From Hoylesella nanceiensis DSM 19126 = JCM 15639 (GTDB lineage: Bacteria > Bacteroidota > Bacteroidia > Bacteroidales > Bacteroidaceae): a stretch of 64,000 nt of DNA. A program made the position numbers and the translations under genes. The stretch lies in assembly GCF_000379965.1 (NCBI RefSeq), contig NZ_KB904328.1:248001-312000 (forward strand). Reading direction: 5' to 3'. Positions 1 through 64,000 of the stretch are shown piece by piece. Positions within the stretch are counted from its first letter, which is position 1. Each line of letters starts with the position of its first letter. The notes beneath the pieces were generated by a model. It did no database searches. It saw nothing but the letters and a program-made list of their open reading frames with translations, and was not told the DNA's origin.

Positions 1-534
1 AGGTTCATCGATAAGATGATGGATGCAGGTGTAAGAGTATTCAAAATCGAAGGTCGTGCACGTGGACCAGAGTATGTTTACAAGGTAGTTACATGCTATA
101 AAGAAGCCATTGAGAGCGTATTAAACGGCACTTTCACTGAAGAAAAGAAGGATAAGTGGGACGAAGAGCTATCAAAAGTGTTCAATCGTGGCTTCTGGGA
201 CGGCTATTATCAAGGCCAAAAGCTGGGCGAATGGAACAAAAACTATGGTAGTGCAGCCACCGAAAAGAAAGTACTTGTGGGCAAAGTAGTAAAATATTTC
301 TCTAAAATAGGCGTGGCAGAGATTGCTGTTACCGCTTCTGAAATAGAGAAAGGAGAACGCATTTTGATCACAGGACCTACCACTGGAGTGATGTATCTCG
401 ATGCAAATGAAATTCGATACGACCTCAATCCAGTTGAAAAGGTAGAGAAAGGTTGGAACGTTTCAATCCCCGTTACCGACAAAGTGCGCCCTAACGACAA
501 AGTGTTTAAGCTCGTTACTGTAGCCCCCAAATAA
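1..534 (+). CDS. Peptidase U32 family protein, C-terminal part (5' end outside window)
   Basis: The reading frame is already open at base 1, so the gene is cut by the window edge; about 177 codons remain and the Met at 16 is internal. The segment FKIEGRARGPEYVYKVV is the typical end of the U32 (YegQ/RlhA/PrtC-like) barrel, and the last ~80 residues form the small beta-rich C-terminal domain seen in this family (ITGPTTGVMYLDANEIR region). U32 proteins act in tRNA or rRNA hydroxylation or as collagenase-like proteases; the part visible here does not decide which. The next gene, sufE, lies 232 bp downstream beyond a four-unit repeat element, so co-transcription is doubtful. Family call is firm, precise substrate unknown. 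Confidence 0.85.
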   Translation, partial: RFIDKMMDAGVRVFKIEGRARGPEYVYKVVTCYKEAIESVLNGTFTEEKKDKWDEELSKVFNRGFWDGYYQGQKLGEWNKNYGSAATEKKVLVGKVVKYFSKIGVAEIAVTASEIEKGERILITGPTTGVMYLDANEIRYDLNPVEKVEKGWNVSIPVTDKVRPNDKVFKLVTVAPK

Positions 535-547
535 CACATTGTCTGGC

Positions 548-635
548 AAAAGCTATGAGTTTGCACCCCAAAAGCAATGCACTTACACCCTAAAAGCAGT
601 GCTTTTACATTGCAAAGTCAATGCTTTTCTAACCC
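548..635. repeat. Four-unit 22-bp dyad repeat element (array A)
   Basis: Four units start at 548, 570, 592 and 614, each 22 bp: a 15-bp near-palindromic core (unit 3 is AAAAGCAGTGCTTTT) plus a 7-bp C-rich spacer. It lies between the U32 gene and sufE, both on the plus strand. First of fourteen such elements in the window. Confidence 0.9.
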
Positions 636-766
636 AAGAGCAAAAGCCTTATAAACAAAGGACTTGCGAAGGGCGACACAAAAAGAAAATAATTAGAAAA
701 TAATTCACAAACAACCCTCCTCAGAAAGCACCTCAAAAGGCTTTCTGAGGCATAATATTCAAAGGT

Positions 767-1183
767 ATGACTATCAATCAAATACAAGACGAAGTAATCG
801 AAGAGTTCAACGATTTCGCTGATTGGATGGATAAATATCAAATGCTTATCGACTTAGGTAACGAACTTTCACCACTCGATAACCAATATAAAACAGAAGA
901 AAACCTCATCGAAGGCTGTCAAAGTAGAGTGTGGGTGCAATGCGATTTCGACGGAACACAATTGCATTTCACTGCAGATAGCGACGCTTTAATTGTGAAA
1001 GGCATCATCGCTTTGCTTATTAGAGTACTCGATAATCACACTCCTCAAGAGATATTAGATAGCGACTTATACTTTATTGACGCTATTGGTTTGAAAGAAC
1101 ACCTATCTCCTACCCGTTCAAACGGACTCCTTTCGATGGTTAAACGCATTAAGGCTTATGCCTTAGTATATGCTCAAAGCTAA
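767..1183 (+). CDS. sufE: SufE family cysteine desulfuration protein
   Basis: The 138-residue product has the usual SufE length. Its sulfur-accepting cysteine lies in the motif LIEGCQSRVWV, and the C-terminal NGLLSMVKRIKAYAL segment is typical. SufE takes the persulfide from a SufS-type cysteine desulfurase and passes it to the SufBCD scaffold during Fe-S cluster assembly in the cytoplasm. No other suf gene is nearby, as is common when sufE is unlinked in Bacteroidota. The SpoU methyltransferase gene follows after only 27 bp, so the two probably share a transcript. No clear promoter box was found upstream. Assignment rests on motif recognition and is strong. Confidence 0.9.
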   Translation: MTINQIQDEVIEEFNDFADWMDKYQMLIDLGNELSPLDNQYKTEENLIEGCQSRVWVQCDFDGTQLHFTADSDALIVKGIIALLIRVLDNHTPQEILDSDLYFIDAIGLKEHLSPTRSNGLLSMVKRIKAYALVYAQS

Positions 1184-1210
1184 ACACTTTACATAAGATT
1201 ACAGAATAAA

Positions 1211-1741
1211 ATGCGCAAGTTAAACGTATTAGAAATGAACCGTTTAACGGTAGAAGAGTTCAAAGCAGCTCGCAAACTACCCCTCGTTGTGGTGCTCGAC
1301 AATGTTCGTTCGCTCCATAATGTAGGCTCGGTGTTTCGCAGTTGTGATGCTTTTCGAATCGAAGCTGTTTACTTATGTGGCATAACGGCTACCCCACCCA
1401 GTGCCGAAATACATAAAACTGCACTCGGAGCAGAGGACAGTGTGAGCTGGAAATACTATGAATCGACCCTCAATGCGGTTGAAGAACTAAAGCAACAAGG
1501 CTATTTTGTGTATTCAATTGAGCAGGTGGAAGGATCGGAAAACATGGCTAAAATAAGCTTAGACGCCTCTAAACGCTATGCAGTTGTATTGGGAAACGAG
1601 GTGAAAGGCGTTGAACAAGCCGTGGTAAATGCCAGTGATAGCTGTTTAGAAATACCGCAATTGGGCACCAAACACTCGCTAAACGTAAGCGTAACCGCTG
1701 GAATTGTGGTGTGGGAGTTTGCTAAACAACTCGTACTTTAA
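1211..1741 (+). CDS. TrmH/SpoU family RNA methyltransferase
   Basis: A 176-residue SPOUT enzyme showing all three family motifs: motif 1 LDNVRSLHNVGSVFRSCDA, motif 2 VVLGNEVKGV and motif 3 SLNVSVTAGIVVWEF. These build the trefoil-knot site for S-adenosylmethionine, so it should 2'-O-methylate a ribose in tRNA or rRNA. It lacks the N-terminal substrate-binding extension of the 23S rRNA enzyme RlmB and is close in size to TrmL/TrmH-type tRNA enzymes; which nucleotide it modifies cannot be read here. It lies 27 bp after sufE. A small hairpin with a TTCG loop (stem 1742-1747 with 1752-1757) directly follows the stop codon but has no T-run. Confidence 0.88.
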   Translation: MRKLNVLEMNRLTVEEFKAARKLPLVVVLDNVRSLHNVGSVFRSCDAFRIEAVYLCGITATPPSAEIHKTALGAEDSVSWKYYESTLNAVEELKQQGYFVYSIEQVEGSENMAKISLDASKRYAVVLGNEVKGVEQAVVNASDSCLEIPQLGTKHSLNVSVTAGIVVWEFAKQLVL

Positions 1742-1796
1742 TTGCTTTTCGAAGCAAATAAGGAATCCATAGTAAAACAACTACATTGTAACAAGA

Positions 1797-4700
1797 ATGA
1801 AACCCGTGAACCTTTATACTTCAATAGCACGTTTCGTTGAACAAATAAGTGGTGCAACGAAACTGAAAAGACGTGCAATAAAGGTCGTTCTATCGTTCTT
1901 CTTAACGATAATTTTCATTGCTTGTAACGAACAAAACCATAACCTTCAGCTCGGAGAAATTGAGCAATCGTTCGACGAACAGCTTGTTTCTATCTCTCAA
2001 GAGAATGATTCTATGAGCTGGATAGGTAGTGCTGAGGGTGATGTTTGGCGCATATCGGCTCACACAAAGCAACATTTTGATATTTCAGACGACCGCATTT
2101 ACAAAGTGGTTGTACAGCCCTTGCCCAATAACGACACGCTTTGTTGGATTGGAATTCGCAACAAAGGACTCCAAAAATGGCAGTTATTGCAAGGCAAACT
2201 ACATTATATCAGTAGTTATCCTATCCCCTTTAAAGGTGTAAACTACTCAGTTTACGACATCATTTCTACGCAAAACAAGTTGTTAGTAGCAACGAGTAAC
2301 GGCTTGTTCTGCCTGCCTTTTAACAGCGAAAGCAATGCCCTTCAACGCTTATACCCCACTAAAACCGACCCAAGTTGCATGGGTCCTAAGGTTATTCGCA
2401 AGCTTGCGCAATATAACAACAACACTGTTGTAGCCGCATCGCAAAGCGGTTTGTTGGTAATAGACCTGCCAACCAATCACGTTTCGGCACTTCATGCACA
2501 GCAAGACGTGAAATATATTCACATTAAGAACGACACTTTATACACCCTTCTCAATCATTCTCTCGTCAAAGAAGGCATCAAAGGACAGGTATTTAAGAGT
2601 GTTTCGCTCGATTTTAGTCCTGCTGTTTACACACAAATCGACAACACCCACTATTTAATAGGCAACAAAACCATTGCCATTAGCAAAGATCTTGACAACT
2701 TTATCACCATCCCTTTGCGTCGAAAAGTGCCCACTTTGTGCAGTAATATCTTAACCATTGGGGCGAAAAACGGCTTTATGACGCTGGTAACGGAGAACGC
2801 TTTGTGGCGCATTCCGCATCATCTTAGCGTGTTTAATGATAACGGAGCCATAACAACTGCATGTTCCGACGAAAACAACAGCTATTTTATCAATGCCCAA
2901 AACGAGGTGTATTGCAGAAAAAACAATGAGCTATCGGCTAAGAAAATATACACACTTCCTGCCTCAGAGACGGTTCTTCAGCTTCATTCTAACCACAAAC
3001 AGCTGTTCTATACCACTGCTAACAACTCGGTAAAGACCATCTCTTTAAGCTCAAGTTACATCAAAAACCAACTCTTTGTACGCCCTTCTACCCTCTATCA
3101 AAGCTGTGCAAAGATCACCACCTCATATCTTTTTAGCGACGATAAGCAAACAAAACTCTACTTAGGAGTGCAAGATAGCGCCTTTATTATCGATCCCAAA
3201 GGAACTATTGAGCCTCTTAATAACTTCCAAAACAAATATGTTATCGCCTTTCTTTCAAAGGATAACAATGCACATTTGTATATTGCTACGCTCAATAATG
3301 GCCTGTTTTATGGCACAAATAACAAGTTTGTACCCATCAGTAGCAACGACTCTACGGGCGCATTGCGTGACTTTATTGTTACAGATGAGCACAATCCACG
3401 ATTTATTGGAGCCACCAATAGATTGGTGTTTATGCAAAACAGCAATGAACAAAAGCACATTAAGGGAATTAAAAAGCTGTTGTATGTGAACGACACGCTA
3501 TTCTATGCAGTGCTGAACAATGGCATTTTGCCTTTAACCCGCAAAGGAAATAGTTTGAAAGTGCACCATGTTTTGTATCCAGATATTCAGTTCGAGGCCG
3601 CTGCCTGCAATGTTTCTAAACAGCAATTGCAGTTGGGAAGTGCCATAGGTGTGTTGTTGCTCGATGCCGAAACGGGCGACAATGCAAAGTGGTTGTATTT
3701 TGATAGCAGCGTACCCAATATGCGAATTCTCCTCATTATCGCAGCCTTTGCCCTGCTAACACTCATTTCTGCGGTGATTATCATGAAGAATAGAGGACAA
3801 AACAGCGCCGAGTTAAACCTCGAATCGAAAGAAATTCTGTTGCAACGTCTAAAAGATTTAGAGGCGATGTTCGACCTATTAGAACGAAGCGACAGAGGAA
3901 ATATTGAGCAATTGCGCAACGATCTCGATGCAATAACATTGTCGGCACGCAAAGCCAACAAGCAATTAACAGCCGTTTCGCAACGCATTATGCAATTAAA
4001 CCGCAACACTGCGATGTTGTTACCTAAGAAACTGCAAAGTCAAATCAACCAAATAGCCACCATCAACGCTTGCGAACGCAACACACTCACACTCGAATCG
4101 CAAAACGCTTTGGCATCGGATAACCTCGAAACGATTAAAGATCAGGTGCAAAAGAATCAGCCTTGGATTCAACAAACCATGGCTATTATCGAAACATTGG
4201 CACTCTATAAAGGCACAATGGCACGTGTTGCGCCTATCAACGGCATTACCACTGAGGTGCAAAACGATATCACCCTCACCGAAAAAGCATTGATTAGAGA
4301 GCCTTTGAGCACCACTCTCGGTTACTTTAAGCAGTTGAGTGAGCACTATGAATGGCTGATGGGAGCAGAGAGTTTGCCTGCCCTTGTAGACTATTTAGAT
4401 GGTCTTTTTGTGCGATTGAACGACCTTTCGCCACAAAGCAACATTGTTTCAGCAATCGAAAAGGAGCTGAAAGAGATTGAATTAACGCTCAAAAACACCG
4501 ATAGAGAGCAGGTTCTTGTGAACATAAAGCGCATTACTAAGGTGATAGAACAGCTCGAAGAGTTGAAAAAATTGAGCAATTCGATGGAAAACTATGTCAC
4601 CATTAGGCAGTATGTCATTCACAATAACAAGGAGAAAGCAGTGCCTAAGCAGGCTTTCCAACTTGAAAACGAGGTGGCACAGAGGGCAAGTAACGAGGTA

Positions 4701-5021
4701 GAAGCCATTAAAGAGAGTGTAAATAAGGTGTTGAAAGGATTAGAACAAACCGATATTTACATTGTACACGACGTGTTGAATTTGAACAGAAAGGATAGTC
4801 AAACGGCACAAGTATTAGCTCTTCTCTTGGCCAATGCAAAGGTAAAGCGCACGCTTATTGCTGGAATGTTGGGCTTATATGGTAACTTTAATCCTGTTAT
4901 TAGTCGTTTGGTTAATGGCAAACTGAAGCCTAACAGAGAGCAACTCACTGAATATATACAACACACTCCTGCCACTTTGGTACAAGGAATTTTAGCTCTT
5001 ATCGACAAGAGTGAGGCATAG
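1797..5021 (+). CDS. Large membrane protein: beta-propeller-like sensor half, one TM, coiled coil, possible HTH
   Basis: Product of 1074 residues without a family I can name. An N-terminal hydrophobic stretch (about 27-43, ending FLTIIFIAC) looks like a signal anchor or a weak lipobox. Residues ~55-635 are rich in short beta-strands with repeated W-I-G, L-Y-L-G and N-G-L patterns, as in extracytoplasmic two-component-regulator propellers. A single strong membrane span lies at about 642-665 (RILLIIAAFALLTLISAVII). After it come ~330 residues of heptad-rich helix. The last 60 residues contain LIAGMLGLYGNFNPVISRL followed by VNGKLKP, which has the spacing of a helix-turn-helix of the XRE kind, but this is inference. 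No histidine kinase, receiver or LuxR domain is visible. It stands alone, 55 bp after the methyltransferase. Confidence 0.7.
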   Translation: MKPVNLYTSIARFVEQISGATKLKRRAIKVVLSFFLTIIFIACNEQNHNLQLGEIEQSFDEQLVSISQENDSMSWIGSAEGDVWRISAHTKQHFDISDDRIYKVVVQPLPNNDTLCWIGIRNKGLQKWQLLQGKLHYISSYPIPFKGVNYSVYDIISTQNKLLVATSNGLFCLPFNSESNALQRLYPTKTDPSCMGPKVIRKLAQYNNNTVVAASQSGLLVIDLPTNHVSALHAQQDVKYIHIKNDTLYTLLNHSLVKEGIKGQVFKSVSLDFSPAVYTQIDNTHYLIGNKTIAISKDLDNFITIPLRRKVPTLCSNILTIGAKNGFMTLVTENALWRIPHHLSVFNDNGAITTACSDENNSYFINAQNEVYCRKNNELSAKKIYTLPASETVLQLHSNHKQLFYTTANNSVKTISLSSSYIKNQLFVRPSTLYQSCAKITTSYLFSDDKQTKLYLGVQDSAFIIDPKGTIEPLNNFQNKYVIAFLSKDNNAHLYIATLNNGLFYGTNNKFVPISSNDSTGALRDFIVTDEHNPRFIGATNRLVFMQNSNEQKHIKGIKKLLYVNDTLFYAVLNNGILPLTRKGNSLKVHHVLYPDIQFEAAACNVSKQQLQLGSAIGVLLLDAETGDNAKWLYFDSSVPNMRILLIIAAFALLTLISAVIIMKNRGQNSAELNLESKEILLQRLKDLEAMFDLLERSDRGNIEQLRNDLDAITLSARKANKQLTAVSQRIMQLNRNTAMLLPKKLQSQINQIATINACERNTLTLESQNALASDNLETIKDQVQKNQPWIQQTMAIIETLALYKGTMARVAPINGITTEVQNDITLTEKALIREPLSTTLGYFKQLSEHYEWLMGAESLPALVDYLDGLFVRLNDLSPQSNIVSAIEKELKEIELTLKNTDREQVLVNIKRITKVIEQLEELKKLSNSMENYVTIRQYVIHNNKEKAVPKQAFQLENEVAQRASNEVEAIKESVNKVLKGLEQTDIYIVHDVLNLNRKDSQTAQVLALLLANAKVKRTLIAGMLGLYGNFNPVISRLVNGKLKPNREQLTEYIQHTPATLVQGILALIDKSEA

Positions 5022-5051
5022 TGCGAACCAAGTGTTGCACTATATAGAAAC

Positions 5052-5139
5052 AAAAGCACTGCAATTAGGATCTAATTGCAGTGCTTTTAGTAGGTAATCT
5101 CAATGCTTTTGCACCCCAATAACAATGCTTTTATTTTAC
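5052..5139. repeat. Four-unit 22-bp dyad repeat element (array B) with perfect 17-bp hairpin
   Basis: Units start at 5052, 5074, 5096 and 5118. Units 1 and 2 together form a perfect inverted repeat, 5052-5068 with 5072-5088, around the 3-nt loop GAT. No T-run follows, so it is not a standard terminator although it lies 31 bp after the stop of the 1074-residue gene. Confidence 0.9.
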
Positions 5140-5278
5140 AATGTTTTTCGTTCTAACAAGTAGAAGAAATGCAGATGAAAGCAAGGAAGTGGGTAATTAT
5201 GGAACAATATCTCGTTAAAAAATTATAACAAACGTATATCTTTCCCCAAACTATGCCCCTTATATCCCTTTATTTTAG

Positions 5279-5286
5279 TACTTTTG
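5279..5286 (+). promoter_or_regulatory. -7 box TACTTTTG of tRNA-Arg
   Basis: Exact match to the Bacteroidota -7 consensus TAnnTTTG, only 4 bp before the mature tRNA 5' end. No TTG is seen at the usual distance upstream. The predicted start of transcription therefore falls at or next to the first tRNA base. Confidence 0.6.
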
Positions 5287-5290
5287 CAGC

Positions 5291-5365
5291 GGTTCCGTAG
5301 CTCAGTTGGATTAGAGCAACAGCCTTCTAAGCTGTGGGTCAAGGGTTCGAACCCCTTCGGAATCA
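5291..5365 (+). tRNA. tRNA-Arg (anticodon TCT)
   Basis: A full cloverleaf can be drawn. Acceptor GGTTCCG (5291-5297) pairs with CGGAATC (5358-5364) with one G-T pair; D stem GCTC/GAGC; anticodon stem ACAGC/GCTGT around the loop CTTCTAA, giving anticodon TCT (reads AGA); T stem AAGGG/CCCTT around TTCGAAC. Base 5365 is the discriminator A. CCA is not encoded. It is a solitary tRNA. Confidence 0.95.
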
Positions 5366-5366
5366 C

Positions 5367-5420
5367 TAAAAAGCAAAGGCATTATCAATGATTTGATAGC
5401 GTTTTTGCTTTTTTGTTTTA
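5367..5420 (+). terminator. Probable terminator of tRNA-Arg
   Basis: AAAAAGCAAA near 5368 pairs with TTTGCTTTTTT near 5404-5413, with an inner TATCA/TGATA stem; the descending arm merges into a T-rich tail. Stem is AT-rich but well placed directly after the tRNA. Confidence 0.5.
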
Positions 5421-5549
5421 TATCAGTTCCACTTCTTTAGTCGTCTAATAACAAGTCTTTTCAATATAAACGAAAGGCTAAAGGACAGATTTTATAGATT
5501 TATTCAGCACACGTTACGCATCACTTGGCACCCAAAAGGTTGTTGGTGG

Positions 5550-5602
5550 AGATAACAATAAAACGCCTTCGACACCCATCAACAATGGATTTCGAAAGCG
5601 TT
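5550..5602 (-). terminator. Probable terminator for the 5646-6017 gene
   Basis: AACGCCTTCGA (5562-5572) pairs with TCGAAAGCGTT (5592-5602) with one mismatch; on the minus strand it is followed by TTTTATTGTT. It lies about 45 bp beyond the minus-strand stop codon. Confidence 0.5.
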
Positions 5603-5645
5603 CAATCGTTATTTTCAATCTTAAATAATAGGAGCGTTTACCCTA

Positions 5646-6017
5646 TTACTTTGGGTTTTGCTTGTGAAACTTCTCTGCTTCGGCAATAAGCCACTTCTTT
5701 CTGAACTTGAATACGGCAAAGAATGGAAGGAAAAGGAAGGGCAAACTCATCACAGCAAATATGAGAGTGGTGGCCTTTCTACTGGCTCTTGAATGAATAT
5801 TATCGCCAAGTCCATTCACAGTATCAACAATAGATTCGAGCAATTCTGCTCCTCCTATGAGATAAAGTATAAAAATTTCGATTGCAACAATACCAAAGAA
5901 CACTCCTAAAAGCTTCTTTCCTATTCGGTCGCAAATGGCCATTCGAGTTTGCAAGTCGATGTCTTTGCCGTGGGGTATGTTAGCAAACCAGTCGTTTGCA
6001 CGTTCTTCGTGTGTCAT
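5646..6017 (-). CDS. Hypothetical two-TM membrane protein
   Basis: I chose the internal Met at 6017 (MTHEERANDWFANIPHG), giving 123 residues, because the upstream extension to 6152 is low-complexity and unlike a protein start. The product has a short charged N-terminus, a first membrane span (about residues 34-53, GVFFGIVAIEIFILYLIGGA), a ~30-residue loop, a second span (about 84-103) and a basic tail ending KFHKQNPK. No family is recognised. It stands alone between tRNA-Arg and the sulfatase, which is transcribed the same way 168 bp upstream. Function unknown. Confidence 0.6.
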   Translation of the reverse strand: MTHEERANDWFANIPHGKDIDLQTRMAICDRIGKKLLGVFFGIVAIEIFILYLIGGAELLESIVDTVNGLGDNIHSRASRKATTLIFAVMSLPFLFLPFFAVFKFRKKWLIAEAEKFHKQNPK

Positions 6018-6184
6018 AATTTTATTGACTTTAAATTCATTTTGTATTTCAATAACGAGATAAAGCAGGCGTATAAGCCCGTTGTTTCTCGTTCGTTCTT
6101 GCCTAAGAGCTTTGCCCTGATGATGAAGGCGAGCAGATATTGCAAAAAACATCTGCTGTAATCGCCATCAACCAACATTTCTTT

Positions 6185-7771
6185 TTAGTTCAAAGGGTAC
6201 TTAAAACGAATGGGATCATCGTATTGTTCTTGTAGCTTCCAAAGCTCTTTTTTAAGCTTCTTCACCACTTGTTGCATGTTCGCATCGTTGTAAGCGTTGT
6301 GCATTTCTTTTGGGTCTTTCTCTAAATCGTATAGTTCCCAAGTGTCGATGTCGTTATAGAAATGAATCAACTTATAGCGTTTTGTTCTAATTCCATAATG
6401 TCTTTTCACTGCATGTTCAGCGGGATATTCGTGGAAATGATAGTAAAGAGCATCTCTCCAGTGCTTTTGTTTTTGTCCTTTTAATAGTGGAAGCAACGAA
6501 ACTCCTTGTATATCGCTTGGCACATTCACGCCTGCTAACTGCAAAATGGTTGGAGCATAGTCGATGTTTTGCACCATTTCGGTTACATCTCCACGTTTGT
6601 TGAATTCTTTTGGCAAAGACATTACCAATGGAGTACGCATACTTTCTTCGTACATAAAGCGCTTATCGAACCATCCATGCTCTCCCATATAGAAGCCTTG
6701 GTCGGACGCATAGATCACAATAGTGTTCTTATCGAGACCTGTTTGCTTTAAATAATCGAGCACTCTACCTACGTTATCGTCGAAAGTTTTAAGCACTTTA
6801 GCATAGTCTCTCATATAACGTTGGAACTTATATTTATACAATTCCACTGTATCTTTATGCTCTTTGCTGTAGAAGTCGATAGAAAGAGGAGAATATAACT
6901 TGAAGTATTCTGCCTTTTCTTCATCGCTCATTCTGCTAAGCATACCCACATAGCCATCTGAAAGACGTGACTTTTGACCTGGAAGATACATCTTTGTGTC
7001 GTAGATAATATCCATATGCTTGCCAACTTGCATCTCTTGAGCCGACGCAGCCTTTCTTCCCTCGTAGTTATCGTCGAAGTTATCGGGCATATCGAAGGTC
7101 TTATCTTCATACTCATTCAAGTATTTCATCTCAGGAAGCCAGTTTCTATGGCATGCTTTGTGTTGCATTAAAAGCACGAAAGGCTTATCTTTATCACGCT
7201 GTTCAAGCCAGTTTAAGCCGAGATCTGTAACGATATTGGTTACATATCCCTTATATCGAACAGTGTCGTTGTTCATAGTTATGAAGTCAGGATTATAGTA
7301 ATTACCTTGTCCAGGGAATATAGTCCAATAGTCAAAGCCCGTTGGAAGGGTCTCAAGATGCCACTTTCCGACGATAGCTGTTTGATAACCTGCCTTTTGA
7401 AGCAGCTTAGGAAAGGTCTGTTGGGTGCCATCAAACACGCTCATCTCGTTGCTTAAGAAGCCATTTTTGTGACTATGTTTACCTGTTAACATACACGCTC
7501 TACTTGGACCTGATAGCGAATTGGCCACGAAACTATTGGTGAATTTAACACCATTGTCGGCAATTCGGTCGAGATTAGGGGTGTTAACATAACGCTTGTC
7601 ATAACAACTCATCATTTGAGCAGTGTGGTCGTCGGTCATAATCATCACCACATTGTATTTTTGTTGTGGTGCTTTATCGGCCTTGTTTTGAGCCAATGCC
7701 AATGAAGAAGGAACCAAAGCTCCGAGCCATGGCGTAAGAAGTGTTGCGATGTGTGTGATTTTTGGTGTCAT
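6185..7771 (-). CDS. Secreted sulfatase (S1 family)
   Basis: 528 residues from the Met at 7771. This start gives a clean signal peptide (MTPKITHIATLLTPWLGALV...ALAQ); an upstream Met at 7801 would run into repeat array C and is unlikely. Metal ligands D47-D48 (IMTDDH) and the modification motif S87-G-P-S-R mark a serine-type sulfatase, so formylglycine would be made by an anaerobic anSME-type maturase not seen in this window. The C-terminal LYDLEKDPKEMHNAYND block is standard. Such enzymes remove sulfate from host mucin glycans or glycosaminoglycans in the periplasm or outside. A consensus promoter lies at 7892-7923 and repeat array C occupies the 5' leader. Substrate cannot be told. Confidence 0.9.
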   Translation of the reverse strand: MTPKITHIATLLTPWLGALVPSSLALAQNKADKAPQQKYNVVMIMTDDHTAQMMSCYDKRYVNTPNLDRIADNGVKFTNSFVANSLSGPSRACMLTGKHSHKNGFLSNEMSVFDGTQQTFPKLLQKAGYQTAIVGKWHLETLPTGFDYWTIFPGQGNYYNPDFITMNNDTVRYKGYVTNIVTDLGLNWLEQRDKDKPFVLLMQHKACHRNWLPEMKYLNEYEDKTFDMPDNFDDNYEGRKAASAQEMQVGKHMDIIYDTKMYLPGQKSRLSDGYVGMLSRMSDEEKAEYFKLYSPLSIDFYSKEHKDTVELYKYKFQRYMRDYAKVLKTFDDNVGRVLDYLKQTGLDKNTIVIYASDQGFYMGEHGWFDKRFMYEESMRTPLVMSLPKEFNKRGDVTEMVQNIDYAPTILQLAGVNVPSDIQGVSLLPLLKGQKQKHWRDALYYHFHEYPAEHAVKRHYGIRTKRYKLIHFYNDIDTWELYDLEKDPKEMHNAYNDANMQQVVKKLKKELWKLQEQYDDPIRFKYPLN

Positions 7772-7793
7772 CAAAATATTTTGTTTAGGTTTA

Positions 7794-7881
7794 AAAAGCA
7801 CTGTTTTTGCATGCCAAAAGCATTGAGATTACACTCTAAAAGCATTGAGTTTAGGCGGTAAAAGCAGTGTTATTTAAATGT
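7794..7881. repeat. Four-unit 22-bp dyad repeat element (array C)
   Basis: Units start at 7794, 7816, 7838 and 7860. The element lies wholly downstream of the predicted sulfatase promoter, so it would be transcribed as part of the 5' leader. Confidence 0.9.
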
Positions 7882-7891
7882 GATAGTGATG

Positions 7892-7923
7892 CAAATGTAA
7901 TCATTTGCTTTTAGATATACAAA
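7892..7923 (-). promoter_or_regulatory. Promoter of the sulfatase gene
   Basis: On the minus strand TTTG (7923-7920), a 20-bp gap and TACATTTG (7899-7892) fit the Bacteroidota -33/-7 consensus in sequence and spacing. Predicted start near 7886, a leader of about 115 nt. Confidence 0.7.
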
Positions 7924-8276
7924 CGAAAGGAACTAAAAAAGAATGCTACCCACAACCATATTATAAGTGGAAGACCTTTCTAATAGTTTATTTCTTGTTA
8001 TGTTCTATAAATTATTCTCAATAAAACATTCACAATAAAGCATTTCTGTTCTCCTATTCTTTCTAACTTCTTCTCTACATTATAAAAACTATATTGAATT
8101 TATCGCGATCCTTTTCAATGAATCTTAACGCAACATCAAAACCTAATTGCACTTTTTGTGGGCAAGTTTTTTTATCCCACTTCTATATATAATATAAGGT
8201 GTAAAACACTTATAGCATTTTTATTCTTTCCCAACCCAATAACCCGTATACAACAGCCGTCACCGCCTCACTATTT
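7924..8276. other. Gene-free AT-rich divergent spacer
   Basis: This is the central part of the 7772-8459 spacer between the divergent sulfatase and GH32 genes. Apart from the flanking promoter boxes and arrays C and D it holds runs of A and T with short hairpin potential; I see no open frame with protein-like sequence and no RNA gene. Confidence 0.6.
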
Positions 8277-8364
8277 AAAAGCATTGAGTTTACGCCCTAA
8301 TAGCTATGCTTTTACACCACAAAAGCAATGCAATTAGAAAGCAATAGCAATGCTTTTTCAACAA
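8277..8364. repeat. Four-unit 22-bp dyad repeat element (array D)
   Basis: Units start at 8277, 8299, 8321 and 8343; unit 2 core is AATAGCTATGCTTTT. The element ends about 50 bp upstream of the GH32 -7 box. Confidence 0.9.
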
Positions 8365-8415
8365 AAAAAAATAAATAAAAAATGGTTTATATAAATAATG
8401 TTTGTAATAAATAAC

Positions 8416-8423
8416 TATCTTTG
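8416..8423 (+). promoter_or_regulatory. -7 box TATCTTTG of the GH32 gene
   Basis: Exact TAnnTTTG match 36 bp before the start codon at 8460. No clear TTG at the expected upstream distance, so an activator may be needed. Confidence 0.6.
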
Positions 8424-8459
8424 CCAATATCAAAGCAATAAACTTAAAATAGAATCAGT

Positions 8460-10145
8460 ATGGATAACCGACTAAAAACATTAGCACTCTGCATGCTTTC
8501 AAGTGCTACTCTTGCTAATGCTCAAACCTTTTTAAGCGACACTCAAGCAATGAAGCGCATTCAAACCACCAATAAGTATGTTTTACTTCCTGTGGAAGAG
8601 AGCGAAAATTTGGCGCATATCCGTGTCATTAAGGATAATAATGTGGTGAAAGAATTCAACTGTAAGCTTGCAGTGAACAAGGTTGATTATTATGTTCCAC
8701 TTGATGTTAGCGAGTTTGGAGGCGATGTTTTGCTCGATATTCAATTCACTGGAGAAAAGAAAAATACGGGGTCTATCCATCATTTCACTTGTTGGAAGGA
8801 ATTGAAAGAAACCAACTCTTTCGACACTTCCAATCGTGAAAAGTACCGACCACTATACCATCACACTCCACCTTATGGCTGGATGAACGACCCTAACGGC
8901 ATTTTTTATAAAGATGGAGTGTGGCATTTGTACTTTCAATATAATCCATTTGGATCTCAATGGGAAAATATGAACTGGGGACACAGCACTTCTCGTGACC
9001 TAATTCATTGGACTTACGAGGGAATTCCCATTCAACCCGATGCACTTGGCGTAATTTATAGCGGCTGTTGCGTTGTAGATAAAGACAATGTAGCTGGCTT
9101 TGGCAAGAATGCAGTAATTGCTTTTTACACATCGGCAGGTACTTCACAAACTCAAAGCATTGCTTATAGCCTCGACAACGGCAAAACTTTCACTAAATAT
9201 GCAGGCAACCCCATTGTAACAAGTAATGTTCCCGACTTTAGAGATCCTAAAGTTTTTTGGAACGAAGACACCCAATTGTGGAACTTAATTCTTGCTGCTG
9301 GACAGCAAATGAGCATCTATTCGTCTAAAAATCTAAAGGATTGGACCTTTGAAAGCCACTTCGGAGAAGGCTATGGCAATCATGATGGAGTGTGGGAATG
9401 CCCCGATCTAATCAAAATGGGCAACAAATGGGTACTTCTTTGTAACATTAACCCTGGCGGACCCTATGGAGGTAGCGCAACACAGTATTTTGTTGGGCAC
9501 TTTGATGGACACAAATTCACTTGCGAATCGGCTCCAACTGTAACCAAATGGCTCGACTATGGAAAGGATCAATATGCCACTGTCACTTTCAATAACGCCC
9601 CTAATGGCAGAATTGTAGCTATTCCTTGGATGAGTAATTGGCAATATGGCAACCATGTTCCAACGCTTCAGTTTCGCTCTGCCAATGGTCTTCCTCGTGA
9701 ACTCGGACTCTTTAGCTATCAAGGCGAAAGCTATATCAGTGTAAAACCCTCGCCCGAAGTATTCGCAGTATTTAGCAATAAAACTTCAACTAAACTGCAA
9801 CCCGCCTCTTATATCGAAGTAACCAACATCAAAGGCAACGCAAGTATCACCTTAAAGAACAACCAAAACGAAGAGGTTGTGATGGTTTACGATGCCAAGA
9901 AGGGCACTTTCAGCATGGATAGGAACCAAAGTGGAGTGTCAGAGTTTAGCTCTGAGTTTAAAGCTGTTACCACTTCGCCCACCTATGGCGCAATTAGTGG
10001 CTTGCAAATCTTTGTAGATAAGAGTAGTGTTGAGGTGTTCGACGTAGACGGAAAGATGGCTATGACGAACATTGTGTTCCCTACTTCGCCTTATACCAAC
10101 GTGGTTGCAAAGGGCTGTAAGGTTAAAATTCACGCCTTAAAATAA
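8460..10145 (+). CDS. GH32 fructan/sucrose hydrolase, secreted
   Basis: 561 residues with a signal peptide (cleavage near ANAQ, residue 22), an extra ~100-residue N-terminal beta domain, a five-blade propeller and the C-terminal GH32 beta-sandwich. The catalytic residues are visible: nucleophile D144 in WMNDPNG, transition-state stabiliser D262 in FRDPK and acid/base E313 in WECPDL. The extra N-terminal domain and signal peptide point to an exo-acting levanase/inulinase type enzyme in the periplasm or at the surface that frees fructose (or cleaves sucrose). The fructokinase gene follows at 10258 and would take up the product. No SusC/SusD pair or sugar transporter lies beside it. Confidence 0.92.
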   Translation: MDNRLKTLALCMLSSATLANAQTFLSDTQAMKRIQTTNKYVLLPVEESENLAHIRVIKDNNVVKEFNCKLAVNKVDYYVPLDVSEFGGDVLLDIQFTGEKKNTGSIHHFTCWKELKETNSFDTSNREKYRPLYHHTPPYGWMNDPNGIFYKDGVWHLYFQYNPFGSQWENMNWGHSTSRDLIHWTYEGIPIQPDALGVIYSGCCVVDKDNVAGFGKNAVIAFYTSAGTSQTQSIAYSLDNGKTFTKYAGNPIVTSNVPDFRDPKVFWNEDTQLWNLILAAGQQMSIYSSKNLKDWTFESHFGEGYGNHDGVWECPDLIKMGNKWVLLCNINPGGPYGGSATQYFVGHFDGHKFTCESAPTVTKWLDYGKDQYATVTFNNAPNGRIVAIPWMSNWQYGNHVPTLQFRSANGLPRELGLFSYQGESYISVKPSPEVFAVFSNKTSTKLQPASYIEVTNIKGNASITLKNNQNEEVVMVYDAKKGTFSMDRNQSGVSEFSSEFKAVTTSPTYGAISGLQIFVDKSSVEVFDVDGKMAMTNIVFPTSPYTNVVAKGCKVKIHALK

Positions 10146-10257
10146 TTGTTCTTGCTCTCCACCTCAATCATTCTATACGCTTTATGCACTGCTATGGGGT
10201 TTGAAGGGCGCAAGAATACGGAAACAAAAGAATCGAATAAATAATACAAATCTAAAT

Positions 10258-11142
10258 ATGAAGAATGTAATTGTTGGCTTAGGTGAGGCCCTATGGGATT
10301 GCCTTCCTGATGGAAAAAAGCTGGGCGGAGCCCCTGCAAACTTTGCTTATCACACCGGACAGTTTGGACTTAACACCCTTGCAGTTAGTGCTCTTGGAGA
10401 AGATTCCTTAGGAACTGAAACGCTTGAGGAATTGAAAAGCAAGGGAATTAACTATCTTATGCCCCTTGTAGACTATCCTACTGGCAGCGTACAAGTGGAA
10501 CTTGACGATGCAGGTATACCCACATACGATATCAAAGAAGGCGTTGCTTGGGACAATATTCCTTTTACTCCTGAGCTAGAAGAAGTGGCAAAGAATTGCA
10601 GTTGCGTGTGCTTTGGATCGCTTGCTCAACGTAGTAGCGTGAGTAGACAAACCATTCAGAAGTTTATTGAGGCCACTCCTGAGTCGTGTTTGAAGATATT
10701 TGACATCAATCTACGTCAAAACTTCTACACAAAAGATATTATATGCAATTCTTTAAAGCAAGCTAATATCTTAAAAATCAACGACGAAGAGCTGGTGACG
10801 ATTGGTAGATTATTTGGCTATCCCGGCTTAGATATAGAGAATAAGTGCTGGTTATTGCTCGGAAAATATAACTTAGACATGCTCGTTCTCACATGTGGTG
10901 TCAACGGATCTTACGTCTTTGCGCCCAATCTTTTATCGTTTAGAGAGACTCCTAAGGTTGAGGTTGCCGACACAGTAGGCGCTGGTGACTCGTTTACAGG
11001 AACCTTTGCGGCTGCCATTCTCAATGGAATCGCTATTCCAGAGGCGCACCAATTAGCTGTAGAAGCAAGTGCCTTTGTTTGCACTCAGCATGGAGCTATG
11101 CCCAAGTTCCCTAAAGATTTGATCGATAAGATTAAGAAATAA
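10258..11142 (+). CDS. Fructokinase, PfkB family
   Basis: 294 residues starting at the Met of MKNVIVGLGEALWD (10258); the longer frame from 10201 opens with TTG and has no family similarity. Ribokinase-fold features are the N-terminal GEALWDCLPDGKKLGGAPANFAYH sugar-binding region and the C-terminal DTVGAGDSFTGTF motif carrying the catalytic Asp and anion hole. It should phosphorylate fructose at the 6 position in the cytoplasm, feeding glycolysis. Position 112 bp after the GH32 gene on the same strand, with no promoter box seen between, suggests one transcript. Fructose is the natural inference from the neighbour; a related hexose or pentose cannot be excluded. Confidence 0.88.
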   Translation: MKNVIVGLGEALWDCLPDGKKLGGAPANFAYHTGQFGLNTLAVSALGEDSLGTETLEELKSKGINYLMPLVDYPTGSVQVELDDAGIPTYDIKEGVAWDNIPFTPELEEVAKNCSCVCFGSLAQRSSVSRQTIQKFIEATPESCLKIFDINLRQNFYTKDIICNSLKQANILKINDEELVTIGRLFGYPGLDIENKCWLLLGKYNLDMLVLTCGVNGSYVFAPNLLSFRETPKVEVADTVGAGDSFTGTFAAAILNGIAIPEAHQLAVEASAFVCTQHGAMPKFPKDLIDKIKK

Positions 11143-11160
11143 GCAATAATTAGGAACACA

Positions 11161-11208
11161 AAAAAACCTCTATTTACACCCTTTGATGTAAGTAGAGGTT
11201 TTCTTTTA
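11161..11208. terminator. Bidirectional terminator between fructokinase and FKBP genes
   Basis: CCTCTATTTACA (11167-11178) pairs with TGTAAGTAGAGG (11187-11198) with one G-T pair. Both flanks are T-rich when read outward (TTTTCTTTT on plus, TTTTTTT on minus), so it can serve both convergent units. Confidence 0.75.
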
Positions 11209-11312
11209 TTATCTTAAAAGCCGCAACTAAGCATGTAGTTCAATGTGTCTTGCAAAACACTTACAATGACTGTGAGTCGTGACTTTTATAGGGGTTAAAC
11301 GCTAACCCATTC

Positions 11313-12260
11313 TTATTTCTTTTTCTTTGGTTGCACTTTAGCTGGCTCAACCGCTTTCTTTTCACCGCTATCTTCGATTCTTACCAATTCAACATCAAAG
11401 ATAAGAGTAGAGAAAGGCTTAATAGCTGGAGTTGGAGAGCTACCTTTATAAGCCAATTCTGCAGGGATATACAATTGCCATTTACTTCCTACTGGCATCA
11501 TAGTAAGGGCTTCTGTCCAACCAGCAATTACCTGACTTGCTCCAAATGTGGTTTCTTGTGGATTGCGCTTGTATGAGTTATCGAACTCTGTTCCATCGAT
11601 AGTGCGACCAACATACTTCACTGTTACCATGTCGTTTGCCTTTGGAATAGCACCATGTCCTTCTGTAATCACTTTGTATTGCAAACCACTTGCAGTTGTT
11701 TTCACGCCTTCTTTGGTTGCATTGTCTTTCAACCATTTCTCGTTTTCGGCCTTAACGGCAGCCACTTTGCGCTCTTCATTAGCCTTATAAAAGTCACTAA
11801 AGTACTTTTCTGCATTGTCGAAGGTGAACAATGTACTATCTTTTAGAACCCCAGCAACGAATCCTTGGTAGAAAGGATCAAGTGAAAGGCTATCTGATGA
11901 GTCTTTAAATGCGTTGCGAGTAGTGGGAACTACTTGGTTTTGAACGGTGCTAAACACTGCCACTCCTGCGTTATATGCACTGAAAGCCTTATCGCCTTGC
12001 TTTGCACGAGCATCTTTAAAGCCTTGCACAAAAGCTGCTAAATCGTTTTCAGTTAAGCCATATTGGCCCTTAAGATACTCCATAAGGCGACCAGTTGAGA
12101 ACAAACCAGACGCATAACTCAATGAGTCGGCACGAGAAGTGAGTTTCACTACGTTTGCAGTAGTCTTGTTCTTTTTATTTGTTTTGTTAGTGTTGCCTGC
12201 GCTTATTGTTGTTGCAAAGCCTGCAAGAAGTACACAAACAGCTAAAATTGTCTTTTTCAT
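11313..12260 (-). CDS. FKBP-type peptidyl-prolyl isomerase, periplasmic (Mip-like)
   Basis: 315 residues from the Met at 12260 (MKKTILAVCVLLAGFATTISAG, a standard signal peptide); the longer frame to 12386 is not credible. A helical N-terminal domain (~40-185) that dimerises Mip-like proteins precedes a C-terminal FKBP domain (VTVKYVGRTIDGTEFDNSY ... PVGSKWQLYIPAELAY). It catalyses cis-trans isomerisation at proline during folding of exported proteins. The C-terminus ends in a lysine run after a proline-rich linker (AKVQPKKKK), unlike its two neighbours. Last of three tandem FKBP genes transcribed leftward. Confidence 0.88.
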   Translation of the reverse strand: MKKTILAVCVLLAGFATTISAGNTNKTNKKNKTTANVVKLTSRADSLSYASGLFSTGRLMEYLKGQYGLTENDLAAFVQGFKDARAKQGDKAFSAYNAGVAVFSTVQNQVVPTTRNAFKDSSDSLSLDPFYQGFVAGVLKDSTLFTFDNAEKYFSDFYKANEERKVAAVKAENEKWLKDNATKEGVKTTASGLQYKVITEGHGAIPKANDMVTVKYVGRTIDGTEFDNSYKRNPQETTFGASQVIAGWTEALTMMPVGSKWQLYIPAELAYKGSSPTPAIKPFSTLIFDVELVRIEDSGEKKAVEPAKVQPKKKK

Positions 12261-12406
12261 TTTAATGAAGATATTAAATATAAAGAATAAAAGAGAATTG
12301 AGCTTGAATAGCAACTGCTCACCTCTTTTATACGACTTTCTATAATTTAAAAGAGGGACGGATGTAAAAGTATCCGTCCCTTTCATTGCTTTTATTGAAT
12401 GATTGA

Positions 12407-13282
12407 TTATTTTCCGTTAACTCCTAACAATTCAATTTTGAAGATAAGAGCAGAGAATGGTTGGATAGGACCAGAGTTTTGGCCACCGTAAGCCAAGTCT
12501 TGTGGGATGTAAACTTCCCATACACTACCTACAGGCATACGCTTAATAGCTTCTGTCCAACCCTTAATTACTTGGTTAAGACGGAACTCTGCTGGTTGTT
12601 TTCTTTCGTAACTGCTTTCAAAAACCTTACCATCTATAGTGCGTCCTTCATAGTTAACCTTAACCATTGATGTATCAGTTGGAAGCTCACCTTTACCTTC
12701 TTTGATCACTTTATATTGCAAACCGTTAGGAAGAGTCACAACACCTGGTTTCTTTTTGTTAGCTGCAAGGAAAGCTTCACCAGCCTTTTTGTTAGCAGAG
12801 AATTGCTTTTCATTGCTTTCGCCTTGGATCTTTTTGAACAAACGTTCAGCCACTTCACCAGCACGTTGAGCGTCCATTATTTCGTTTTTACCTGTTGCTC
12901 CGTTGATGAAACCTGCGATAAAGTTCTTCAAAGAGATAGTCTTTGTGCTATCACCACCGAACAATTGGCTGCTAATGTCTTTAACATAGCGTCCACCAAG
13001 GTTCTGTCCTACTTGCAAACCTGCATAATATGCAGCCTTTTTCTTATCGTCTCCAGAGTTAGCACCATCGCTAACACCCTTAATAAACTCGTTGATATAA
13101 GTGGTATCTACACCCATTCTTTCAGAAAGAACGTTCTTAAAGTCACCTGTTTGAGCAACACCCATAGCGTAACTCAATGTGTCTACGTCAGTTTTAAGGT
13201 CAGCTTTAGGAGTTGAATTACCACATGCTGAGAATGCAATGGCTGTAAATACAGCTGCTGCAGCTAATGTAATTTTTTTCAT
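12407..13282 (-). CDS. FKBP-type peptidyl-prolyl isomerase, lipoprotein
   Basis: 291 residues. The N-terminus MKKITLAAAAVFTAIAFSAC ends in a lipobox with the acceptor Cys at residue 20, so this copy should be lipid-anchored. The Mip-like helical domain (~30-170, opening with DTLSYAMGVAQTGDFKN) is followed by the FKBP domain (VKVNYEGRTIDGKVFESSY ... MPVGSVWEVYIPQDLAYGG). It lies 146 bp upstream of the periplasmic copy and 74 bp downstream of the cytoplasmic copy, all on the minus strand. The shared DxLSYA opening shows the three arose by duplication. Confidence 0.88.
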   Translation of the reverse strand: MKKITLAAAAVFTAIAFSACGNSTPKADLKTDVDTLSYAMGVAQTGDFKNVLSERMGVDTTYINEFIKGVSDGANSGDDKKKAAYYAGLQVGQNLGGRYVKDISSQLFGGDSTKTISLKNFIAGFINGATGKNEIMDAQRAGEVAERLFKKIQGESNEKQFSANKKAGEAFLAANKKKPGVVTLPNGLQYKVIKEGKGELPTDTSMVKVNYEGRTIDGKVFESSYERKQPAEFRLNQVIKGWTEAIKRMPVGSVWEVYIPQDLAYGGQNSGPIQPFSALIFKIELLGVNGK

Positions 13283-13356
13283 TTTGATCTATTTGTTTTT
13301 TATAGTTTATTGCTTTTATTTTCTTTGTAAAATGCTCTTTTATAGCAGTGGGGCGA

Positions 13357-13962
13357 TTATTGAACCTCGATAAGCTCTACATCGAACACCAATGCAGCGA
13401 AAGGAGGAATAGAAGCGCCTGCACCTCTCTCTCCATAACCAAGAGTATAAGGAATGAAGAAGCGGTATTTAGAACCTTCTGTCATCAATTGTAGACCTTC
13501 AGTCCAGCCTGCAATCACTTGATTTAGTGGGAAAGTAGCAGGTTCACCACGTTGAACTGAGCTGTCAAAGAGTGTTCCATCAACAAGCATTCCTTCGTAA
13601 TGGCACTTCACTTTGTCGGTAGCTTTAGGGCGTTTGCCGTTTCCTTCTTTGATAACAAGATATTGCAAGCCACTTGGAAGAGTAACAACTCCTTCTTTCT
13701 TTGCGTTTTCTGCAAGGTATTTCTCGCCTTCTTCTTTAGCTTTTTTACCCATTTCTGCAGCTGCAGCACGTTGCTTTTCTTCTTGTTTTTGGAAGAATTC
13801 CTGAACGATAACTTGTGCTTCAGCCTCGTCTAGTTTAAGTTGTCCACCTGCCACAACATCTTTAATTGCTTGTGCAAAATCATCAATACTAAGTTGTTCG
13901 GCACCCATTTGAGCCAATTGTCGACCTATTCCAAGGCCTAAAGCATAGCTAAGTTTATCCAT
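13357..13962 (-). CDS. FKBP-type peptidyl-prolyl isomerase, cytoplasmic (no signal)
   Basis: 201 residues starting MDKLSYALGLGIGRQLAQMG with no signal peptide or lipobox, so it should stay in the cytoplasm. A shortened helical domain (~1-100, basic and heptad-rich at QKQEEKQRAAAAEMGKKAKEE) leads into the FKBP domain (VKCHYEGMLVDGTLFDSSV ... FFIPYTLGYGERGAG), which keeps the G-E-R-G-A-G loop typical of FKBP22/FklB. First gene of the triplet; a -7 box lies at 14117-14124 on the minus strand, giving a leader of about 150 nt. Confidence 0.88.
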   Translation of the reverse strand: MDKLSYALGLGIGRQLAQMGAEQLSIDDFAQAIKDVVAGGQLKLDEAEAQVIVQEFFQKQEEKQRAAAAEMGKKAKEEGEKYLAENAKKEGVVTLPSGLQYLVIKEGNGKRPKATDKVKCHYEGMLVDGTLFDSSVQRGEPATFPLNQVIAGWTEGLQLMTEGSKYRFFIPYTLGYGERGAGASIPPFAALVFDVELIEVQ

Positions 13963-14116
13963 AATTGTTTATAAATCGTATTTTATTTATTTGTTTTCTT
14001 GTTTCGTTTACTAACTCTTTGCAAATCAACCTCAATGGCTTTGCCATATCCGTTGTGCACTTTGGCACGCAAAAGGCGGTGCATTGATTATTTTCATAGC
14101 ACCATATAGTTCTATG

Positions 14117-14124
14117 CAAAGTTA
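14117..14124 (-). promoter_or_regulatory. -7 box TAACTTTG of the FKBP gene triplet
   Basis: Reverse complement of CAAAGTTA; exact TAnnTTTG match. No TTG partner at 19-21 bp. Confidence 0.5.
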
Positions 14125-14225
14125 ATCTTTTTATTTGTTCCACCATCTATTAACATCACTATTTTTGTTTTTTTGTGCCTTTACTTTTATCTATCTACAA
14201 AAAGAGTGCCATAAAACTACAAAAT

Positions 14226-14313
14226 AAAAGCTATGTTTTTGCATGGTAAAAGCATTGCTTTTGCACCTTAATAGCATTGAGATTGCGTGCTAAAAACATT
14301 GATTTTATTTCGA
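14226..14313. repeat. Four-unit 22-bp dyad repeat element (array E)
   Basis: Units start at 14226, 14248, 14270 and 14292; unit 2 core is AAAAGCATTGCTTTT, a perfect dyad about one base. The element lies between two divergent promoters. Confidence 0.9.
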
Positions 14314-14418
14314 TGTTTCTATATTGTTGATTGGCAGGGGAATTCGACTTCGGTTTCATTTCAATAGAGATGGGACAAAAAGAGACTGAAAAACCTTTCA
14401 TAATTAGGCAAACATTCC

Positions 14419-14426
14419 TATCTTTG
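14419..14426 (+). promoter_or_regulatory. -7 box TATCTTTG of the glycosyltransferase gene
   Basis: Exact -7 match 26 bp before the ATG at 14453; TTTC at 14396-14399 is at the right distance for a weak -33 element. Confidence 0.6.
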
Positions 14427-14452
14427 CATAGAACAATCAGATTCAAAGTGAA

Positions 14453-15463
14453 ATGAAAGAAAGCTCACAAATCGACGTAGCCGTATTACTCATCTTCTTT
14501 AATCGCCCCGAAAAGTTTAAAGAAGTGTTTGCACAAGTGCAGAAAGCCAAGCCCTCAAAGCTGTTCCTTTATCAAGACGGAGCACGCCATTCGGGCGACA
14601 TTGAGGGCATTGAAGCATGCAGAAGCATTGCGAGTGAGATTGATTGGGAGTGCGAAGTGCACCAACTTTATCAAGAAAAGAACTATGGTTGCGACCCTTC
14701 TGAGTTCATTGCACAGCGTTGGGCGTTCTCGTTTGTAGACAAATGCATAGTGATAGAAGACGATGATGTGCCCTCATTGGCATTCTTTCATTTTTGTAAA
14801 AGCATGCTCGATAAGTATGAGAACGACCCTCGAGTGTGGATGATTGCAGGCTTTAATGCTGAAGAAAAGACCGAAGATATATCGCAAGACTATTTCTTTA
14901 CGTCTGTATTCTCTATCTGGGGCTGGGCTTCTTGGCGTCGAGTTATCGACCAATGGGACGAACATTACACCTTTTTAGACAACAAAGAGACTCTTACTTT
15001 GCTCACCAATTTAGTAAAAGAGCGCAATGTTCGCAACGATTTCTTATCCATGTGCCACCGCCATAAGCAAACAGGTAAGGCGCACTACGAAACTATTTTC
15101 TGGGCATCTATGTTGCTCAACAACGGCTTAGCCATTATGCCTACCTTCAATTTGGTGAACAACATCGGTGTAACAAGCGACTCAACGCACTTCACAGGCT
15201 CAACTAACACCTTGCCAAAGGGCATTAGAAAGATGTTCACCATGCAACGATTCGAGCCCAAAAGCTTCGACAATCACCCCCAATACATCATTGAGCACAC
15301 TGCATATAAAGACCGAATTTATCGCATGAACGCATGGAACAACCCTGCAATTAAGGTGAAATACAGCTTAGAAGAATTGTGGTTGAACTTGCAAAGAGGT
15401 AATTTTTCGACTATCAAAAACGCACTTTCTAAGCGAATTAAAAAGTGGTTGAAGATGGGTTAA
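14453..15463 (+). CDS. GT-A fold glycosyltransferase-like protein
   Basis: 336 residues. The opening VAVLLIFFNRPEKFKEVFAQV and the metal-binding acidic cluster VIEDDDVPS (about residues 101-109) match GT-A nucleotide-sugar transferases of the family 2 or family 13-like kind; the GWASWRRVIDQWD block further on is common in this Bacteroidota group. It would transfer a sugar to a lipid- or glycan acceptor on the cytoplasmic face; no signal peptide or membrane span is seen. It is a single-gene unit with its own promoter and no other glycan-synthesis gene beside it, so the product (surface polysaccharide, LPS or glycoprotein) is open. Confidence 0.75.
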   Translation: MKESSQIDVAVLLIFFNRPEKFKEVFAQVQKAKPSKLFLYQDGARHSGDIEGIEACRSIASEIDWECEVHQLYQEKNYGCDPSEFIAQRWAFSFVDKCIVIEDDDVPSLAFFHFCKSMLDKYENDPRVWMIAGFNAEEKTEDISQDYFFTSVFSIWGWASWRRVIDQWDEHYTFLDNKETLTLLTNLVKERNVRNDFLSMCHRHKQTGKAHYETIFWASMLLNNGLAIMPTFNLVNNIGVTSDSTHFTGSTNTLPKGIRKMFTMQRFEPKSFDNHPQYIIEHTAYKDRIYRMNAWNNPAIKVKYSLEELWLNLQRGNFSTIKNALSKRIKKWLKMG

Positions 15464-15601
15464 GCTTCAATCAAAAGAAAGAAACAAATGGTTTACATCC
15501 TAAGAGAAAAAGCATTGCCACGAAAGAAGAATGAAGTGGTAAGGCAGTTGGCATACCCTCAAAGGATGAAAGCGACAAGTTCCAAGGTGGAAAATGCCGC
15601 T

Positions 15602-15645
15602 TTCGGTGTTTAACATGATATGTTAAATGCCTTCAGAACACCGAA
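15602..15645 (+). ncRNA. Nested hairpin, part of a possible structured RNA ending at 15788
   Basis: TTCGGTGTT (15602-15610) pairs with AACACCGAA (15637-15645); inside it TTTAACAT (15609-15616) pairs with ATGTTAAA (15620-15627). The two stems overlap by two bases. Together with the downstream terminator this suggests a noncoding transcript read rightward, but no promoter box was found and no Rfam family is recognised. Confidence 0.3.
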
Positions 15646-15758
15646 CCTAAGGGTTCATCTCTTGCGAGTTGTCCTGCGAACAAGCCTCTTTGTTTTGCAA
15701 CATTGATAGCAATTGCTCTTCAGTTCGATGCCATCGAGATCTCGAGTTATTAAGTGTT

Positions 15759-15788
15759 GCAGGATTGGTTACCTGCTTTTTTGTTTTT
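15759..15788 (+). terminator. Rho-independent terminator without a gene
   Basis: GCAGG (15759-15763) pairs with CCTGC (15772-15776) around an 8-nt loop and is followed by TTTTTTGTTTTT. The nearest upstream gene stop is ~300 bp away, so it may end a separate RNA or a long 3' UTR of the glycosyltransferase. Confidence 0.6.
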
Positions 15789-16455
15789 CAATTAAACTGT
15801 TTGTCACAGTATTGCTATCGTTTTGCAACTCAAGCAATTTTCTTTTTTAATACGTTTCAATAGGTTCTGGTTGGTGATAGCATAGCTTTCACAACCTAAA
15901 ACCAGCTAAAACAGTGTGTTACGAGCCTTTAACAATCTTTCTTCCTTATGTCTTTTTTTCATTAAAGTAGAAGCTTTAGCCTTCTTTCCTAACGTCTTTT
16001 ACCAGCTAAGATCCGCCTTGTTGGCGTCTAAAAACTGCGAAACAACGATATGAGAGTAATCTGTTTTCGAAACAAAAACATATTCGATGTGACGCTACAG
16101 CAAGCTGTTTCACTCACAAATACAATAATAGCTAAGATAAACAATTGCGTTTTCCGGTGTCTACGTAAAGGTTTTCTTGCATTATTATATGCTTTGTTCT
16201 ATTCTTTCTACAGGCTTTCTCAAAACTAAAAGTTTTGCAAAAGCATTTCTTTAATTGGTGTTTTACGCCTTAGTTTTGCTCTCTTTAAAAGGTGAAAGCT
16301 CCACTTTCGGCATTCTACTAATATTTTTTTGTATACAAATTCTATTTAAAACAAAAGGCACATAGCTCTCTTTTTGGTGTAAGAGTCTGTGTGTTTCATG
16401 ATGTCTCTAGCTTATTTTCTACTGCCTTTTTATGTCCTTTCGATATCAATTGTTA

Positions 16456-16486
16456 CAAAGATAGGTATAATAAGCATACGAAACAA
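16456..16486 (-). promoter_or_regulatory. Consensus promoter reading leftward into the gene-free region
   Basis: On the minus strand TTG (16486-16484), 20 bp, then TATCTTTG (16463-16456): both boxes and the spacing match the Bacteroidota consensus. Predicted start near 16450. No annotated gene follows for about 1 kb; the first small frames are a 17-codon one (ATG near 16401) and a 16-codon one (ATG near 16314). Confidence 0.6.
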
Positions 16487-16805
16487 TTTTTATTTACATT
16501 ATTTTATAGTTTACATATTATTTAAATTACAATCATATATTTTCACTATTTAGCGTTACTTTGCCATTTCTTTTCGTTCAATTTGGCTCTAATCATAATA
16601 CAAAATAAAGGTTTAAGGGATTTAAAAGAAGCATTTTTCAACTCAAAACAAGAAGTTTTCAACCATCAAAAAGAACGACAATAGGCAAAAATATAAACGG
16701 ATATTAACAATACTTGCTTAACAACTTGGCTCTATAAACAGCATATCTGCACTCTATTTTTAGATATTATCACACTTTTTATTTCGTCATTCATCCTCTT
16801 TAAGC

Positions 16806-16813
16806 TACCTTTG
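16806..16813 (+). promoter_or_regulatory. -7 box TACCTTTG of the AspT/YidE-type transporter
   Basis: Exact TAnnTTTG match 25 bp before the ATG at 16839. Confidence 0.6.
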
Positions 16814-16838
16814 CACAGAATCATACATAACTAATAGA

Positions 16839-18500
16839 ATGGAATGGCTTAATGGTTTATTTACCATACACTCTGCACTTCAAACAATAGTTGTGCTCTC
16901 TTTGGTTTGTTGCGTGGGCATAATACTCGGCAAAATACGTATAAGAGGCATATCATTAGGCGTTGCCTTTGTGTTTTTTACAGGCATTGTTGCGGGCAAC
17001 TTCAACCTCTCTATCAATCAAGAGATGCTTAACTACGCCGAAACCTTTGGCTTAGTACTTTTCGTTTACACACTCGGTTTATACGTAGGACCTAACTTTT
17101 TGGGTTCATTACGGCACGAAGGCGTGTCACTTAACTTGTGGAGTCTTGCCATAATCATTGCTGGTACGGCGCTAACAGTGTTGCTTTGGAAGCTAACAGG
17201 AATACACATCGGCACTATGACGGGTATTCTTAGCGGTGCAGTAACCAACACTCCTGCCCTAGGAGCAGCCCAACAAGCCCTCGACCACTTAGGTTTTCCT
17301 AGTAAAAGCATGGCTCTTAGCTGCGCTGTAACCTATCCTTTCGGTGTTATTGGCGTTATCTTTGGACTCATTCTCCTTCGTAAATGGTTCGTAAAGCCTC
17401 ATCATCTCAAAAGCCATTCGCTTGCAGATGAAGACCATACTTATATCGCTCAGTTCGAAGTTACCAATCAACAGATAGACAATAAAAAGCTTATTGAGAT
17501 TGGACAAATGACCCCTAACAAGTTTATTGTATCGAGAATATGGCGTGATGGACACCCCATTGTGCCCAGTTCGCATGTTGAATTGAAGCTAGGAGACAAT
17601 GTTTTGGTGGCAACAACAGACAAAGACGTTGATATTCTTACTGCTCTTTTCGGCAAAAAGATCAATACTGATTGGAATAAAGAGAAGATAGATTGGGACC
17701 ATATCGATACAAAATTGGAGTCAAAGGTCGTTGTTTTGACCCGAGGAGCATTGAATGGAAAGAAGTTAGGCAGTCTTCATTTACGCAATATATACGACGT
17801 TAACGTTAGTAGAGTAATACGTGGAGACATCAAACTACTTGCAACTCCGAAGCTAAGACTGCAATATGGCGACCGACTTACTATCGTTGGAGAACACGAA
17901 GCGCTTAATCGTGTAGAGCGATTTGTGGGTAATGCGGTGCAAACTCTTAACGAACCCAACCTCGGAGCCATCTTCCTTGGAATCATATTGGGACTCGCTT
18001 TGGGAACCATTCCTATCTACTTACCTGGTATGAGCGCCCCTGTTCGACTTGGAATAGCAGGCGGTCCAATCGTAATGGGCATCATAATGGGAACCCTTTG
18101 CTCTCGTCTTCACATCATTTCTTACACCACTCGAAGCGCATCTCTAATGCTTCGACAAATGGGTTTATCGCTATATCTGGCTTGTTTGGGCTTAGATGCG
18201 GGCGGAGAGTTCTTCGAAACGGTGATGAGACCAGAGGGATTGCTTTGGCTTTTGCTTGGAGCTATATTAACAATGGTGCCTATCTTGATCGTAGGTGCAA
18301 TTGCTTTAAAACTCAAGAAGTTCGACTTTGGCTCGGTATGCGGTATCACTTGCGGTGCAATGGCTAACCCAATGGCTCTAACTTACGCCACAGACACCAT
18401 CGAAGGCGATGCTCCTGCGGTGAGTTATGCCACTGTTTATCCCTTAGGAATGTTCGTTCGAGTCATCATTGCGCAAATTCTTGTGATGTTCTTAGCATAG
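16839..18500 (+). CDS. AspT/YidE-type transporter with two RCK_C domains
   Basis: 553 residues in the layout of the aspartate:alanine exchanger family: five to six spans at the N-terminus (~10-185), two soluble TrkA-C (RCK_C) domains in the middle (~200-285 and ~295-375), and five to six more spans. Paired G-rich transport repeats appear twice (GILSGAVTNTPALGAAQQAL near 125-145 and CGITCGAMANPMALTYA near 505-521). The family swaps or exports small carboxylates or amino acids; the substrate here is unknown. RCK_C domains imply regulation by a cytoplasmic ligand. Single gene, own promoter, convergent with the P-ATPase unit. Confidence 0.88.
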   Translation: MEWLNGLFTIHSALQTIVVLSLVCCVGIILGKIRIRGISLGVAFVFFTGIVAGNFNLSINQEMLNYAETFGLVLFVYTLGLYVGPNFLGSLRHEGVSLNLWSLAIIIAGTALTVLLWKLTGIHIGTMTGILSGAVTNTPALGAAQQALDHLGFPSKSMALSCAVTYPFGVIGVIFGLILLRKWFVKPHHLKSHSLADEDHTYIAQFEVTNQQIDNKKLIEIGQMTPNKFIVSRIWRDGHPIVPSSHVELKLGDNVLVATTDKDVDILTALFGKKINTDWNKEKIDWDHIDTKLESKVVVLTRGALNGKKLGSLHLRNIYDVNVSRVIRGDIKLLATPKLRLQYGDRLTIVGEHEALNRVERFVGNAVQTLNEPNLGAIFLGIILGLALGTIPIYLPGMSAPVRLGIAGGPIVMGIIMGTLCSRLHIISYTTRSASLMLRQMGLSLYLACLGLDAGGEFFETVMRPEGLLWLLLGAILTMVPILIVGAIALKLKKFDFGSVCGITCGAMANPMALTYATDTIEGDAPAVSYATVYPLGMFVRVIIAQILVMFLA

Positions 18501-19007
18501 AGTTGTGTAGCAAAAGGAAATAAAAATAAGCCTACTTTCACATCACTCCACCTTCAATTTATCCTCTATTCTTAGCATTTTACCCTGCAATTTCAGTCAG
18601 CTACATTAGCTATTGAAAACCACCCACAAGTCCTTTATAATTAAGGGGTGTAGACATTGGCGTACAAAAGGAATGGAATTGGTATGCAAAAGCAGTGAGA
18701 TTGCAGACCAATTGCATTGAGTTTACACACTAAAAGCAATGGAATTAGAAACGAGAAGGATTGAGAGGGATTTTCAAGAGAAGTGAGAAAGCTTTTATTT
18801 AGAGGTGATGCTTACCAACTCCCCATACACAAAAGTGAGCACAAAGGAGCCGTATTGATGGAGAATAACTATCCTATCAAGATATTGAAAGAGAGATAAT
18901 CCCCTGCAACAACGGCGCAGACGATAGAGAAAAACACAAGATATAGATTTAAAAGAATCTAAACTCGCTTCTTAAAAGGTAAGACATTCGCCCCCTTTAT
19001 ACAACAA
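18501..19007. other. Convergent intergenic region with array F
   Basis: About 500 bp between two convergent genes. Holds repeat array F (18666-18753) and, at its right end, a bidirectional terminator. The rest is AT-rich and shows no protein-like frame. Confidence 0.6.
18666..18753. repeat. Four-unit 22-bp dyad repeat element (array F)
   Basis: Units start at 18666, 18688, 18710 and 18732. This copy is among the most diverged (unit 1 core AAAAGGAATGGAATT) yet keeps the exact 22-bp register. Confidence 0.85.
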
Positions 19008-19037
19008 AAAGAGGGCAAAAACACTGCCCTCTTCTTT
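19008..19037. terminator. Bidirectional terminator at the end of the P-ATPase gene
   Basis: AAGAGGGC (19009-19016) pairs with GCCCTCTT (19026-19033) around a 9-nt loop; T-rich on both sides when read outward. Serves the P-ATPase unit (minus). Confidence 0.75.
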
Positions 19038-20920
19038 TATTTCTTTTGCCAAATCAGTTTACTTGCATTCAAAACCGCTAACAAAGTAACGCCCGTATCG
19101 GCAAAAACAGCCATCCAAATATTGGCAATTCCAAGTATGCCGAGTAGCATCACCACCACTTTTATACCAATAGAAAGGTACACATTTTGCCAAACAACGC
19201 TCTTTATGCGTTTGGTTAGCGCAATGGCAGTGACTAAAAGCATTGGTTTATCGGTTTGAAGAACCACATCTGCCGTTTCAATAGCAACGTCGCTACCCAT
19301 AGCTCCCATAGCAACTCCCACGTCACTAACGGCTAATACGGGTGCATCGTTAATGCCATCGCCCACAAAAGCCACAGCATTAGCGTCGGTTTTAAGTTGT
19401 TCTAAGTGAGCAACCTTGCCCTCTGGAAGAAGGTTTCCGTGCGCTTCTTCAATGCCAATGCTCTGCGCAATGTTTTCCACAAGAGCCTGTTTGTCGCCCG
19501 ATAGCACCACCGTTTTATGCACTCCAACGGCATTTAAGGCCTCAACAAGATGCTCGGTGTCGTCTTTTAACTCATCTTCTAACACGATATGACCCACATA
19601 TTCGTTGTTATAAGCGCACACAACCAGCGTAGAAGCTAAGGAAGTGAGATGCGAGGGAACAGCTATTGCGTGCTTTTCGAGTAGCTTTGTGGTTCCAACG
19701 AGCCACTTTTCGCCTGCAATAAGGGCTTCGATTCCATAGCCAGCAAGCTCTTTTAAGGTATCAACCTCTACCTTATAATCGCCTGTTTCTACCCCATTTG
19801 CCACAGCTTTTGCCAGTGGATGGGTGCTATTTTGCTCGATGATAGCCACAGTTTTTAGATGATTGGGATTGTCGAAACTCCACTCTTTCACTTTAAAAGA
19901 GCCTGTTGTGAGCGTTCCTGTCTTATCAAATACCACCGTATCGACCTCTGATAGGGCATCAATAAAATTACTTCCCTTAAACAATATACCTCGCTTTGCA
20001 GCCGAACCGATACCTGCAAAATAGGTTAAAGGCACGCTGATAACCAGTGCGCAGGGGCAAGATATCACCAAAAAGATGAACGCACGATGGAGCCATGTAC
20101 TGAATTCGTAGTTGAATTGGGGTGAGATGAGCGAATAAACAAAGGGCAATAGCACTGTGAGGAGAGCCAAAATGAGTACTATTGGGGTGTATTTATTGGC
20201 AAAACGACGTATAAACACATCGGTAGGAGCCTTGCGTTCGGCAGCCTCTTCCACCATATTCATAATACGAGCAATGGCAGATTGATCGGCTTTTCGAGTG
20301 ACCTTTACTTGTAACTTGGCGTTGGTGGCAATCGAACCTGCAAATACTTCTTTTCCACTTTGCACCAAAACGGGAACCGACTCACCTGTTATAGCAGCCA
20401 TATTCAATGTTGCTTCTTTGGTAATCAAACAACCATCGAGTGCCAATTGCTCTCCTGGTAGCACCTCAACAACATCTCCTATCTCTACATTCTCGGGCTT
20501 TTCGCTCACCCATTCGTCGTTCTTCAACACCCTCACAGCATGCGTTTGCAGTGTAAGCATTGCCTTAATGTGGTCTCTTGCCTTGTCAACTGCTTTGTCT
20601 TGCAATGCTTCTCCAATGCAATAGAGCAGCATCACGGCCACAGCTTCAGGCAATTCGCCAATGGCAAAGGCTCCTATTGCAGCCACAGACATCAGCACTT
20701 GCTCGCCCATCCACTCACGATGCCACAGCGAATGCAATGCCATTTGAAGCACATCTTTGCCTACTGGAATGAAAGCTACAATGTACCAAAGATAACGAAC
20801 GTATGTGTTTGCAAACCAAGAAACGTGGGTTGCGTCGAGAACAAGGCCTAAAATGAGGAGAAAAGCAGATAAAATGATGCCTAAGAGCGATTGTTCTGAT
20901 TCTTCATATGTATTTTCCAT
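19037..20920 (-). CDS. Heavy-metal P-type ATPase, Zn/Cd type, lacking the N-terminal HMA domain
   Basis: 627 residues. P1B hallmarks are TGES (178-181), the transmembrane metal site S-C-P-C (287-290) followed by ALVISVPL, which is the ZntA-like Zn/Cd/Pb signature, the phosphorylated D332 in DKTGTLTTG, and GDGINDAPVLA. The protein begins directly with membrane helices; the usual N-terminal CxxC metal-binding domain is absent. It should export divalent soft metals across the inner membrane. It lies 34 bp after the WbqC-like gene at the end of the dapB-lepB run, which is an unusual setting for a metal pump; it is not next to the copper cluster at 36-43 kb. Confidence 0.9.
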   Translation of the reverse strand: MENTYEESEQSLLGIILSAFLLILGLVLDATHVSWFANTYVRYLWYIVAFIPVGKDVLQMALHSLWHREWMGEQVLMSVAAIGAFAIGELPEAVAVMLLYCIGEALQDKAVDKARDHIKAMLTLQTHAVRVLKNDEWVSEKPENVEIGDVVEVLPGEQLALDGCLITKEATLNMAAITGESVPVLVQSGKEVFAGSIATNAKLQVKVTRKADQSAIARIMNMVEEAAERKAPTDVFIRRFANKYTPIVLILALLTVLLPFVYSLISPQFNYEFSTWLHRAFIFLVISCPCALVISVPLTYFAGIGSAAKRGILFKGSNFIDALSEVDTVVFDKTGTLTTGSFKVKEWSFDNPNHLKTVAIIEQNSTHPLAKAVANGVETGDYKVEVDTLKELAGYGIEALIAGEKWLVGTTKLLEKHAIAVPSHLTSLASTLVVCAYNNEYVGHIVLEDELKDDTEHLVEALNAVGVHKTVVLSGDKQALVENIAQSIGIEEAHGNLLPEGKVAHLEQLKTDANAVAFVGDGINDAPVLAVSDVGVAMGAMGSDVAIETADVVLQTDKPMLLVTAIALTKRIKSVVWQNVYLSIGIKVVVMLLGILGIANIWMAVFADTGVTLLAVLNASKLIWQKK

Positions 20921-20954
20921 AACGATAAATTTTAATAAATTAATGTGTGTTTTG

Positions 20955-21578
20955 CTATATAAGGTAGAGTATTGACTCGTTTCCTTCGTTGCAAAGGAGG
21001 TCGATTATACTCATATTCTCTAAGAAACCGTGTCGCTGTTGATACACTTGATAATAGGGTTTTGATGTAAAATCGGGATCAACAGGGGCGTTTTTGGGTC
21101 GAATAAGCTCTCTAAAGTCGTTTTCATCGCATGGCTCTATAAAGCTTGTTGTGGGCTGAATGTTGGGCGAAATTTGTAGAAGTTCGCACATTTTTGTGGT
21201 GATCTCCCAGTTAAAATCAAAGAGAAAACGATACTTTTTCTCAAAAAATAGGCGCAAATCGTCGGCATAATACTCAAAGAAAGGACTGTCGTTATAAGCC
21301 GAAACTAAGGCATTCCAATGCACATGACGCCAGTTTGCATGGTCACTAATGCGCATGTCTTTCATAAGTGTTTTGCCATTGCTTTGCGGTTGCACTCCCC
21401 TTTCAACAGGAATGGTGAGTGATAAGGGTCCATTGGCAGAGGCAATGACACATCTATTGCGGTAAGTTTGCTTCACAAAGCTTTCGTGTTGCTCTATAAA
21501 ACAATCGGAATGGCGAACTAATTTCTGATACCATTGAATCGGACCGAAGTATGTTGACGATAATATTGCTTTGCTCAT
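20955..21578 (-). CDS. WbqC family protein
   Basis: 207 residues, opening AILSSTYFGPIQWYQKLV with the WbqC-like signature (x-P-x-x-W followed by the conserved R-N-R ... LTIPVERG strand). WbqC-like proteins are found in O-antigen and glycan clusters and elsewhere; the reaction is unknown. The start codon overlaps the stop of the degenerate signal peptidase gene (ATGA, 21575-21578), so the two are translationally coupled. No signal peptide: cytoplasmic. Confidence 0.85.
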   Translation of the reverse strand: MSKAILSSTYFGPIQWYQKLVRHSDCFIEQHESFVKQTYRNRCVIASANGPLSLTIPVERGVQPQSNGKTLMKDMRISDHANWRHVHWNALVSAYNDSPFFEYYADDLRLFFEKKYRFLFDFNWEITTKMCELLQISPNIQPTTSFIEPCDENDFRELIRPKNAPVDPDFTSKPYYQVYQQRHGFLENMSIIDLLCNEGNESILYLI

Positions 21579-21988
21579 AAGTTAAGAAATAATAGGTGTT
21601 TCACCCTTCCTTCAATGTCGTGGCGACACACAACATGCATTTTTCCATTACATTTCACCACGAGATAACCACCATTTACACAGCAACTGCATGGACATTG
21701 TGGGCGAACTGGCACCACAAAGAGCTGCTTTTCGATGGTAATAGTGTCGCCAGGAAGGGCCACTATCTGCCCTATATATCTGTTTTTGCAGTGCATCAAC
21801 ACCTTATCTCCACGCTGAATGGTGCCAAGAGGCAGCTTATTCACCATCACAAGCTCGGTATTTTGGGTGCTTTTAGAACCCTTTTCAACCGAAACAAGAT
21901 AGAGGGTGAACATCCATCTGCGTACAATAAACACCAATAAGAGCGCTATTGCAAAGATAAGAGCAAATCGAATGCACTTGTTTATCAT
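21575..21988 (-). CDS. Degenerate signal-peptidase-I-like membrane protein
   Basis: 137 residues from the ATG at 21988 (an upstream GTG at 22018 is possible). One N-terminal membrane span (~5-22) precedes an S26-like beta domain: VMVNKLPLGTIQRGDKVL and RYIGQIVALPGDTI match the conserved boxes of signal peptidase I. The catalytic Lys of the Y-V-K-R box is replaced by Gly73 (Y-I-G-Q), and the Ser-Met nucleophile box is missing (VSVEKGSKS), so it should be inactive as a protease. Four cysteines crowd at 98-103 (CPCSCC) with two more at 113 and 121. It sits 89 bp after lepB, suggesting a regulatory or adaptor role for LepB; this is inference. Confidence 0.75.
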   Translation of the reverse strand: MINKCIRFALIFAIALLLVFIVRRWMFTLYLVSVEKGSKSTQNTELVMVNKLPLGTIQRGDKVLMHCKNRYIGQIVALPGDTITIEKQLFVVPVRPQCPCSCCVNGGYLVVKCNGKMHVVCRHDIEGRVKHLLFLNL

Positions 21989-22077
21989 GCGGTTTATGAT
22001 AAAAAGGCAGTGTAACACCCTTGTAAGAGTATTTCTTTCTGACTTTTGTTCTTTTCTCTTTCTATTTTAAAGAGGTG

Positions 22078-23526
22078 TTATTTAATATTGTCTACCATGT
22101 TAAATATACGGTTCCAACGTATTCCTTTGAATCCATTTCTATCGGGATCAGATGAGAACCAAATAAATATTGGCTTACCAACAACGTGATCTTCGGGCAC
22201 AAAACCCCAGTAACGAGAGTCTGCAGAGTTATGTCTATTGTCGCCCATCATCCAATAATAGTCTAATTTAAAGGTGTATTTATTAGCCAATTTGCCATTG
22301 ATATAGATCTTTCCGTTGATTACTTTCAAGTCGTTTCCTTCGTAAACACGAATCGGACGCTCGTATATTGCGATGTTATTGATATTCAATTCAACGCTAG
22401 AACCCTTCTTTGGAATCCAAATAGGACCGTAGTTATCTCGTGTCCAGCCTGTAACTGCGTTCAAAGGATAGATATCTCCAGTGATAGTATCGGTATTTAA
22501 GCGGATACTTGCAACCAAATCTTTTTGCGAAGCCAATACCTTTGCAGCCTTATAGGTAAGTGGAAGATAACCATTTGTGTTGAGAGAAGCAATATCTTCG
22601 TTAGATATTCCGAGCTGAGTGATCAACTCTTCGGGCAAAGTTTGCTTCAATTTCACATAATAAGTATATTGAACATTCTCTGGTTCCTTAATAGGTTTAC
22701 CGTTAAGATATACAATTCGGTTCTTAATTTGCAGTGTTTGACCGGGCAATCCCACACATCTCTTCACGTAATTCTCACGTCTATCGGTAGGACGAGCAGT
22801 GATATCGCCGTATTCAGAAGGGTGATTTGCAATGTAATTGCGACCCATTGCATATAGTTCCTTAAAGAAATTATATTGCTGTTCGGTATTTAATAGGTTA
22901 ATATCAACAGGGTTTGGGCTTGTTTGTTCATAGATTTCCTTACCCAAGCTATACACTTGTTGATAGTAATCTGCCGCTTGCCAGCGTGAATCATTCATGA
23001 TTGTGTCGCCCGCAGGAAAGTTAAATACAACGATATCGTTAAGCTTTACGTGTCCAAGACCATCGACACGACGATAGTCCCAGTGTGGAACATCGATGTA
23101 ACTCTTGCAACCAAACAAAGGAAGAGTGTGCTGAGTGAGGGGCATAGTCAATGGAGTTTGAGGAATGCGGGGGCCATAACTCAACTTACTTACAAAGAGA
23201 TAATCGCCTGTTAGCAATGACTTCTCGAGCGAAGAAGAAGGAATTACGTAATTTTGGAAGAAGAATTGGTTGATAAAATACACCGCAACGAGTGCAAACA
23301 CCAATGCATCTACCCAGCTCATAACGAACCTTACGGGTGCTTCTGCATCCTTCCACCACTGCCAACGAATCTTTTTTGAGATGTAAGCGTCGTAGATAAA
23401 GGGCACAATAATGAGTCCTAACCAACTTTTAACCCAGTATAAAAAGGCCAAATAGAGCAGTGTAACGACAATAAACTTAGTCCATTGCACCTTCATATTC
23501 AATTTTTTATCTTCTCTTCTAACCAT
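22078..23526 (-). CDS. lepB: Signal peptidase I
   Basis: 482 residues (an alternative start lies at Met11, 23496). Membrane spans at ~15-45 and ~70-88 are followed by the catalytic Ser99 in VIPSSSLEKSL and the catalytic Lys255 in NYVKRCVGLPG; the GDNRHNSADSRYWG box near the C-terminus completes the family pattern. A ~130-residue insertion between the Ser and Lys boxes is typical of the long Bacteroidota LepB. It removes signal peptides from secreted proteins on the outer face of the inner membrane. The gene begins 39 bp after dapB and is followed by the degenerate paralogue. Confidence 0.95.
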   Translation of the reverse strand: MVRREDKKLNMKVQWTKFIVVTLLYLAFLYWVKSWLGLIIVPFIYDAYISKKIRWQWWKDAEAPVRFVMSWVDALVFALVAVYFINQFFFQNYVIPSSSLEKSLLTGDYLFVSKLSYGPRIPQTPLTMPLTQHTLPLFGCKSYIDVPHWDYRRVDGLGHVKLNDIVVFNFPAGDTIMNDSRWQAADYYQQVYSLGKEIYEQTSPNPVDINLLNTEQQYNFFKELYAMGRNYIANHPSEYGDITARPTDRRENYVKRCVGLPGQTLQIKNRIVYLNGKPIKEPENVQYTYYVKLKQTLPEELITQLGISNEDIASLNTNGYLPLTYKAAKVLASQKDLVASIRLNTDTITGDIYPLNAVTGWTRDNYGPIWIPKKGSSVELNINNIAIYERPIRVYEGNDLKVINGKIYINGKLANKYTFKLDYYWMMGDNRHNSADSRYWGFVPEDHVVGKPIFIWFSSDPDRNGFKGIRWNRIFNMVDNIK

Positions 23527-23565
23527 GATTTCTCTTTTAATATCTTGTTGAATGTGTGTTATTTT

Positions 23566-24321
23566 CTAAAAATTAAAAAGGTTATTGATACCCAATAAGC
23601 CCGTATTTTGCTGAGTATATTCAGCTGCAAGCACCGCTCCGAGTGCGAATCCCTTACGAGAATGAGCACTGTGAGTGATGGTTATCAAATCTTCTTCGCT
23701 ATCATAAGCAATGGTGTGTGTGCCATTTTCCTCGCCTAAACGAATACTATCGATGGGCAAATCGCTTGTTGTGAAGGTGTAATCAGGCTCTGTTACACCC
23801 TCTTCGGTAATCAATAAGCCCTTTTTCCATTGCTTCTTACGATCTAATTGCTTCACAATTTCCTCTGCAAGAGTGATGGCTGTGCCCGAAGGAGCATCTT
23901 TTTTATGAACGTGATGTGTTTCTTCTATCACGCAATCGTATTGTGGAAAGCCGTTCATTAGTTGCGCTAAACGTTTGTTGAGGGCTGCAAATATAGCCAC
24001 ACCAACCGAGAAATTAGACGCCCAAAACAAGGTTTTTCCTTCTTTTTCGCATAGAGTTGTTAACTCATCTCTATGTTCTTCGAACCAACCAGTGCTTCCC
24101 GACACCACTTTAACATTGTGTTCGAATGCCTTTTTCACATTATTATAGGCAGTAGAGGGCGATGTAAACTCTATTGCTACATCAGCTTTAGCAAATGCTT
24201 CGCTATCAAAATCGTTTTGATTGTCGACATCTATCTTGCAAACTACTTGATGTCCACGTTGCAGAGCCACATCTTCTATCATGTGTCCCATCTTTCCATA
24301 CCCTATTAATGCTATGTTCAT
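23566..24321 (-). CDS. dapB: 4-hydroxy-tetrahydrodipicolinate reductase
   Basis: 251 residues. The N-terminal NAD(P)-binding motif IALIGYGKMGHMIE, the active-site run EETHHVHKKDAPSGTA with catalytic His/Lys, and overall length identify DapB, which reduces hydroxy-tetrahydrodipicolinate in lysine/meso-diaminopimelate synthesis. It is the first gene of a compact minus-strand run (dapB, lepB, degenerate lepB, WbqC-like, P-ATPase) in which gaps are 39, 89, -4 and 34 bp. Upstream lies repeat array G. Confidence 0.95.
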   Translation of the reverse strand: MNIALIGYGKMGHMIEDVALQRGHQVVCKIDVDNQNDFDSEAFAKADVAIEFTSPSTAYNNVKKAFEHNVKVVSGSTGWFEEHRDELTTLCEKEGKTLFWASNFSVGVAIFAALNKRLAQLMNGFPQYDCVIEETHHVHKKDAPSGTAITLAEEIVKQLDRKKQWKKGLLITEEGVTEPDYTFTTSDLPIDSIRLGEENGTHTIAYDSEEDLITITHSAHSRKGFALGAVLAAEYTQQNTGLLGINNLFNF

Positions 24322-24394
24322 ATTTGTTGATTTCTTTATTTTTATTTTTCGTTATGATTGCACCCGTGTTGCGACGGACGTGAAAGAGCTTTGC

Positions 24395-24482
24395 AAAAGC
24401 AGTGCTATTGGTTTGTAATAGCGTTGCTTTTAGGTGCCAAACTCGATGCTTTTTCAGTGCAATAGCTATGCTTTTATTTTCG
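24395..24482. repeat. Four-unit 22-bp dyad repeat element (array G)
   Basis: Units start at 24395, 24417, 24439 and 24461. It separates the dapB start from the EnvC-like gene end. Confidence 0.9.
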
Positions 24483-24541
24483 ATGAGCACAGCTCTTGGC
24501 TAACCTGCTCAATACCATTGCTTTACGAATGCGCTTTTATT

Positions 24542-26167
24542 TTAGTGTCCGAGCCATGCTTCGGGGTTCAATTTCGCTGTTTCTCGGCGTAGTTGGAACT
24601 GCAAAATGTTATCTGCACCCACTGCTCCTAAGGTTTGACGGGTAGACACTTTCTGTCCTTTCGATACGTTTACAGAGCGCAAGTTGCAATAAACTGAGAT
24701 GTAAGCACCATGTCGAACCATTACAACCATTGAGCCACTGAATCCGAATACCGCACTCACTTCACCGTCATAGATGGCTCTTGCTTGGCAACCTGGGCTG
24801 CCTAAGATGTTGATTCCCTTATTATCTAAGGTCACATTCTTAAGTCCTTCGACATTATATTGACCGAAATGGCTCACTATTCTGTAGCTACCTGTGATCG
24901 GCATAGGCAGTCTTCCCTTGTTAGCTTCAAAGCCTCCGCTCATCATTCTGTCGACACTATTCATGCGTTGAGCATCTTCTACGCTCTTTCTTGCATTCGA
25001 AATGTCTCTTTGATTGCGCTCTTCTTCGGCCTGAGCTTTGCGTTCTGTGGCCACACGAGCAGCCTCTGCTTCACGTGCAAGCTGCTCTGCTTCTTTGCGT
25101 TTAGCGGCATCTGCGGCTCTTTCTGCAGCCCTTGCTTCTGCCTTTAAGCGTTCTTCTCGAGCCTTAGCTTCGGCAATTCGTCTTGCATTCTCACGTGCAG
25201 CAGCTTCGGCAGCCGCCTTTTTTCGAGCCAATTCTTCAGCCTTTCGTTTTGCTTCGGCAGCGGCTTCGGCACGTCGTTTGGCCTCTGCTGCAGCACGAGC
25301 ACGGGCTTTTGCCACTTCTTCTGCAATGAGAGCATCAATCTTTTTATTGAGTTCTGCGTCCTTTTGGCGTTGTTCTGCAATGACGCTTTGAATGGTCTTT
25401 TGTTGCTGTTGCAATGAGGCTACCACCTTCTTTTGCTCGCCTTGCTGTCCTTCTAAGGCCTTTTTCTCTTGCTGTCCCTTATAAAGTAGGGTGTTTTTCT
25501 GCCCTTTCACCACCTTTAGTTGCTGGTTTTTCTCGCCAATTTGCTGTTGCTTCATCTTGATAATGTCGCCTTGTGCCTTTTGATAGGCTGCATATTCTTT
25601 CACAAAGCGCATTCTTCTGTAGAGCTGTGTCAAGCTTTCGGCACTGAAAATGAACATCATATTCTCTTGAACATTATGATGTTTGGCAGAATATTGTAGC
25701 GATTTGATATACTTTTCCTTATGTTGATCGAGCTGACTCTGTAGGTTTTGGAGCTGAACAGTGAGGATTCCGATATTATTATCAATGCCATGGATATCCT
25801 TTTGTATGCCTTCTATGTTCTTTTGGCGCTCGTCTATCTGTGTATTGAGCACTAAAAGGTCTTGCAATCTCTTCTTAACGTCGGCTTGATTGGCACGTAA
25901 TGCCTGCTCTTGTTGCCTTATTTTCTGTTGAATTTGATTGCGTTCGGCTTGCAACCCCTTAATGGCTGGGGTTGAATAGCTGGGTGCCTTGCCTTTAGTT
26001 GTTGTCTTCTTGCCAGCAGGGCGCTTTGGTGTTGTTGTACGTTTCTTATTGTTTGTCGTCACTTTTTTGGTGGTTGTCTGACGTGAATTGGTTGCTTTTC
26101 GACGTGTTTGCGCCGATAAACTCATTGTAAATACAACCAGAAGAAGTGCTAAGAGTTGTTTTTTCAT
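24542..26167 (-). CDS. EnvC-like murein hydrolase activator (degenerate M23 domain)
   Basis: 541 residues: signal peptide (to ~20), a basic Thr/Lys-rich segment (20-65), a long coiled coil (~70-385, with an Ala/Arg/Glu-rich stretch at ~285-385) and a C-terminal LytM/M23 domain (~415-541). The zinc ligands of active M23 peptidases are lost: the H-x-x-x-D region reads NKGINI, HxH-type positions read CNL and LQFQL. As in E. coli EnvC this should be a non-catalytic activator of an amidase during cell division. It follows the DUF4292 lipoprotein gene by 128 bp in the dut-TPR-DUF4292-EnvC order that recurs in Bacteroidota. Confidence 0.85.
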   Translation of the reverse strand: MKKQLLALLLVVFTMSLSAQTRRKATNSRQTTTKKVTTNNKKRTTTPKRPAGKKTTTKGKAPSYSTPAIKGLQAERNQIQQKIRQQEQALRANQADVKKRLQDLLVLNTQIDERQKNIEGIQKDIHGIDNNIGILTVQLQNLQSQLDQHKEKYIKSLQYSAKHHNVQENMMFIFSAESLTQLYRRMRFVKEYAAYQKAQGDIIKMKQQQIGEKNQQLKVVKGQKNTLLYKGQQEKKALEGQQGEQKKVVASLQQQQKTIQSVIAEQRQKDAELNKKIDALIAEEVAKARARAAAEAKRRAEAAAEAKRKAEELARKKAAAEAAARENARRIAEAKAREERLKAEARAAERAADAAKRKEAEQLAREAEAARVATERKAQAEEERNQRDISNARKSVEDAQRMNSVDRMMSGGFEANKGRLPMPITGSYRIVSHFGQYNVEGLKNVTLDNKGINILGSPGCQARAIYDGEVSAVFGFSGSMVVMVRHGAYISVYCNLRSVNVSKGQKVSTRQTLGAVGADNILQFQLRRETAKLNPEAWLGH

Positions 26168-26295
26168 TTTTAATTTATAATGTCTTTACATTATTATATC
26201 TAAAGAAGAAGTGCTTTAAAAAGTGGCTTTTGCAAACCAACGAACCTGATTTTTGGGGCTCGTTGCTGTGGTTCTGCCTTGCAATGGGTTTGACT

Positions 26296-27246
26296 TTAAA
26301 AGCCTGCCGACATGATTTTGCCCAACACGTCTTGTGCTTCTATCTTCTTATATTTATCTGATAGGGTTGTGGTTTCTTCCCAATCGCTATCTGTTTTTAC
26401 TTCATTCATCGATATTTTAATGGTTGCCTGCTTTTGCTTTTGCATGGCATTGGTGCTTAACTGGAACTCTTGTTCAGCAGGAAAGGCCTTTACTCCCACG
26501 CTTTTAAAGTTGTTATACTTCCATGTTAGCAATGATGTTCCGTGGTCGGCACTATTGTATTGCACTGCAACATCACTTATTCTGCCGTCTGTTTTGTCGG
26601 CTTTCCATTCGTATTTGAATTTGTCTTTCGAGAAAGTAATAACGTTTTGAGCAGCGTTATCGCTTGCTAATTTCACGTCATACTTCTTTAAATCGCTTTC
26701 TGTTACATTGTTTTGACCTGGCAAAAGCAATTGGTTCCAGAATAAAGACTGCAGACTATAAAAGTTTAATCCATTGGCTTTAAGGAAGTCTATCTGTGAG
26801 TAATCGCCCTTAATGTATTCTCTATGCAAGCGATCTACAACGAGAACGTAGTCGGGAGTGAACTCTAATCGACCCACTTCTGTGCCTAATAAAGGAATAA
26901 ATAGCTGCAAACGAATAACCTTATTCTTGCGCATTTTAATCGAACCAGGTAGGTTTATGGTTTTATTTCCTGTGTTCAAAGAGAACGACATCGATCCAGT
27001 TATGTTATCACTAAACACCTTTGTGTCGGCAACTTTCTGTATAAAGGCAAGCTTAAGCAATGCTTCGCTGTTCTCTTTCTTTGCTACTTGGTTTGTAGTT
27101 GTGGTGTTGCTCACTGCAACCACTGTGCTATTGTCTTTCACAAGCTGTTTTTTTGCGCCACAAGCACTAAGCAACAACACCGCAGAGAACATCGTAATTG
27201 CTTTTAATTGCAGTTGTTTGCGTTGTTTATTGTTTATTCCTTTCAT
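26296..27246 (-). CDS. DUF4292 family lipoprotein
   Basis: 316 residues with a lipobox: MFSAVLLLSAC, Cys29 as the lipid acceptor. The mature part is beta-rich, with LPGSIKMRKNKVIRLQLFIPLLGTEVGRLEFTPDYVLVVDR typical of DUF4292; the overall fold is thought to resemble LolA/LolB-type lipid-binding half-barrels, and a role in outer-membrane lipoprotein handling has been proposed for such proteins, but this is not shown by the sequence. It lies between the TPR gene (96 bp upstream) and the EnvC-like gene. Confidence 0.8.
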   Translation of the reverse strand: MKGINNKQRKQLQLKAITMFSAVLLLSACGAKKQLVKDNSTVVAVSNTTTTNQVAKKENSEALLKLAFIQKVADTKVFSDNITGSMSFSLNTGNKTINLPGSIKMRKNKVIRLQLFIPLLGTEVGRLEFTPDYVLVVDRLHREYIKGDYSQIDFLKANGLNFYSLQSLFWNQLLLPGQNNVTESDLKKYDVKLASDNAAQNVITFSKDKFKYEWKADKTDGRISDVAVQYNSADHGTSLLTWKYNNFKSVGVKAFPAEQEFQLSTNAMQKQKQATIKISMNEVKTDSDWEETTTLSDKYKKIEAQDVLGKIMSAGF

Positions 27247-27342
27247 AATCTTTACCTTTCTTTTTTTATCCGTTTCCTGTGTTATCAGGATTTCATAGCA
27301 TCTCTTTCGCAGGTCGTTTCCATTGTAGAAATGCTCTTTTTA

Positions 27343-29118
27343 TTATTCTTTTATATATTTCTTTTGTTTGATTTTTTGCTGAAGTAGCTTGTTATTGGCA
27401 TCTTTTGCCAATGCTTTTTGCCAATAACCAAGGGCTTTTTGCACATCATTAGCCATGAAAGCGATGTCTCCAGCGTGCTCTAATACCACCGCACTAATAC
27501 CCTCTTGAGGGTCGTTTGCAACGGCTTTTTCGATATATTCCAATGCTTCTGGATAGCGTTTCTGCATGAATAAGATCCAAGCATAGGTGTCTAAGTAAGT
27601 CGAATTCTTTGGTTCTGCCATCACAGTCTTTAGACTCATGGATGCAGCTTTATCCAAATCCTGACCCTTTTCGCTTAAGAAATAAGCATAGTTGTTAAGC
27701 GTATTGATGTGATTGGGGTTCCATTCAAGACACTTCTCGTATGCTTCGAAGGCCTTTTCTCTATTCTCTTGCTTTTCATAAAGGTCGCCAATGATAGAGT
27801 AGAAGTCTGCAACTACCTTTGGTTCGCTTTCGTTATTCACTTGTTCTACACCCTTTAAAAGAGTTTGAAGCGCCTCTTTTGGCTGGTCTTTCTGTATGTA
27901 TGACAAGCCAAGGAAATAGTAATAAGCCAAGAAACTGGGCGACTTTGTCAAGCCTTCTTTTGCTAATTGGATCACACGATCCCACTTTTGGTGATCCCAA
28001 GCATCTTTAATCAACTCGAAACGCACGTTATCTCTACCCGGACTGATGGCTAACACCCGTTCTAAAAGAGCGTTAATGCTGTCTTGGGGCATTTGTTTTA
28101 CAATCATATAGCCCACCTTTAGCTCTAAAATCTGAGCATCTTTAGGATTAACGGCAATCATCTTGTCGAGCAGATTCAGCATCACCGTGCTATCAGCTTT
28201 ATTCTTTTCGCTTTCAATAAGAAGGCGTTTAAAGATACTTTCTTTGGTTTGATAAGGCGTTTGAGCGTTTAAAAGGATATCGTTTTGTATCTCTTGCGCC
28301 TTAGCAACATTGTTTGTTGCCACATAATAGTCGTAAACCGACTCTAACACGCCTGGATCTTCAGGGTGACTCTTCAACAACTGCGAGAAAATAGCAAAGG
28401 CTTCGTTCTTGCGATCGTTGTTCATTAGCCAGTTAGCAACCATCAATTGGTTGTCGATATTGCCCTTATTCTCTTCGGCATACTTCTTTAATACGTTGTA
28501 AGCCTCTTTCTTTTTGCCTTGCAACTCATACACCTGAACCTTTGCAAGCATGTATTCTTCGGTCTTTCCGCTGATGTTTTCGAGTTCAGTTAAGATGCGT
28601 AACACATCGTCGTAACGCTCTTTTTGACGATACATATAGAGCAATAGGTTGAGTGTTTGTGTGTTGTTTCTATCGTTTTTCACCATTTCTTCGTATAAAG
28701 GAATGGCTTTATCGAATTTTTGTTGTTTGAGATAGCAATAGCCCAACAGGTCTTTATAATCTCGATTGTTGGGATCTAGCTCAACAGCCTTAACGCAATC
28801 GATGAGCGCAAGACTATCTTTTCCGCTCTCTGCATTGATTCTTGCACGATAAAAAAGAGCGTTTTCGTTTTTTCTATCCAGCTCAATTGCTTTACTAAGT
28901 GCCACAAGTGCCGAGTCGTCTTGTGCTTTAAGATGATATCGAACGGCGTCGAGAAAGTAGAAGTTACTATTCTTTTCGCTTTCGGTCAATAGCGAATTGG
29001 GGTCTACGGCCTCACTTCTTAAGGTCTTTTTGTCTTGTGCATTCGCTTCAATAGCACAGGTTGCCAAAAGCACAACCAATGCAATAAGAGTTTTTAAGCC
29101 AGTGTTTTTCTTTTTCAT
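27343..29118 (-). CDS. Secreted tetratricopeptide-repeat protein
   Basis: 591 residues with a signal peptide ending near ANAQ (residue 28) followed by about a dozen TPR-like helical repeats across the whole length; clear examples are ALVALSKAIELDRKNENALF and AFEAYEKCLEWNPNHINTL. TPR solenoids bind other proteins, so a scaffold role in the periplasm is likely. It is the second gene of the dut-TPR-DUF4292-EnvC cluster, 71 bp after dut, which suggests envelope maintenance or division. No enzymatic domain is visible. Confidence 0.85.
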   Translation of the reverse strand: MKKKNTGLKTLIALVVLLATCAIEANAQDKKTLRSEAVDPNSLLTESEKNSNFYFLDAVRYHLKAQDDSALVALSKAIELDRKNENALFYRARINAESGKDSLALIDCVKAVELDPNNRDYKDLLGYCYLKQQKFDKAIPLYEEMVKNDRNNTQTLNLLLYMYRQKERYDDVLRILTELENISGKTEEYMLAKVQVYELQGKKKEAYNVLKKYAEENKGNIDNQLMVANWLMNNDRKNEAFAIFSQLLKSHPEDPGVLESVYDYYVATNNVAKAQEIQNDILLNAQTPYQTKESIFKRLLIESEKNKADSTVMLNLLDKMIAVNPKDAQILELKVGYMIVKQMPQDSINALLERVLAISPGRDNVRFELIKDAWDHQKWDRVIQLAKEGLTKSPSFLAYYYFLGLSYIQKDQPKEALQTLLKGVEQVNNESEPKVVADFYSIIGDLYEKQENREKAFEAYEKCLEWNPNHINTLNNYAYFLSEKGQDLDKAASMSLKTVMAEPKNSTYLDTYAWILFMQKRYPEALEYIEKAVANDPQEGISAVVLEHAGDIAFMANDVQKALGYWQKALAKDANNKLLQQKIKQKKYIKE

Positions 29119-29189
29119 TTCTCGCTACTCCTTTAGGTTTAAATCGTTCGTTATGTTTAAAAACGGTGTCTGTGATGTTTTCAAAGCAA

Positions 29190-29630
29190 CTATTTCACGC
29201 CTGTATGACCATATCCTCCGCTACCACGTTCGGTGCTATCGAGTTCTTCAACCAGCGTAAATTCGGCAGTACAATGTTGTGCAATCACCATCTGAGCAAT
29301 GCGTTCGCCGTCGTTAATCACGAAATCTTCATTCGAAAAGTTCACCAACAACACCATCAACTCGCCTCTATAATCGGCATCAATGGTTCCTGGTGTGTTC
29401 AAAACAGTTATCCCATGCTTCAAAGCCAAGCCACTTCTTGGACGCACTTGCGCCTCAACTCCTGGGGGAAGTGCCATAAACAAGCCCGTAGGAACAAGGG
29501 TTCTCTCGAGCGGACGCAACACAATGGGTTGGTCGATGTTGGCTCTTAGGTCCATTCCAGCACTTAGTTTGGTGGCATATTGTGGAAGAGCATGTTTGCT
29601 TTTATTGATGATTTGTATTTCTGTTGCCAT
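29190..29630 (-). CDS. dut: dUTP diphosphatase
   Basis: 146 residues carrying the five dUTPase motifs, including AGMDLRA (1), RPRSGLA (2), [13 protein letters not shown] (3), RIAQMVI (4) and the C-terminal P-loop-like GSGGYGHTG (5). The trimeric enzyme hydrolyses dUTP to dUMP, keeping uracil out of DNA and supplying thymidylate synthesis. It heads a four-gene minus-strand cluster with three envelope genes. An 18-bp inverted repeat (CTTTTATA GA TATAAAAG, 29689-29706) lies about 60 bp upstream of the start codon and could be an operator. Confidence 0.95.
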
Positions 29631-30039
29631 ACTTTCGGATTTTATAACCTTTGCAAAAAGGTTGTTTTTATTTCGATGTTGCCCACGCCTTTTATAGATA
29701 TAAAAGACTCACAACACGTGTATTAATTGCAAAAATAACGAATAATCTGCAATAAATAGGTGTATTTTGCTATAAAATACTACAAAGAAGTGACAAAAGA
29801 AGATAAACAGCAAGACTGCACTTGCGCCACCAATCAGAATATTTTAACGCTTATTTTCTATTAATTAGTTAATATATTTTAAACAAGAAGAATAAAGAGA
29901 GCGTAAAATTTTGATTTTATTCAAGACACACTCTCTGTCTTTTTATTTTAAAAAAGAGAAACAAGGAGAATGATTTTTCAAAAGATGCGCAAGGCAATAT
30001 CGATGTAAGAGGAAAGAGAAAAAGGGCGAAAAACAATGC

Positions 30040-30127
30040 AGAAGGATTGCTTTTATCGTGCAATAACATTGCTTTTCGATTCTAAAAACGATGCTTTTTC
30101 ATAACAAAAACACTGCCTTTTCTGTCT
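30040..30127. repeat. Four-unit 22-bp dyad repeat element (array H)
   Basis: Units start at 30040, 30062, 30084 and 30106; unit 1 is the most degenerate (AGAAGGATTGCTTTT). Confidence 0.85.
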
Positions 30128-30540
30128 CAAATCACCCCACTAAAAACCTTTATTTATCGAGAAGAACGCAGAAATCACCCTTACATCGCACAAGAACTAC
30201 GTCTTTTGATCGCCTATTTATCATCAAAGGTTCTTTCACCTCACCTCCATTTCTTTTCAACCTCTCTCCTTCTACATTCAAAAAAGCAACGCTTTTACTT
30301 CCACTCACACCCTTTTCGCCTTCCTTTTTCACTCTCCACAAAAAGAAATAAGGAGTAAAAATGGCACAAAAACAACTTCAAACAGCAATCAACCTTTCCA
30401 CCTTTAAAAGATAAAATAAGTTAACAAAACAACCTATTCACCCTCTTTTCAAATAAAAGGAAGGCATAGGTGCATCGCAAGGGCTCGCACACTGAAAATG
30501 AATGTCTATCCACCTGTTCCACAAAGACAGAGCAAGGACA

Positions 30541-30586
30541 TCAAAAAGAGAGCGAGAAAAGAATCGTTTATCGATGCTCTTCTCGC
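30541..30586 (-). terminator. Terminator of the AraC-type regulator gene
   Basis: A 15-bp stem (30552-30566 with 30572-30586, one wobble, one mismatch) with a 5-nt loop, followed on the minus strand by TCTCTTTTT; 50 bp after the stop. Confidence 0.75.
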
Positions 30587-30635
30587 CCTATTACTATATT
30601 TTTTCGTTCTAACCCAAGGTTAAATGCACTGCAAA

Positions 30636-31529
30636 CTATTCTTCGCTGTGCCCTTTTCGATATTGACTTGGTGTCATTCCAACGTGCTCTTTAAAGAAAG
30701 TTCCTAAGAAACTCTGGTTCGGAAAGTTCATTTCTTGGGTAATTTCTTTGATACTTTTGCTTGTGTTTCGCAACAAAACACGCAGCGCAATGGTTACATA
30801 ATTATCTATCCACTCATTCGGTGTGCGCTTACTTACTTGCTTAACACTTTCTGAAAGATATTTAGCTGTAATGTCAAGTTTATCTGCATACCAGCTAACT
30901 CGACGCTCTCTGCGGAAATGAAGCTCTACAAGTCGAATGAATTTATTGAATATATCCTCGGCTCTTGTATACTTTCTGCTACCAAAATTCTGTATTCTAT
31001 AAATGGCATTGCTGATGTCATAGATCATAGCAGTGAACAAAGAGCGAACGATGTCCTTACGAAAATGATGGTCGGTGTTATCGGTTTTGTTCTTTATAAA
31101 GCCATAATAGCTGTTAATGGTATAAACTTCGTTAGATGAAAGGTTACAAACGGGGTGCGTTCTTGAGAATAAGAAGAGCGAAGTTAATTCGGTAATGTCT
31201 TTCACTATGTCGTTAAAAAACTGGTGAGAAAGCATGAATGCCATACCCATACAATCACGACTGACGGTGTAATCGCTGATAATTTGCCCCTCACTGATGA
31301 TGATTAGGTCGTTAGCTTTAACGTCATAGCGAACGGTATCCACTGTATATGAGGCTGAACCACGCAAACAAATGGCTAAGAAAAGGCAACCCATCCGGCG
31401 TGGTTGGTTGCTTTTTGGCATGTCGTCGATATGTTCAAGCATCACCATGTCACGATCAATATGACTGCATCGGCCTTTTTCTAGAATAGTATCTACCGTG
31501 ATGTTATCCAATATTACTTTCGATTTCAT
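30636..31529 (-). CDS. AraC family transcriptional regulator
   Basis: 297 residues. An N-terminal cupin-like sensing half (~1-165, beta-rich: YTVDTVRYDVKANDLIIISEG) precedes a C-terminal double helix-turn-helix (~195-297; LDITAKYLSESVKQVSKRTP and SIKEITQEMNFPNQSFLGTFF) with the conserved ending F..hvGMTPSQYRKG. It should bind DNA as a dimer and respond to a small ligand. No target is obvious: the nearest gene, a secreted beta-sandwich protein, is tandem upstream rather than divergent. A -7 box sits at 31621-31628. Confidence 0.9.
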   Translation of the reverse strand: MKSKVILDNITVDTILEKGRCSHIDRDMVMLEHIDDMPKSNQPRRMGCLFLAICLRGSASYTVDTVRYDVKANDLIIISEGQIISDYTVSRDCMGMAFMLSHQFFNDIVKDITELTSLFLFSRTHPVCNLSSNEVYTINSYYGFIKNKTDNTDHHFRKDIVRSLFTAMIYDISNAIYRIQNFGSRKYTRAEDIFNKFIRLVELHFRRERRVSWYADKLDITAKYLSESVKQVSKRTPNEWIDNYVTIALRVLLRNTSKSIKEITQEMNFPNQSFLGTFFKEHVGMTPSQYRKGHSEE

Positions 31530-31620
31530 TCTTATTATCTTTATTTTTGATACTTAATGTTTAAAGTCTTACTTTGTTAAGGCTTAGTAGATGTATTTCA
31601 ACTGAAATACCCTTGTTCTA

Positions 31621-31628
31621 CAAATATA
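31621..31628 (-). promoter_or_regulatory. -7 box TATATTTG of the AraC-type gene
   Basis: Exact TAnnTTTG match on the minus strand, ~90 bp upstream of the start codon; no TTG partner at 19-21 bp. Confidence 0.45.
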
Positions 31629-31689
31629 CTAATTTAGCGTTATGAGAGCCATAAAAATGGTGTTTCTTTTGTTTGTTTTAACAAATGAA

Positions 31690-32631
31690 CTAATGCTTTC
31701 TGAGCTGAAAAAGAACCTTCTTTTGAGGCTCAACAGCAAGTCCTTCGACCCGTGTTATCTGCGAGGTGGCAAACAAACTATCGCCCCAAATCACTACATC
31801 TTGATATTGCTTGCGCTCGTTATTGATTGAAAGTTGCTCGTCGTAAACCCCTAAACACTTATAGAACACGTTGTTAGCACACAGCCATTCGCCCGACTTA
31901 GTGTCTCGAAAGGTAATTCTTATAAAGCCATTAAAAGGCTTATCGAACACGAAATGAGCCGTATCTGACGAGTGATAGATCTGTCTTGGAATGAGGGTTT
32001 TCACCACTTTATAATGGGTTTCGGTGTGAGTTGGAGTCCAACTGGGCACCAACCAGTCTGCAGAAGCAGCTTTTGTGGCTACAACAGGCGTGCAATGGAT
32101 TTGAAAAGAGGTGTCTTCTAAAAGCGAATGAAGCACATTTCCTTGGCTCATCACCCATTGATCGTTATCGTTCCAAAATGCTCCTGTAAACAAACAATAC
32201 CACTCTTGGTTACTAATAACACGCTTGGTGCGATTCCATTTGTCGGTTATTACACCATCAACAGCGATAGTTGCCTGCGAAAGTGCATTGCTTTGAGGGG
32301 TGCAAACGATGGCTATGGTGTTGTTGCCTGGGTGCAAAAAGTGGGTGATGTCGTAGCTTTCGGCTTTGACACTCAATGGAGACGAGGGGCGATAAGGCTC
32401 TAACACGGCGGTAGAGACGTTGCGCTGATTGACAAAAAGCGTGAATTGTTGCTCGCTTGCAATGGTTATTTTTGCCTTTAACGACTTGCTTTCGATGGGT
32501 AAATTGCGCACAAACACCACCTCTTCGGCAAAACATTGTCGTGAAGGAGTAATCCAATAAATGCCCCCTTCTTGCGCTTTTAGGGCGAAAGAGTTGAGCA
32601 ATAAAACGATGATACAAACGAAACCACGCAT
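31690..32631 (-). CDS. Secreted beta-sandwich protein, possibly a truncated glycoside hydrolase
   Basis: 313 residues with a signal peptide (MRGFVCIIVLLLNSFALKAQ). The region ~20-120 has the pattern of lectin-like N-terminal domains of GH78/GH2-type enzymes (FTLFVNQRNV ... YDITHFLHPGNNTIAIV), and ~225-313 is another beta domain. No catalytic domain is present between or after them, so this is either a stand-alone carbohydrate-binding protein or the front of a lost enzyme. About 146 bp upstream on the same strand lies a C-terminal gene remnant (32778-32936), which favours local gene decay. No family name can be given with confidence. Confidence 0.6.
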   Translation of the reverse strand: MRGFVCIIVLLLNSFALKAQEGGIYWITPSRQCFAEEVVFVRNLPIESKSLKAKITIASEQQFTLFVNQRNVSTAVLEPYRPSSPLSVKAESYDITHFLHPGNNTIAIVCTPQSNALSQATIAVDGVITDKWNRTKRVISNQEWYCLFTGAFWNDNDQWVMSQGNVLHSLLEDTSFQIHCTPVVATKAASADWLVPSWTPTHTETHYKVVKTLIPRQIYHSSDTAHFVFDKPFNGFIRITFRDTKSGEWLCANNVFYKCLGVYDEQLSINNERKQYQDVVIWGDSLFATSQITRVEGLAVEPQKKVLFQLRKH

Positions 32632-32777
32632 CTATCTACATCTATTTAGATAAGCAACTCATTACAAATGATTTACATCTGCACACGAGTTGAATTCTGT
32701 TTCACTACAAATTGATTGAAAGAAAGGTGCAAGTAAGCCCGTTAAAAGCCCCTATACCTTTCTAAAAAGAACGTTAT

Positions 32778-32936
32778 TTATAACTTTATGTTTTGAGTTC
32801 TTGCGCCTTTGAAGGTTAATTGATACACTTTTCTATTGCACTTCACATCTACTTTACCTGCCTTTAGACTCTTAACAGCGATGGTTTTCACTGCACCTTT
32901 GTTCCAACTGAAAGGTTGAAGGGTTGAGGTAGGTTT
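32778..32936 (-). pseudogene. C-terminal remnant of a secreted enzyme-like gene
   Basis: A 52-codon open frame on the minus strand, closed upstream by a TAG and without any Met, reads like a genuine protein end: LQPFSWNKGAVKTIAVKS, LKAGKVDVKCNRKVYQL, TFKGARTQNIKL, stop. The alternating strand pattern resembles the last beta-sandwich of bacterial glycoside hydrolases such as GH95, but identity is uncertain. Upstream sequence is plain AT-rich spacer, so the rest of the gene is gone. Confidence 0.5.
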
Positions 32937-33004
32937 CTAAAAGTTTTTTTCTTGCTGTCTATCCTCTTTTGTCTTATCTTATAAAACTTTTTCTCTTGCT
33001 CTGA

Positions 33005-33092
33005 GAAAGCTATGCTATTGCCCTTCAAAAGCATTGATATTACTCGTCAAAAGCAATGAGATTGCACCGCAAAAGCAATGCTTTTAGATTGC
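33005..33092. repeat. Four-unit 22-bp dyad repeat element (array I)
   Basis: Units start at 33005, 33027, 33049 and 33071; unit 4 core is AAAAGCAATGCTTTT, the consensus. Confidence 0.9.
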
Positions 33093-33134
33093 TATGGCGC
33101 AAGTACTATTATATAAAGAGGTGTAGAAACGAAT

Positions 33135-33170
33135 ATGCCCTCTCTGTACTTTGAGGGTAAGAGAGGGCAT
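33135..33170 (-). terminator. Hairpin after gyrB
   Basis: Perfect 11-bp stem ATGCCCTCTCT (33135-33145) with AGAGAGGGCAT (33160-33170), 15 bp beyond the gyrB stop. No T-run on either side, so it may act as a 3'-end stabiliser or a Rho-aided stop rather than an intrinsic terminator. Confidence 0.5.
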
Positions 33171-33184
33171 GTTATAGTGTGCTT

Positions 33185-35278
<2,094 letters not shown>

Positions 35279-35617
35279 TTATGACCCATATACTGACCTT
35301 ACCTGGTGAAAATTTATTTTTTTTATAAAAAAGTGCATTTTCTTTTCAGTAGTTTCTACTTTTAATTTGATATACTTATAAGACTACTACGTTGAAATTG
35401 ACCAAAAAAACCACGAAAAACGGCGAATATATCGGTCTTTATTTCGAGTTGAATGCAATAAAAACGCAGCAAAACACGTTCTTGTTTTTGTTGTGATTGC
35501 TTTATTTCACATGTAGTTAAAGTTGCTGTCGAAGTGCCTTTAAAGGCTGAGGATGTGCAATTTATAAAGGAAGAACAGATTTTTTTATTCAATACTAAAT
35601 ATATTTTAAGTTTAAAA

Positions 35618-35660
35618 AGGGACCTTGGTGCGTGAGCATAGTGGTCCTTATTTTTATTTA
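35618..35660 (+). terminator. Terminator without an annotated gene
   Basis: AGGGACC (35618-35624) pairs with GGTCCTT (35643-35649, one G-T pair) and is followed by ATTTTTATTTA. No plus-strand gene precedes it within the window up to gyrB's divergent promoter. Confidence 0.55.
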
Positions 35661-35857
35661 TAGCACTGCGAAAGAAAAATATTTTCAATGAAAGAAGAAC
35701 TTCACTTCACACCTTTTTTATATTGATTTCAGACGAAATCTACCTCCAAACTACCTTCAATTGATTTCCATTCGATCATCAACAGAGTAAAAAGATCTTA
35801 TCCGTTTCAAACATTCATCTAACTCTTTGATTATCAATCACAACACAATCAGTAAGC

Positions 35858-35945
35858 AAGAGCTATGCTTTTAGCTCGCAATAACAATGCTATTAGCTTT
35901 CAAAAGCTACGCTATTACATCTCAATATCATTGCTTTTCGCATCG
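35858..35945. repeat. Four-unit 22-bp dyad repeat element (array J)
   Basis: Units start at 35858, 35880, 35902 and 35924. It lies ~80 bp upstream of the -7 box of the copper cluster. Confidence 0.9.
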
Positions 35946-36025
35946 AACGTATTTGACATACATCAAAAACATCTCTCTGTTTTAAGAAAAAAAACGAAAA
36001 AACAATATTATAATAAGATATTTAC

Positions 36026-36033
36026 TATTTTTG
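36026..36033 (+). promoter_or_regulatory. -7 box TATTTTTG of the copper efflux cluster
   Basis: Exact TAnnTTTG match 29 bp before the TTG start codon at 36063. No metal-responsive operator could be recognised. Confidence 0.5.
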
Positions 36034-36062
36034 TAATCGTTATATTTTAAATTGTTTTTAGG

Positions 36063-36503
36063 TTGAAACGCTTATTCACATACATCATTATTTCACTTTT
36101 ATTGGTGAGCACCACCGGCTTAAATGTTGGTGTACACTATTGTGGTGACATGTTTGTTGGTGTCATTGTGAATGGTGTTAGCGTTACAACTAACGATGTG
36201 CAGGGAATGGAAAACTGCATGGACGACAACAATCAATGTAGCCATTGCAAAACCATTCACCATAAATATAAAGTTGTTTCTCAGTTTATGCAAGGTCAAC
36301 AGGTGCACACTGCGCCTCTGATTAGCGTAGATAACGGCTTTATATGTGCGCTTCCTGCAAACAAACTTCTACCCCTTATTGTTGTAGAGGAGGGCAACAC
36401 GCTACCCAAACAGCGGTGGCGAACGCCCTATAACCCCCAAGATTACAGTCGAAATAGTGGTTTGAGAGCACCTCCAAGCAGTGCCCTCACTGCTCGTGTG
36501 TAA
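36063..36503 (+). CDS. HYC_CC_PP family secreted Cys/His protein
   Basis: 146 residues beginning with a TTG codon: an in-frame TAA lies four codons upstream and there is no ATG before the signal sequence, so TTG is the only sensible start. The N-terminus KRLFTYIIISLLLVSTTGLNV is a signal peptide. The mature part has the family's defining GVHYCGD and C-x-x-C blocks (ENCMDDNNQCSHCKTIHH) and ends in a proline-rich stretch. Such proteins accompany heavy-metal efflux genes in Bacteroidota; metal binding through the Cys/His set is inferred. First gene of the copper cluster, 175 bp before cusA. Confidence 0.8.
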   Translation: MKRLFTYIIISLLLVSTTGLNVGVHYCGDMFVGVIVNGVSVTTNDVQGMENCMDDNNQCSHCKTIHHKYKVVSQFMQGQQVHTAPLISVDNGFICALPANKLLPLIVVEEGNTLPKQRWRTPYNPQDYSRNSGLRAPPSSALTARV

Positions 36504-36678
36504 TGTTGCAAGGGGCAAAAATATCCCTTTATGCCCTTTTCTTCCTTTATTTTAAGCGAGTGTTTTAGTTATAATTGTTTATAACGAACGGTTTTTTTAT
36601 GCCTCAATTCATCTTTATAAGAGATGCAAACAGGGCATATATCCCTTTGATAGATTTATCATTTATATCAATAAAACG

Positions 36679-39600
36679 ATGCTTAATAAAATCATTAAAT
36701 ATTTCATTGAGAACCGATTAATAACGGCTCTCCTTCTCATTGCAATCCTCATTGGAGGCGTTGTCACTGCTCCCTTCGAGCTGCCGCATAGCTTTTTGCC
36801 TCGAAATCCAGTGGCAGTAGACGCTATTCCCGATGTAGGCGACAACCAACAGATTATTGCAACCGACTGGATGGGACGCTCTCCTAAAGATGTTCAAGAG
36901 CAAATTACCTATCCTTTAACCACTTCTTTGCTCGGAATTCCTGGTGTAAAGACCATTCGTTCGACATCAATGTTCGGCATGTCGTTCATCTATATCATCT
37001 TTGAAGATGATGTTGAGTTCTATTGGAGCAGGTCAAGAATATTAGAAAAGCTCAACTCTTTGCCCCCAGGTCTGTTGCCTTCGGGTGTTCAACCCACGTT
37101 AGGTCCCGACGCAACTGCGCTTGGTCAGGTGTTTTGGTACACGCTTGAAGGACGTGATACCAAAACAAATAAGCCCTCAGGAGGTTGGAATCCTGAAGAA
37201 TTACGCACTATTCAAGACTTTTATGTGCGCTATTCGCTTAGCTCTGCCAATGGAGTTGCCGAAGTTTCGTCGATTGGTGGATTTGAAAAAGAATATCAAG
37301 TAGACCTCGATCCCAACGCTATGAGGGCGTATGGAGTAGACCTTACAGCTGTAATGAAGGCGGTGAAAGATGCCAATATAGATGTGGGTGCTGGTACTTT
37401 TGAGGTGAATAAGGCGGAATATCTTATTCGTGGACTGGGCTATATCAAAGATCTTAAAGACTTAGAAGAGGCTGCTATCACGGCAAAAGATGGCGTTTCG
37501 GTGCGCATTAAGGACGTTGCTAAGGTGACATTTGGCCCTGCAGACCGCCGAGGAGGACTCGATAAAGAAGGTCAAGAGGCTGTAGGTGGAGTCGTAGTAG
37601 CACGCTATGGCAGTAATCCTATGCACGTTATCAATAACGTTAAGGCTAAGATTGAAGAGCTAAAGGTGGGCTTACCAGAGAAAAAACTAAAGGATGGAAG
37701 CATATCTAAGGTTACTATTGTACCCTTTTATGATAGAACTCAGCTGATAAAAGAAACCATTGGAACCTTGGAAAGTGCCCTTTCTCACGAGATCTTGATA
37801 TGTATTATCGTGGTTTTAATCCTCGTTTTCAACCTAAGAGCATCGGCAATCATTGCCAGTATGTTGCCTCTTGCAGTGCTAATGACCTTTATTATCATGA
37901 AATTAGCCAACATCGAGGCCAATATTGTGGCGCTTTCGGGTATCGCAATCGCTATTGGTGTGATGGTAGATGTGGGAGTTGTGTTGATGGAAAACATCTT
38001 AAAGCGACTCGAACCCATTCAAAAAGCCCACAAAGAGATATATGGAAAAGAATTAGAAACATTGATATTAGAGGCTGTTAGCGAGGTTTCGGGAGCCGTT
38101 TTCACTGCTATGGCAACCACAATTATAAGCTTCTTCCCTGTGTTTGCTATGCAAGCGCAAGAAGGAAAGATGTTTCATCCATTGGCATTCACTAAAACTA
38201 TTGCCCTTGTGGCATCGCTCTTACTCGGCGTTTTGGTGCTTCCTACATTGGCATATTGGGTCTTTTCGTTCAAAACACCCCGCAAATTGGGTGCTCTACT
38301 CATTCGTTTAAAACCTCAACGCACCTTCACTTGGCGCAATAAAACCATCACAATCAATCAAATAATGATTGCCATTGCAGTGCTTTTAGCCATCTATCTG
38401 CTTGCAGAAGCATGGTTGCCATTAGGCGCAAACAGTGGAATTGTGGTGAATGTAGTGTTTGTTGCGTTGATAGTTGGTGTGATATTGGGCCTTTTATGGC
38501 TGTTGGTTATCTACTACGAACGCATTCTTCGCTGGTGTTTGGCACATCGATTGGCGTTTATGTCGATACCTGTTGCCACGCTCATTGCAGGCTTTTTGGT
38601 TTGGAAAAACACGGGAAAAGAGTTCATGCCCACGTTAGATGAAGGCTCATTTATGCTTATGCCCACCTCAATGCCACACTCGGGAGTTCAAATGAACATT
38701 GACTATTGCCGACAAATAGACCGCCGTGTGAGCGCAATACCTGAAGTTGAGATGGCAGTTGGTAAGTGGGGAAGAGCCAATTCGGCATTAGATCCAGCCC
38801 CAATACAGATGTATGAGACCACAATTAACTATCGTTCTGAATACATGCTCAATGAGATGGGACAGCGACAACGCTTTAAAACCGACTCAAAGGGACGTTT
38901 TATGCTCAAAGGAGGCGGTACTTATGACCCCGAAAAGGGCTTTAGAATAATTCCTAAAGATAGTCTAATTGCCGACAATAGCGGTTCTTATTTCCGCCAA
39001 TGGAGAAAGGAAATACACACAACCGACGACATTTGGAACGAAATAAGCAATGCTGCTACACTGCCAGGCATCACTGGTTCGCCCAAACTTCAGCCTATTG
39101 CCACCCGAATGGTGATGCTTTCTACAGGCTTAAAGGCTCCTATGGGACTCAAAGTGTATGGCCCCGACCTTGCATCTATTGAGAAAGCGGGTCTTCAACT
39201 CGAGCAAGCTTTGAAGCACATCGACAACATTAACCATGCAAGTGTGTTCTATGACAGAACCGAAGGTGCACCTTATGTAGAGATAAAGCTCAACAGAGAG
39301 AAGCTTGCAAGATATGGAATTAAGGTTCAAAACATGCAAGATATCCTCATGACAGCCATCGGTGGCATGTCGGAAGGAACGACTGTTGAAGGCAGAGAAC
39401 GCTTTAATATAAGAGTAAGGTATGCAAGAGAGCTTCGAGATAAGCCCGAATCGTTGGGCAATGTGTTGATAAGTGCGTCGGACGGAACGCAGATTCCGCT
39501 CTCACAACTTGCCGATATTGAGTTTAAAAAGGGTGCAACTATGATTTCGAGTGAGAACACTTTCTTACTGGGTTACATCACTTTCGACAAGAAAGACAAT

Positions 39601-40347
39601 GTAGCCGAAGTAGATGTGGTGAACAATGCCAAGCAAACGCTCGACGACTTGGTGGCTAAAGGCAAGATTGTTCTGCCTAAAGGGGTGACCTATCAGTTTA
39701 CAGGAACATACGAACAAGAGGCTCATGCCACACAACGTTTGGCGTGGGTAATACCTATTACGCTCTTAATTATCTTGCTCATACTCTATTTTCAGTTCCG
39801 TTCTGTCACCGCATCTCTCATTCATTTCTCGGGAGTATTTGTGGCATTTGCAGGCGGATTCATTCTCATTGGACTCTATTCGCAGCCTTGGTTCATGGAT
39901 TTTACTATCGCTGGACAGAATATGCGCACGCTTTTCGACATCCACACCATTAACCTTAGCGTTGCAGTGTGGGTTGGTTTCATTGCATTATTTGGTATTG
40001 CCACCGACGATGGCGTGTTGATGGGAACCTATATCCATCAGGTTTTCGAGGAAGAGAACCCACAAACCAAACAAGAAATCATTGAAACAGTGGTGAAAGC
40101 AGGTCTTAAACGCATTCGACCAGCAGCCATGACAACCGCTTCTACCTTAATAGCTCTCTTGCCAGTGCTATCTTCTACGGGTAAAGGAGCAGACATTATG
40201 GTGCCTATGGCCATTCCTACTTTTGGTGGAATGCTCATTCAAACGATGACAATGTTGGTGGTTCCCGTACTTCAATGTTGGTGGCGTGAGAGCGTTTTAA
40301 AGAGAGAACAGAAGAGAGCGACAAAGCTATTAGAACAAAGGGACTGA
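36679..40347 (+). CDS. cusA: CusA/CzcA family heavy-metal RND efflux pump
   Basis: 1222 residues, longer than the ~1040 usual for CusA because of insertions in the central soluble and membrane parts (residues ~525-640 and ~735-790). RND landmarks include the N-terminal span, PDVGDNQQII, the TM4 region ANIVALSGIAIAIGVMVDVGVVLMENILKR and the C-terminal GIATDDGVLMGTY. A methionine-rich porter segment (TRMVMLSTGLKAPMGLKV; EGSFMLMPTSMPHSG) fits the Cu(I)/Ag(I) type. It pumps metal from the periplasm through an outer-membrane channel using the proton gradient. The next two genes supply that channel and the adaptor, though array K and 138 bp separate the channel gene. Confidence 0.92.
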   Translation: MLNKIIKYFIENRLITALLLIAILIGGVVTAPFELPHSFLPRNPVAVDAIPDVGDNQQIIATDWMGRSPKDVQEQITYPLTTSLLGIPGVKTIRSTSMFGMSFIYIIFEDDVEFYWSRSRILEKLNSLPPGLLPSGVQPTLGPDATALGQVFWYTLEGRDTKTNKPSGGWNPEELRTIQDFYVRYSLSSANGVAEVSSIGGFEKEYQVDLDPNAMRAYGVDLTAVMKAVKDANIDVGAGTFEVNKAEYLIRGLGYIKDLKDLEEAAITAKDGVSVRIKDVAKVTFGPADRRGGLDKEGQEAVGGVVVARYGSNPMHVINNVKAKIEELKVGLPEKKLKDGSISKVTIVPFYDRTQLIKETIGTLESALSHEILICIIVVLILVFNLRASAIIASMLPLAVLMTFIIMKLANIEANIVALSGIAIAIGVMVDVGVVLMENILKRLEPIQKAHKEIYGKELETLILEAVSEVSGAVFTAMATTIISFFPVFAMQAQEGKMFHPLAFTKTIALVASLLLGVLVLPTLAYWVFSFKTPRKLGALLIRLKPQRTFTWRNKTITINQIMIAIAVLLAIYLLAEAWLPLGANSGIVVNVVFVALIVGVILGLLWLLVIYYERILRWCLAHRLAFMSIPVATLIAGFLVWKNTGKEFMPTLDEGSFMLMPTSMPHSGVQMNIDYCRQIDRRVSAIPEVEMAVGKWGRANSALDPAPIQMYETTINYRSEYMLNEMGQRQRFKTDSKGRFMLKGGGTYDPEKGFRIIPKDSLIADNSGSYFRQWRKEIHTTDDIWNEISNAATLPGITGSPKLQPIATRMVMLSTGLKAPMGLKVYGPDLASIEKAGLQLEQALKHIDNINHASVFYDRTEGAPYVEIKLNREKLARYGIKVQNMQDILMTAIGGMSEGTTVEGRERFNIRVRYARELRDKPESLGNVLISASDGTQIPLSQLADIEFKKGATMISSENTFLLGYITFDKKDNVAEVDVVNNAKQTLDDLVAKGKIVLPKGVTYQFTGTYEQEAHATQRLAWVIPITLLIILLILYFQFRSVTASLIHFSGVFVAFAGGFILIGLYSQPWFMDFTIAGQNMRTLFDIHTINLSVAVWVGFIALFGIATDDGVLMGTYIHQVFEEENPQTKQEIIETVVKAGLKRIRPAAMTTASTLIALLPVLSSTGKGADIMVPMAIPTFGGMLIQTMTMLVVPVLQCWWRESVLKREQKRATKLLEQRD

Positions 40348-40360
40348 GACTTGGGCAACT

Positions 40361-40448
40361 AATAGTTGTGCTTTTGCACTGCAAACACAACGCTTTTACA
40401 ACCCAAAGTCATTGCTTTTACAAGTCAATAGCACTGCTTTTAAAAATG
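40361..40448. repeat. Four-unit 22-bp dyad repeat element (array K), inside the copper cluster
   Basis: Units start at 40361, 40383, 40405 and 40427. It occupies almost the whole gap between cusA and the TolC-like gene, two genes whose products must work together. Confidence 0.9.
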
Positions 40449-40485
40449 AATAGATCAACAAACAAAATACAATCGAAAATTAGTT

Positions 40486-41778
40486 ATGATTAGATATCTT
40501 TTAGGTTGCATGGCAATGATAACCACTTGTTTGTTAAAGGCGACTGCAACAACCAACACTTCTCAACCCGATAGCCTTGCGCACTACATCATAGTGGCTG
40601 CCAAGAACAATCCCGAAGTGGCCTCAGGCTATCACAAATACCAAGCCATGGTGATGAATGCCGAGGCAAGTGGGGTGCTACCCAATCCCGAACTCTCGCT
40701 AAGTGTCAACCCAAAGCCCATGCCTCAGGAAAATGGACGACAGGTATTAACTGTGGGAGTGATGCAAATGTTCCCTTGGTTTGGTACACTTAAAGCCACG
40801 AGAACAATGAAAGAGAAACAGGCTAACGCTGCTTTTCAACAGTGGAGAGAGGCTGGAATAGTCCTAAGCTACACGGTTCAGCAACAATGGTATACCCTTC
40901 TTGCCAAAGAAGAGCAATTGAAATACATCGTTCAAAATCGTCAGTTACTGAACAACATCAAACAAGCCATGCTCTATCAGTATAAATCTGCGCTTGCAAC
41001 AAAGGGCTCAAAGATGAGCGATCAACTCAGAATTGAGGCCGAAGACGCTGTTTATCAAGAGAAGATAGCGAGTATTCAAGACGAGATTAAGGCTTTAAAG
41101 CAGCAGTTTAACTTGTTGCTTCACCGCCCAGAGAATAGTTTTATTGCCCTACCCGACACGCTTTTGGCTCGTGAAACGCCTTTTATGCAATGGCAAGAGG
41201 TGCAGAAAAATCACCCTGCTCTTGAGCAATTAGAAGCACAAAACGAGGCTTTCGTGGCACAAAAGGAATTGGCTCAGCGCAAAGGTATGCCCTCTTTTGC
41301 CCTCGGAGTGGAGTATATGGTGAATCAAAAGAACCCTCATCCGCTCTCAGGAGCAATGCCCGACATGAACGGAATGGATATGTTTATGCCCATGATGAAG
41401 GTTAGTTTGCCCATATATCGCCAGAGAGTGAATGCTGAAAGAAAGGCAGCTGAACTGCAAATACAGGCCACTCAAGAGGCTTATCTACGCAAAAAAGATG
41501 CTTTGCAAACCGAGTTTGTGGCACTTCAACAGCAAATGAGCGACGCAAAAAGAAAGATTGAGCTATACAATCATCAAATCACTTTATTGAACAACACGCT
41601 CAACTTGCTTCAAACAGAATATATCAACGGATCGTCTTCGCTAACAGATATCTTGCAAACGCTAAGAGAACAGATCGACAATGAGCGCAAACGCTCGGAC
41701 AGTGTGGCTGCTCTTTGCTTGTTAGTAGCGCAATATGAGAAGATGATTTCTAAGTATGATTATAGTTCACAACAATAA
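40486..41778 (+). CDS. cusC: TolC family outer-membrane channel of the copper pump
   Basis: 430 residues with a signal peptide (to about TTNTSQ, residue ~26) and two outer-efflux-protein repeats rich in long helices (EAEDAVYQEKIASIQDEIKALKQQ; LLQTEYINGSSSLTDILQTL). It forms the trimeric outer-membrane duct for the RND pump. A Met/Pro-rich loop (GAMPDMNGMDMFMPMMK, near residues 290-306) is unusual for a TolC relative and may reflect copper handling. The adaptor gene starts 11 bp downstream. The cusC name is given by role, not by close sequence comparison. Confidence 0.85.
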   Translation: MIRYLLGCMAMITTCLLKATATTNTSQPDSLAHYIIVAAKNNPEVASGYHKYQAMVMNAEASGVLPNPELSLSVNPKPMPQENGRQVLTVGVMQMFPWFGTLKATRTMKEKQANAAFQQWREAGIVLSYTVQQQWYTLLAKEEQLKYIVQNRQLLNNIKQAMLYQYKSALATKGSKMSDQLRIEAEDAVYQEKIASIQDEIKALKQQFNLLLHRPENSFIALPDTLLARETPFMQWQEVQKNHPALEQLEAQNEAFVAQKELAQRKGMPSFALGVEYMVNQKNPHPLSGAMPDMNGMDMFMPMMKVSLPIYRQRVNAERKAAELQIQATQEAYLRKKDALQTEFVALQQQMSDAKRKIELYNHQITLLNNTLNLLQTEYINGSSSLTDILQTLREQIDNERKRSDSVAALCLLVAQYEKMISKYDYSSQQ

Positions 41779-41789
41779 ATTACATCGAT

Positions 41790-43052
41790 ATGAAACGTAA
41801 AATACAAGATATTCTACAACAAAAACCTTGGTTAGGATATGCCTTTATGCTGGCAATAGGCTTGCTTTTGGGCTTTGTTTTCTTTTCTAATTCAAGTAAA
41901 AAAGAGGGTCATCACCATACAGAAGCAGGTAAAGACGAGGTATATACCTGCTCTATGCACCCCCAAATTAAACAAGATAAGCCAGGAAAATGCCCCATTT
42001 GCGGTATGGATTTAACGCCTCTTAAAAGCTCATCGAATAGCCAAAGCAACATAGATCCTAACTCAGTGATGATGAGTGAGGAAGCTATTGCATTGGCAAA
42101 CATCCAAACTGAGGTGGTAGGAACGGGCAAAACGAACAAAGAAATACGTCTTTTTGGCAAGATAAGGCCCAGTGAACGCTCTCAACAAGCACAGTCGGCG
42201 TATGTCAATGGACGTGTAGAACGCCTCTATATCAATGCCATTGGCGATGTGGTTCATAAGGGACAAACAGTTGCTTTGATATATTCTCCAGAGCTATACA
42301 CTGCTTCTCAAGAGCTTATTGCAGCCCTTTCGTACCCCGATTTGCAAAGGAAAAAGCTGGTAGTTGATGCTGCAATTGAAAAGCTTAAGCTGTTAAATGT
42401 GTCGCAAGGCGAAATCAATTCGATGATAAAAAGCGGTAAAGCCTCTCCTTATACGGCTATCAAAGCGAACGTTTCGGGCACAGTTATCAGTAAAAATGTA
42501 GAGCAAGGAAGCTATGTTAAGCAAGGAGAGGTGTTGCTACAGATAGCTAATTTGGGCTCGGTTTGGGCTGTTTTCGAGGCATACGAAACTGATTTACCTT
42601 TCATTAAGGTTGGACAAACAGTGCAATTCACGGCAGAAGGAGCCCCAGGTACCACCTTTTCGGGTCGCATTTCGTTTGTAGAACCTGTGCTAAATGCCCA
42701 AACTCGCACCGCAGGAGTGCGTGTTGAGGTGAGCAATGCCAAAGGAGTTTTTAAGCCAGAGATGCTTATTTCGGGCGTTATCACAGCCAATTTAAATAAG
42801 TATAGCGAAGACATTGTGGTGCCAAAGTCGGCTGTTTTATGGACAGGTAAGCGCTCTATTGTATACGTTAAAGATGAAAGCGACGGCTATCCAATATTCA
42901 CTTTGCGTGAAGTGACATTAGGTCCGACTCTTCCCGACGGCTATATTGTGACCGAAGGACTGGCTGATGGCGAGGAAATTGTTACCAATGGAGTGTTTGC
43001 TATCGATGCAAGTGCGCAGTTAGACGGCAAACCTTCGATGATGAACAGATAG
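41790..43052 (+). CDS. cusB: RND periplasmic adaptor with N-terminal heavy-metal-binding domain
   Basis: 420 residues: one N-terminal membrane anchor (~17-33), a His-rich patch (HHH at 41-43), then a compact metal-binding domain at 51-75 (YTCSMHPQIKQDKPGKC, CPICGMDL) and the usual adaptor barrel-sandwich, alpha-hairpin and beta-barrel regions (lipoyl part YINAIGDVVHKGQTVALIYS and VEQGSYVKQGEVLLQIANL). CusB-type adaptors link CusA to the outer-membrane channel and hand Cu(I)/Ag(I) to the pump. Only 11 bp separates it from the channel gene; the secreted HMA gene follows after 96 bp. Confidence 0.9.
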   Translation: MKRKIQDILQQKPWLGYAFMLAIGLLLGFVFFSNSSKKEGHHHTEAGKDEVYTCSMHPQIKQDKPGKCPICGMDLTPLKSSSNSQSNIDPNSVMMSEEAIALANIQTEVVGTGKTNKEIRLFGKIRPSERSQQAQSAYVNGRVERLYINAIGDVVHKGQTVALIYSPELYTASQELIAALSYPDLQRKKLVVDAAIEKLKLLNVSQGEINSMIKSGKASPYTAIKANVSGTVISKNVEQGSYVKQGEVLLQIANLGSVWAVFEAYETDLPFIKVGQTVQFTAEGAPGTTFSGRISFVEPVLNAQTRTAGVRVEVSNAKGVFKPEMLISGVITANLNKYSEDIVVPKSAVLWTGKRSIVYVKDESDGYPIFTLREVTLGPTLPDGYIVTEGLADGEEIVTNGVFAIDASAQLDGKPSMMNR

Positions 43053-43148
43053 TTATTCGACCCAAATTCGACAATAGATAAAGAACAAAAATATTTAAGA
43101 TGGCATTGCAAAATGCCGACATTATTCATCAATAAAAAAATTATAAAC

Positions 43149-43472
43149 ATGAAAAAGTTAATTCTTTTAGCGATTGTAGCATGCTCTTTTGTGGCAGCCA
43201 ACGCAAAAACAGTGAAGAAAACCTTTAAAGTTGAAGGTAAATGTGAGATGTGTGAAGAACGAATTGAGAAGGCTGCAAAGGGCGTGAAGGGTGTTATTTC
43301 TGCCAACTGGAATAGCAAAACAAAACAACTTGCATTGGTGTTCGACGACAAGAGCACATCGGTTGAAAAGGTTCAGAAAGCTATTGCAGCTGTAGGATAC
43401 GACGCTGGCGACGTGAAAGCATCGAAAGCAGCTTACGATAAGCTTCCTGGTTGCTGCAAATATCAAAAATAA
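43149..43472 (+). CDS. Secreted heavy-metal-associated (HMA) domain protein
   Basis: 107 residues from the Met of MKKLILLAIVACSFVAANA (signal peptide); the ORF's earlier Met at 43113 only adds 12 unlikely residues. A single HMA domain with C32-E-M-C35 (KVEGKCEMCEERIEKAAKG) follows, and the tail has an adjacent Cys pair (LPGCCKYQK). It should be a periplasmic copper chaperone that shuttles metal to or from the Cus pump. Last gene of the cluster, closed by a strong terminator. Confidence 0.88.
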   Translation: MKKLILLAIVACSFVAANAKTVKKTFKVEGKCEMCEERIEKAAKGVKGVISANWNSKTKQLALVFDDKSTSVEKVQKAIAAVGYDAGDVKASKAAYDKLPGCCKYQK

Positions 43473-43491
43473 TCTGCTTTAAAAGCAAAAG

Positions 43492-43535
43492 AAAAGTCTT
43501 ATGCCCAACACGGTTTCGGCATAAGACTTTTTTCG
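43492..43535. terminator. Strong bidirectional terminator at the end of the copper cluster
   Basis: A perfect 13-bp stem, AAAGTCTTATGCC (43493-43505) with GGCATAAGACTTT (43518-43530), 12-nt loop, T-run TTTTTTC on plus and TTTTCTTTT on minus. Serves the copper cluster and the convergent dipeptidase gene. Confidence 0.85.
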
Positions 43536-43576
43536 TTTTTCGATGTAAGAGAGAGATTCTCGTCACTAAAAGGCAA

Positions 43577-44251
43577 CTATTTCACCACCTTAAAGAACTG
43601 CTTTGCTTGGGCACGACTTCTGAAATTGAAGTGCCACCACTCTGTTCTCAAGGGCTTAAAACCTGCATATTGCATTACCAAACGCAAGAGTTCACGATTT
43701 TGTTGCGCCTCTTTGGTGATGATTCTCTTTGCCACTAAGTTGTTTTCATTATCGACATGCGATGCAAGCGACATGTGATCGACCTTCGTTCCCATTGTGA
43801 TCGTGTCGCCATTGAGCTTACAAATGCTAATATCCACTGCCAAACCATAGTTGTGAAGCCCTCCTCCATTGGCTGGATTACTTACATATATGTCTTTAGA
43901 AGTGTTCTTTACCTTGTCCCACATCTTTTGTTGTATGCTCATTGGGCGTGTTGCATCGAAGATAATCAGGCTCAAATCGGGGCGCAACTCTTTCAGCTTT
44001 GCCTGCGCCTTTACCAACGCATGGGCTGCAAGAGGGTGAAGATAAGCCTTTGTAAGGTCGGTATAAAGCACCTCACCTGTGAAGTTATTCGAGCGAGAAT
44101 ACATCAAACTCACTCGAATTGTCTTGTCGAGTGAATGAATATCTACCATTCCTTGTTGCTCTATTGAGGTGTTGGTGTCTACCTTCTTTTGTGCATTCGC
44201 ATTGATAACGACGAGCAACAAGAATAGAATTGAAATGATTTTATTTTGCAT
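43577..44251 (-). CDS. D-alanyl-D-alanine dipeptidase (M15D, VanX/DdpX-like)
   Basis: 224 residues from the Met at 44251 (MQNKIISILFLLLVVINANAQ, signal peptide). M15D residues are present: an Arg in FDATRPMS, His and Asp of HNYGLAVDI, and Glu plus His of EWWHFNF, which bind zinc and act as base. The enzyme cuts D-Ala-D-Ala in the periplasm for re-use of wall fragments; vancomycin resistance need not be implied since no vanH/vanA partner is present. Single gene, convergent with the copper cluster. Confidence 0.9.
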   Translation of the reverse strand: MQNKIISILFLLLVVINANAQKKVDTNTSIEQQGMVDIHSLDKTIRVSLMYSRSNNFTGEVLYTDLTKAYLHPLAAHALVKAQAKLKELRPDLSLIIFDATRPMSIQQKMWDKVKNTSKDIYVSNPANGGGLHNYGLAVDISICKLNGDTITMGTKVDHMSLASHVDNENNLVAKRIITKEAQQNRELLRLVMQYAGFKPLRTEWWHFNFRSRAQAKQFFKVVK

Positions 44252-44359
44252 AAAGATGTGTTTTAATTGATTATTATTACGACTTTCGATGAGCAGAGCA
44301 ACATTCAAAGAGGGCAACCTCTTGCTCTTCATTTTGCACACTCGCTTTCTCTCTCTTTC

Positions 44360-44447
44360 AAAAACAGCGTTATTACACCGCAATAGCAATGCTTTTTCAC
44401 CTCAAAATCAATGAGATTACGAGCTAATTACAGTGTTTTTGTAAGTC
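44360..44447. repeat. Four-unit 22-bp dyad repeat element (array L)
   Basis: Units start at 44360, 44382, 44404 and 44426. It ends 13 bp from the stop codon of the symporter gene. Confidence 0.9.
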
Positions 44448-44460
44448 GTTGAAAATGAGA

Positions 44461-45633
44461 TTATTCCTCAACAGAATCCTTTGTCACTTTATCTACGATA
44501 AGAGCTATTGCTCCATCTCCTGTTACATTGCAAGCGGTTCCAAAACTATCCATAGCAATATACAAGGCGATCATCAACGCTTGAGCCTCACTATCGAAGC
44601 CAAGAACGCTGGCAAGAGGGGCTAAAGCTGCCATAATAGAGCCTCCAGGAACGCCTGGTGAAGCCACCATCATGATGGATAAGAGCAAAATGAAGCCGAA
44701 AAAGAGCATAAAATCGTGTGGCATACCATTCAATATGCAAATGGTGAGGGCACAAGCGGTGATCTTCATCACTGAACCCGACATGTGAATGGTGGCGCAA
44801 AGGGGTACAACAAAGCCCGCAATGCCTTTAGATACACCGTTGTTGATGGTTTGTTGCAAGGTAACGGGTATGCTTGCTGCCGACGAAGAGGTGCCCAATG
44901 CGGTGAAATAGGCAGGAAGCATGTTCTTAAGTAGCACGAAAGGATTTTTCTTTACGATAGCTCCTGCAATGCTAAACTGATATAATAGAATGATGATGTG
45001 TAGTGCAAATATCACAACTATGATCTTGGCAAACACCAATACCATGTGATATACTTCGCCACTATAGGTCATATTCAAGAATATTCCGAAGATGTAGAGT
45101 GGTAAAATGGGGATAATTACGTTTCGAATAACGGCATCTATCACCTTTGAAAGGTCGCTAAACACGCCATAAAGGTTGTTTAAACGCTGCGAAGTGATGC
45201 AAAGTCCGGCAATGAAAGAGAACACTAAACCGCTCATTATATCGAACAATGCGGGGATATTGATGGTGAAATAGGGTTCGATGGCTGTGGCACTCTTTAC
45301 CTGTTCGAATGTTTCTTGGGTGTTGATTAAGCTCGGAAAGAGCCACGAACCAACGCTATAAGAGAGCAATCCCGATAAAACGGTGTCGCAATAGGCCAAC
45401 AACACGGTGATTAAAAGCAGCTTCTTGGCTCCTTTTCCCACATCGGCTATAGCTGGAGTAACGAGTCCTACGATAATTAAAGGTACCATAAAACCGAGGA
45501 ACTGACTGAAAAGTGCATTGAAAGTGGTGAACACTCGAACTACCCCAAGGGGCAAAACGTTTCCTAAGGCGATGCCTACTATAATCGAAATAATAATGAG
45601 TGGCAATAAACCTAACTTCTTTATTTTCATCAT
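44461..45633 (-). CDS. SLC1/DAACS family dicarboxylate/amino-acid:cation symporter
   Basis: 390 residues, about eight membrane spans and two re-entrant loops. The HP1 serine-rich turn (LGTSSSAASIPVTLQ, near 245-259) and the HP2/TM8 region (SPGVPGGSIMAALAPL; ACNVTGDGAIALIVDKVT near 363-380) are family hallmarks, although the usual TM7 NMDGT is changed to HMSG, as in SstT-like and other divergent members. It should take up an amino acid or dicarboxylate with Na+ or H+. Not part of an obvious operon. Confidence 0.88.
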   Translation of the reverse strand: MMKIKKLGLLPLIIISIIVGIALGNVLPLGVVRVFTTFNALFSQFLGFMVPLIIVGLVTPAIADVGKGAKKLLLITVLLAYCDTVLSGLLSYSVGSWLFPSLINTQETFEQVKSATAIEPYFTINIPALFDIMSGLVFSFIAGLCITSQRLNNLYGVFSDLSKVIDAVIRNVIIPILPLYIFGIFLNMTYSGEVYHMVLVFAKIIVVIFALHIIILLYQFSIAGAIVKKNPFVLLKNMLPAYFTALGTSSSAASIPVTLQQTINNGVSKGIAGFVVPLCATIHMSGSVMKITACALTICILNGMPHDFMLFFGFILLLSIMMVASPGVPGGSIMAALAPLASVLGFDSEAQALMIALYIAMDSFGTACNVTGDGAIALIVDKVTKDSVEE

Positions 45634-45651
45634 ATCACTATATTTTTCTTT

Positions 45652-45825
45652 TTAATTCTTGTCCGCTTTCAATGGGGTGGCTATGTGATGGCAACCAAAG
45701 GGATGGCTCTTGTTAAAAGAATGTCGGTAGATTTGTGTGGCAAGGGCAAAGCTCTCCCAATAGAACTCGTTGCCTGTTGCGCTGTGAATGCAATAATATG
45801 CGCTGCGAAAAATATATGTTCTGCG
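45652..45825 (-). pseudogene. Possible C-terminal gene remnant
   Basis: A 57-codon minus-strand frame lies directly upstream of the symporter start, closed upstream by TAG and with no Met. Its second half reads like a real protein end, rich in aromatic, Cys and His residues (EFYWESFALATQIYRHSF; HPFGCHHIATPLKADKN, stop). I cannot name the family. It could be chance, since other frames are partly open too. Confidence 0.3.
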
Positions 45826-45861
45826 CTATTGTTGCAAAGTTTTTGAGCTGTTGATGCTATA

Positions 45862-45913
45862 ATAAAAAGAGAGAAGAAAAGGTGATATGTTGCTTTATCA
45901 CCTTTCTTCTCTA
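45862..45913 (-). terminator. Terminator of the flavodiiron protein gene
   Basis: AGAGAAGAAAAGGTGAT (45869-45885) pairs with ATCACCTTTCTTCTCT (45897-45912) with one bulged base; on the minus strand CTTTTTATT follows. It lies ~11 bp beyond the stop. Confidence 0.8.
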
Positions 45914-45923
45914 TGCTGTTTTC

Positions 45924-47117
45924 TTAGCCTCTTTGTGCTATTAGATATTCAGCCATGGCTCTTCCCAATGCTTTACAACGCTCAGTTGAATCCTCATCTA
46001 AAGATTGAAGCATATCTACTGGTTCGCCTACTGGCTCGAATTTCAAATGGTTCTCGTTCCATTCTGCAATCTTTTCTACTGCCTTAGAAGCCCAACCGTG
46101 GCTTCCAAACCAGCCAATTGCATGGTTCTTGATGTCTCTATTGGCGATTTCGCTGAGCAAAACATCCATTTCATGATACAAACCTGTGTTGTATGTTGGT
46201 GCACCAACAATCAAACCTCTGTATCTGAACACGTCTCTTAGAATGTAAGAGTGGTGAGTTTTAGACACATTGTATAGCTTTATGTTCTTAATTCCAGCCA
46301 AAGAAGCTGCCTTTGCAATACATTCTGCCATCGATTCGGTGTGTCCATACATCGTTCCATAGCATATTACGATGCCTTCTTCTGTGTCATAGCGACTCAT
46401 TCGATCGTATTCTGCCATCACTTTCTCTTTATATTGGTGCCAAACTGGTCCATGTGTGGGGCAAATGTAATCTATTTGCTCGTTAACAAACTTCTTTAAG
46501 GCGTTTTGAACAGGTATTCCATACTTTCCAACGATGTTAGAATAGTAGCGAACCATCTCTAACCAGAACTCTTCACAATTGATTTCTTCGTCAATAATAC
46601 CGCCATTTAGTGCACCAAAGCAACCGAAGCCGTCTCCAGAGAACAACATATTGTCGGTTGTATCGAGTGTCATCATGGTCTCAGGCCAATGCACCATGGG
46701 GGTCATAAAGAACTTTAAGTTGTGCGAACCCAAGTTTAATTCATCGCCATTCTTCACTTCTAACTCTTTATCAGATATGCCATAGAAGCCTTTAAGCAAG
46801 TGGAATGACTTTTTATTACCCACGATTTCAACATCAGGATAATACTTTCTCATGAGCCCAAGCGACCCACTATGGTCTGGTTCCATGTGGTTTATAACGA
46901 TATAGTCAATGGGTCTGTCGCCGATAACGGCACGAATGTTGTCTAAAAACTGTGGAAAAAATGCTACGTCTACGGTGTCAATCAAACACACCTTCTCGTC
47001 TACTATCAAATAAGAGTTATACGATACGCCATCAGGTAGTGGCCATAAGCCCTCGAAAAGAGCCTTGTTTCTATCGTTAACACCTACGTAATAAACGCTA
47101 TTCTTTATTTCAATCAT
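45924..47117 (-). CDS. Flavodiiron protein (FprA-type flavoprotein)
   Basis: 397 residues. The metallo-beta-lactamase half carries the di-iron ligand motif H77-x-E79-x-D81-H82 (NHMEPDHSGS) and MVHWPETM; the second half (~255-397) is a flavodoxin domain with the FMN loop YGTMYGHTESMAE and TYNTGLYHEMD. Family A proteins reduce O2 to water (or NO to N2O) in anaerobes, protecting against oxidative or nitrosative stress. The electron donor gene (rubredoxin or similar) is not nearby. It lies 5 bp after the PfkB kinase gene stop and is surely co-transcribed with it, an odd pairing. Confidence 0.92.
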   Translation of the reverse strand: MIEIKNSVYYVGVNDRNKALFEGLWPLPDGVSYNSYLIVDEKVCLIDTVDVAFFPQFLDNIRAVIGDRPIDYIVINHMEPDHSGSLGLMRKYYPDVEIVGNKKSFHLLKGFYGISDKELEVKNGDELNLGSHNLKFFMTPMVHWPETMMTLDTTDNMLFSGDGFGCFGALNGGIIDEEINCEEFWLEMVRYYSNIVGKYGIPVQNALKKFVNEQIDYICPTHGPVWHQYKEKVMAEYDRMSRYDTEEGIVICYGTMYGHTESMAECIAKAASLAGIKNIKLYNVSKTHHSYILRDVFRYRGLIVGAPTYNTGLYHEMDVLLSEIANRDIKNHAIGWFGSHGWASKAVEKIAEWNENHLKFEPVGEPVDMLQSLDEDSTERCKALGRAMAEYLIAQRG

Positions 47118-47122
47118 ATCTG

Positions 47123-48064
47123 TTATTTATTTAAAGTTAGATTCATTTGTGCGCCAAAATCCTTTGAAATATAGTTATATATATCCTCACAGCAATTGGC
47201 TGAGAACTTAGTTGCATAGTGCATCAAGTCGTCCCATTGTGCTTCTGTTAAGCCATTGCTAATCATTTGGCGGGTAATATGGTTTTTTATTAGTCCAAAA
47301 ATGAAGCCTGCATTGAAATTATCGCCTGCTCCTATGGTGCTAACGGTATGGGTTTGAACAACAGGATATTCTTTTTTGAAGTCGTTTTTGCCTCTTATCA
47401 CGATGTTTTCGGCACCATTTGTGTAGATAAAGTCTTTGCAATAGAAAGCTATTTCGGCTTTATACACGGTGTCGGGATTATCCTTTTTGTACACAACTTC
47501 GAAGTCTTCACGGCTACCTCGAACGATATCAGCATATTCAAGGTTATCAATTAGATTGGGAGTAATCTTCATTACCTCGTTACGATGCGAGCTTCTGTAA
47601 TTCACATCGTAGTAGATAATCGCCCCATTGTTGCGTGCATGCTCTAAAAGAGCCATGACTTGTTGATGCACTTTGGGATTTACGGCATAGAAAGAGCCAA
47701 ATATCACGATGTCATCTGGTGCAATTTCTGGAAAAGAGAAATCGAGTTGATCGTGTGGTTGGTTCTTATAAAAGATGTATTCTGCATCGTTTTGCTCATC
47801 GAGAAAGGCCAATGACACAGACGATTTGCTATCGGGAAAACTACTAATATTATTGATGTTTACGCCATTATCTTGCAAAAAGTGTTTGATTGTCATCCCT
47901 ACTCTATCGTTACCTATCTCACTTATGAAGTTACAAGATATGCCTGAACGGCCTAAAGAGATAAGTGCATTGAACGTAGAGCCACCTGGAACCGCCGCAA
48001 TTGGTTGTTCGTTTCTAAATATAATGTCGAGACCTGTCTCGCCAATTCCTATTACTTTGCGCAT
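47123..48064 (-). CDS. PfkB family carbohydrate kinase
   Basis: 313 residues from the Met of MRKVIGIGETGLDIIF at 48064. Ribokinase-fold marks are VPGGSTFNALISLGRSG near the N-terminus and TVSTIGAGDNFNAGFIFGL near the C-terminus with the catalytic Asp in GAGDN. It phosphorylates a sugar or nucleoside; the substrate cannot be read and it differs clearly from the fructokinase at 10258. The flavodiiron protein gene follows 5 bp downstream. Confidence 0.88.
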   Translation of the reverse strand: MRKVIGIGETGLDIIFRNEQPIAAVPGGSTFNALISLGRSGISCNFISEIGNDRVGMTIKHFLQDNGVNINNISSFPDSKSSVSLAFLDEQNDAEYIFYKNQPHDQLDFSFPEIAPDDIVIFGSFYAVNPKVHQQVMALLEHARNNGAIIYYDVNYRSSHRNEVMKITPNLIDNLEYADIVRGSREDFEVVYKKDNPDTVYKAEIAFYCKDFIYTNGAENIVIRGKNDFKKEYPVVQTHTVSTIGAGDNFNAGFIFGLIKNHITRQMISNGLTEAQWDDLMHYATKFSANCCEDIYNYISKDFGAQMNLTLNK

Positions 48065-48219
48065 AAATATCTTCGAAGATGTAGTGCAAAGTTCCGAAAT
48101 TATCGGCACACTACAAAGCAATCGTTATTTATTTTAACGAAAATATGGTTTTAAATCTATTTCTATCGTTTTTTATTCAATATCGTGTTGTGTGGCAAAG
48201 ACACGTTTTTGCCCAGCTC

Positions 48220-48636
48220 CTACTGCTTTCTTAAAGCCAAAGCTTTATTCTCTGCAGCCTCCATAATTTCTCTTTCACCGGGTCCTTTGTCGTTTATTCC
48301 GATCAAATGGAGCACTCCATGAATAATCACTCGATAGAGTTCCTCTTCATAAGTCTTTCCAAATAGCTCAGCATTGGTGCGTACTGTGTCGAGAGAAATC
48401 ACCAAATCGCCATTCAATTCATCGTCTTCACAATAGTCGAAAGTGATGATATCAGTATAATAGTCGTGTTGAAGATATTCTCTGTTCACCTCTAATATCT
48501 TTTCATCATCAACGAACATATAACCAATGTCGCCCACTTTTTTGCCATAGCTTTGTGCCACTTGTTTAATCCAAGCAGTGGTTTCTCTTTTCTTAATCTT
48601 AGGCATTTTCACCTTTTCGCTGTTATATGTTATCAT
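48220..48636 (-). CDS. ybeY: Endoribonuclease YbeY (rRNA maturation factor)
   Basis: 138 residues. The UPF0054 motif reads HGVLHLIGINDKGPGE: the first two zinc histidines are kept, but the third (usual H in HxxxHLxGYDH) is Asp here, a variant I know from other Bacteroidota. YbeY takes part in 16S rRNA 3'-end maturation and ribosome quality control. coaD ends 51 bp upstream on the same strand, so the two may be one unit. Confidence 0.88.
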   Translation of the reverse strand: MITYNSEKVKMPKIKKRETTAWIKQVAQSYGKKVGDIGYMFVDDEKILEVNREYLQHDYYTDIITFDYCEDDELNGDLVISLDTVRTNAELFGKTYEEELYRVIIHGVLHLIGINDKGPGEREIMEAAENKALALRKQ

Positions 48637-48687
48637 ATATCTTGTTTTTATGCGTTGTAACTATGGGTTGATTTCGTTTGCGATGCA

Positions 48688-49125
48688 TTATATCATCATG
48701 TCAGAAACATCTCTACCGAAGTGAATAAGCTCTCGAACAATGCTCGAAGAGATGCTTTCGTATTGTGGATCCGAGCATAAAAAGAGCGTTTCTATGCCTC
48801 CTATTGTCTTGTTTATTTCGGCTTGTTGGCGTTCATATTCAAAGTCTTTAAAGCTTCGCACGCCTTTAATAATCACGTTTGCGCCTACTCTTTTCGCCAC
48901 ATCTACCGTTAAATCGCTATACGCCACCACCTCAATTTTAGGCTCATTGGCATAGTGTTTCTCAATACGTTCAACACGTTCTTCAACGCTAAACATACCT
49001 TTTTTGTGCTCGTTGTGCCCCACTGCAATAACAATAGAGTCGAAAAGGGGGAGCGCACGTTGCACTATTGAGGCGTGACCAACGGTGAATGGGTCGAAAC
49101 TTCCTGTGAAAATGGCTTTTGTCAT
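48688..49125 (-). CDS. coaD: Phosphopantetheine adenylyltransferase
   Basis: 145 residues, slightly short for CoaD but with all signature parts: KAIFTGSFDPFTVGHASIV (nucleotidyltransferase T/HxGH box, GHASI), VIIKGVRSFKDFEYERQQAEIN and the ending SSSIVRELIHFGRDVSDMM. It makes dephospho-CoA from phosphopantetheine and ATP. It lies between ruvB (205 bp upstream) and ybeY. Confidence 0.93.
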   Translation of the reverse strand: MTKAIFTGSFDPFTVGHASIVQRALPLFDSIVIAVGHNEHKKGMFSVEERVERIEKHYANEPKIEVVAYSDLTVDVAKRVGANVIIKGVRSFKDFEYERQQAEINKTIGGIETLFLCSDPQYESISSSIVRELIHFGRDVSDMMI

Positions 49126-49330
49126 GTTATCTATTCAAAGATTTTTCTTTATCTATTTAAAAGCGTCTTTCTATCTTTTCTAAAGTAGATGCAAGTAGAA
49201 AGAAAACGAAGATGCACCTTATTGAGAACGAACGAGAGCGAGATGCTGATGCACGCAGAGTGAGATGGAAAGTGAACTCGACCGCCTCTGCCTTTGCAAG
49301 TAGCGTTATAAGCAGTTCAAAGAAGGCGAA

Positions 49331-50368
49331 TTACTCGTCGAACAAGCCTGCTTCGCTACCCAAACTGCTAAACATTTTGCGACCAAAGTGTCTGTATGCC
49401 AATTCAGTTGCCATACGTCCACGAGGCGTACGCTTAATGAATCCCTCCATAATAAGGAAGGGTTCGTACACTTCTTCAACCGTTCCCGAGTCTTCTCCGA
49501 TAGCTGTTGCGATGGTAGACACGCCCACTGGACCGCCTTTGAACTTGTCGATGATGGTCAATAAGATCTTATTATCGATTTCGTCTAATCCATATTGGTC
49601 GATATTCAATGCACTCAAAGCATATTGAGCGATGTCGATATTGATGCGTCCGCTACCCTTCACCTGAGCAAAGTCTCTCACTCTTCGAAGTAAGGCATTA
49701 GCAATACGGGGCGTACCACGTGATCTTCCTGCTATTTCTGCAGCGGCATCGTCGTCGATAGGCACTCTAATAATCGATGCAGAGCGTTTGATGATGCGTG
49801 CAATAGTGTCGTTATCGTAATATTCGAGATGCAGATTAATACCAAAACGAGCACGCAATGGAGCTGTTAATAAACCGCTTCGGGTGGTTGCTCCAACAAG
49901 TGTAAAGGGGTTAAGATCAATCTGAATGCTTCGTGCCGACGGACCTTTATCGATCATAATATCTATTCGATAGTCTTCCATTGCAGAGTAGAGATATTCT
50001 TCTACCACTGCCGATAGTCGGTGAATTTCGTCGATAAACAACACATCATTAGGCTCGAGCGAAGTCAATATACCAGCCAAATCGCCTGGTTTGTCGAGCA
50101 CTGGTCCACTGGTTATTTTGAAACCCACACCCAACTCGTTAGCAATGATGTTGCTAAGGGTGGTTTTTCCAAGCCCGGGAGGACCGTGAAGAAGAGTGTG
50201 ATCTAATGGTTCTCCACGATATTTTGCAGCTTCTACGAATATTTGAAGATTGTCTACAACCTTTTGCTGACCACTAAAATCGACAAATTTCGGTGGTCTT
50301 AACGCATTCTCAAAATCCTTTTCTGCTGGTGAATACTTTTCTTCTCTTATATCAAACTCTTCTGTCAT
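49331..50368 (-). CDS. ruvB: Holliday junction branch-migration ATPase RuvB
   Basis: 345 residues from the Met of [14 protein letters not shown] at 50368; the longer frame runs through the -7 box and is rejected. Walker [11 protein letters not shown], Walker [11 protein letters not shown], sensor and arginine-finger region [18 protein letters not shown], and the C-terminal winged helix ([26 protein letters not shown]) are all present. Hexameric RuvB drives branch migration with RuvA. The -7 box TATCTTTG ends only 4 bp before the ATG, so the mRNA is probably leaderless. Confidence 0.96.
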
Positions 50369-50372
50369 GCTA

Positions 50373-50380
50373 CAAAGATA
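50373..50380 (-). promoter_or_regulatory. -7 box TATCTTTG directly in front of ruvB
   Basis: Exact consensus on the minus strand, 4 bp upstream of the start codon. The nearest TTTG upstream is 24 bp away, longer than the usual 19-21. Confidence 0.55.
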
Positions 50381-50506
50381 GTGCAAAATTTTGATTAAGA
50401 CCACCAAAACAACAAGTTTTTAGCCTTGTTTCTGCACCCCAACCGCTGGTTTCACAGTGGCTATCTTCAACGGCTTTCGCACTGCCTTTCTGCACACCTG
50501 CTCAAC

Positions 50507-50594
50507 AAGTGCATTGCTTTTACACGCCAACAACAATGCTTTTTGCCCTCAATAGCAACGCTTTTGCTCACCAATGTCAATGCTTTTCTTTTCG
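50507..50594. repeat. Four-unit 22-bp dyad repeat element (array M)
   Basis: Units start at 50507, 50529, 50551 and 50573. Confidence 0.9.
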
Positions 50595-50689
50595 GGTGTT
50601 GGAACTATCGGCAAACAAGGAGTGAGCAATAGGAAAACGAGGAGAACACAGAGGGCGAAAAAAGGGTGTGAGAAAGAAGGGAAAAAGAG

Positions 50690-50734
50690 AGATAAAAGAA
50701 AAACGATGCATCTCCTTTCATCGAAGAAGATGCA
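50690..50734 (-). terminator. Terminator of the M16 peptidase gene
   Basis: TGCATCT (50707-50713) pairs with AGATGCA (50728-50734); on the minus strand the tail is TCGTTTTTCTTTT. It lies ~60 bp after the stop codon and would end the whole SusC-to-peptidase unit. Confidence 0.6.
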
Positions 50735-50795
50735 CCGCTGTGTATTGTTAGAATGGTTGTTTAACCAACCAAAGTTCGTCTTAAAACAAAGCGTT

Positions 50796-53645
50796 TTACT
50801 TTTCCCATTGTTTCTTTTCAGGGTCGATTGCCTTCACAACAATCTCTCTGTGCTTAGCATTGTCTAACACCTTAGCCGCAACAGCTGCAATGTCTTGAGG
50901 AGTTAGCTTACTAAACACGGGCTCAACGGCATTGCTTTCTTGTGGGGTTAGTTGCTCGCCTGTTTCTGCATATACGTTTAACAAGCCTAACCAAAGCGAT
51001 GGATTAAGAGCCGCTTGTGGGTCGCCTGCGTTCTCTTCGTCTACTGCAAGTGGAACAAGAGCAGCCTTAAACTCGTCTATTGAGAAGCGTTGTTGCTTGA
51101 TGTCGTTTAGAATGTTATACATCTTTGTCAACACCTTGTCTACTTCAGGACGTGAGGTTGAAAGGTGAATGCTGATGTTTTCTGTTGGAGCAGGTTGCGA
51201 AGTGTAGCTGGCTTTCACCCCAACTGTGTAGGTAAGGTGTTCTTTCTCACGCAATTCTTCAAAGTAACGATTCTCTAAAATCGAACGCATCACCTCTAAA
51301 GCAGCTTGCTCGCTGTCGTTGAGTTTCACGTTATTGAGATAAGAAACCTCTATTTCTGCCATGTCACCATCGAGATCTGTTACGAAAGTATGCTTAATTT
51401 CTTTTGCAGGTGAAGCGAAATCGAGTGGTTGTATTTTAGCCTTTTGAACGCTTGCATCGCCCTTTAACGAGCCAATATATTTCAACACGAGTTCTTTTGC
51501 GGTGCTTTCTGGCACGTCGCCCACTAAACAATAGGTGAAGAGAGCAGCGTTACCGAAGTTCTTATCGAATGTTGCGGGTAACTCGCTCCATTGCATTTGA
51601 TCGAAGAATGCTTCGTTTTGCACTGGATTAGCTGCGCTTGGTGGGAAAAGAAGCATTTGAATTGAATCTTGAATAGCTTCCATTCCTGCTGTACTCTTAT
51701 TGTTATAGAGGTACTTACTGCGTTGAACATACTTATCGAAGACGCTCTTTGAGAAGTTGTGCTTGGTTAAAATGAGGTGCACATACGCCAAGAAGTCGTC
51801 TAATTGTGCTGCCGATGTGTTACCACCGATGCCATTTGAATAGTCTTCGAGTGCCAAAGAAAGGTCGAAGTCTTTGTGTTGTAGCCACGCAGCAAGGTCG
51901 TTTCTACTATATTTATACACGCCCGACTGCATCAACAAACCACGCATTGCGGTGTAGTTAGCAAAGTCTTGTGGAGCAACAACAGAGCGACCGCCTTCTG
52001 AAGAGGCTGCAAAGAACACACGTCCCTTTGCTTCTGGAAGATATTTATACAACACTCGTGCGCCATTGCTTAGCTTCCATTCTTTTGCATTCAATTCTTT
52101 TAGTTGCTTTTCTGCCACAACCTTACCCGAAGTGAGCGCAAAGTCGATGGGTTGAGTGATCTTCTTTGGAGTAGCAAGCAAACCACCAAGTGGACCATTC
52201 ATCACCTCTAATGTTTCAAGGAAGTTGCCCATGGTGAGTGGAAGCTCGTTTTCTCGTTTCGAATAGGTTACGAACGACAAGTTATTGGTGTCTAAAAGAC
52301 TGCGCATCCACGTATTGATATCTTCTACTTCTAACTCTACTAAGGTTTCGATATTGCGTTGAATTTGAGTTCTGAAATCGGTTATTGGAGTGTCATACAA
52401 GAAGTTTTGCTTAAAGAGGTTCATGATGTTGTCGGGGGTTCCCAAGCCTTTTGCCTCTAAAACCTCTTTCATTCCTTTATACATCTCTGCCTTTTCGGTT
52501 TCAAACTCTTCTTTTGTAAATCCAACATCGCACAAAGCTCCACGCACTTTCATCACTTGGTCTAAAGCTTCTTGCGCCTTGTTAGCGTAAGGAACGGCAT
52601 CGAATGCCACCTGATATTGGTTGCGCACCAAACCAGAAAGGCTCACTTGTGCTGCGATATACGCCTCTTTGTCGGCATTTTTAATCATCGCAAAGCGACG
52701 AGGAGCAAGCTTATTGAACATCTGAGTGAAGAGAAAAAAGCGCAAACGGTCTTCTTCTGGGGCTGAACCCTTCATCTCTTTGCGTTGGTAAATACCAAAA
52801 GATGCCTCTTTATTCTCTTTGTCTACGAAGCTATAAAACAATGGTCTGCTATTGTCTTCGATAGTTCTTTGAGCGGTATTGGGCGATGGTGCTGCCTTAG
52901 AAGGCAACGAACCAAAGAGACGTTTCACTTGTTTTTCGGTCTCATCTAAATTCACATCACCAATGATAGCAATGTATTGAAGGTTAGGACGATACCATTT
53001 TTTGTAGAATGCACGCAACTCTTTTGCTGTGAAAGCTTTGATGCGAGCCTCTGAACCGATGACATTGCGGGTTGCATAGCGTGAATGATTGTAAACAACA
53101 CCAGCGATGCTGTCGGTTAATCGACGTTGAAGTCCTGCACGATGTCGCCATTCTTCTAACACAATACCACGTTCTTTTTCAACGTCTTGGGGCAATATTT
53201 TAATGCCATGACACCAGTCTTTTAGCATCAACAACATCTTTTCGTTGAGCTTTGGATCGTTGGTGGGAACGTTATGAACGGCATATTTTGTTTCGTCTAA
53301 GCCTGTATAAGCCTCAAAGTCGTGTAAGTTGTTTTCACGAAGGAACGACATGATACCCTTAGGGAAGCTTTTTGTGGCATTAAATGCAAGGTGTTCGAGG
53401 AAGTGAGCCAATCCTGTTTCGTTGCTTTCTTCAAGCACTGCACCCACATTTTGATAAAGATAATATTGTGCTTCGCCTGGAATACTGCCGTCGTTATATA
53501 TATAATAGGTTAAACCGTTCGACAACTTACCTTGTCGAAGGACGTTGTTTTGCGCCCAAAGACTTTGTGGCAATAGGCTTATCAAAAACAAAACACCAGC
53601 TAAAAGCCAATGATTTACCAAATGAGATGTGTGTTGTTTGTTCAT
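50796..53645 (-). CDS. M16 family zinc metallopeptidase, periplasmic
   Basis: 949 residues from the Met of MNKQHTSHLVNH at 53645 (signal peptide ending near LWAQ, residue 32). The inverted zinc motif H81-F-L-E84-H85 with the downstream Glu marks an active N-terminal pitrilysin-like half; the second half (~530-949) is the usual inactive partner. It degrades peptides, fitting the role of a peptide-import locus whose SusC/SusD pair lies upstream. A long inverted repeat (53672-53749) separates it from the thioredoxin gene and may tune its expression. Confidence 0.9.
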   Translation of the reverse strand: MNKQHTSHLVNHWLLAGVLFLISLLPQSLWAQNNVLRQGKLSNGLTYYIYNDGSIPGEAQYYLYQNVGAVLEESNETGLAHFLEHLAFNATKSFPKGIMSFLRENNLHDFEAYTGLDETKYAVHNVPTNDPKLNEKMLLMLKDWCHGIKILPQDVEKERGIVLEEWRHRAGLQRRLTDSIAGVVYNHSRYATRNVIGSEARIKAFTAKELRAFYKKWYRPNLQYIAIIGDVNLDETEKQVKRLFGSLPSKAAPSPNTAQRTIEDNSRPLFYSFVDKENKEASFGIYQRKEMKGSAPEEDRLRFFLFTQMFNKLAPRRFAMIKNADKEAYIAAQVSLSGLVRNQYQVAFDAVPYANKAQEALDQVMKVRGALCDVGFTKEEFETEKAEMYKGMKEVLEAKGLGTPDNIMNLFKQNFLYDTPITDFRTQIQRNIETLVELEVEDINTWMRSLLDTNNLSFVTYSKRENELPLTMGNFLETLEVMNGPLGGLLATPKKITQPIDFALTSGKVVAEKQLKELNAKEWKLSNGARVLYKYLPEAKGRVFFAASSEGGRSVVAPQDFANYTAMRGLLMQSGVYKYSRNDLAAWLQHKDFDLSLALEDYSNGIGGNTSAAQLDDFLAYVHLILTKHNFSKSVFDKYVQRSKYLYNNKSTAGMEAIQDSIQMLLFPPSAANPVQNEAFFDQMQWSELPATFDKNFGNAALFTYCLVGDVPESTAKELVLKYIGSLKGDASVQKAKIQPLDFASPAKEIKHTFVTDLDGDMAEIEVSYLNNVKLNDSEQAALEVMRSILENRYFEELREKEHLTYTVGVKASYTSQPAPTENISIHLSTSRPEVDKVLTKMYNILNDIKQQRFSIDEFKAALVPLAVDEENAGDPQAALNPSLWLGLLNVYAETGEQLTPQESNAVEPVFSKLTPQDIAAVAAKVLDNAKHREIVVKAIDPEKKQWEK

Positions 53646-53671
53646 AAACAAAGGGATATTGAGAAAAAAGA

Positions 53672-53749
53672 AACGAGCCAATTAAAAAGAATAACATCAA
53701 GATGTTAGTGCTGTTCGATATAAAAAAGAACGCTTTTAATTGGCTCGTT
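53672..53749 (-). terminator. Long inverted repeat: terminator or attenuator before the M16 gene
   Basis: A perfect 16-bp pair AACGAGCCAATTAAAA (53672-53687) and TTTTAATTGGCTCGTT (53734-53749) encloses 46 nt that contain a small hairpin AACATC/GATGTT. On the minus strand it starts 11 bp after the thioredoxin gene stop and is followed by TTCTTTTTTC, then the M16 start 27 bp on. Confidence 0.6.
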
Positions 53750-53760
53750 GGTCTTAAAAA

Positions 53761-55089
53761 TTATTTTTCGAGTAATTCAAGAGTAGCAAGTTTTTGCTTA
53801 ATAGCACCTTGAACCATTGCTTGTGGCATTTCCATATTCTCCATTCTGAGCGACTCTGCGAAGCCTTGGTTATAGTATTCACGAGCCTTGTTGTAGTCTT
53901 TCAATGCACGATATGAGTCGCCAATCATCACAATATAGTTCACTCTGTCCATCACTGCATCGTCTCCTTGAAGGGCTTTTGTTACCCATTGGATAGCTTG
54001 TTGATGGTCTTCGTTCTTCAAACTCTTTGCTGCCGCATTGTAAAGGTTTTGAGCTGCCTTACCAAAATCTGATGGTTGAGCTGCTGCTCCCATCTTTTCG
54101 AACAACTGTTGCATTGCCTTGATGTAGCCTTTAACATCTTTGTTTTTATAAAGGTTATACAAAGCGTCGTTGTAAAGCTGTGCATGTTCATAAGAGTTGA
54201 TGCCTGGTTGAGCTATAATGCTATAAGCTTTAGCATAAAGATTCTTTACGTTGTCGACATAGTCTTTATACTTTACGTTGGCTTCTTTAGCATAGTCTTC
54301 TGCAAAAGCGTCGTTTGCTTCTACAATATAGAAGGCTGGTGCCTTGCCAAGAACTTTGGTCCACTCGTCGATATTGCTGTTAATCATGTTCACAATACCT
54401 AACTTGTGCTCTTTATTATCTTCGCCTTCAAGAGTGAGAATGATGCGATAGTCGTTGGCATTAATAAGCTCTTTGGGGTTCTTTGTTGCCACATAGTTTT
54501 GGTATATCTTTTGAATTCGAGTCACCCACTTATCTGCTTCGATACCATCTTGTGCCTGCAAGAAGCTGGGAGCCTTAAGAAGTAGTTCTTGTTGAACGGC
54601 TAAGTCTTGTGGATTAGCTTTATACTTCTTATACAAATCGTCGAAACTAACGCTTTCGCCTGCTGCTATTTGAGCCGCTTCTAATAGCTCTTCCTTGCCC
54701 AAAGCACCTACATTTACCGATAAAGGCTTTCCGTCTGCATCAATAAATGCTACAGTTGGATAGGCTTCTACCTTGTATTGTTTAGCTATTTCTACGTTTT
54801 CTGGCTTCTCAGCGTCGATCTGTAGACTAATAAAGTGCTTGTTCATATAGTCTCCAACCTCTTTTAATGTAAACACATTCTTAGCCATGTGCTTGCAAGG
54901 AACGCACCAAACGGCATAGAAGTCCACGAAAAGAGCCTTGTTAGTTTTCTTTGCTTCGGCTAAAGCTTCAGCGAAAGTTCCATTAAAGAATATAATACCT
55001 TTGACGTCTGCAGAGCTTTTATCACTTGTGTTTTGCGCCTTTGCCACCAATGAAAGGAGTGCAAAGAGCATTAAAAATATCTTCTTCAT
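53761..55089 (-). CDS. Secreted thioredoxin-fold protein with C-terminal helical repeats
   Basis: 442 residues: signal peptide (to AKAQ, 19), a thioredoxin domain (~28-135) with the redox motif W61-C-V-P-C65, then ~300 residues of helix including TPR-like pairs near the C-terminus (AIQWVTKALQGDDAVMDRVN; ALKDYNKAREYYNQGF). The domain should reduce or form disulfides in the periplasm. It lies between the lipoprotein genes and the M16 peptidase in the SusC/SusD locus, suggesting that imported substrates contain disulfides that must be opened before proteolysis; this is inference. Confidence 0.85.
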   Translation of the reverse strand: MKKIFLMLFALLSLVAKAQNTSDKSSADVKGIIFFNGTFAEALAEAKKTNKALFVDFYAVWCVPCKHMAKNVFTLKEVGDYMNKHFISLQIDAEKPENVEIAKQYKVEAYPTVAFIDADGKPLSVNVGALGKEELLEAAQIAAGESVSFDDLYKKYKANPQDLAVQQELLLKAPSFLQAQDGIEADKWVTRIQKIYQNYVATKNPKELINANDYRIILTLEGEDNKEHKLGIVNMINSNIDEWTKVLGKAPAFYIVEANDAFAEDYAKEANVKYKDYVDNVKNLYAKAYSIIAQPGINSYEHAQLYNDALYNLYKNKDVKGYIKAMQQLFEKMGAAAQPSDFGKAAQNLYNAAAKSLKNEDHQQAIQWVTKALQGDDAVMDRVNYIVMIGDSYRALKDYNKAREYYNQGFAESLRMENMEMPQAMVQGAIKQKLATLELLEK

Positions 55090-55157
55090 ATTCGTTCTTT
55101 CTGTTATATAATTAGTTTATTAACGACCTATTGGGGGCTTATCTCTACCCTTTGGGC

Positions 55158-55619
55158 TTATTCATAGTCTTGAACTATCACCTTAAAGGCATTCTTGAGC
55201 ACGCTTGAATGGTCGTCGTTATACACTTTAATACTGATATTATATTTGCCATTCGTTAGCTTTTCGACTGCATCTTGGAAGACAAGAACAAGTCCACCGT
55301 CTACTTTTATTCTCTTTTCTTTCACTAATTGTTCGAAAACAGTAGCGTCTCCGCCTTCAGAAACCTCTACTCCTGCAAACTCATAGTTCAATGGATTGGT
55401 TCCAGCTACACCCTGAATACGTGTAGAAACCCATGGAGTTTTGTTGATATAGCGGTCGCTTGTGGTGTCGAGATTGCGAACAACAATCATCGAGTCGGGT
55501 GTAAATGAAGCACCAGTGGTGCGCAAATAGCCCACTTTTACCTTGCTACACGATGTGAAGCAGATAGCAAATATAGCGAAAAGTGCTAACAATGCGATGT
55601 TAAGAGTTCTTTTCTTCAT
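55158..55619 (-). CDS. Small lipoprotein of the SusC/SusD locus
   Basis: 153 residues. Lipobox CFTSC with the acceptor Cys at residue 24, followed by a beta-rich domain (SFTPDSMIVVRNLD; GKYNISIKVYNDDHSSV) of Ig-like or cadherin-like character that I cannot assign to a named family. Only 3 bp separates it from the FAS1 gene upstream and 68 bp from the thioredoxin gene downstream, so it belongs to the locus and probably sits on the outer membrane as an accessory substrate-binding lipoprotein. Confidence 0.7.
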   Translation of the reverse strand: MKKRTLNIALLALFAIFAICFTSCSKVKVGYLRTTGASFTPDSMIVVRNLDTTSDRYINKTPWVSTRIQGVAGTNPLNYEFAGVEVSEGGDATVFEQLVKEKRIKVDGGLVLVFQDAVEKLTNGKYNISIKVYNDDHSSVLKNAFKVIVQDYE

Positions 55620-55622
55620 AAT

Positions 55623-56267
55623 TTAAAAGTCTTTTAAACTAAAGTTATAATCAAGTGAATGTACCACACCTGTTAGGGTTTGAATGTTAGAAGACGCCAC
55701 ATGTGAGGTCTTTGTTGTTGAACTTGAAACCAAATAGATCTGCAATGGTCCTGCATTGGGTACATTATTATAATCTTCTCTAAATGTATATATCCACAAA
55801 GGGTTGTTAGATGCCATTGTAAATGTTTCGCCTCCTGTTCCTATTGGATTACTTGCATCAGACGACTTCACACCTGTTTTGAAATCATCTAACATGATTC
55901 TCTTTGGCAAGATGCTGTTAAGAATGAATGTTTTGCAGTCTGCCACAGGGATATCAGCCACACTTTTTAATCCATTAGCATACAAATAGCGACGTATGCT
56001 GTGGTTGGTTATACCAAAGAAGGTGATGTCTTTGCCATAAGAACTGGTGCCTTGGAACACCGAAACCAAGTCTGCTCGCTCTGCCATAACACGCAATGAG
56101 TCCCAATTATATGGGTCGGTTTTGAAGTATTCCCACATAGTTGTTTGGTGATCTCCATTTGCTACGCCTGTATCTATTAAGTTATAATCGGTACAACTGG
56201 TTGCCATAAAGGTAGAAGCAACGAACGAAAGCGCACCAAAGAAATATTTCATACTTTTCATATTCAT
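55623..56267 (-). CDS. Fasciclin (FAS1)-like lipoprotein
   Basis: Start chosen at the ATG of MNMKSMKYFFGALSF (56267); nearby Mets at 56261 and 56252 are equally possible, while the frame's first codon at 56282 is TTG. A lipobox FMATSC gives a lipid anchor. The rest follows the FAS1 pattern: TMWEYFKTDPYNWDSLRVM, ITFFGITNHSIRRYL, a central FILNSILPKRIMLDDF and the closing HSLDYNF. FAS1 domains mediate adhesion or ligand binding. In Bacteroidota they are seen as third proteins after SusC/SusD, as here (5 bp after the SusD stop region). Confidence 0.75.
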   Translation of the reverse strand: MNMKSMKYFFGALSFVASTFMATSCTDYNLIDTGVANGDHQTTMWEYFKTDPYNWDSLRVMAERADLVSVFQGTSSYGKDITFFGITNHSIRRYLYANGLKSVADIPVADCKTFILNSILPKRIMLDDFKTGVKSSDASNPIGTGGETFTMASNNPLWIYTFREDYNNVPNAGPLQIYLVSSSTTKTSHVASSNIQTLTGVVHSLDYNFSLKDF

Positions 56268-56287
56268 TTCTTTTAAATTCAAATGTA

Positions 56288-57835
56288 TTAGTTATAAGCT
56301 TGCCAATAGGGCTTTTGACGGAGCAAAGTATTGGTGATGTGTCCGTCTTTATCTTGCCAAGCGTCTTTAGGAAGTGGTAAGAATAGGGCACCATTCTTGA
56401 TGTCTTGTGTTGTAAGAAGGGTGAACTTACCTTGCAATTCTTCCTTAATGTAATTGTTTCGCACGATATCTGCATAGCGAGCGTCGTTCTCTCCGATGAA
56501 TTCTTTCACTCTTTCGAGATATATTGCCTTCTTTAATCCCTCTGTGTCGTATGTAGATGGATAGGTTAAAGCACCCGCTCTTGTGCGTATTTTGTTCAAG
56601 TCTGTGGTGGCATCAGCAGTGTTTCCGAGCTTATTATAGCACTCAGCACGTAACAATATGATGTCGGCTAAACGCCAATAAACATAATCTGCGTCCATTG
56701 TTCTATAGCCTACGCCGCTTGCAGAATACTGATCGGGATCCATTATCGCCTTTCTGAACTTGTACATGATTGCATATTCAATACCATCTTTTTCATGACT
56801 TTGATCGAACTGATAGAAAAACGATTGCAAACGCTCGTCGGTTGCATCAGGAAATAAATTACTTATTGTCTGTTTGTATAGACGAAACTGTGTACTTGTG
56901 GGCAAATCGGCTAACTGTTGGTCTTCTCTTACAGGCCAACTCACGTAGTTTCGTGCAATTGTGTTAGGCGAAGTTACATTCGAAGAACGTGTTTTATCGA
57001 AGTAAAGACTGAATATTGCCTCTGGATTTGTTTTACTTGGATCAGACAAATATTCGCATAGTGTTTCAGGACTGCTGCACAATTCGTAGCTACCTGCTTG
57101 GTTATTGATAATAATCGAAGCATAGTTCACTGCGTTTTGGTAATCCTCTTGTGCATTACCTTGTAGTGAATACAACTCTGTTACGCTACCTTTCCAAGCA
57201 TACAAGTGCGCCAATAGCGCTGCAGCTGTTCCCTTAGAAGCTACCTGACGATTGGTGACTACTGCCCCATTGATATCCTTTAAGTTTTCATGAGTAGGCA
57301 ACAAATCATACGCTTTCTTTGCATGTTCAATCGCAGTGTTGAGCACTTCGCTCTGAGTTGACAATGGATAAGGCTTAATTTCACTTGAGTTTTCAGTGAT
57401 AATAGCATCTCCATAGCGTTGAGCAAGCATAAAGTATGCCAAACCTAAGCCGAATTCAGCCTGTCCTTTGTGGTAGTTTTCACGCTCAGTGGTTAGACCT
57501 TGCGTTCTATAAATATTGTCTAACAATAGGTTCGACTCAAAGATTATATCGTATAAGCCTTTCCATGAGTATTCACTATTCATGACAGTACGAGGGTTCC
57601 ACTCACGAACTTGAGTTCCATCTAATAGTGCATCGGCTTTAACTCCAGCCATAGCGAAGATCGCATTCTCTCCAATTGTTGTGTTTATGTAATATAGAAT
57701 TGATGAAGTAGTGGCATTTAGCTCACGTTCTGTTTCGAAAGAGTTTGAATAAGTCAAACCATTTTCTGGTAATATATCTAGATTACACGATGCAAGGGTT
57801 AAACCCATAGCACCTATAAGCAATAATTTCTTCAT
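56288..57835 (-). CDS. SusD/RagB family outer-membrane lipoprotein
   Basis: 515 residues. Lipobox LTLASC (Cys17) followed by the helical SusD fold: TPR-like helices at ~120-260 (GLGLAYFMLAQRYGDAII; AIEHAKKAYDLLP) and the C-terminal block WRLADIILLRAECYNKLG, LNKIRTRAGAL, with the closing FLPLPKDAWQ. It forms the hinged lid of the SusC transporter. It lies 6 bp after the SusC gene. Confidence 0.92.
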   Translation of the reverse strand: MKKLLLIGAMGLTLASCNLDILPENGLTYSNSFETERELNATTSSILYYINTTIGENAIFAMAGVKADALLDGTQVREWNPRTVMNSEYSWKGLYDIIFESNLLLDNIYRTQGLTTERENYHKGQAEFGLGLAYFMLAQRYGDAIITENSSEIKPYPLSTQSEVLNTAIEHAKKAYDLLPTHENLKDINGAVVTNRQVASKGTAAALLAHLYAWKGSVTELYSLQGNAQEDYQNAVNYASIIINNQAGSYELCSSPETLCEYLSDPSKTNPEAIFSLYFDKTRSSNVTSPNTIARNYVSWPVREDQQLADLPTSTQFRLYKQTISNLFPDATDERLQSFFYQFDQSHEKDGIEYAIMYKFRKAIMDPDQYSASGVGYRTMDADYVYWRLADIILLRAECYNKLGNTADATTDLNKIRTRAGALTYPSTYDTEGLKKAIYLERVKEFIGENDARYADIVRNNYIKEELQGKFTLLTTQDIKNGALFLPLPKDAWQDKDGHITNTLLRQKPYWQAYN

Positions 57836-57841
57836 ACTCTT

Positions 57842-60800
57842 TTAGAATTTTAGATTAACACCGAATGTCACTTTACGATTCAATGGATATTGTGTTCCAT
57901 CGTCTTTACCGGTGTATGGGTTGATAATTTCTGGGTCTAAGCCAGAGTAATTACTTAACATAAAGAGGTTTTCACCGCTTAAATAAAGGTTGATGTCTTT
58001 AATAAAGAATCCCTTTAGCCATTTCTTTGGCAATTGATAGCCTACAACAAGCTGTTTAAGACGTAAGAAACTGATGTTTTCGATGTTTGAATCTACGTTG
58101 CCATCGTGTTGTCCGATATAGTCTTTATCAGCGTAATGAAGTGAAGGATACTTCGCATTTGTGTTGGTAGGAGTCCAGAAATCATTTTCATCAAAGCTGT
58201 TCATAATCACACCAAACTCTTTAGTAAAGGTGTAAGAACCGCCTCTATACATGTTCATAACCTTTCTTCCGAGAGTGTAACTGAATAGAACATCAACATT
58301 AAAGCCCTTCCATTCGAGGTGAGAGTTAATACCTCCGTACACTGCTGGCAATGTACTTCCTGCATAGTAAAGGTCTTTTTCGTCGATAACACCATCAGAG
58401 TTTTGGTCTTTAATCTTTCTTCCGCCTACTCCAAGTGGGTTATTTGCCGATTGGAAGTATAGTGGCATCAACTTACCTGTTGCGTTATAGTAAGTAGGAA
58501 TGTCCTCTGCTCTTTGCACAATACCCTCGTCTTTGTAGGTATAAATACCATAAACGGGACGTCCAAGCACCTTATCATTAAGGTCTTCTCCATTATATGT
58601 CTTTCTCAACTTGTTGCGGTTGTGACTCAAGTTCAATCCAACCGACCAAGTAAGGTCTTTTGTTCTAATCAAATCTGCTTGTACTTCGAACTCGATACCC
58701 TCGTTAGATATAGCAGAAGCGTTATCCCATACACGGTCTGAAAGGAAGACATTACCAGGGAGATAAGCTTGCATTAGCAAGTTACTTGAGTATTTATAAT
58801 AGTAATCGAGTTTGAATTTAAGACGATAGTCGAGCAATTGAAGGTCGATACCCAAGTCGTATTGGTCGCTTTCTTCCCATGTTAGTTTTTTATTTGCCAT
58901 TGATTGAGGAATCAATCCCAATGAGCCATTGAACTTTTCGCTTTCTTGCATCACACCAAGAGCGATGTATGGTTCTTGGAACTTTTGTCCTGATTTACCC
59001 CAAGAAGCACGAAGCTTACCGAAACTTAGCCACCAAAGCTTTTTAAACATGGGCTCTTCACTGAACGCCCAACCAAGACCTACCGATGGGAAAGTACCCC
59101 AACGCACATCTTTTCCGAATACACTTGAACCATCAGAACGAAGCGATAGCTCTGCTAAGTATTTCTTCTTGTAGTTATAAGCCACACGTCCAAGGAAACT
59201 AAGCATTGCTTGATCTTCTTTATTTGCTAAGAAAGTTTGAGCTGCTTTGGGTGTTCCCGAACCGTCGTTGATAAGAGTTGGCCAGCCTTCTCCAGGATAT
59301 TTCACTCTATTTGTTGGTCCACCTTTAGCCGTACCGCTAAGGTTTTGAAGCAAATCGTAGTTGTATGTCATACCAGCTAACAACTCTAATTTCTGCTCAT
59401 GAGGCAGATTTAGGTTGTAGGTAAGCAAGTTTTCGGTTTGAACACCAGTCATAGCAATGTTTGAACCTTGTGCTTCCGACAACTTGTCGTATTTCAAGTA
59501 GCTTGGAGTGAAGGTGAAAAGACGAGTAAAATATTGGTCTAACGAGAACGAAGAAGTAAACTTCAAGCCTTTAAGGATTTGATAGTTCAAACCTAAGCTC
59601 AATCTCACGTTATAGTTAGAGTTGGTTTTATCGATATCACGCAACTGCTTAAGGGCCTCTTTTTCTGCAATACTTCCTTTACCAGGGAGCACAGTTGGGG
59701 TTCGTTTAGGGTCGAAAGTAAGACCTTGAGCACGTCCCATATCCGCGCCAGCCTTTTGAGTTGTGTAGGTTAAGTTAATTCTTGAGTATAAGCTTAACTT
59801 TGTAGATAGGTTGAAATCCAAGTTGGTTAACAAGCTATATCTGCGGAAGTTAGAGCTAATCATGATACCTGTTTCGTCGTAAATACCACCATTTACAAGA
59901 TAGCGCACATTTTCTGTACCGCCCGAAAGCTGTACATCTGCCTTAGTAACACGTCCAACTCTGAAGGCATATTTCCACCAGTTGGTTCTATTATTATAGA
60001 AGGTGTTCAAAGAGTCTTGTGCAATTGAAGGCAAACGACGGTCGCCTTCCACCACATTACCATTTCTCCAAAGGTAGTCGTAAGCACCATCTCCGTCGAT
60101 ATCCCAGCCATATGAGTCTTTATAAGACTTGGGATGAACAAGGTTATCGGTAATATAATCATAGTGAGAAGTGCGTTGTTGCTTTGCCATTAGCAATGCA
60201 ATGTCTCTTTCTCCTTTACCTAAGATTTGCACTGGAGTACTTGGTAGCCACGAAAGCGATTGCGAAACGTTGATATTCACTTCCGACTTACCCGACTTAC
60301 CCTTTTTAGTTGTAACCAAGATCACACCATTTCCTGCTCTCGAACCATACAAAGAAGCCGAAGCAGCATCTTTCAACACTTGCACACTCTCGATACTTGA
60401 GGGATCTAAGCCCGACAATGGGTTGATACCTCCTGTGCTTTCAGATGATCCACTCGTTATAGGTACACCGTCGATAACGAACAATGGACTACCATCGTTC
60501 ACGCCTTTTTGGTTCAATGAGCTAAAACCACGAATCGTAATCTTCGTTCCTCTACCACCAGGAGAGCCCGAAAGGTTGGTAACATCCACACCAGCTACAC
60601 GGCCTTGAAGAAGGTTTTCGACACTGGGTGAAGGTGCTTTTTGTAGGTCTTCGGCTTTAACTGAACCGATAGCACCCACTTGTTCACGTGTATTTCGTTT
60701 ACCATAAGCAATAACCGACACCTCGCCCACCATGTAAGCAGATGAAGGAAGGGTGATGGTTAATGGTTTATTGGCGTCGTATTTAATGGTTTTTGTTTCG

Positions 60801-61327
60801 TAACCAACGCTCGACACAGTTACATCGCCATGCTCTTTGTCTACAAGAAGAGTGAAGTTACCATCCATGTCGGCACTTGTTCCTACCGAGGTACCTTTTA
60901 TTTGCACCGTTGCAAGTGGAATACCAGCTCCATCTTTGTCTTTTACCAAGCCTTTAAGGGTGAATTTGCCCGCTGCGTTCTTTTGCATTTTGAACACATT
61001 GATAGCCTTTCCCTCTACGTTGTAGGTAAAGGGTGTGCCCTTTAAAACGCTTTGAATGGCACTCAACTCATCTACGTTATCGAATGATATCGTAAGAGTT
61101 AACGAGTCATTTTTCACATCATCGGTGTAATTCACCTTGTACTCGCCCTTGCTAGATAAGAAATCTAGGATGTAAGCAACGCTCTTTTCTTTAAAAGAAA
61201 TAGAGAAATTTTTGTTTAATACTTGTGCTCCCGCATTCAAAGGATTAGAAAAGGATAGGAGAACAGCATTAAATAAAAACAAGAAAAATAGATTCCTTGT
61301 TTTGTTTGATGCACTCTTTCTTGTCAT
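57842..61327 (-). CDS. SusC/RagA family TonB-dependent transporter with STN domain
   Basis: 1161 residues: signal peptide (MTRKSASNKTRNLFFLF...), an STN domain (~37-112) which usually signals through an anti-sigma/sigma pair, a carboxypeptidase-like CNA-B repeat (~120-200, LKGLVKDKDGAGIPLATVQI), the plug (ENLLQGRVAGVDVTNLSGS ... PLFVIDGVPI) and a 22-strand barrel ending VTFGVNLKF. It imports a large substrate across the outer membrane with TonB energy. First gene of the locus. No FecR/ECF pair is in the window even though the STN domain predicts one. Confidence 0.93.
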   Translation of the reverse strand: MTRKSASNKTRNLFFLFLFNAVLLSFSNPLNAGAQVLNKNFSISFKEKSVAYILDFLSSKGEYKVNYTDDVKNDSLTLTISFDNVDELSAIQSVLKGTPFTYNVEGKAINVFKMQKNAAGKFTLKGLVKDKDGAGIPLATVQIKGTSVGTSADMDGNFTLLVDKEHGDVTVSSVGYETKTIKYDANKPLTITLPSSAYMVGEVSVIAYGKRNTREQVGAIGSVKAEDLQKAPSPSVENLLQGRVAGVDVTNLSGSPGGRGTKITIRGFSSLNQKGVNDGSPLFVIDGVPITSGSSESTGGINPLSGLDPSSIESVQVLKDAASASLYGSRAGNGVILVTTKKGKSGKSEVNINVSQSLSWLPSTPVQILGKGERDIALLMAKQQRTSHYDYITDNLVHPKSYKDSYGWDIDGDGAYDYLWRNGNVVEGDRRLPSIAQDSLNTFYNNRTNWWKYAFRVGRVTKADVQLSGGTENVRYLVNGGIYDETGIMISSNFRRYSLLTNLDFNLSTKLSLYSRINLTYTTQKAGADMGRAQGLTFDPKRTPTVLPGKGSIAEKEALKQLRDIDKTNSNYNVRLSLGLNYQILKGLKFTSSFSLDQYFTRLFTFTPSYLKYDKLSEAQGSNIAMTGVQTENLLTYNLNLPHEQKLELLAGMTYNYDLLQNLSGTAKGGPTNRVKYPGEGWPTLINDGSGTPKAAQTFLANKEDQAMLSFLGRVAYNYKKKYLAELSLRSDGSSVFGKDVRWGTFPSVGLGWAFSEEPMFKKLWWLSFGKLRASWGKSGQKFQEPYIALGVMQESEKFNGSLGLIPQSMANKKLTWEESDQYDLGIDLQLLDYRLKFKLDYYYKYSSNLLMQAYLPGNVFLSDRVWDNASAISNEGIEFEVQADLIRTKDLTWSVGLNLSHNRNKLRKTYNGEDLNDKVLGRPVYGIYTYKDEGIVQRAEDIPTYYNATGKLMPLYFQSANNPLGVGGRKIKDQNSDGVIDEKDLYYAGSTLPAVYGGINSHLEWKGFNVDVLFSYTLGRKVMNMYRGGSYTFTKEFGVIMNSFDENDFWTPTNTNAKYPSLHYADKDYIGQHDGNVDSNIENISFLRLKQLVVGYQLPKKWLKGFFIKDINLYLSGENLFMLSNYSGLDPEIINPYTGKDDGTQYPLNRKVTFGVNLKF

Positions 61328-61427
61328 TAATGATTACTTTTTTGTTACGAAGTCTTGGTTTATCTTGTGGTATCACTACGGAAAGAAAAACCCAAAGAAA
61401 TTCTTTAATATTAAAAATTTTCGATTG

Positions 61428-61435
61428 CAAAAATA
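61428..61435 (-). promoter_or_regulatory. -7 box TATTTTTG upstream of the SusC gene
   Basis: Matches TAnnTTTG on the minus strand about 100 bp before the start codon. No TTG partner at the usual distance; consistent with an alternative sigma or an activator, but the match may be chance in AT-rich DNA. Confidence 0.35.
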
Positions 61436-61590
61436 CGAAAAAACTACAACACCTTATTATTTTTAGTGAGAGATTATCAAAAAAAATAGCTTTCTAACAT
61501 CTATTTTACACATTCTTAATACTAAAAAAGATAAGTTCTTGATTATTGCCCCGTTTTATTTATAATTTAACAACCTTTCAAGTTGTCCCC

Positions 61591-61678
61591 AATAGCAGTG
61601 CTTTTTTACTTCAATTTCATCGCTTTTGCGGTCTAAAAGAAGTGCTTTTGCGCCCCAAAGTCAATGCTTTTCCAGCAC
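61591..61678. repeat. Four-unit 22-bp dyad repeat element (array N)
   Basis: Units start at 61591, 61613, 61635 and 61657. It lies 72 bp upstream of the DUF2851 promoter. Confidence 0.9.
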
Positions 61679-61749
61679 GAGCAGATAACACTCTCACCAC
61701 AAGTGCTTTACTCATTCGTGGCCTTGCTAAAGGTTATCGCTCTTTTCTG

Positions 61750-61780
61750 TTGTGTAGCAAATAAAAAATAACTAACTTTG
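61750..61780 (+). promoter_or_regulatory. Promoter of the DUF2851-thioesterase-dprA unit
   Basis: TTG (61750-61752), 20 bp, TAACTTTG (61773-61780): full consensus, 23 bp before the ATG at 61804. Confidence 0.7.
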
Positions 61781-61803
61781 TAAAATTAAACCACGTCTTA
61801 ACT

Positions 61804-63120
61804 ATGGAACAACTGCTACACTACATTTGGAAACACAAGCTATTTTCGCTCTCGCAACTCGTTACGACTGAGGGCAAAAACGTTGAAATAATCGACCAAG
61901 GACGGCACAACACCGACGCTGGACCCGACTTTTTCAATGCGAAAATACGAATAGCTGGAACCGAATGGGTGGGCAATGTAGAGATTCATTGTAAGGCATC
62001 GGAATGGTTTTTGCATCACCACGACACCGACGAACGCTACGACAACGTTATTCTTCATGTGTGTGGTGAGGTAGACGACATTGCAACAACGAGCAAAGGG
62101 CGACCAATTGAGCAGATGATTCTGCCCATTCCTGCCCCCATCGAGGCGTGTTATCAAGAGCTAATGTCTCCTCACAACTCGTCTGCTCCATGCTATCTGC
62201 ATGCTGCCAACATGCCTAAAATTAAGCAAAGAGCGTGGCTCAGCGCATTGCAAACAGAGCGGTTAGAGCGCAAAACGAAGGCGATCTTTGAGCGACTCGA
62301 CAAGTGTAACAAGTCGTGGGAGCAGGTTTTCTTCGTAACACTCGCCCGAAATTTTGGCTTTGGCATTAACAATAACGCCTTTGAAGAATGGGCTTTCAAT
62401 GTGCCTTTGCACGTAATTGACCACCATAGAGACGATTTGTTGCAGGTAGAAGCTTTGTTCTTGGGGCTTGCAGGCTTGTTAGACGAGGGTCAGATGAATG
62501 ACGAACAGAGCCAAAAAGTGGCGAACGACGCCTATTTTGCAAGGCTCAAGCAAGAGTATAACTATCTTTCGCACAAGTTTTCTCTCTCGTGTATGAGGGC
62601 TTCGCACTGGAAATTCTTGCGTCTTCGACCTCAAAATTTCCCTCATCTGCGCATCGCTCAGTTGGCAAGTTTGTATCATCTGCGCCAAATTGGGTTGAGA
62701 TCGATGCTCGAAAGCAAGGATATTGCCTCTATTCAAAAGCTTTTTTGCTTTGAAACGAGCAGTTATTGGCAACACCACTATACGTTCGGAACGCCCTCGA
62801 AAAAGGGGTCTAAGCAGCTTTCTAAAGGCTCGATAGAGCTCATTACCATTAACACCATCGTGCCTTTGCTGTTTGCTTATGGCAAATATAGCAACAAAGC
62901 GGAATTGTGCAACACTGCACTCGACTTTTGGGAACAGCTCGAACCCGAACAAAACCACATCGTTACGCAATGGAAAAAAAGTGGTTTTTGCATCGAATCG
63001 GCTGCCGACACGCAGGCACTTATTCAGCTTCACAACGAATATTGCGCCACGAAAGATTGCTTGAGATGTCGCTTTGGCTTCGACTTTCTGCGCTCTTGCA
63101 CGGCAACCAACAATAAATGA
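61804..63120 (+). CDS. DUF2851 family protein
   Basis: 438 residues, full length for the family. The conserved opening is LLHYIWKHKLFSL, then GRHNTDAGPDFFNAKIRI and GNVEIHCKASEW with a string of His and Asp (WFLHHHDTDERYDNVILHV) that looks like a metal or active site; four Cys sit near the end (CATKDCLRCRFG). The function of DUF2851 is unknown; it is widespread in Bacteroidota. No signal peptide. The thioesterase gene follows after 24 bp and dprA after that. Confidence 0.88.
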   Translation: MEQLLHYIWKHKLFSLSQLVTTEGKNVEIIDQGRHNTDAGPDFFNAKIRIAGTEWVGNVEIHCKASEWFLHHHDTDERYDNVILHVCGEVDDIATTSKGRPIEQMILPIPAPIEACYQELMSPHNSSAPCYLHAANMPKIKQRAWLSALQTERLERKTKAIFERLDKCNKSWEQVFFVTLARNFGFGINNNAFEEWAFNVPLHVIDHHRDDLLQVEALFLGLAGLLDEGQMNDEQSQKVANDAYFARLKQEYNYLSHKFSLSCMRASHWKFLRLRPQNFPHLRIAQLASLYHLRQIGLRSMLESKDIASIQKLFCFETSSYWQHHYTFGTPSKKGSKQLSKGSIELITINTIVPLLFAYGKYSNKAELCNTALDFWEQLEPEQNHIVTQWKKSGFCIESAADTQALIQLHNEYCATKDCLRCRFGFDFLRSCTATNNK

Positions 63121-63144
63121 GATATAAATTTAAATAAGATAAAA

Positions 63145-63555
63145 ATGGAATATGTATTTACTATGAAGATGAGCGTTCGTGACTATGAATGCGACTTGCA
63201 GGGTATTGTGAACAACGCTAACTATCTTCACTACATAGAACATACACGACACGAGTTCTTAAAGCATGCAGGGGCTAACTTTGCAGAGCTTCATCAAAAC
63301 GGAATAGATGCGGTTGTGGCTCGCATGAACCTACAATATAAAACGCCATTGCGCAGCGACGACACCTTCGAATCGTGCCTCAACCTCACTAAAGAGGGTA
63401 TTCGTTACACTTTTTATCAAGACATCTACAATGCCACTACCCGCCAATTGTGCTTTAGAGCCAGTGTTGATGTGGCGTGCATTGTGAACAACCGACTTGG
63501 AAGGAGTGAGGAGTTAGATGCTATTCTCGAGCCGTTCTTACTCAAAAAACCATAA
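63145..63555 (+). CDS. Acyl-CoA thioesterase, hotdog fold (4HBT/YbgC-like)
   Basis: 136 residues. The hotdog active-site pattern is visible: VRDYECDLQGIVNNANYLHYIEHTR, where the Asp and the following G-I-V-N-N-A turn form the catalytic loop, and the later DTFESCLNLTK and ASVDVACIV strands complete the fold. It hydrolyses an acyl-CoA thioester in the cytoplasm; chain length unknown. It lies between the DUF2851 gene and dprA on one likely transcript. Confidence 0.88.
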   Translation: MEYVFTMKMSVRDYECDLQGIVNNANYLHYIEHTRHEFLKHAGANFAELHQNGIDAVVARMNLQYKTPLRSDDTFESCLNLTKEGIRYTFYQDIYNATTRQLCFRASVDVACIVNNRLGRSEELDAILEPFLLKKP

Positions 63556-63586
63556 AATCGACCTTCAAACCCCACCCCACCTTCAA

Positions 63587-64000
63587 ATGAAAACTACACC
63601 TCAAGAAATAATCAACGCCATAGCAGTGAGTAAGATGGGCTTTTACAAGCTATCTGAAACGCTCGAAATACTGCAAAAACTAGGCTCGGCAACTGCCATC
63701 ATAGAACATCGAAACAATATAAAAGATGTGCTCCCCGATGCCTCTGTTAAACTGGTTGAAACGCTCAAAAATACTGATCGCTTTTTAATTCAGGCGGAAC
63801 AGGAATTTATTTGGACTCAAAACAATGGTGTAGAGGTGCTTTGCTGGGGCGACGAACAATATCCACAACGATTGAAGGAGTGTGCCGATGCTCCCCTAAC
63901 GCTGTTTTATAAGGGTTCTGCCAACCTCAATAAACAACGCATTATCTCGATTGTGGGAACAAGAAAATGCACGCATTATGGGCAAGACCTTATTAAACAT
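63587..64000 (+). CDS. dprA: DNA-processing protein DprA (3' end outside window)
   Basis: 138 codons are present from the ATG at 63587, 31 bp after the thioesterase; the frame runs open to the window edge. The N-terminal helical part (TPQEIINAIAVSKMGFYKL; LQKLGSATAIIEHRNNIKD) is followed by the start of the Rossmann-like domain: WGDEQYPQRLKECADAPL, LFYKGSANL and IISIVGTRKCTHYG. DprA loads RecA on single-stranded DNA during natural transformation or recombination. Confidence 0.9.
   Translation, partial: MKTTPQEIINAIAVSKMGFYKLSETLEILQKLGSATAIIEHRNNIKDVLPDASVKLVETLKNTDRFLIQAEQEFIWTQNNGVEVLCWGDEQYPQRLKECADAPLTLFYKGSANLNKQRIISIVGTRKCTHYGQDLIKH

Follow-up and report, generated by a model that had tools for sequence, protein, structure and literature searches.

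Periodicity of about 11 bp in prokaryotic DNA has been debated for decades. REP and BIME elements are numerous intergenic palindromic repeats that bind proteins, and REPs, whose palindromes form hairpins, are associated with RAYT transposases. The sites of parS/ParB and H-NS are nucleation sites of spreading DNA-binding proteins; among the families of such proteins, we know of none with four 22-bp dyads or with a DNA-encoded lattice in register.

The available text of PMC7537859 describes a periodicity that extends for 1 kb or more in E. coli and argues that selection and an unknown, ancient binding partner are behind the ~11-bp periodicity. BrickBuilt, according to the accessible parts of PMC4596501, is a minisatellite-MITE of Porphyromonas gingivalis with the 23-nt tandem unit AGAYCATARTATCCTCTCRTRTG; the same parts mention 22-nt tandem repeats in strain W83, with neither their sequence nor their place. 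In a literature search, with most subscription papers beyond reach, no description of the arrays presented here was recognised.

The DNA analysed, referred to as the window, is a stretch of 64,000 nt from Hoylesella nanceiensis DSM 19126. Fourteen elements of four units each, in exact 22-bp register, had been claimed for it from the sequence alone (the sequence-only reading), and all 14 were directly observed, without any insertion or deletion. Each unit consists of an AAAAGCA-N-TGCTTTT dyad core and a spacer, 22 bp in total, and the conserved part of an element measures 81 bp (15+7+15+7+15+7+15). The features are listed below, with reference to the close relative G268 (gene identity about 93%).

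548..635, no strand: element A, four 22-bp dyad units, in-place orthologue in G268
5052..5139, no strand: element B, G268 orthologue in place
7794..7881, no strand: element C, within a conserved block
8277..8364, no strand: element D, in the divergent gap shared with element C
14226..14313, no strand: element E, at a synteny break versus G268
18666..18753, no strand: element F, in a gap where G268 synteny changes
24395..24482, no strand: element G, within conserved synteny
30040..30127, no strand: element H, G268 orthologue in place, with a one-base gap in unit 1
33005..33092, no strand: element I, downstream of gyrB, G268 orthologue in place
35858..35945, no strand: element J, within a conserved block
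40361..40448, no strand: element K, G268 orthologue in place, nearly identical
44360..44447, no strand: element L, G268 orthologue in place
50507..50594, no strand: element M, G268 orthologue in place
61591..61678, no strand: element N, G268 orthologue in place
1..64000, no strand: AA/TT lattice with a period of 10.98 bp and a subharmonic of 21.95, sharing the register of the elements

A position matrix was built on the 56 units. In the window it scored 71 additional cores at more than 6 bits, versus 45–73 in ten Markov-1 shuffles. The extra cores being at shuffle level, real units lie almost only within arrays, the clearest exception in the window being one strong lone unit at 30282. A fixed orientation of the elements was discarded, as arm asymmetry was only mildly coherent (628.9 vs 541.7, s.d. 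41.8).

REPs form hairpins, whereas the dyads found here are of odd length, in fixed helical register and without a consistent fold; a stable single-strand hairpin of REP/BIME type does not agree with fold z-scores from −3.7 to +1.7 in eight elements. BrickBuilt, in the accessible text of PMC4596501, is similar in consisting of dispersed intergenic tandem units of about 22–23 bp in Bacteroidales. Its unit is unrelated to the present one when compared by eye, and its leader and tail segments, which bear inverted repeats at their ends, have no counterpart here, shared flanks being absent among 67 elements of this genome. Neither the 23-nt unit nor shared inverted ends of a leader and tail being present, assignment to BrickBuilt was rejected.

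Unit number and spacing were determined in a sample of 464 kb out of 2.65 Mb, made up of the window and 20 further 20-kb stretches. It contained 75 arrays of at least three units, a density biased upward by the choice of several stretches near model hits; 67 arrays had four units, five had five and three had three. The fifth unit was weak in both five-unit arrays scored (L063, L074), and a weak fourth unit was seen by eye beside two of the three-unit arrays. Positions in register flanking 54 four-unit arrays scored a mean of −12.6 bits, versus +17.4 inside. The proposed constancy at four units thus holds in the window (14/14) and in most of the sample (67/75), but arrays of five and three units also occur. 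Broad variation in unit number, absent within this genome, was partly encountered across the genus, where relatives carry 3 to 8 units (G005, 3; G012, 3–5; G006, 4–8).

Neighbouring core pairs at most 40 bp apart were at 22 bp in 205 of 214 cases. No arrays appeared in the 464-kb sample at spacings of 18, 19, 20, 21, 23, 24, 25 or 33, nor in three Markov-1 shuffles of it, as against 75 in the real sequence. Within an array, units resembled one another barely more than they did units of other elements (core identity 0.743 vs 0.726), and on this basis, together with the 67/75 four-unit arrays, a slippage-type tandem repeat was excluded. The earlier claim that selection acts on geometry was supported by these values, by the zero counts at eight other spacings, and by the conservation of cores while spacers drift at kept length.

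The latter was observed directly against G268. The two genomes share 160 gaps flanked by the same genes. An array was present in both versions of 23 of these and in neither version of 137 (many of these too short for an array), and no gap had one in a single genome only, so that conservation at orthologous gaps, which had been proposed as a check, was complete in this pair of relatives (23/23). Over 22 orthologous elements, identity was about 91% in cores, about 73% in spacers and about 77% in near flanks. It reached 0.895, 0.933, 0.936 and 0.876 in the cores of units 1 to 4, 0.973 at near-invariant core positions, 0.715–0.753 in spacers and 0.78/0.76 in the flanks of ±22 bp. Spacer length was kept in 21 of the 22, and one array (L057 6961) differed from G268 by exactly one unit. 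As judged from these alignments, this is purifying selection on sites of apparently protein size, rather than mobility or slippage. A cooperative protein-binding array is expected to present its dyads on one face of the helix and to keep them by purifying selection, as seen here, and the dyad symmetry suggests that a dimer binds.

Dispersal as mobile or MITE-like repeats, the internal sites being those of a transposase, was considered in view of other species. In G100 and G017, 14 of 18 arrays were within a dispersed repeat with similar ends (matches of 189–459 bp in G100), and a repeat of about 370–700 bp in G012 carries a five-unit array. In the present genome, on the other hand, the masked flanks of the 67 elements have no sequence in common (12 pairs reached E<0.01, of which one was a self-overlap and the others spanned 17–38 bp), and no presence/absence differences were found in the 160 gaps shared with the one relative. 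With flanks unshared and empty sites absent, transposition is disfavoured in this genome, and the mobile reading is very improbable.

The elements could also be recombination sites, at which the chromosome is cut and rejoined. In a comparison with G268 synteny, conserved blocks enclosed 25 of the 75 own elements, 23 adjoined the end of a block (some of these ends being small colinear gaps) and 27 were uncovered, and the arrays L070 13050 and 17093 look chimeric, with unit 1 from one parent and unit 4 from the other. However, broken gaps with and without an element numbered 12 and 8, against 32 and 49 kept gaps (odds ratio 2.3, p=0.13), and element-bearing gaps are longer. This association is suggestive but not significant, and we regard recombination as having a very slim chance of being the explanation.

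Only one of the 75 sampled arrays was within a called gene. In gaps 100 bp or longer, 15/30 convergent, 15/39 divergent and 40/114 tandem gaps were occupied, and array occurrence tracks gap length. In gaps of 200–300 bp the values were 0/8 for divergent, 7/9 for convergent and 7/20 for tandem. A terminator or promoter element was rejected, as convergent, tandem and divergent gaps are occupied alike, with the exception of short divergent ones, which are avoided. An RNA feature (hairpins, a terminator or a processing signal) would fit the frequent occupation of short convergent gaps; the dyads could pair, and three of eight folds clearly beat shuffles. Against it, the fold scores, from eight of the 14 window elements, revealed no common structure, spacer positions 2 and 6 pair below chance (0.303 vs 0.425), the sole Rfam match in the window was one tRNA, and divergent gaps are filled as well. 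RNA structure was rejected and is considered extremely improbable.

AA/TT autocorrelation lay near 11 bp (10.98 bp), coding DNA included, as in prokaryotic ~11-bp periodicity. This lattice was observed directly, and the 10.98-bp line is carried chiefly by AA, TT and GC. Over lags of 30–100 bp, two 50-kb stretches of E. coli, cut into four segments as a control of low power, had an amplitude roughly 18-fold smaller. The lattice resembles the dinucleotide periodicity of PMC7537859, PMC4132750 and PMC3431218, likewise in AA/TT near 11 bp and including coding DNA; phase-fixing elements, a doubled 22-bp period and substitution that follows phase are not described in the available text of these papers. 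Coherence beyond 10 kb, seen as line ratios, was dropped, because a broad line also increases the autocorrelation noise in its neighbourhood; a signed per-segment test took the place of these ratios.

The weak AA/TT signal at the array register runs on beyond the arrays, through the neighbouring genes. This extension of the 22-bp register had been missed in the sequence-only reading. In the window, element and flanks differed in phase by no more than a quarter turn in all 14 cases (R=0.87 at 21.95, 0.94 at 10.975). With flanks of 140–1800 bp, the phase lock was R=0.83 in the present genome (G000; n=61 of the 67 four-unit arrays) and R=0.73 in G268 (n=75). With coding positions only, the G000 flanks gave R=0.84, and 59 of 61 elements agreed. 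The same flank test showed no lock at four wrong periods, and none was found at 71 and 200 random anchors, 85 centres of element-free gaps or 303 gene starts. Adjacent elements, at median spacings of 4.5 and 5.9 kb, agreed in phase when distances were taken modulo the period (R=0.437, n=58; R=0.372, n=92).

Substitution rate varied with lattice phase, from 0.074 to 0.100 over all sites (p=1e-16) and from 0.130 to 0.206 at third codon positions (p=2e-22). This dependence could be a footprint of mutation or repair instead of selection.

When eight other species were pooled (n=50), R was 0.41 for the period of 21.95 and 0.56 for that of 10.975. Lock was present at 10.975 and not at 21.95 in G012 (11 elements), at 21.95 and not at 10.975 in G006 (8 elements) and G092 (5), and at neither in G017 (6) and G055 (4). 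In the signed per-segment test of lattice presence, four 20-kb segments of G305 were positive; this genome yielded no array match at E<=1e-4 among the 150 of 1232 first-look candidates scored. G133 and G005 had 32 and 39 rows of array matches, both strands counted, and no consistent kilobase lattice in the 60 and 80 kb studied, respectively. Arrays and lattice can be separated, either occurring alone in some relatives, which counts against a nucleoid-protein model. Core words also differ between species, as does unit number, so one conserved protein would need a shifting specificity, a second point against that model. The absence of arrays from short divergent gaps (0/8 at 200–300 bp) is a further one.

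Arrays without a kilobase lattice in G005 and G133 would be expected if the elements were operators of a large regulon, in which an ordinary dimeric transcription factor occupies four cooperative sites at each of some hundreds of loci, the lattice being an independent property with which these sites merely align. Dyads, cooperativity-like spacing and purifying selection all fit as well. Arrays, however, follow gap length and avoid the short divergent gaps where promoters lie, and phase lock with distant coding DNA is left unexplained, so that this reading is unlikely. Phased A-tracts, by which the strong curvature of the elements would determine superhelix geometry with no need for a sequence-specific protein of its own, agree with A-tracts every 11 bp and with the dinucleotides that carry the 10.98-bp line. 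Base recognition is suggested instead by the conservation of the GCA-N-TGC centre, by core words that differ from species to species and by a unit of 22 rather than 11 bp, and arrays and lattice dissociate; the A-tract reading is quite improbable.

The arrays are best read, with a probability of roughly 55%, as registration sites of a putative dimeric nucleoid protein that reads the AA/TT lattice, an interpretation drawn from sequence patterns. Each element would be a composite high-affinity site for an abundant, nucleoid-structuring protein, four dimers of which would bind, probably cooperatively, on one DNA face at dyads two helical turns apart. The same protein, or a fibre nucleated by it, would read the weak AA/TT pattern of 10.98 bp, doubled at 21.95 bp, which extends one to a few kilobases on each side and crosses genes, mostly in dinucleotides that include the third codon position. 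The elements would keep a regular nucleoprotein lattice in register and might also nucleate it, with a possible role in packing or silencing. More tentatively, some bacteria may possess a DNA-encoded chromatin register, in which dedicated four-dyad elements set lattice phase over kilobases, genes keep synonymous sites in step, and the lattice protein touches the DNA at every other turn, as the doubled 22-bp period would imply.

A high-affinity site with kilobase-scale spreading, as in parS/ParB or H-NS, would give the layout seen here. HU (9/9 genomes), HU-HIG (9/9) and ParB (14/14) were present throughout, leaving no presence variation to set against arrays or lattice, and the counts of HU and HU-HIG, in nine genomes each, did not track either. 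ParB, found in all 14 genomes, did not track the arrays, and its loss was rejected as an explanation. None of the three is thereby singled out or discounted as the binder.

Given a defined element in register with the ~11-bp periodicity, an 88-bp probe could serve to isolate the binding partner, and tests of the lattice could proceed base by base. If the proposed reading is true, bacterial DNA packing would follow a sequence-encoded register, with a logic comparable to nucleosome positioning, and synonymous codon choice would be partly set by the lattice.

The 14 intergenic elements described in the sequence-only reading, each with four dyad units in 22-bp register, were confirmed as stated, and they align without gaps over 99 columns. 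The core consensus is AAAAGCA-N-TGCTTTT, with positions 1, 2, 6, 10, 14 and 15 nearly fixed and positions 3–5 and 11–13 variable, where alternative half-site words are used. The genome of Hoylesella nanceiensis DSM 19126 contains 66 exact copies of the core and 0 of its reversed control. A sample of 464 kb of this genome (the window plus 20 further stretches, some of them picked near matches) contained 75 arrays of at least three units: 67 with four, 5 with five and 3 with three. No arrays were found in three shuffles of the same sample, nor at eight other unit spacings. In 67 arrays of this genome, spacer positions 2 and 6 were complementary less often than expected (0.303 vs 0.425); the spacers are thus oriented, in contrast to the symmetric cores. 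The matrix trained on H. nanceiensis detected 93 arrays in an uninterrupted 970-kb region of G268, a close relative (75 four-unit, 14 three-unit, 3 five-unit and 1 seven-unit), and extrapolation of this density to 2.5 Mb suggests about 240 arrays per genome. Lone single dyads were observed at window position 30282 and in stretch L066 (about 10385–10497), the latter being conserved in G268 at a gap with no array.

Only one of the 75 arrays was located inside a gene, as called with our own simple gene caller. When gaps of 100 bp or longer were considered, arrays occupied 15/30 of the convergent, 15/39 of the divergent and 40/114 of the tandem ones. Occupancy increased with gap length, from 7/74 below 200 bp to 14/37 (200–300 bp), 18/31 (300–450 bp), 23/29 (450–700 bp) and 8/12 above. 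At 200–300 bp it was 7/9 in convergent, 7/20 in tandem and 0/8 in divergent gaps, as if promoters were avoided. The masked flanks of 67 elements shared no sequence above chance-size matches. A tRNA gene lies at window positions 5291–5365, in the gap after element B.

G268 shares 95% identity in gyrB and a median of 93% over 193 mapped genes with H. nanceiensis. Of 160 gaps with the same flanking genes, 23 carried an array in both genomes, 137 (many too short for an array) in neither, and none in one genome only; one common gap held two arrays in H. nanceiensis and one in G268. Element I, downstream of gyrB, has a match at the same place in NC_022111.1 (Prevotella sp. oral taxon 299 F0039). This 1.77-Mb replicon, whose record calls it an unnamed plasmid and lists a single feature, carries arrays. 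Identity over 22 in-place elements was 0.88–0.94 in cores, 0.72–0.75 in spacers, 0.76–0.78 in the adjoining 22 bp and 0.82–0.84 at 22–60 bp out. Selection on geometry, as proposed earlier, is supported: spacers diverge yet keep their length, with the exception of one exact unit loss or gain, and cores are conserved. Distances between adjacent elements (15 pairs, about 2 to 11 kb) changed by 0–2 bp in 13 pairs, and by 22 and 25 bp in one pair each. Two length differences relative to G268 amount to exactly 22 bp, one at L057 6961 (a unit lost or gained) and one in L069 between elements 9365 and 13714. Two arrays at synteny breaks, L070 13050 and 17093, look chimeric: in each, units 1 and 4 match different parents in G268, and the inner units match neither clearly.

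AA and TT in register continue beyond the four units, coding DNA included. In H. nanceiensis and G268 alike, the element-anchored signal extended for about 2 kb and farther, with fitted periods of 21.96 and 21.95 bp, respectively; it was absent at random anchors. Anchor-free AA/TT autocorrelation gave a lattice of 10.98 bp and, near 21.95 bp, its subharmonic. When terms were signed and tested per 20-kb segment, the 10.976-bp term in H. nanceiensis (in thousandths) was 9.8 at lags of 30–100 bp, 8.6 at 300–600 bp, 4.3 (z 8.5) at 1000–2000 bp and 2.0 (z 3.4) at 2000–3000 bp, and was not significant past 4 kb; the 21.95-bp term faded more slowly (z 4.6 at 3–4 kb, 2.4 at 6–9 kb). G268 showed the same decay. 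The Escherichia coli control (two 50-kb stretches, four segments) gave 0.55 at 30–100 bp and no consistent signal farther out, with a lone z of 4.6 at 1–2 kb (amplitude 0.27).

The array unit equals two lattice periods, and the arrays are positioned at the lattice phase. When the phase in flanks 140–1800 bp away was compared with that predicted from the element, it agreed in 59 of 61 elements of H. nanceiensis (phase agreement R=0.83, with errors averaging -5 degrees; the flank was missing for 6 of the 67 four-unit arrays) and in 92% of 75 elements of G268 (R=0.73). All 14 window elements were within a quarter turn of the flank phase. The lock was absent at each of four wrong periods and when the elements were replaced by random anchors, by the centres of 85 gaps lacking an element or by 303 gene starts; it was retained in coding positions alone (R=0.84). 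Within genes the signal was greater in dinucleotides that include the third codon position (19.6, 15.7) than in positions 1–2 (8.6); noncoding DNA gave 24.5. Neighbouring elements were mutually in phase modulo a period fitted on those same elements' flanks (R=0.437, n=58 in H. nanceiensis; R=0.372, n=92 in G268).

The substitution rate between the two genomes, binned by lattice phase at 45–1500 bp from an element (106,718 aligned sites), spanned 0.074–0.100 over all sites (p=1e-16); for third codon positions the span was 0.130–0.206 (p=2e-22). A/T-site differences varied with phase (0.032–0.060, p=9e-17), and G/C-site differences did not (p=0.19). Wrong periods gave flat rates, with p=0.007 in a single noncoding case as the exception. 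The three random-anchor sets gave p=0.57, 0.87 and 0.012 over all sites, and the third also gave 0.0035 for noncoding sites. The dependence may reflect selection or phase-dependent mutation, which cannot be told apart because the differences are unpolarised.

At E≤1e-3, a first model built from the window only had matches in 13 of 40 genomes, among them H. nanceiensis itself and two weak cases outside the genus, G025 and G033. A second profile, for which six species supplied 19 elements, had matches at E≤1e-4 in 68 of 200 genomes of the same genus, again including H. nanceiensis; 23 candidates were scored per genome and counts per genome are lower bounds. The core word varies by species (AAAAGCTATGCTTTT, AAAACCTATGCTTTT, AAAACCTACGCTTTT, AATATCAGTGATTTT and others). 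The 22-bp spacing was kept across species, 21 or 23 being rare, whereas the constancy of unit number was not: four units in G017 (6/6) and G055 (4/4), three in G005, three to five in G012 and four to eight in G006. Of 28 relatives whose gyrB is 74–79% identical, G184 carried a six-unit array within 1.5 kb of that gene; the other 27 lacked an array there. In L127–L130 (G100) and L092 (G017), 14 of 18 arrays lie within a dispersed repeat whose ends are similar (TTTGTAAAGATAATTC ... GAAAAATATTTACA) and which resembles a short mobile element carrying an array. G012 has a five-unit array in three near-copies (L077 16823, L079 5190, L081 6321) within a repeat of about 370–700 bp.

When 62 gyrB loci (14 kb or longer) from named or labelled Prevotellaceae were scored, the lattice was detected at z>4 in 14, most strongly in Hoylesella saccharolytica and H. 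enoeca, and was absent in Segatella baroniae. The lock in other species was uneven (pooled R=0.41 and 0.56, n=50), being present in G100 at both periods, in G012 at 10.975 bp only, in G006 and G092 at 21.95 bp only, and in G017 and G055 at neither. Genome G305 has the lattice and no array match among 150 candidates scored, and G133 and G005 have array matches and no consistent kilobase lattice; these results count against a single array–lattice system. Comparison of HU, HU-HIG and ParB across genomes identified no binding protein. HU-HIG family matches numbered 4 to 15 among nine congeneric genomes, without tracking arrays or lattice.

A genomic periodicity of ~11 bp is already described in PMC7537859, PMC4132750 and PMC3431218; within the open-access literature searched, a discrete element linked to genomic periodicity is new. 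Judged from their sequence, the arrays behave as conserved, predicted cooperative binding sites. The simplest single account is a putative dimeric nucleoid protein that would bind tightly to the arrays and weakly to the lattice; the arrays would thereby register or nucleate a regular fibre.
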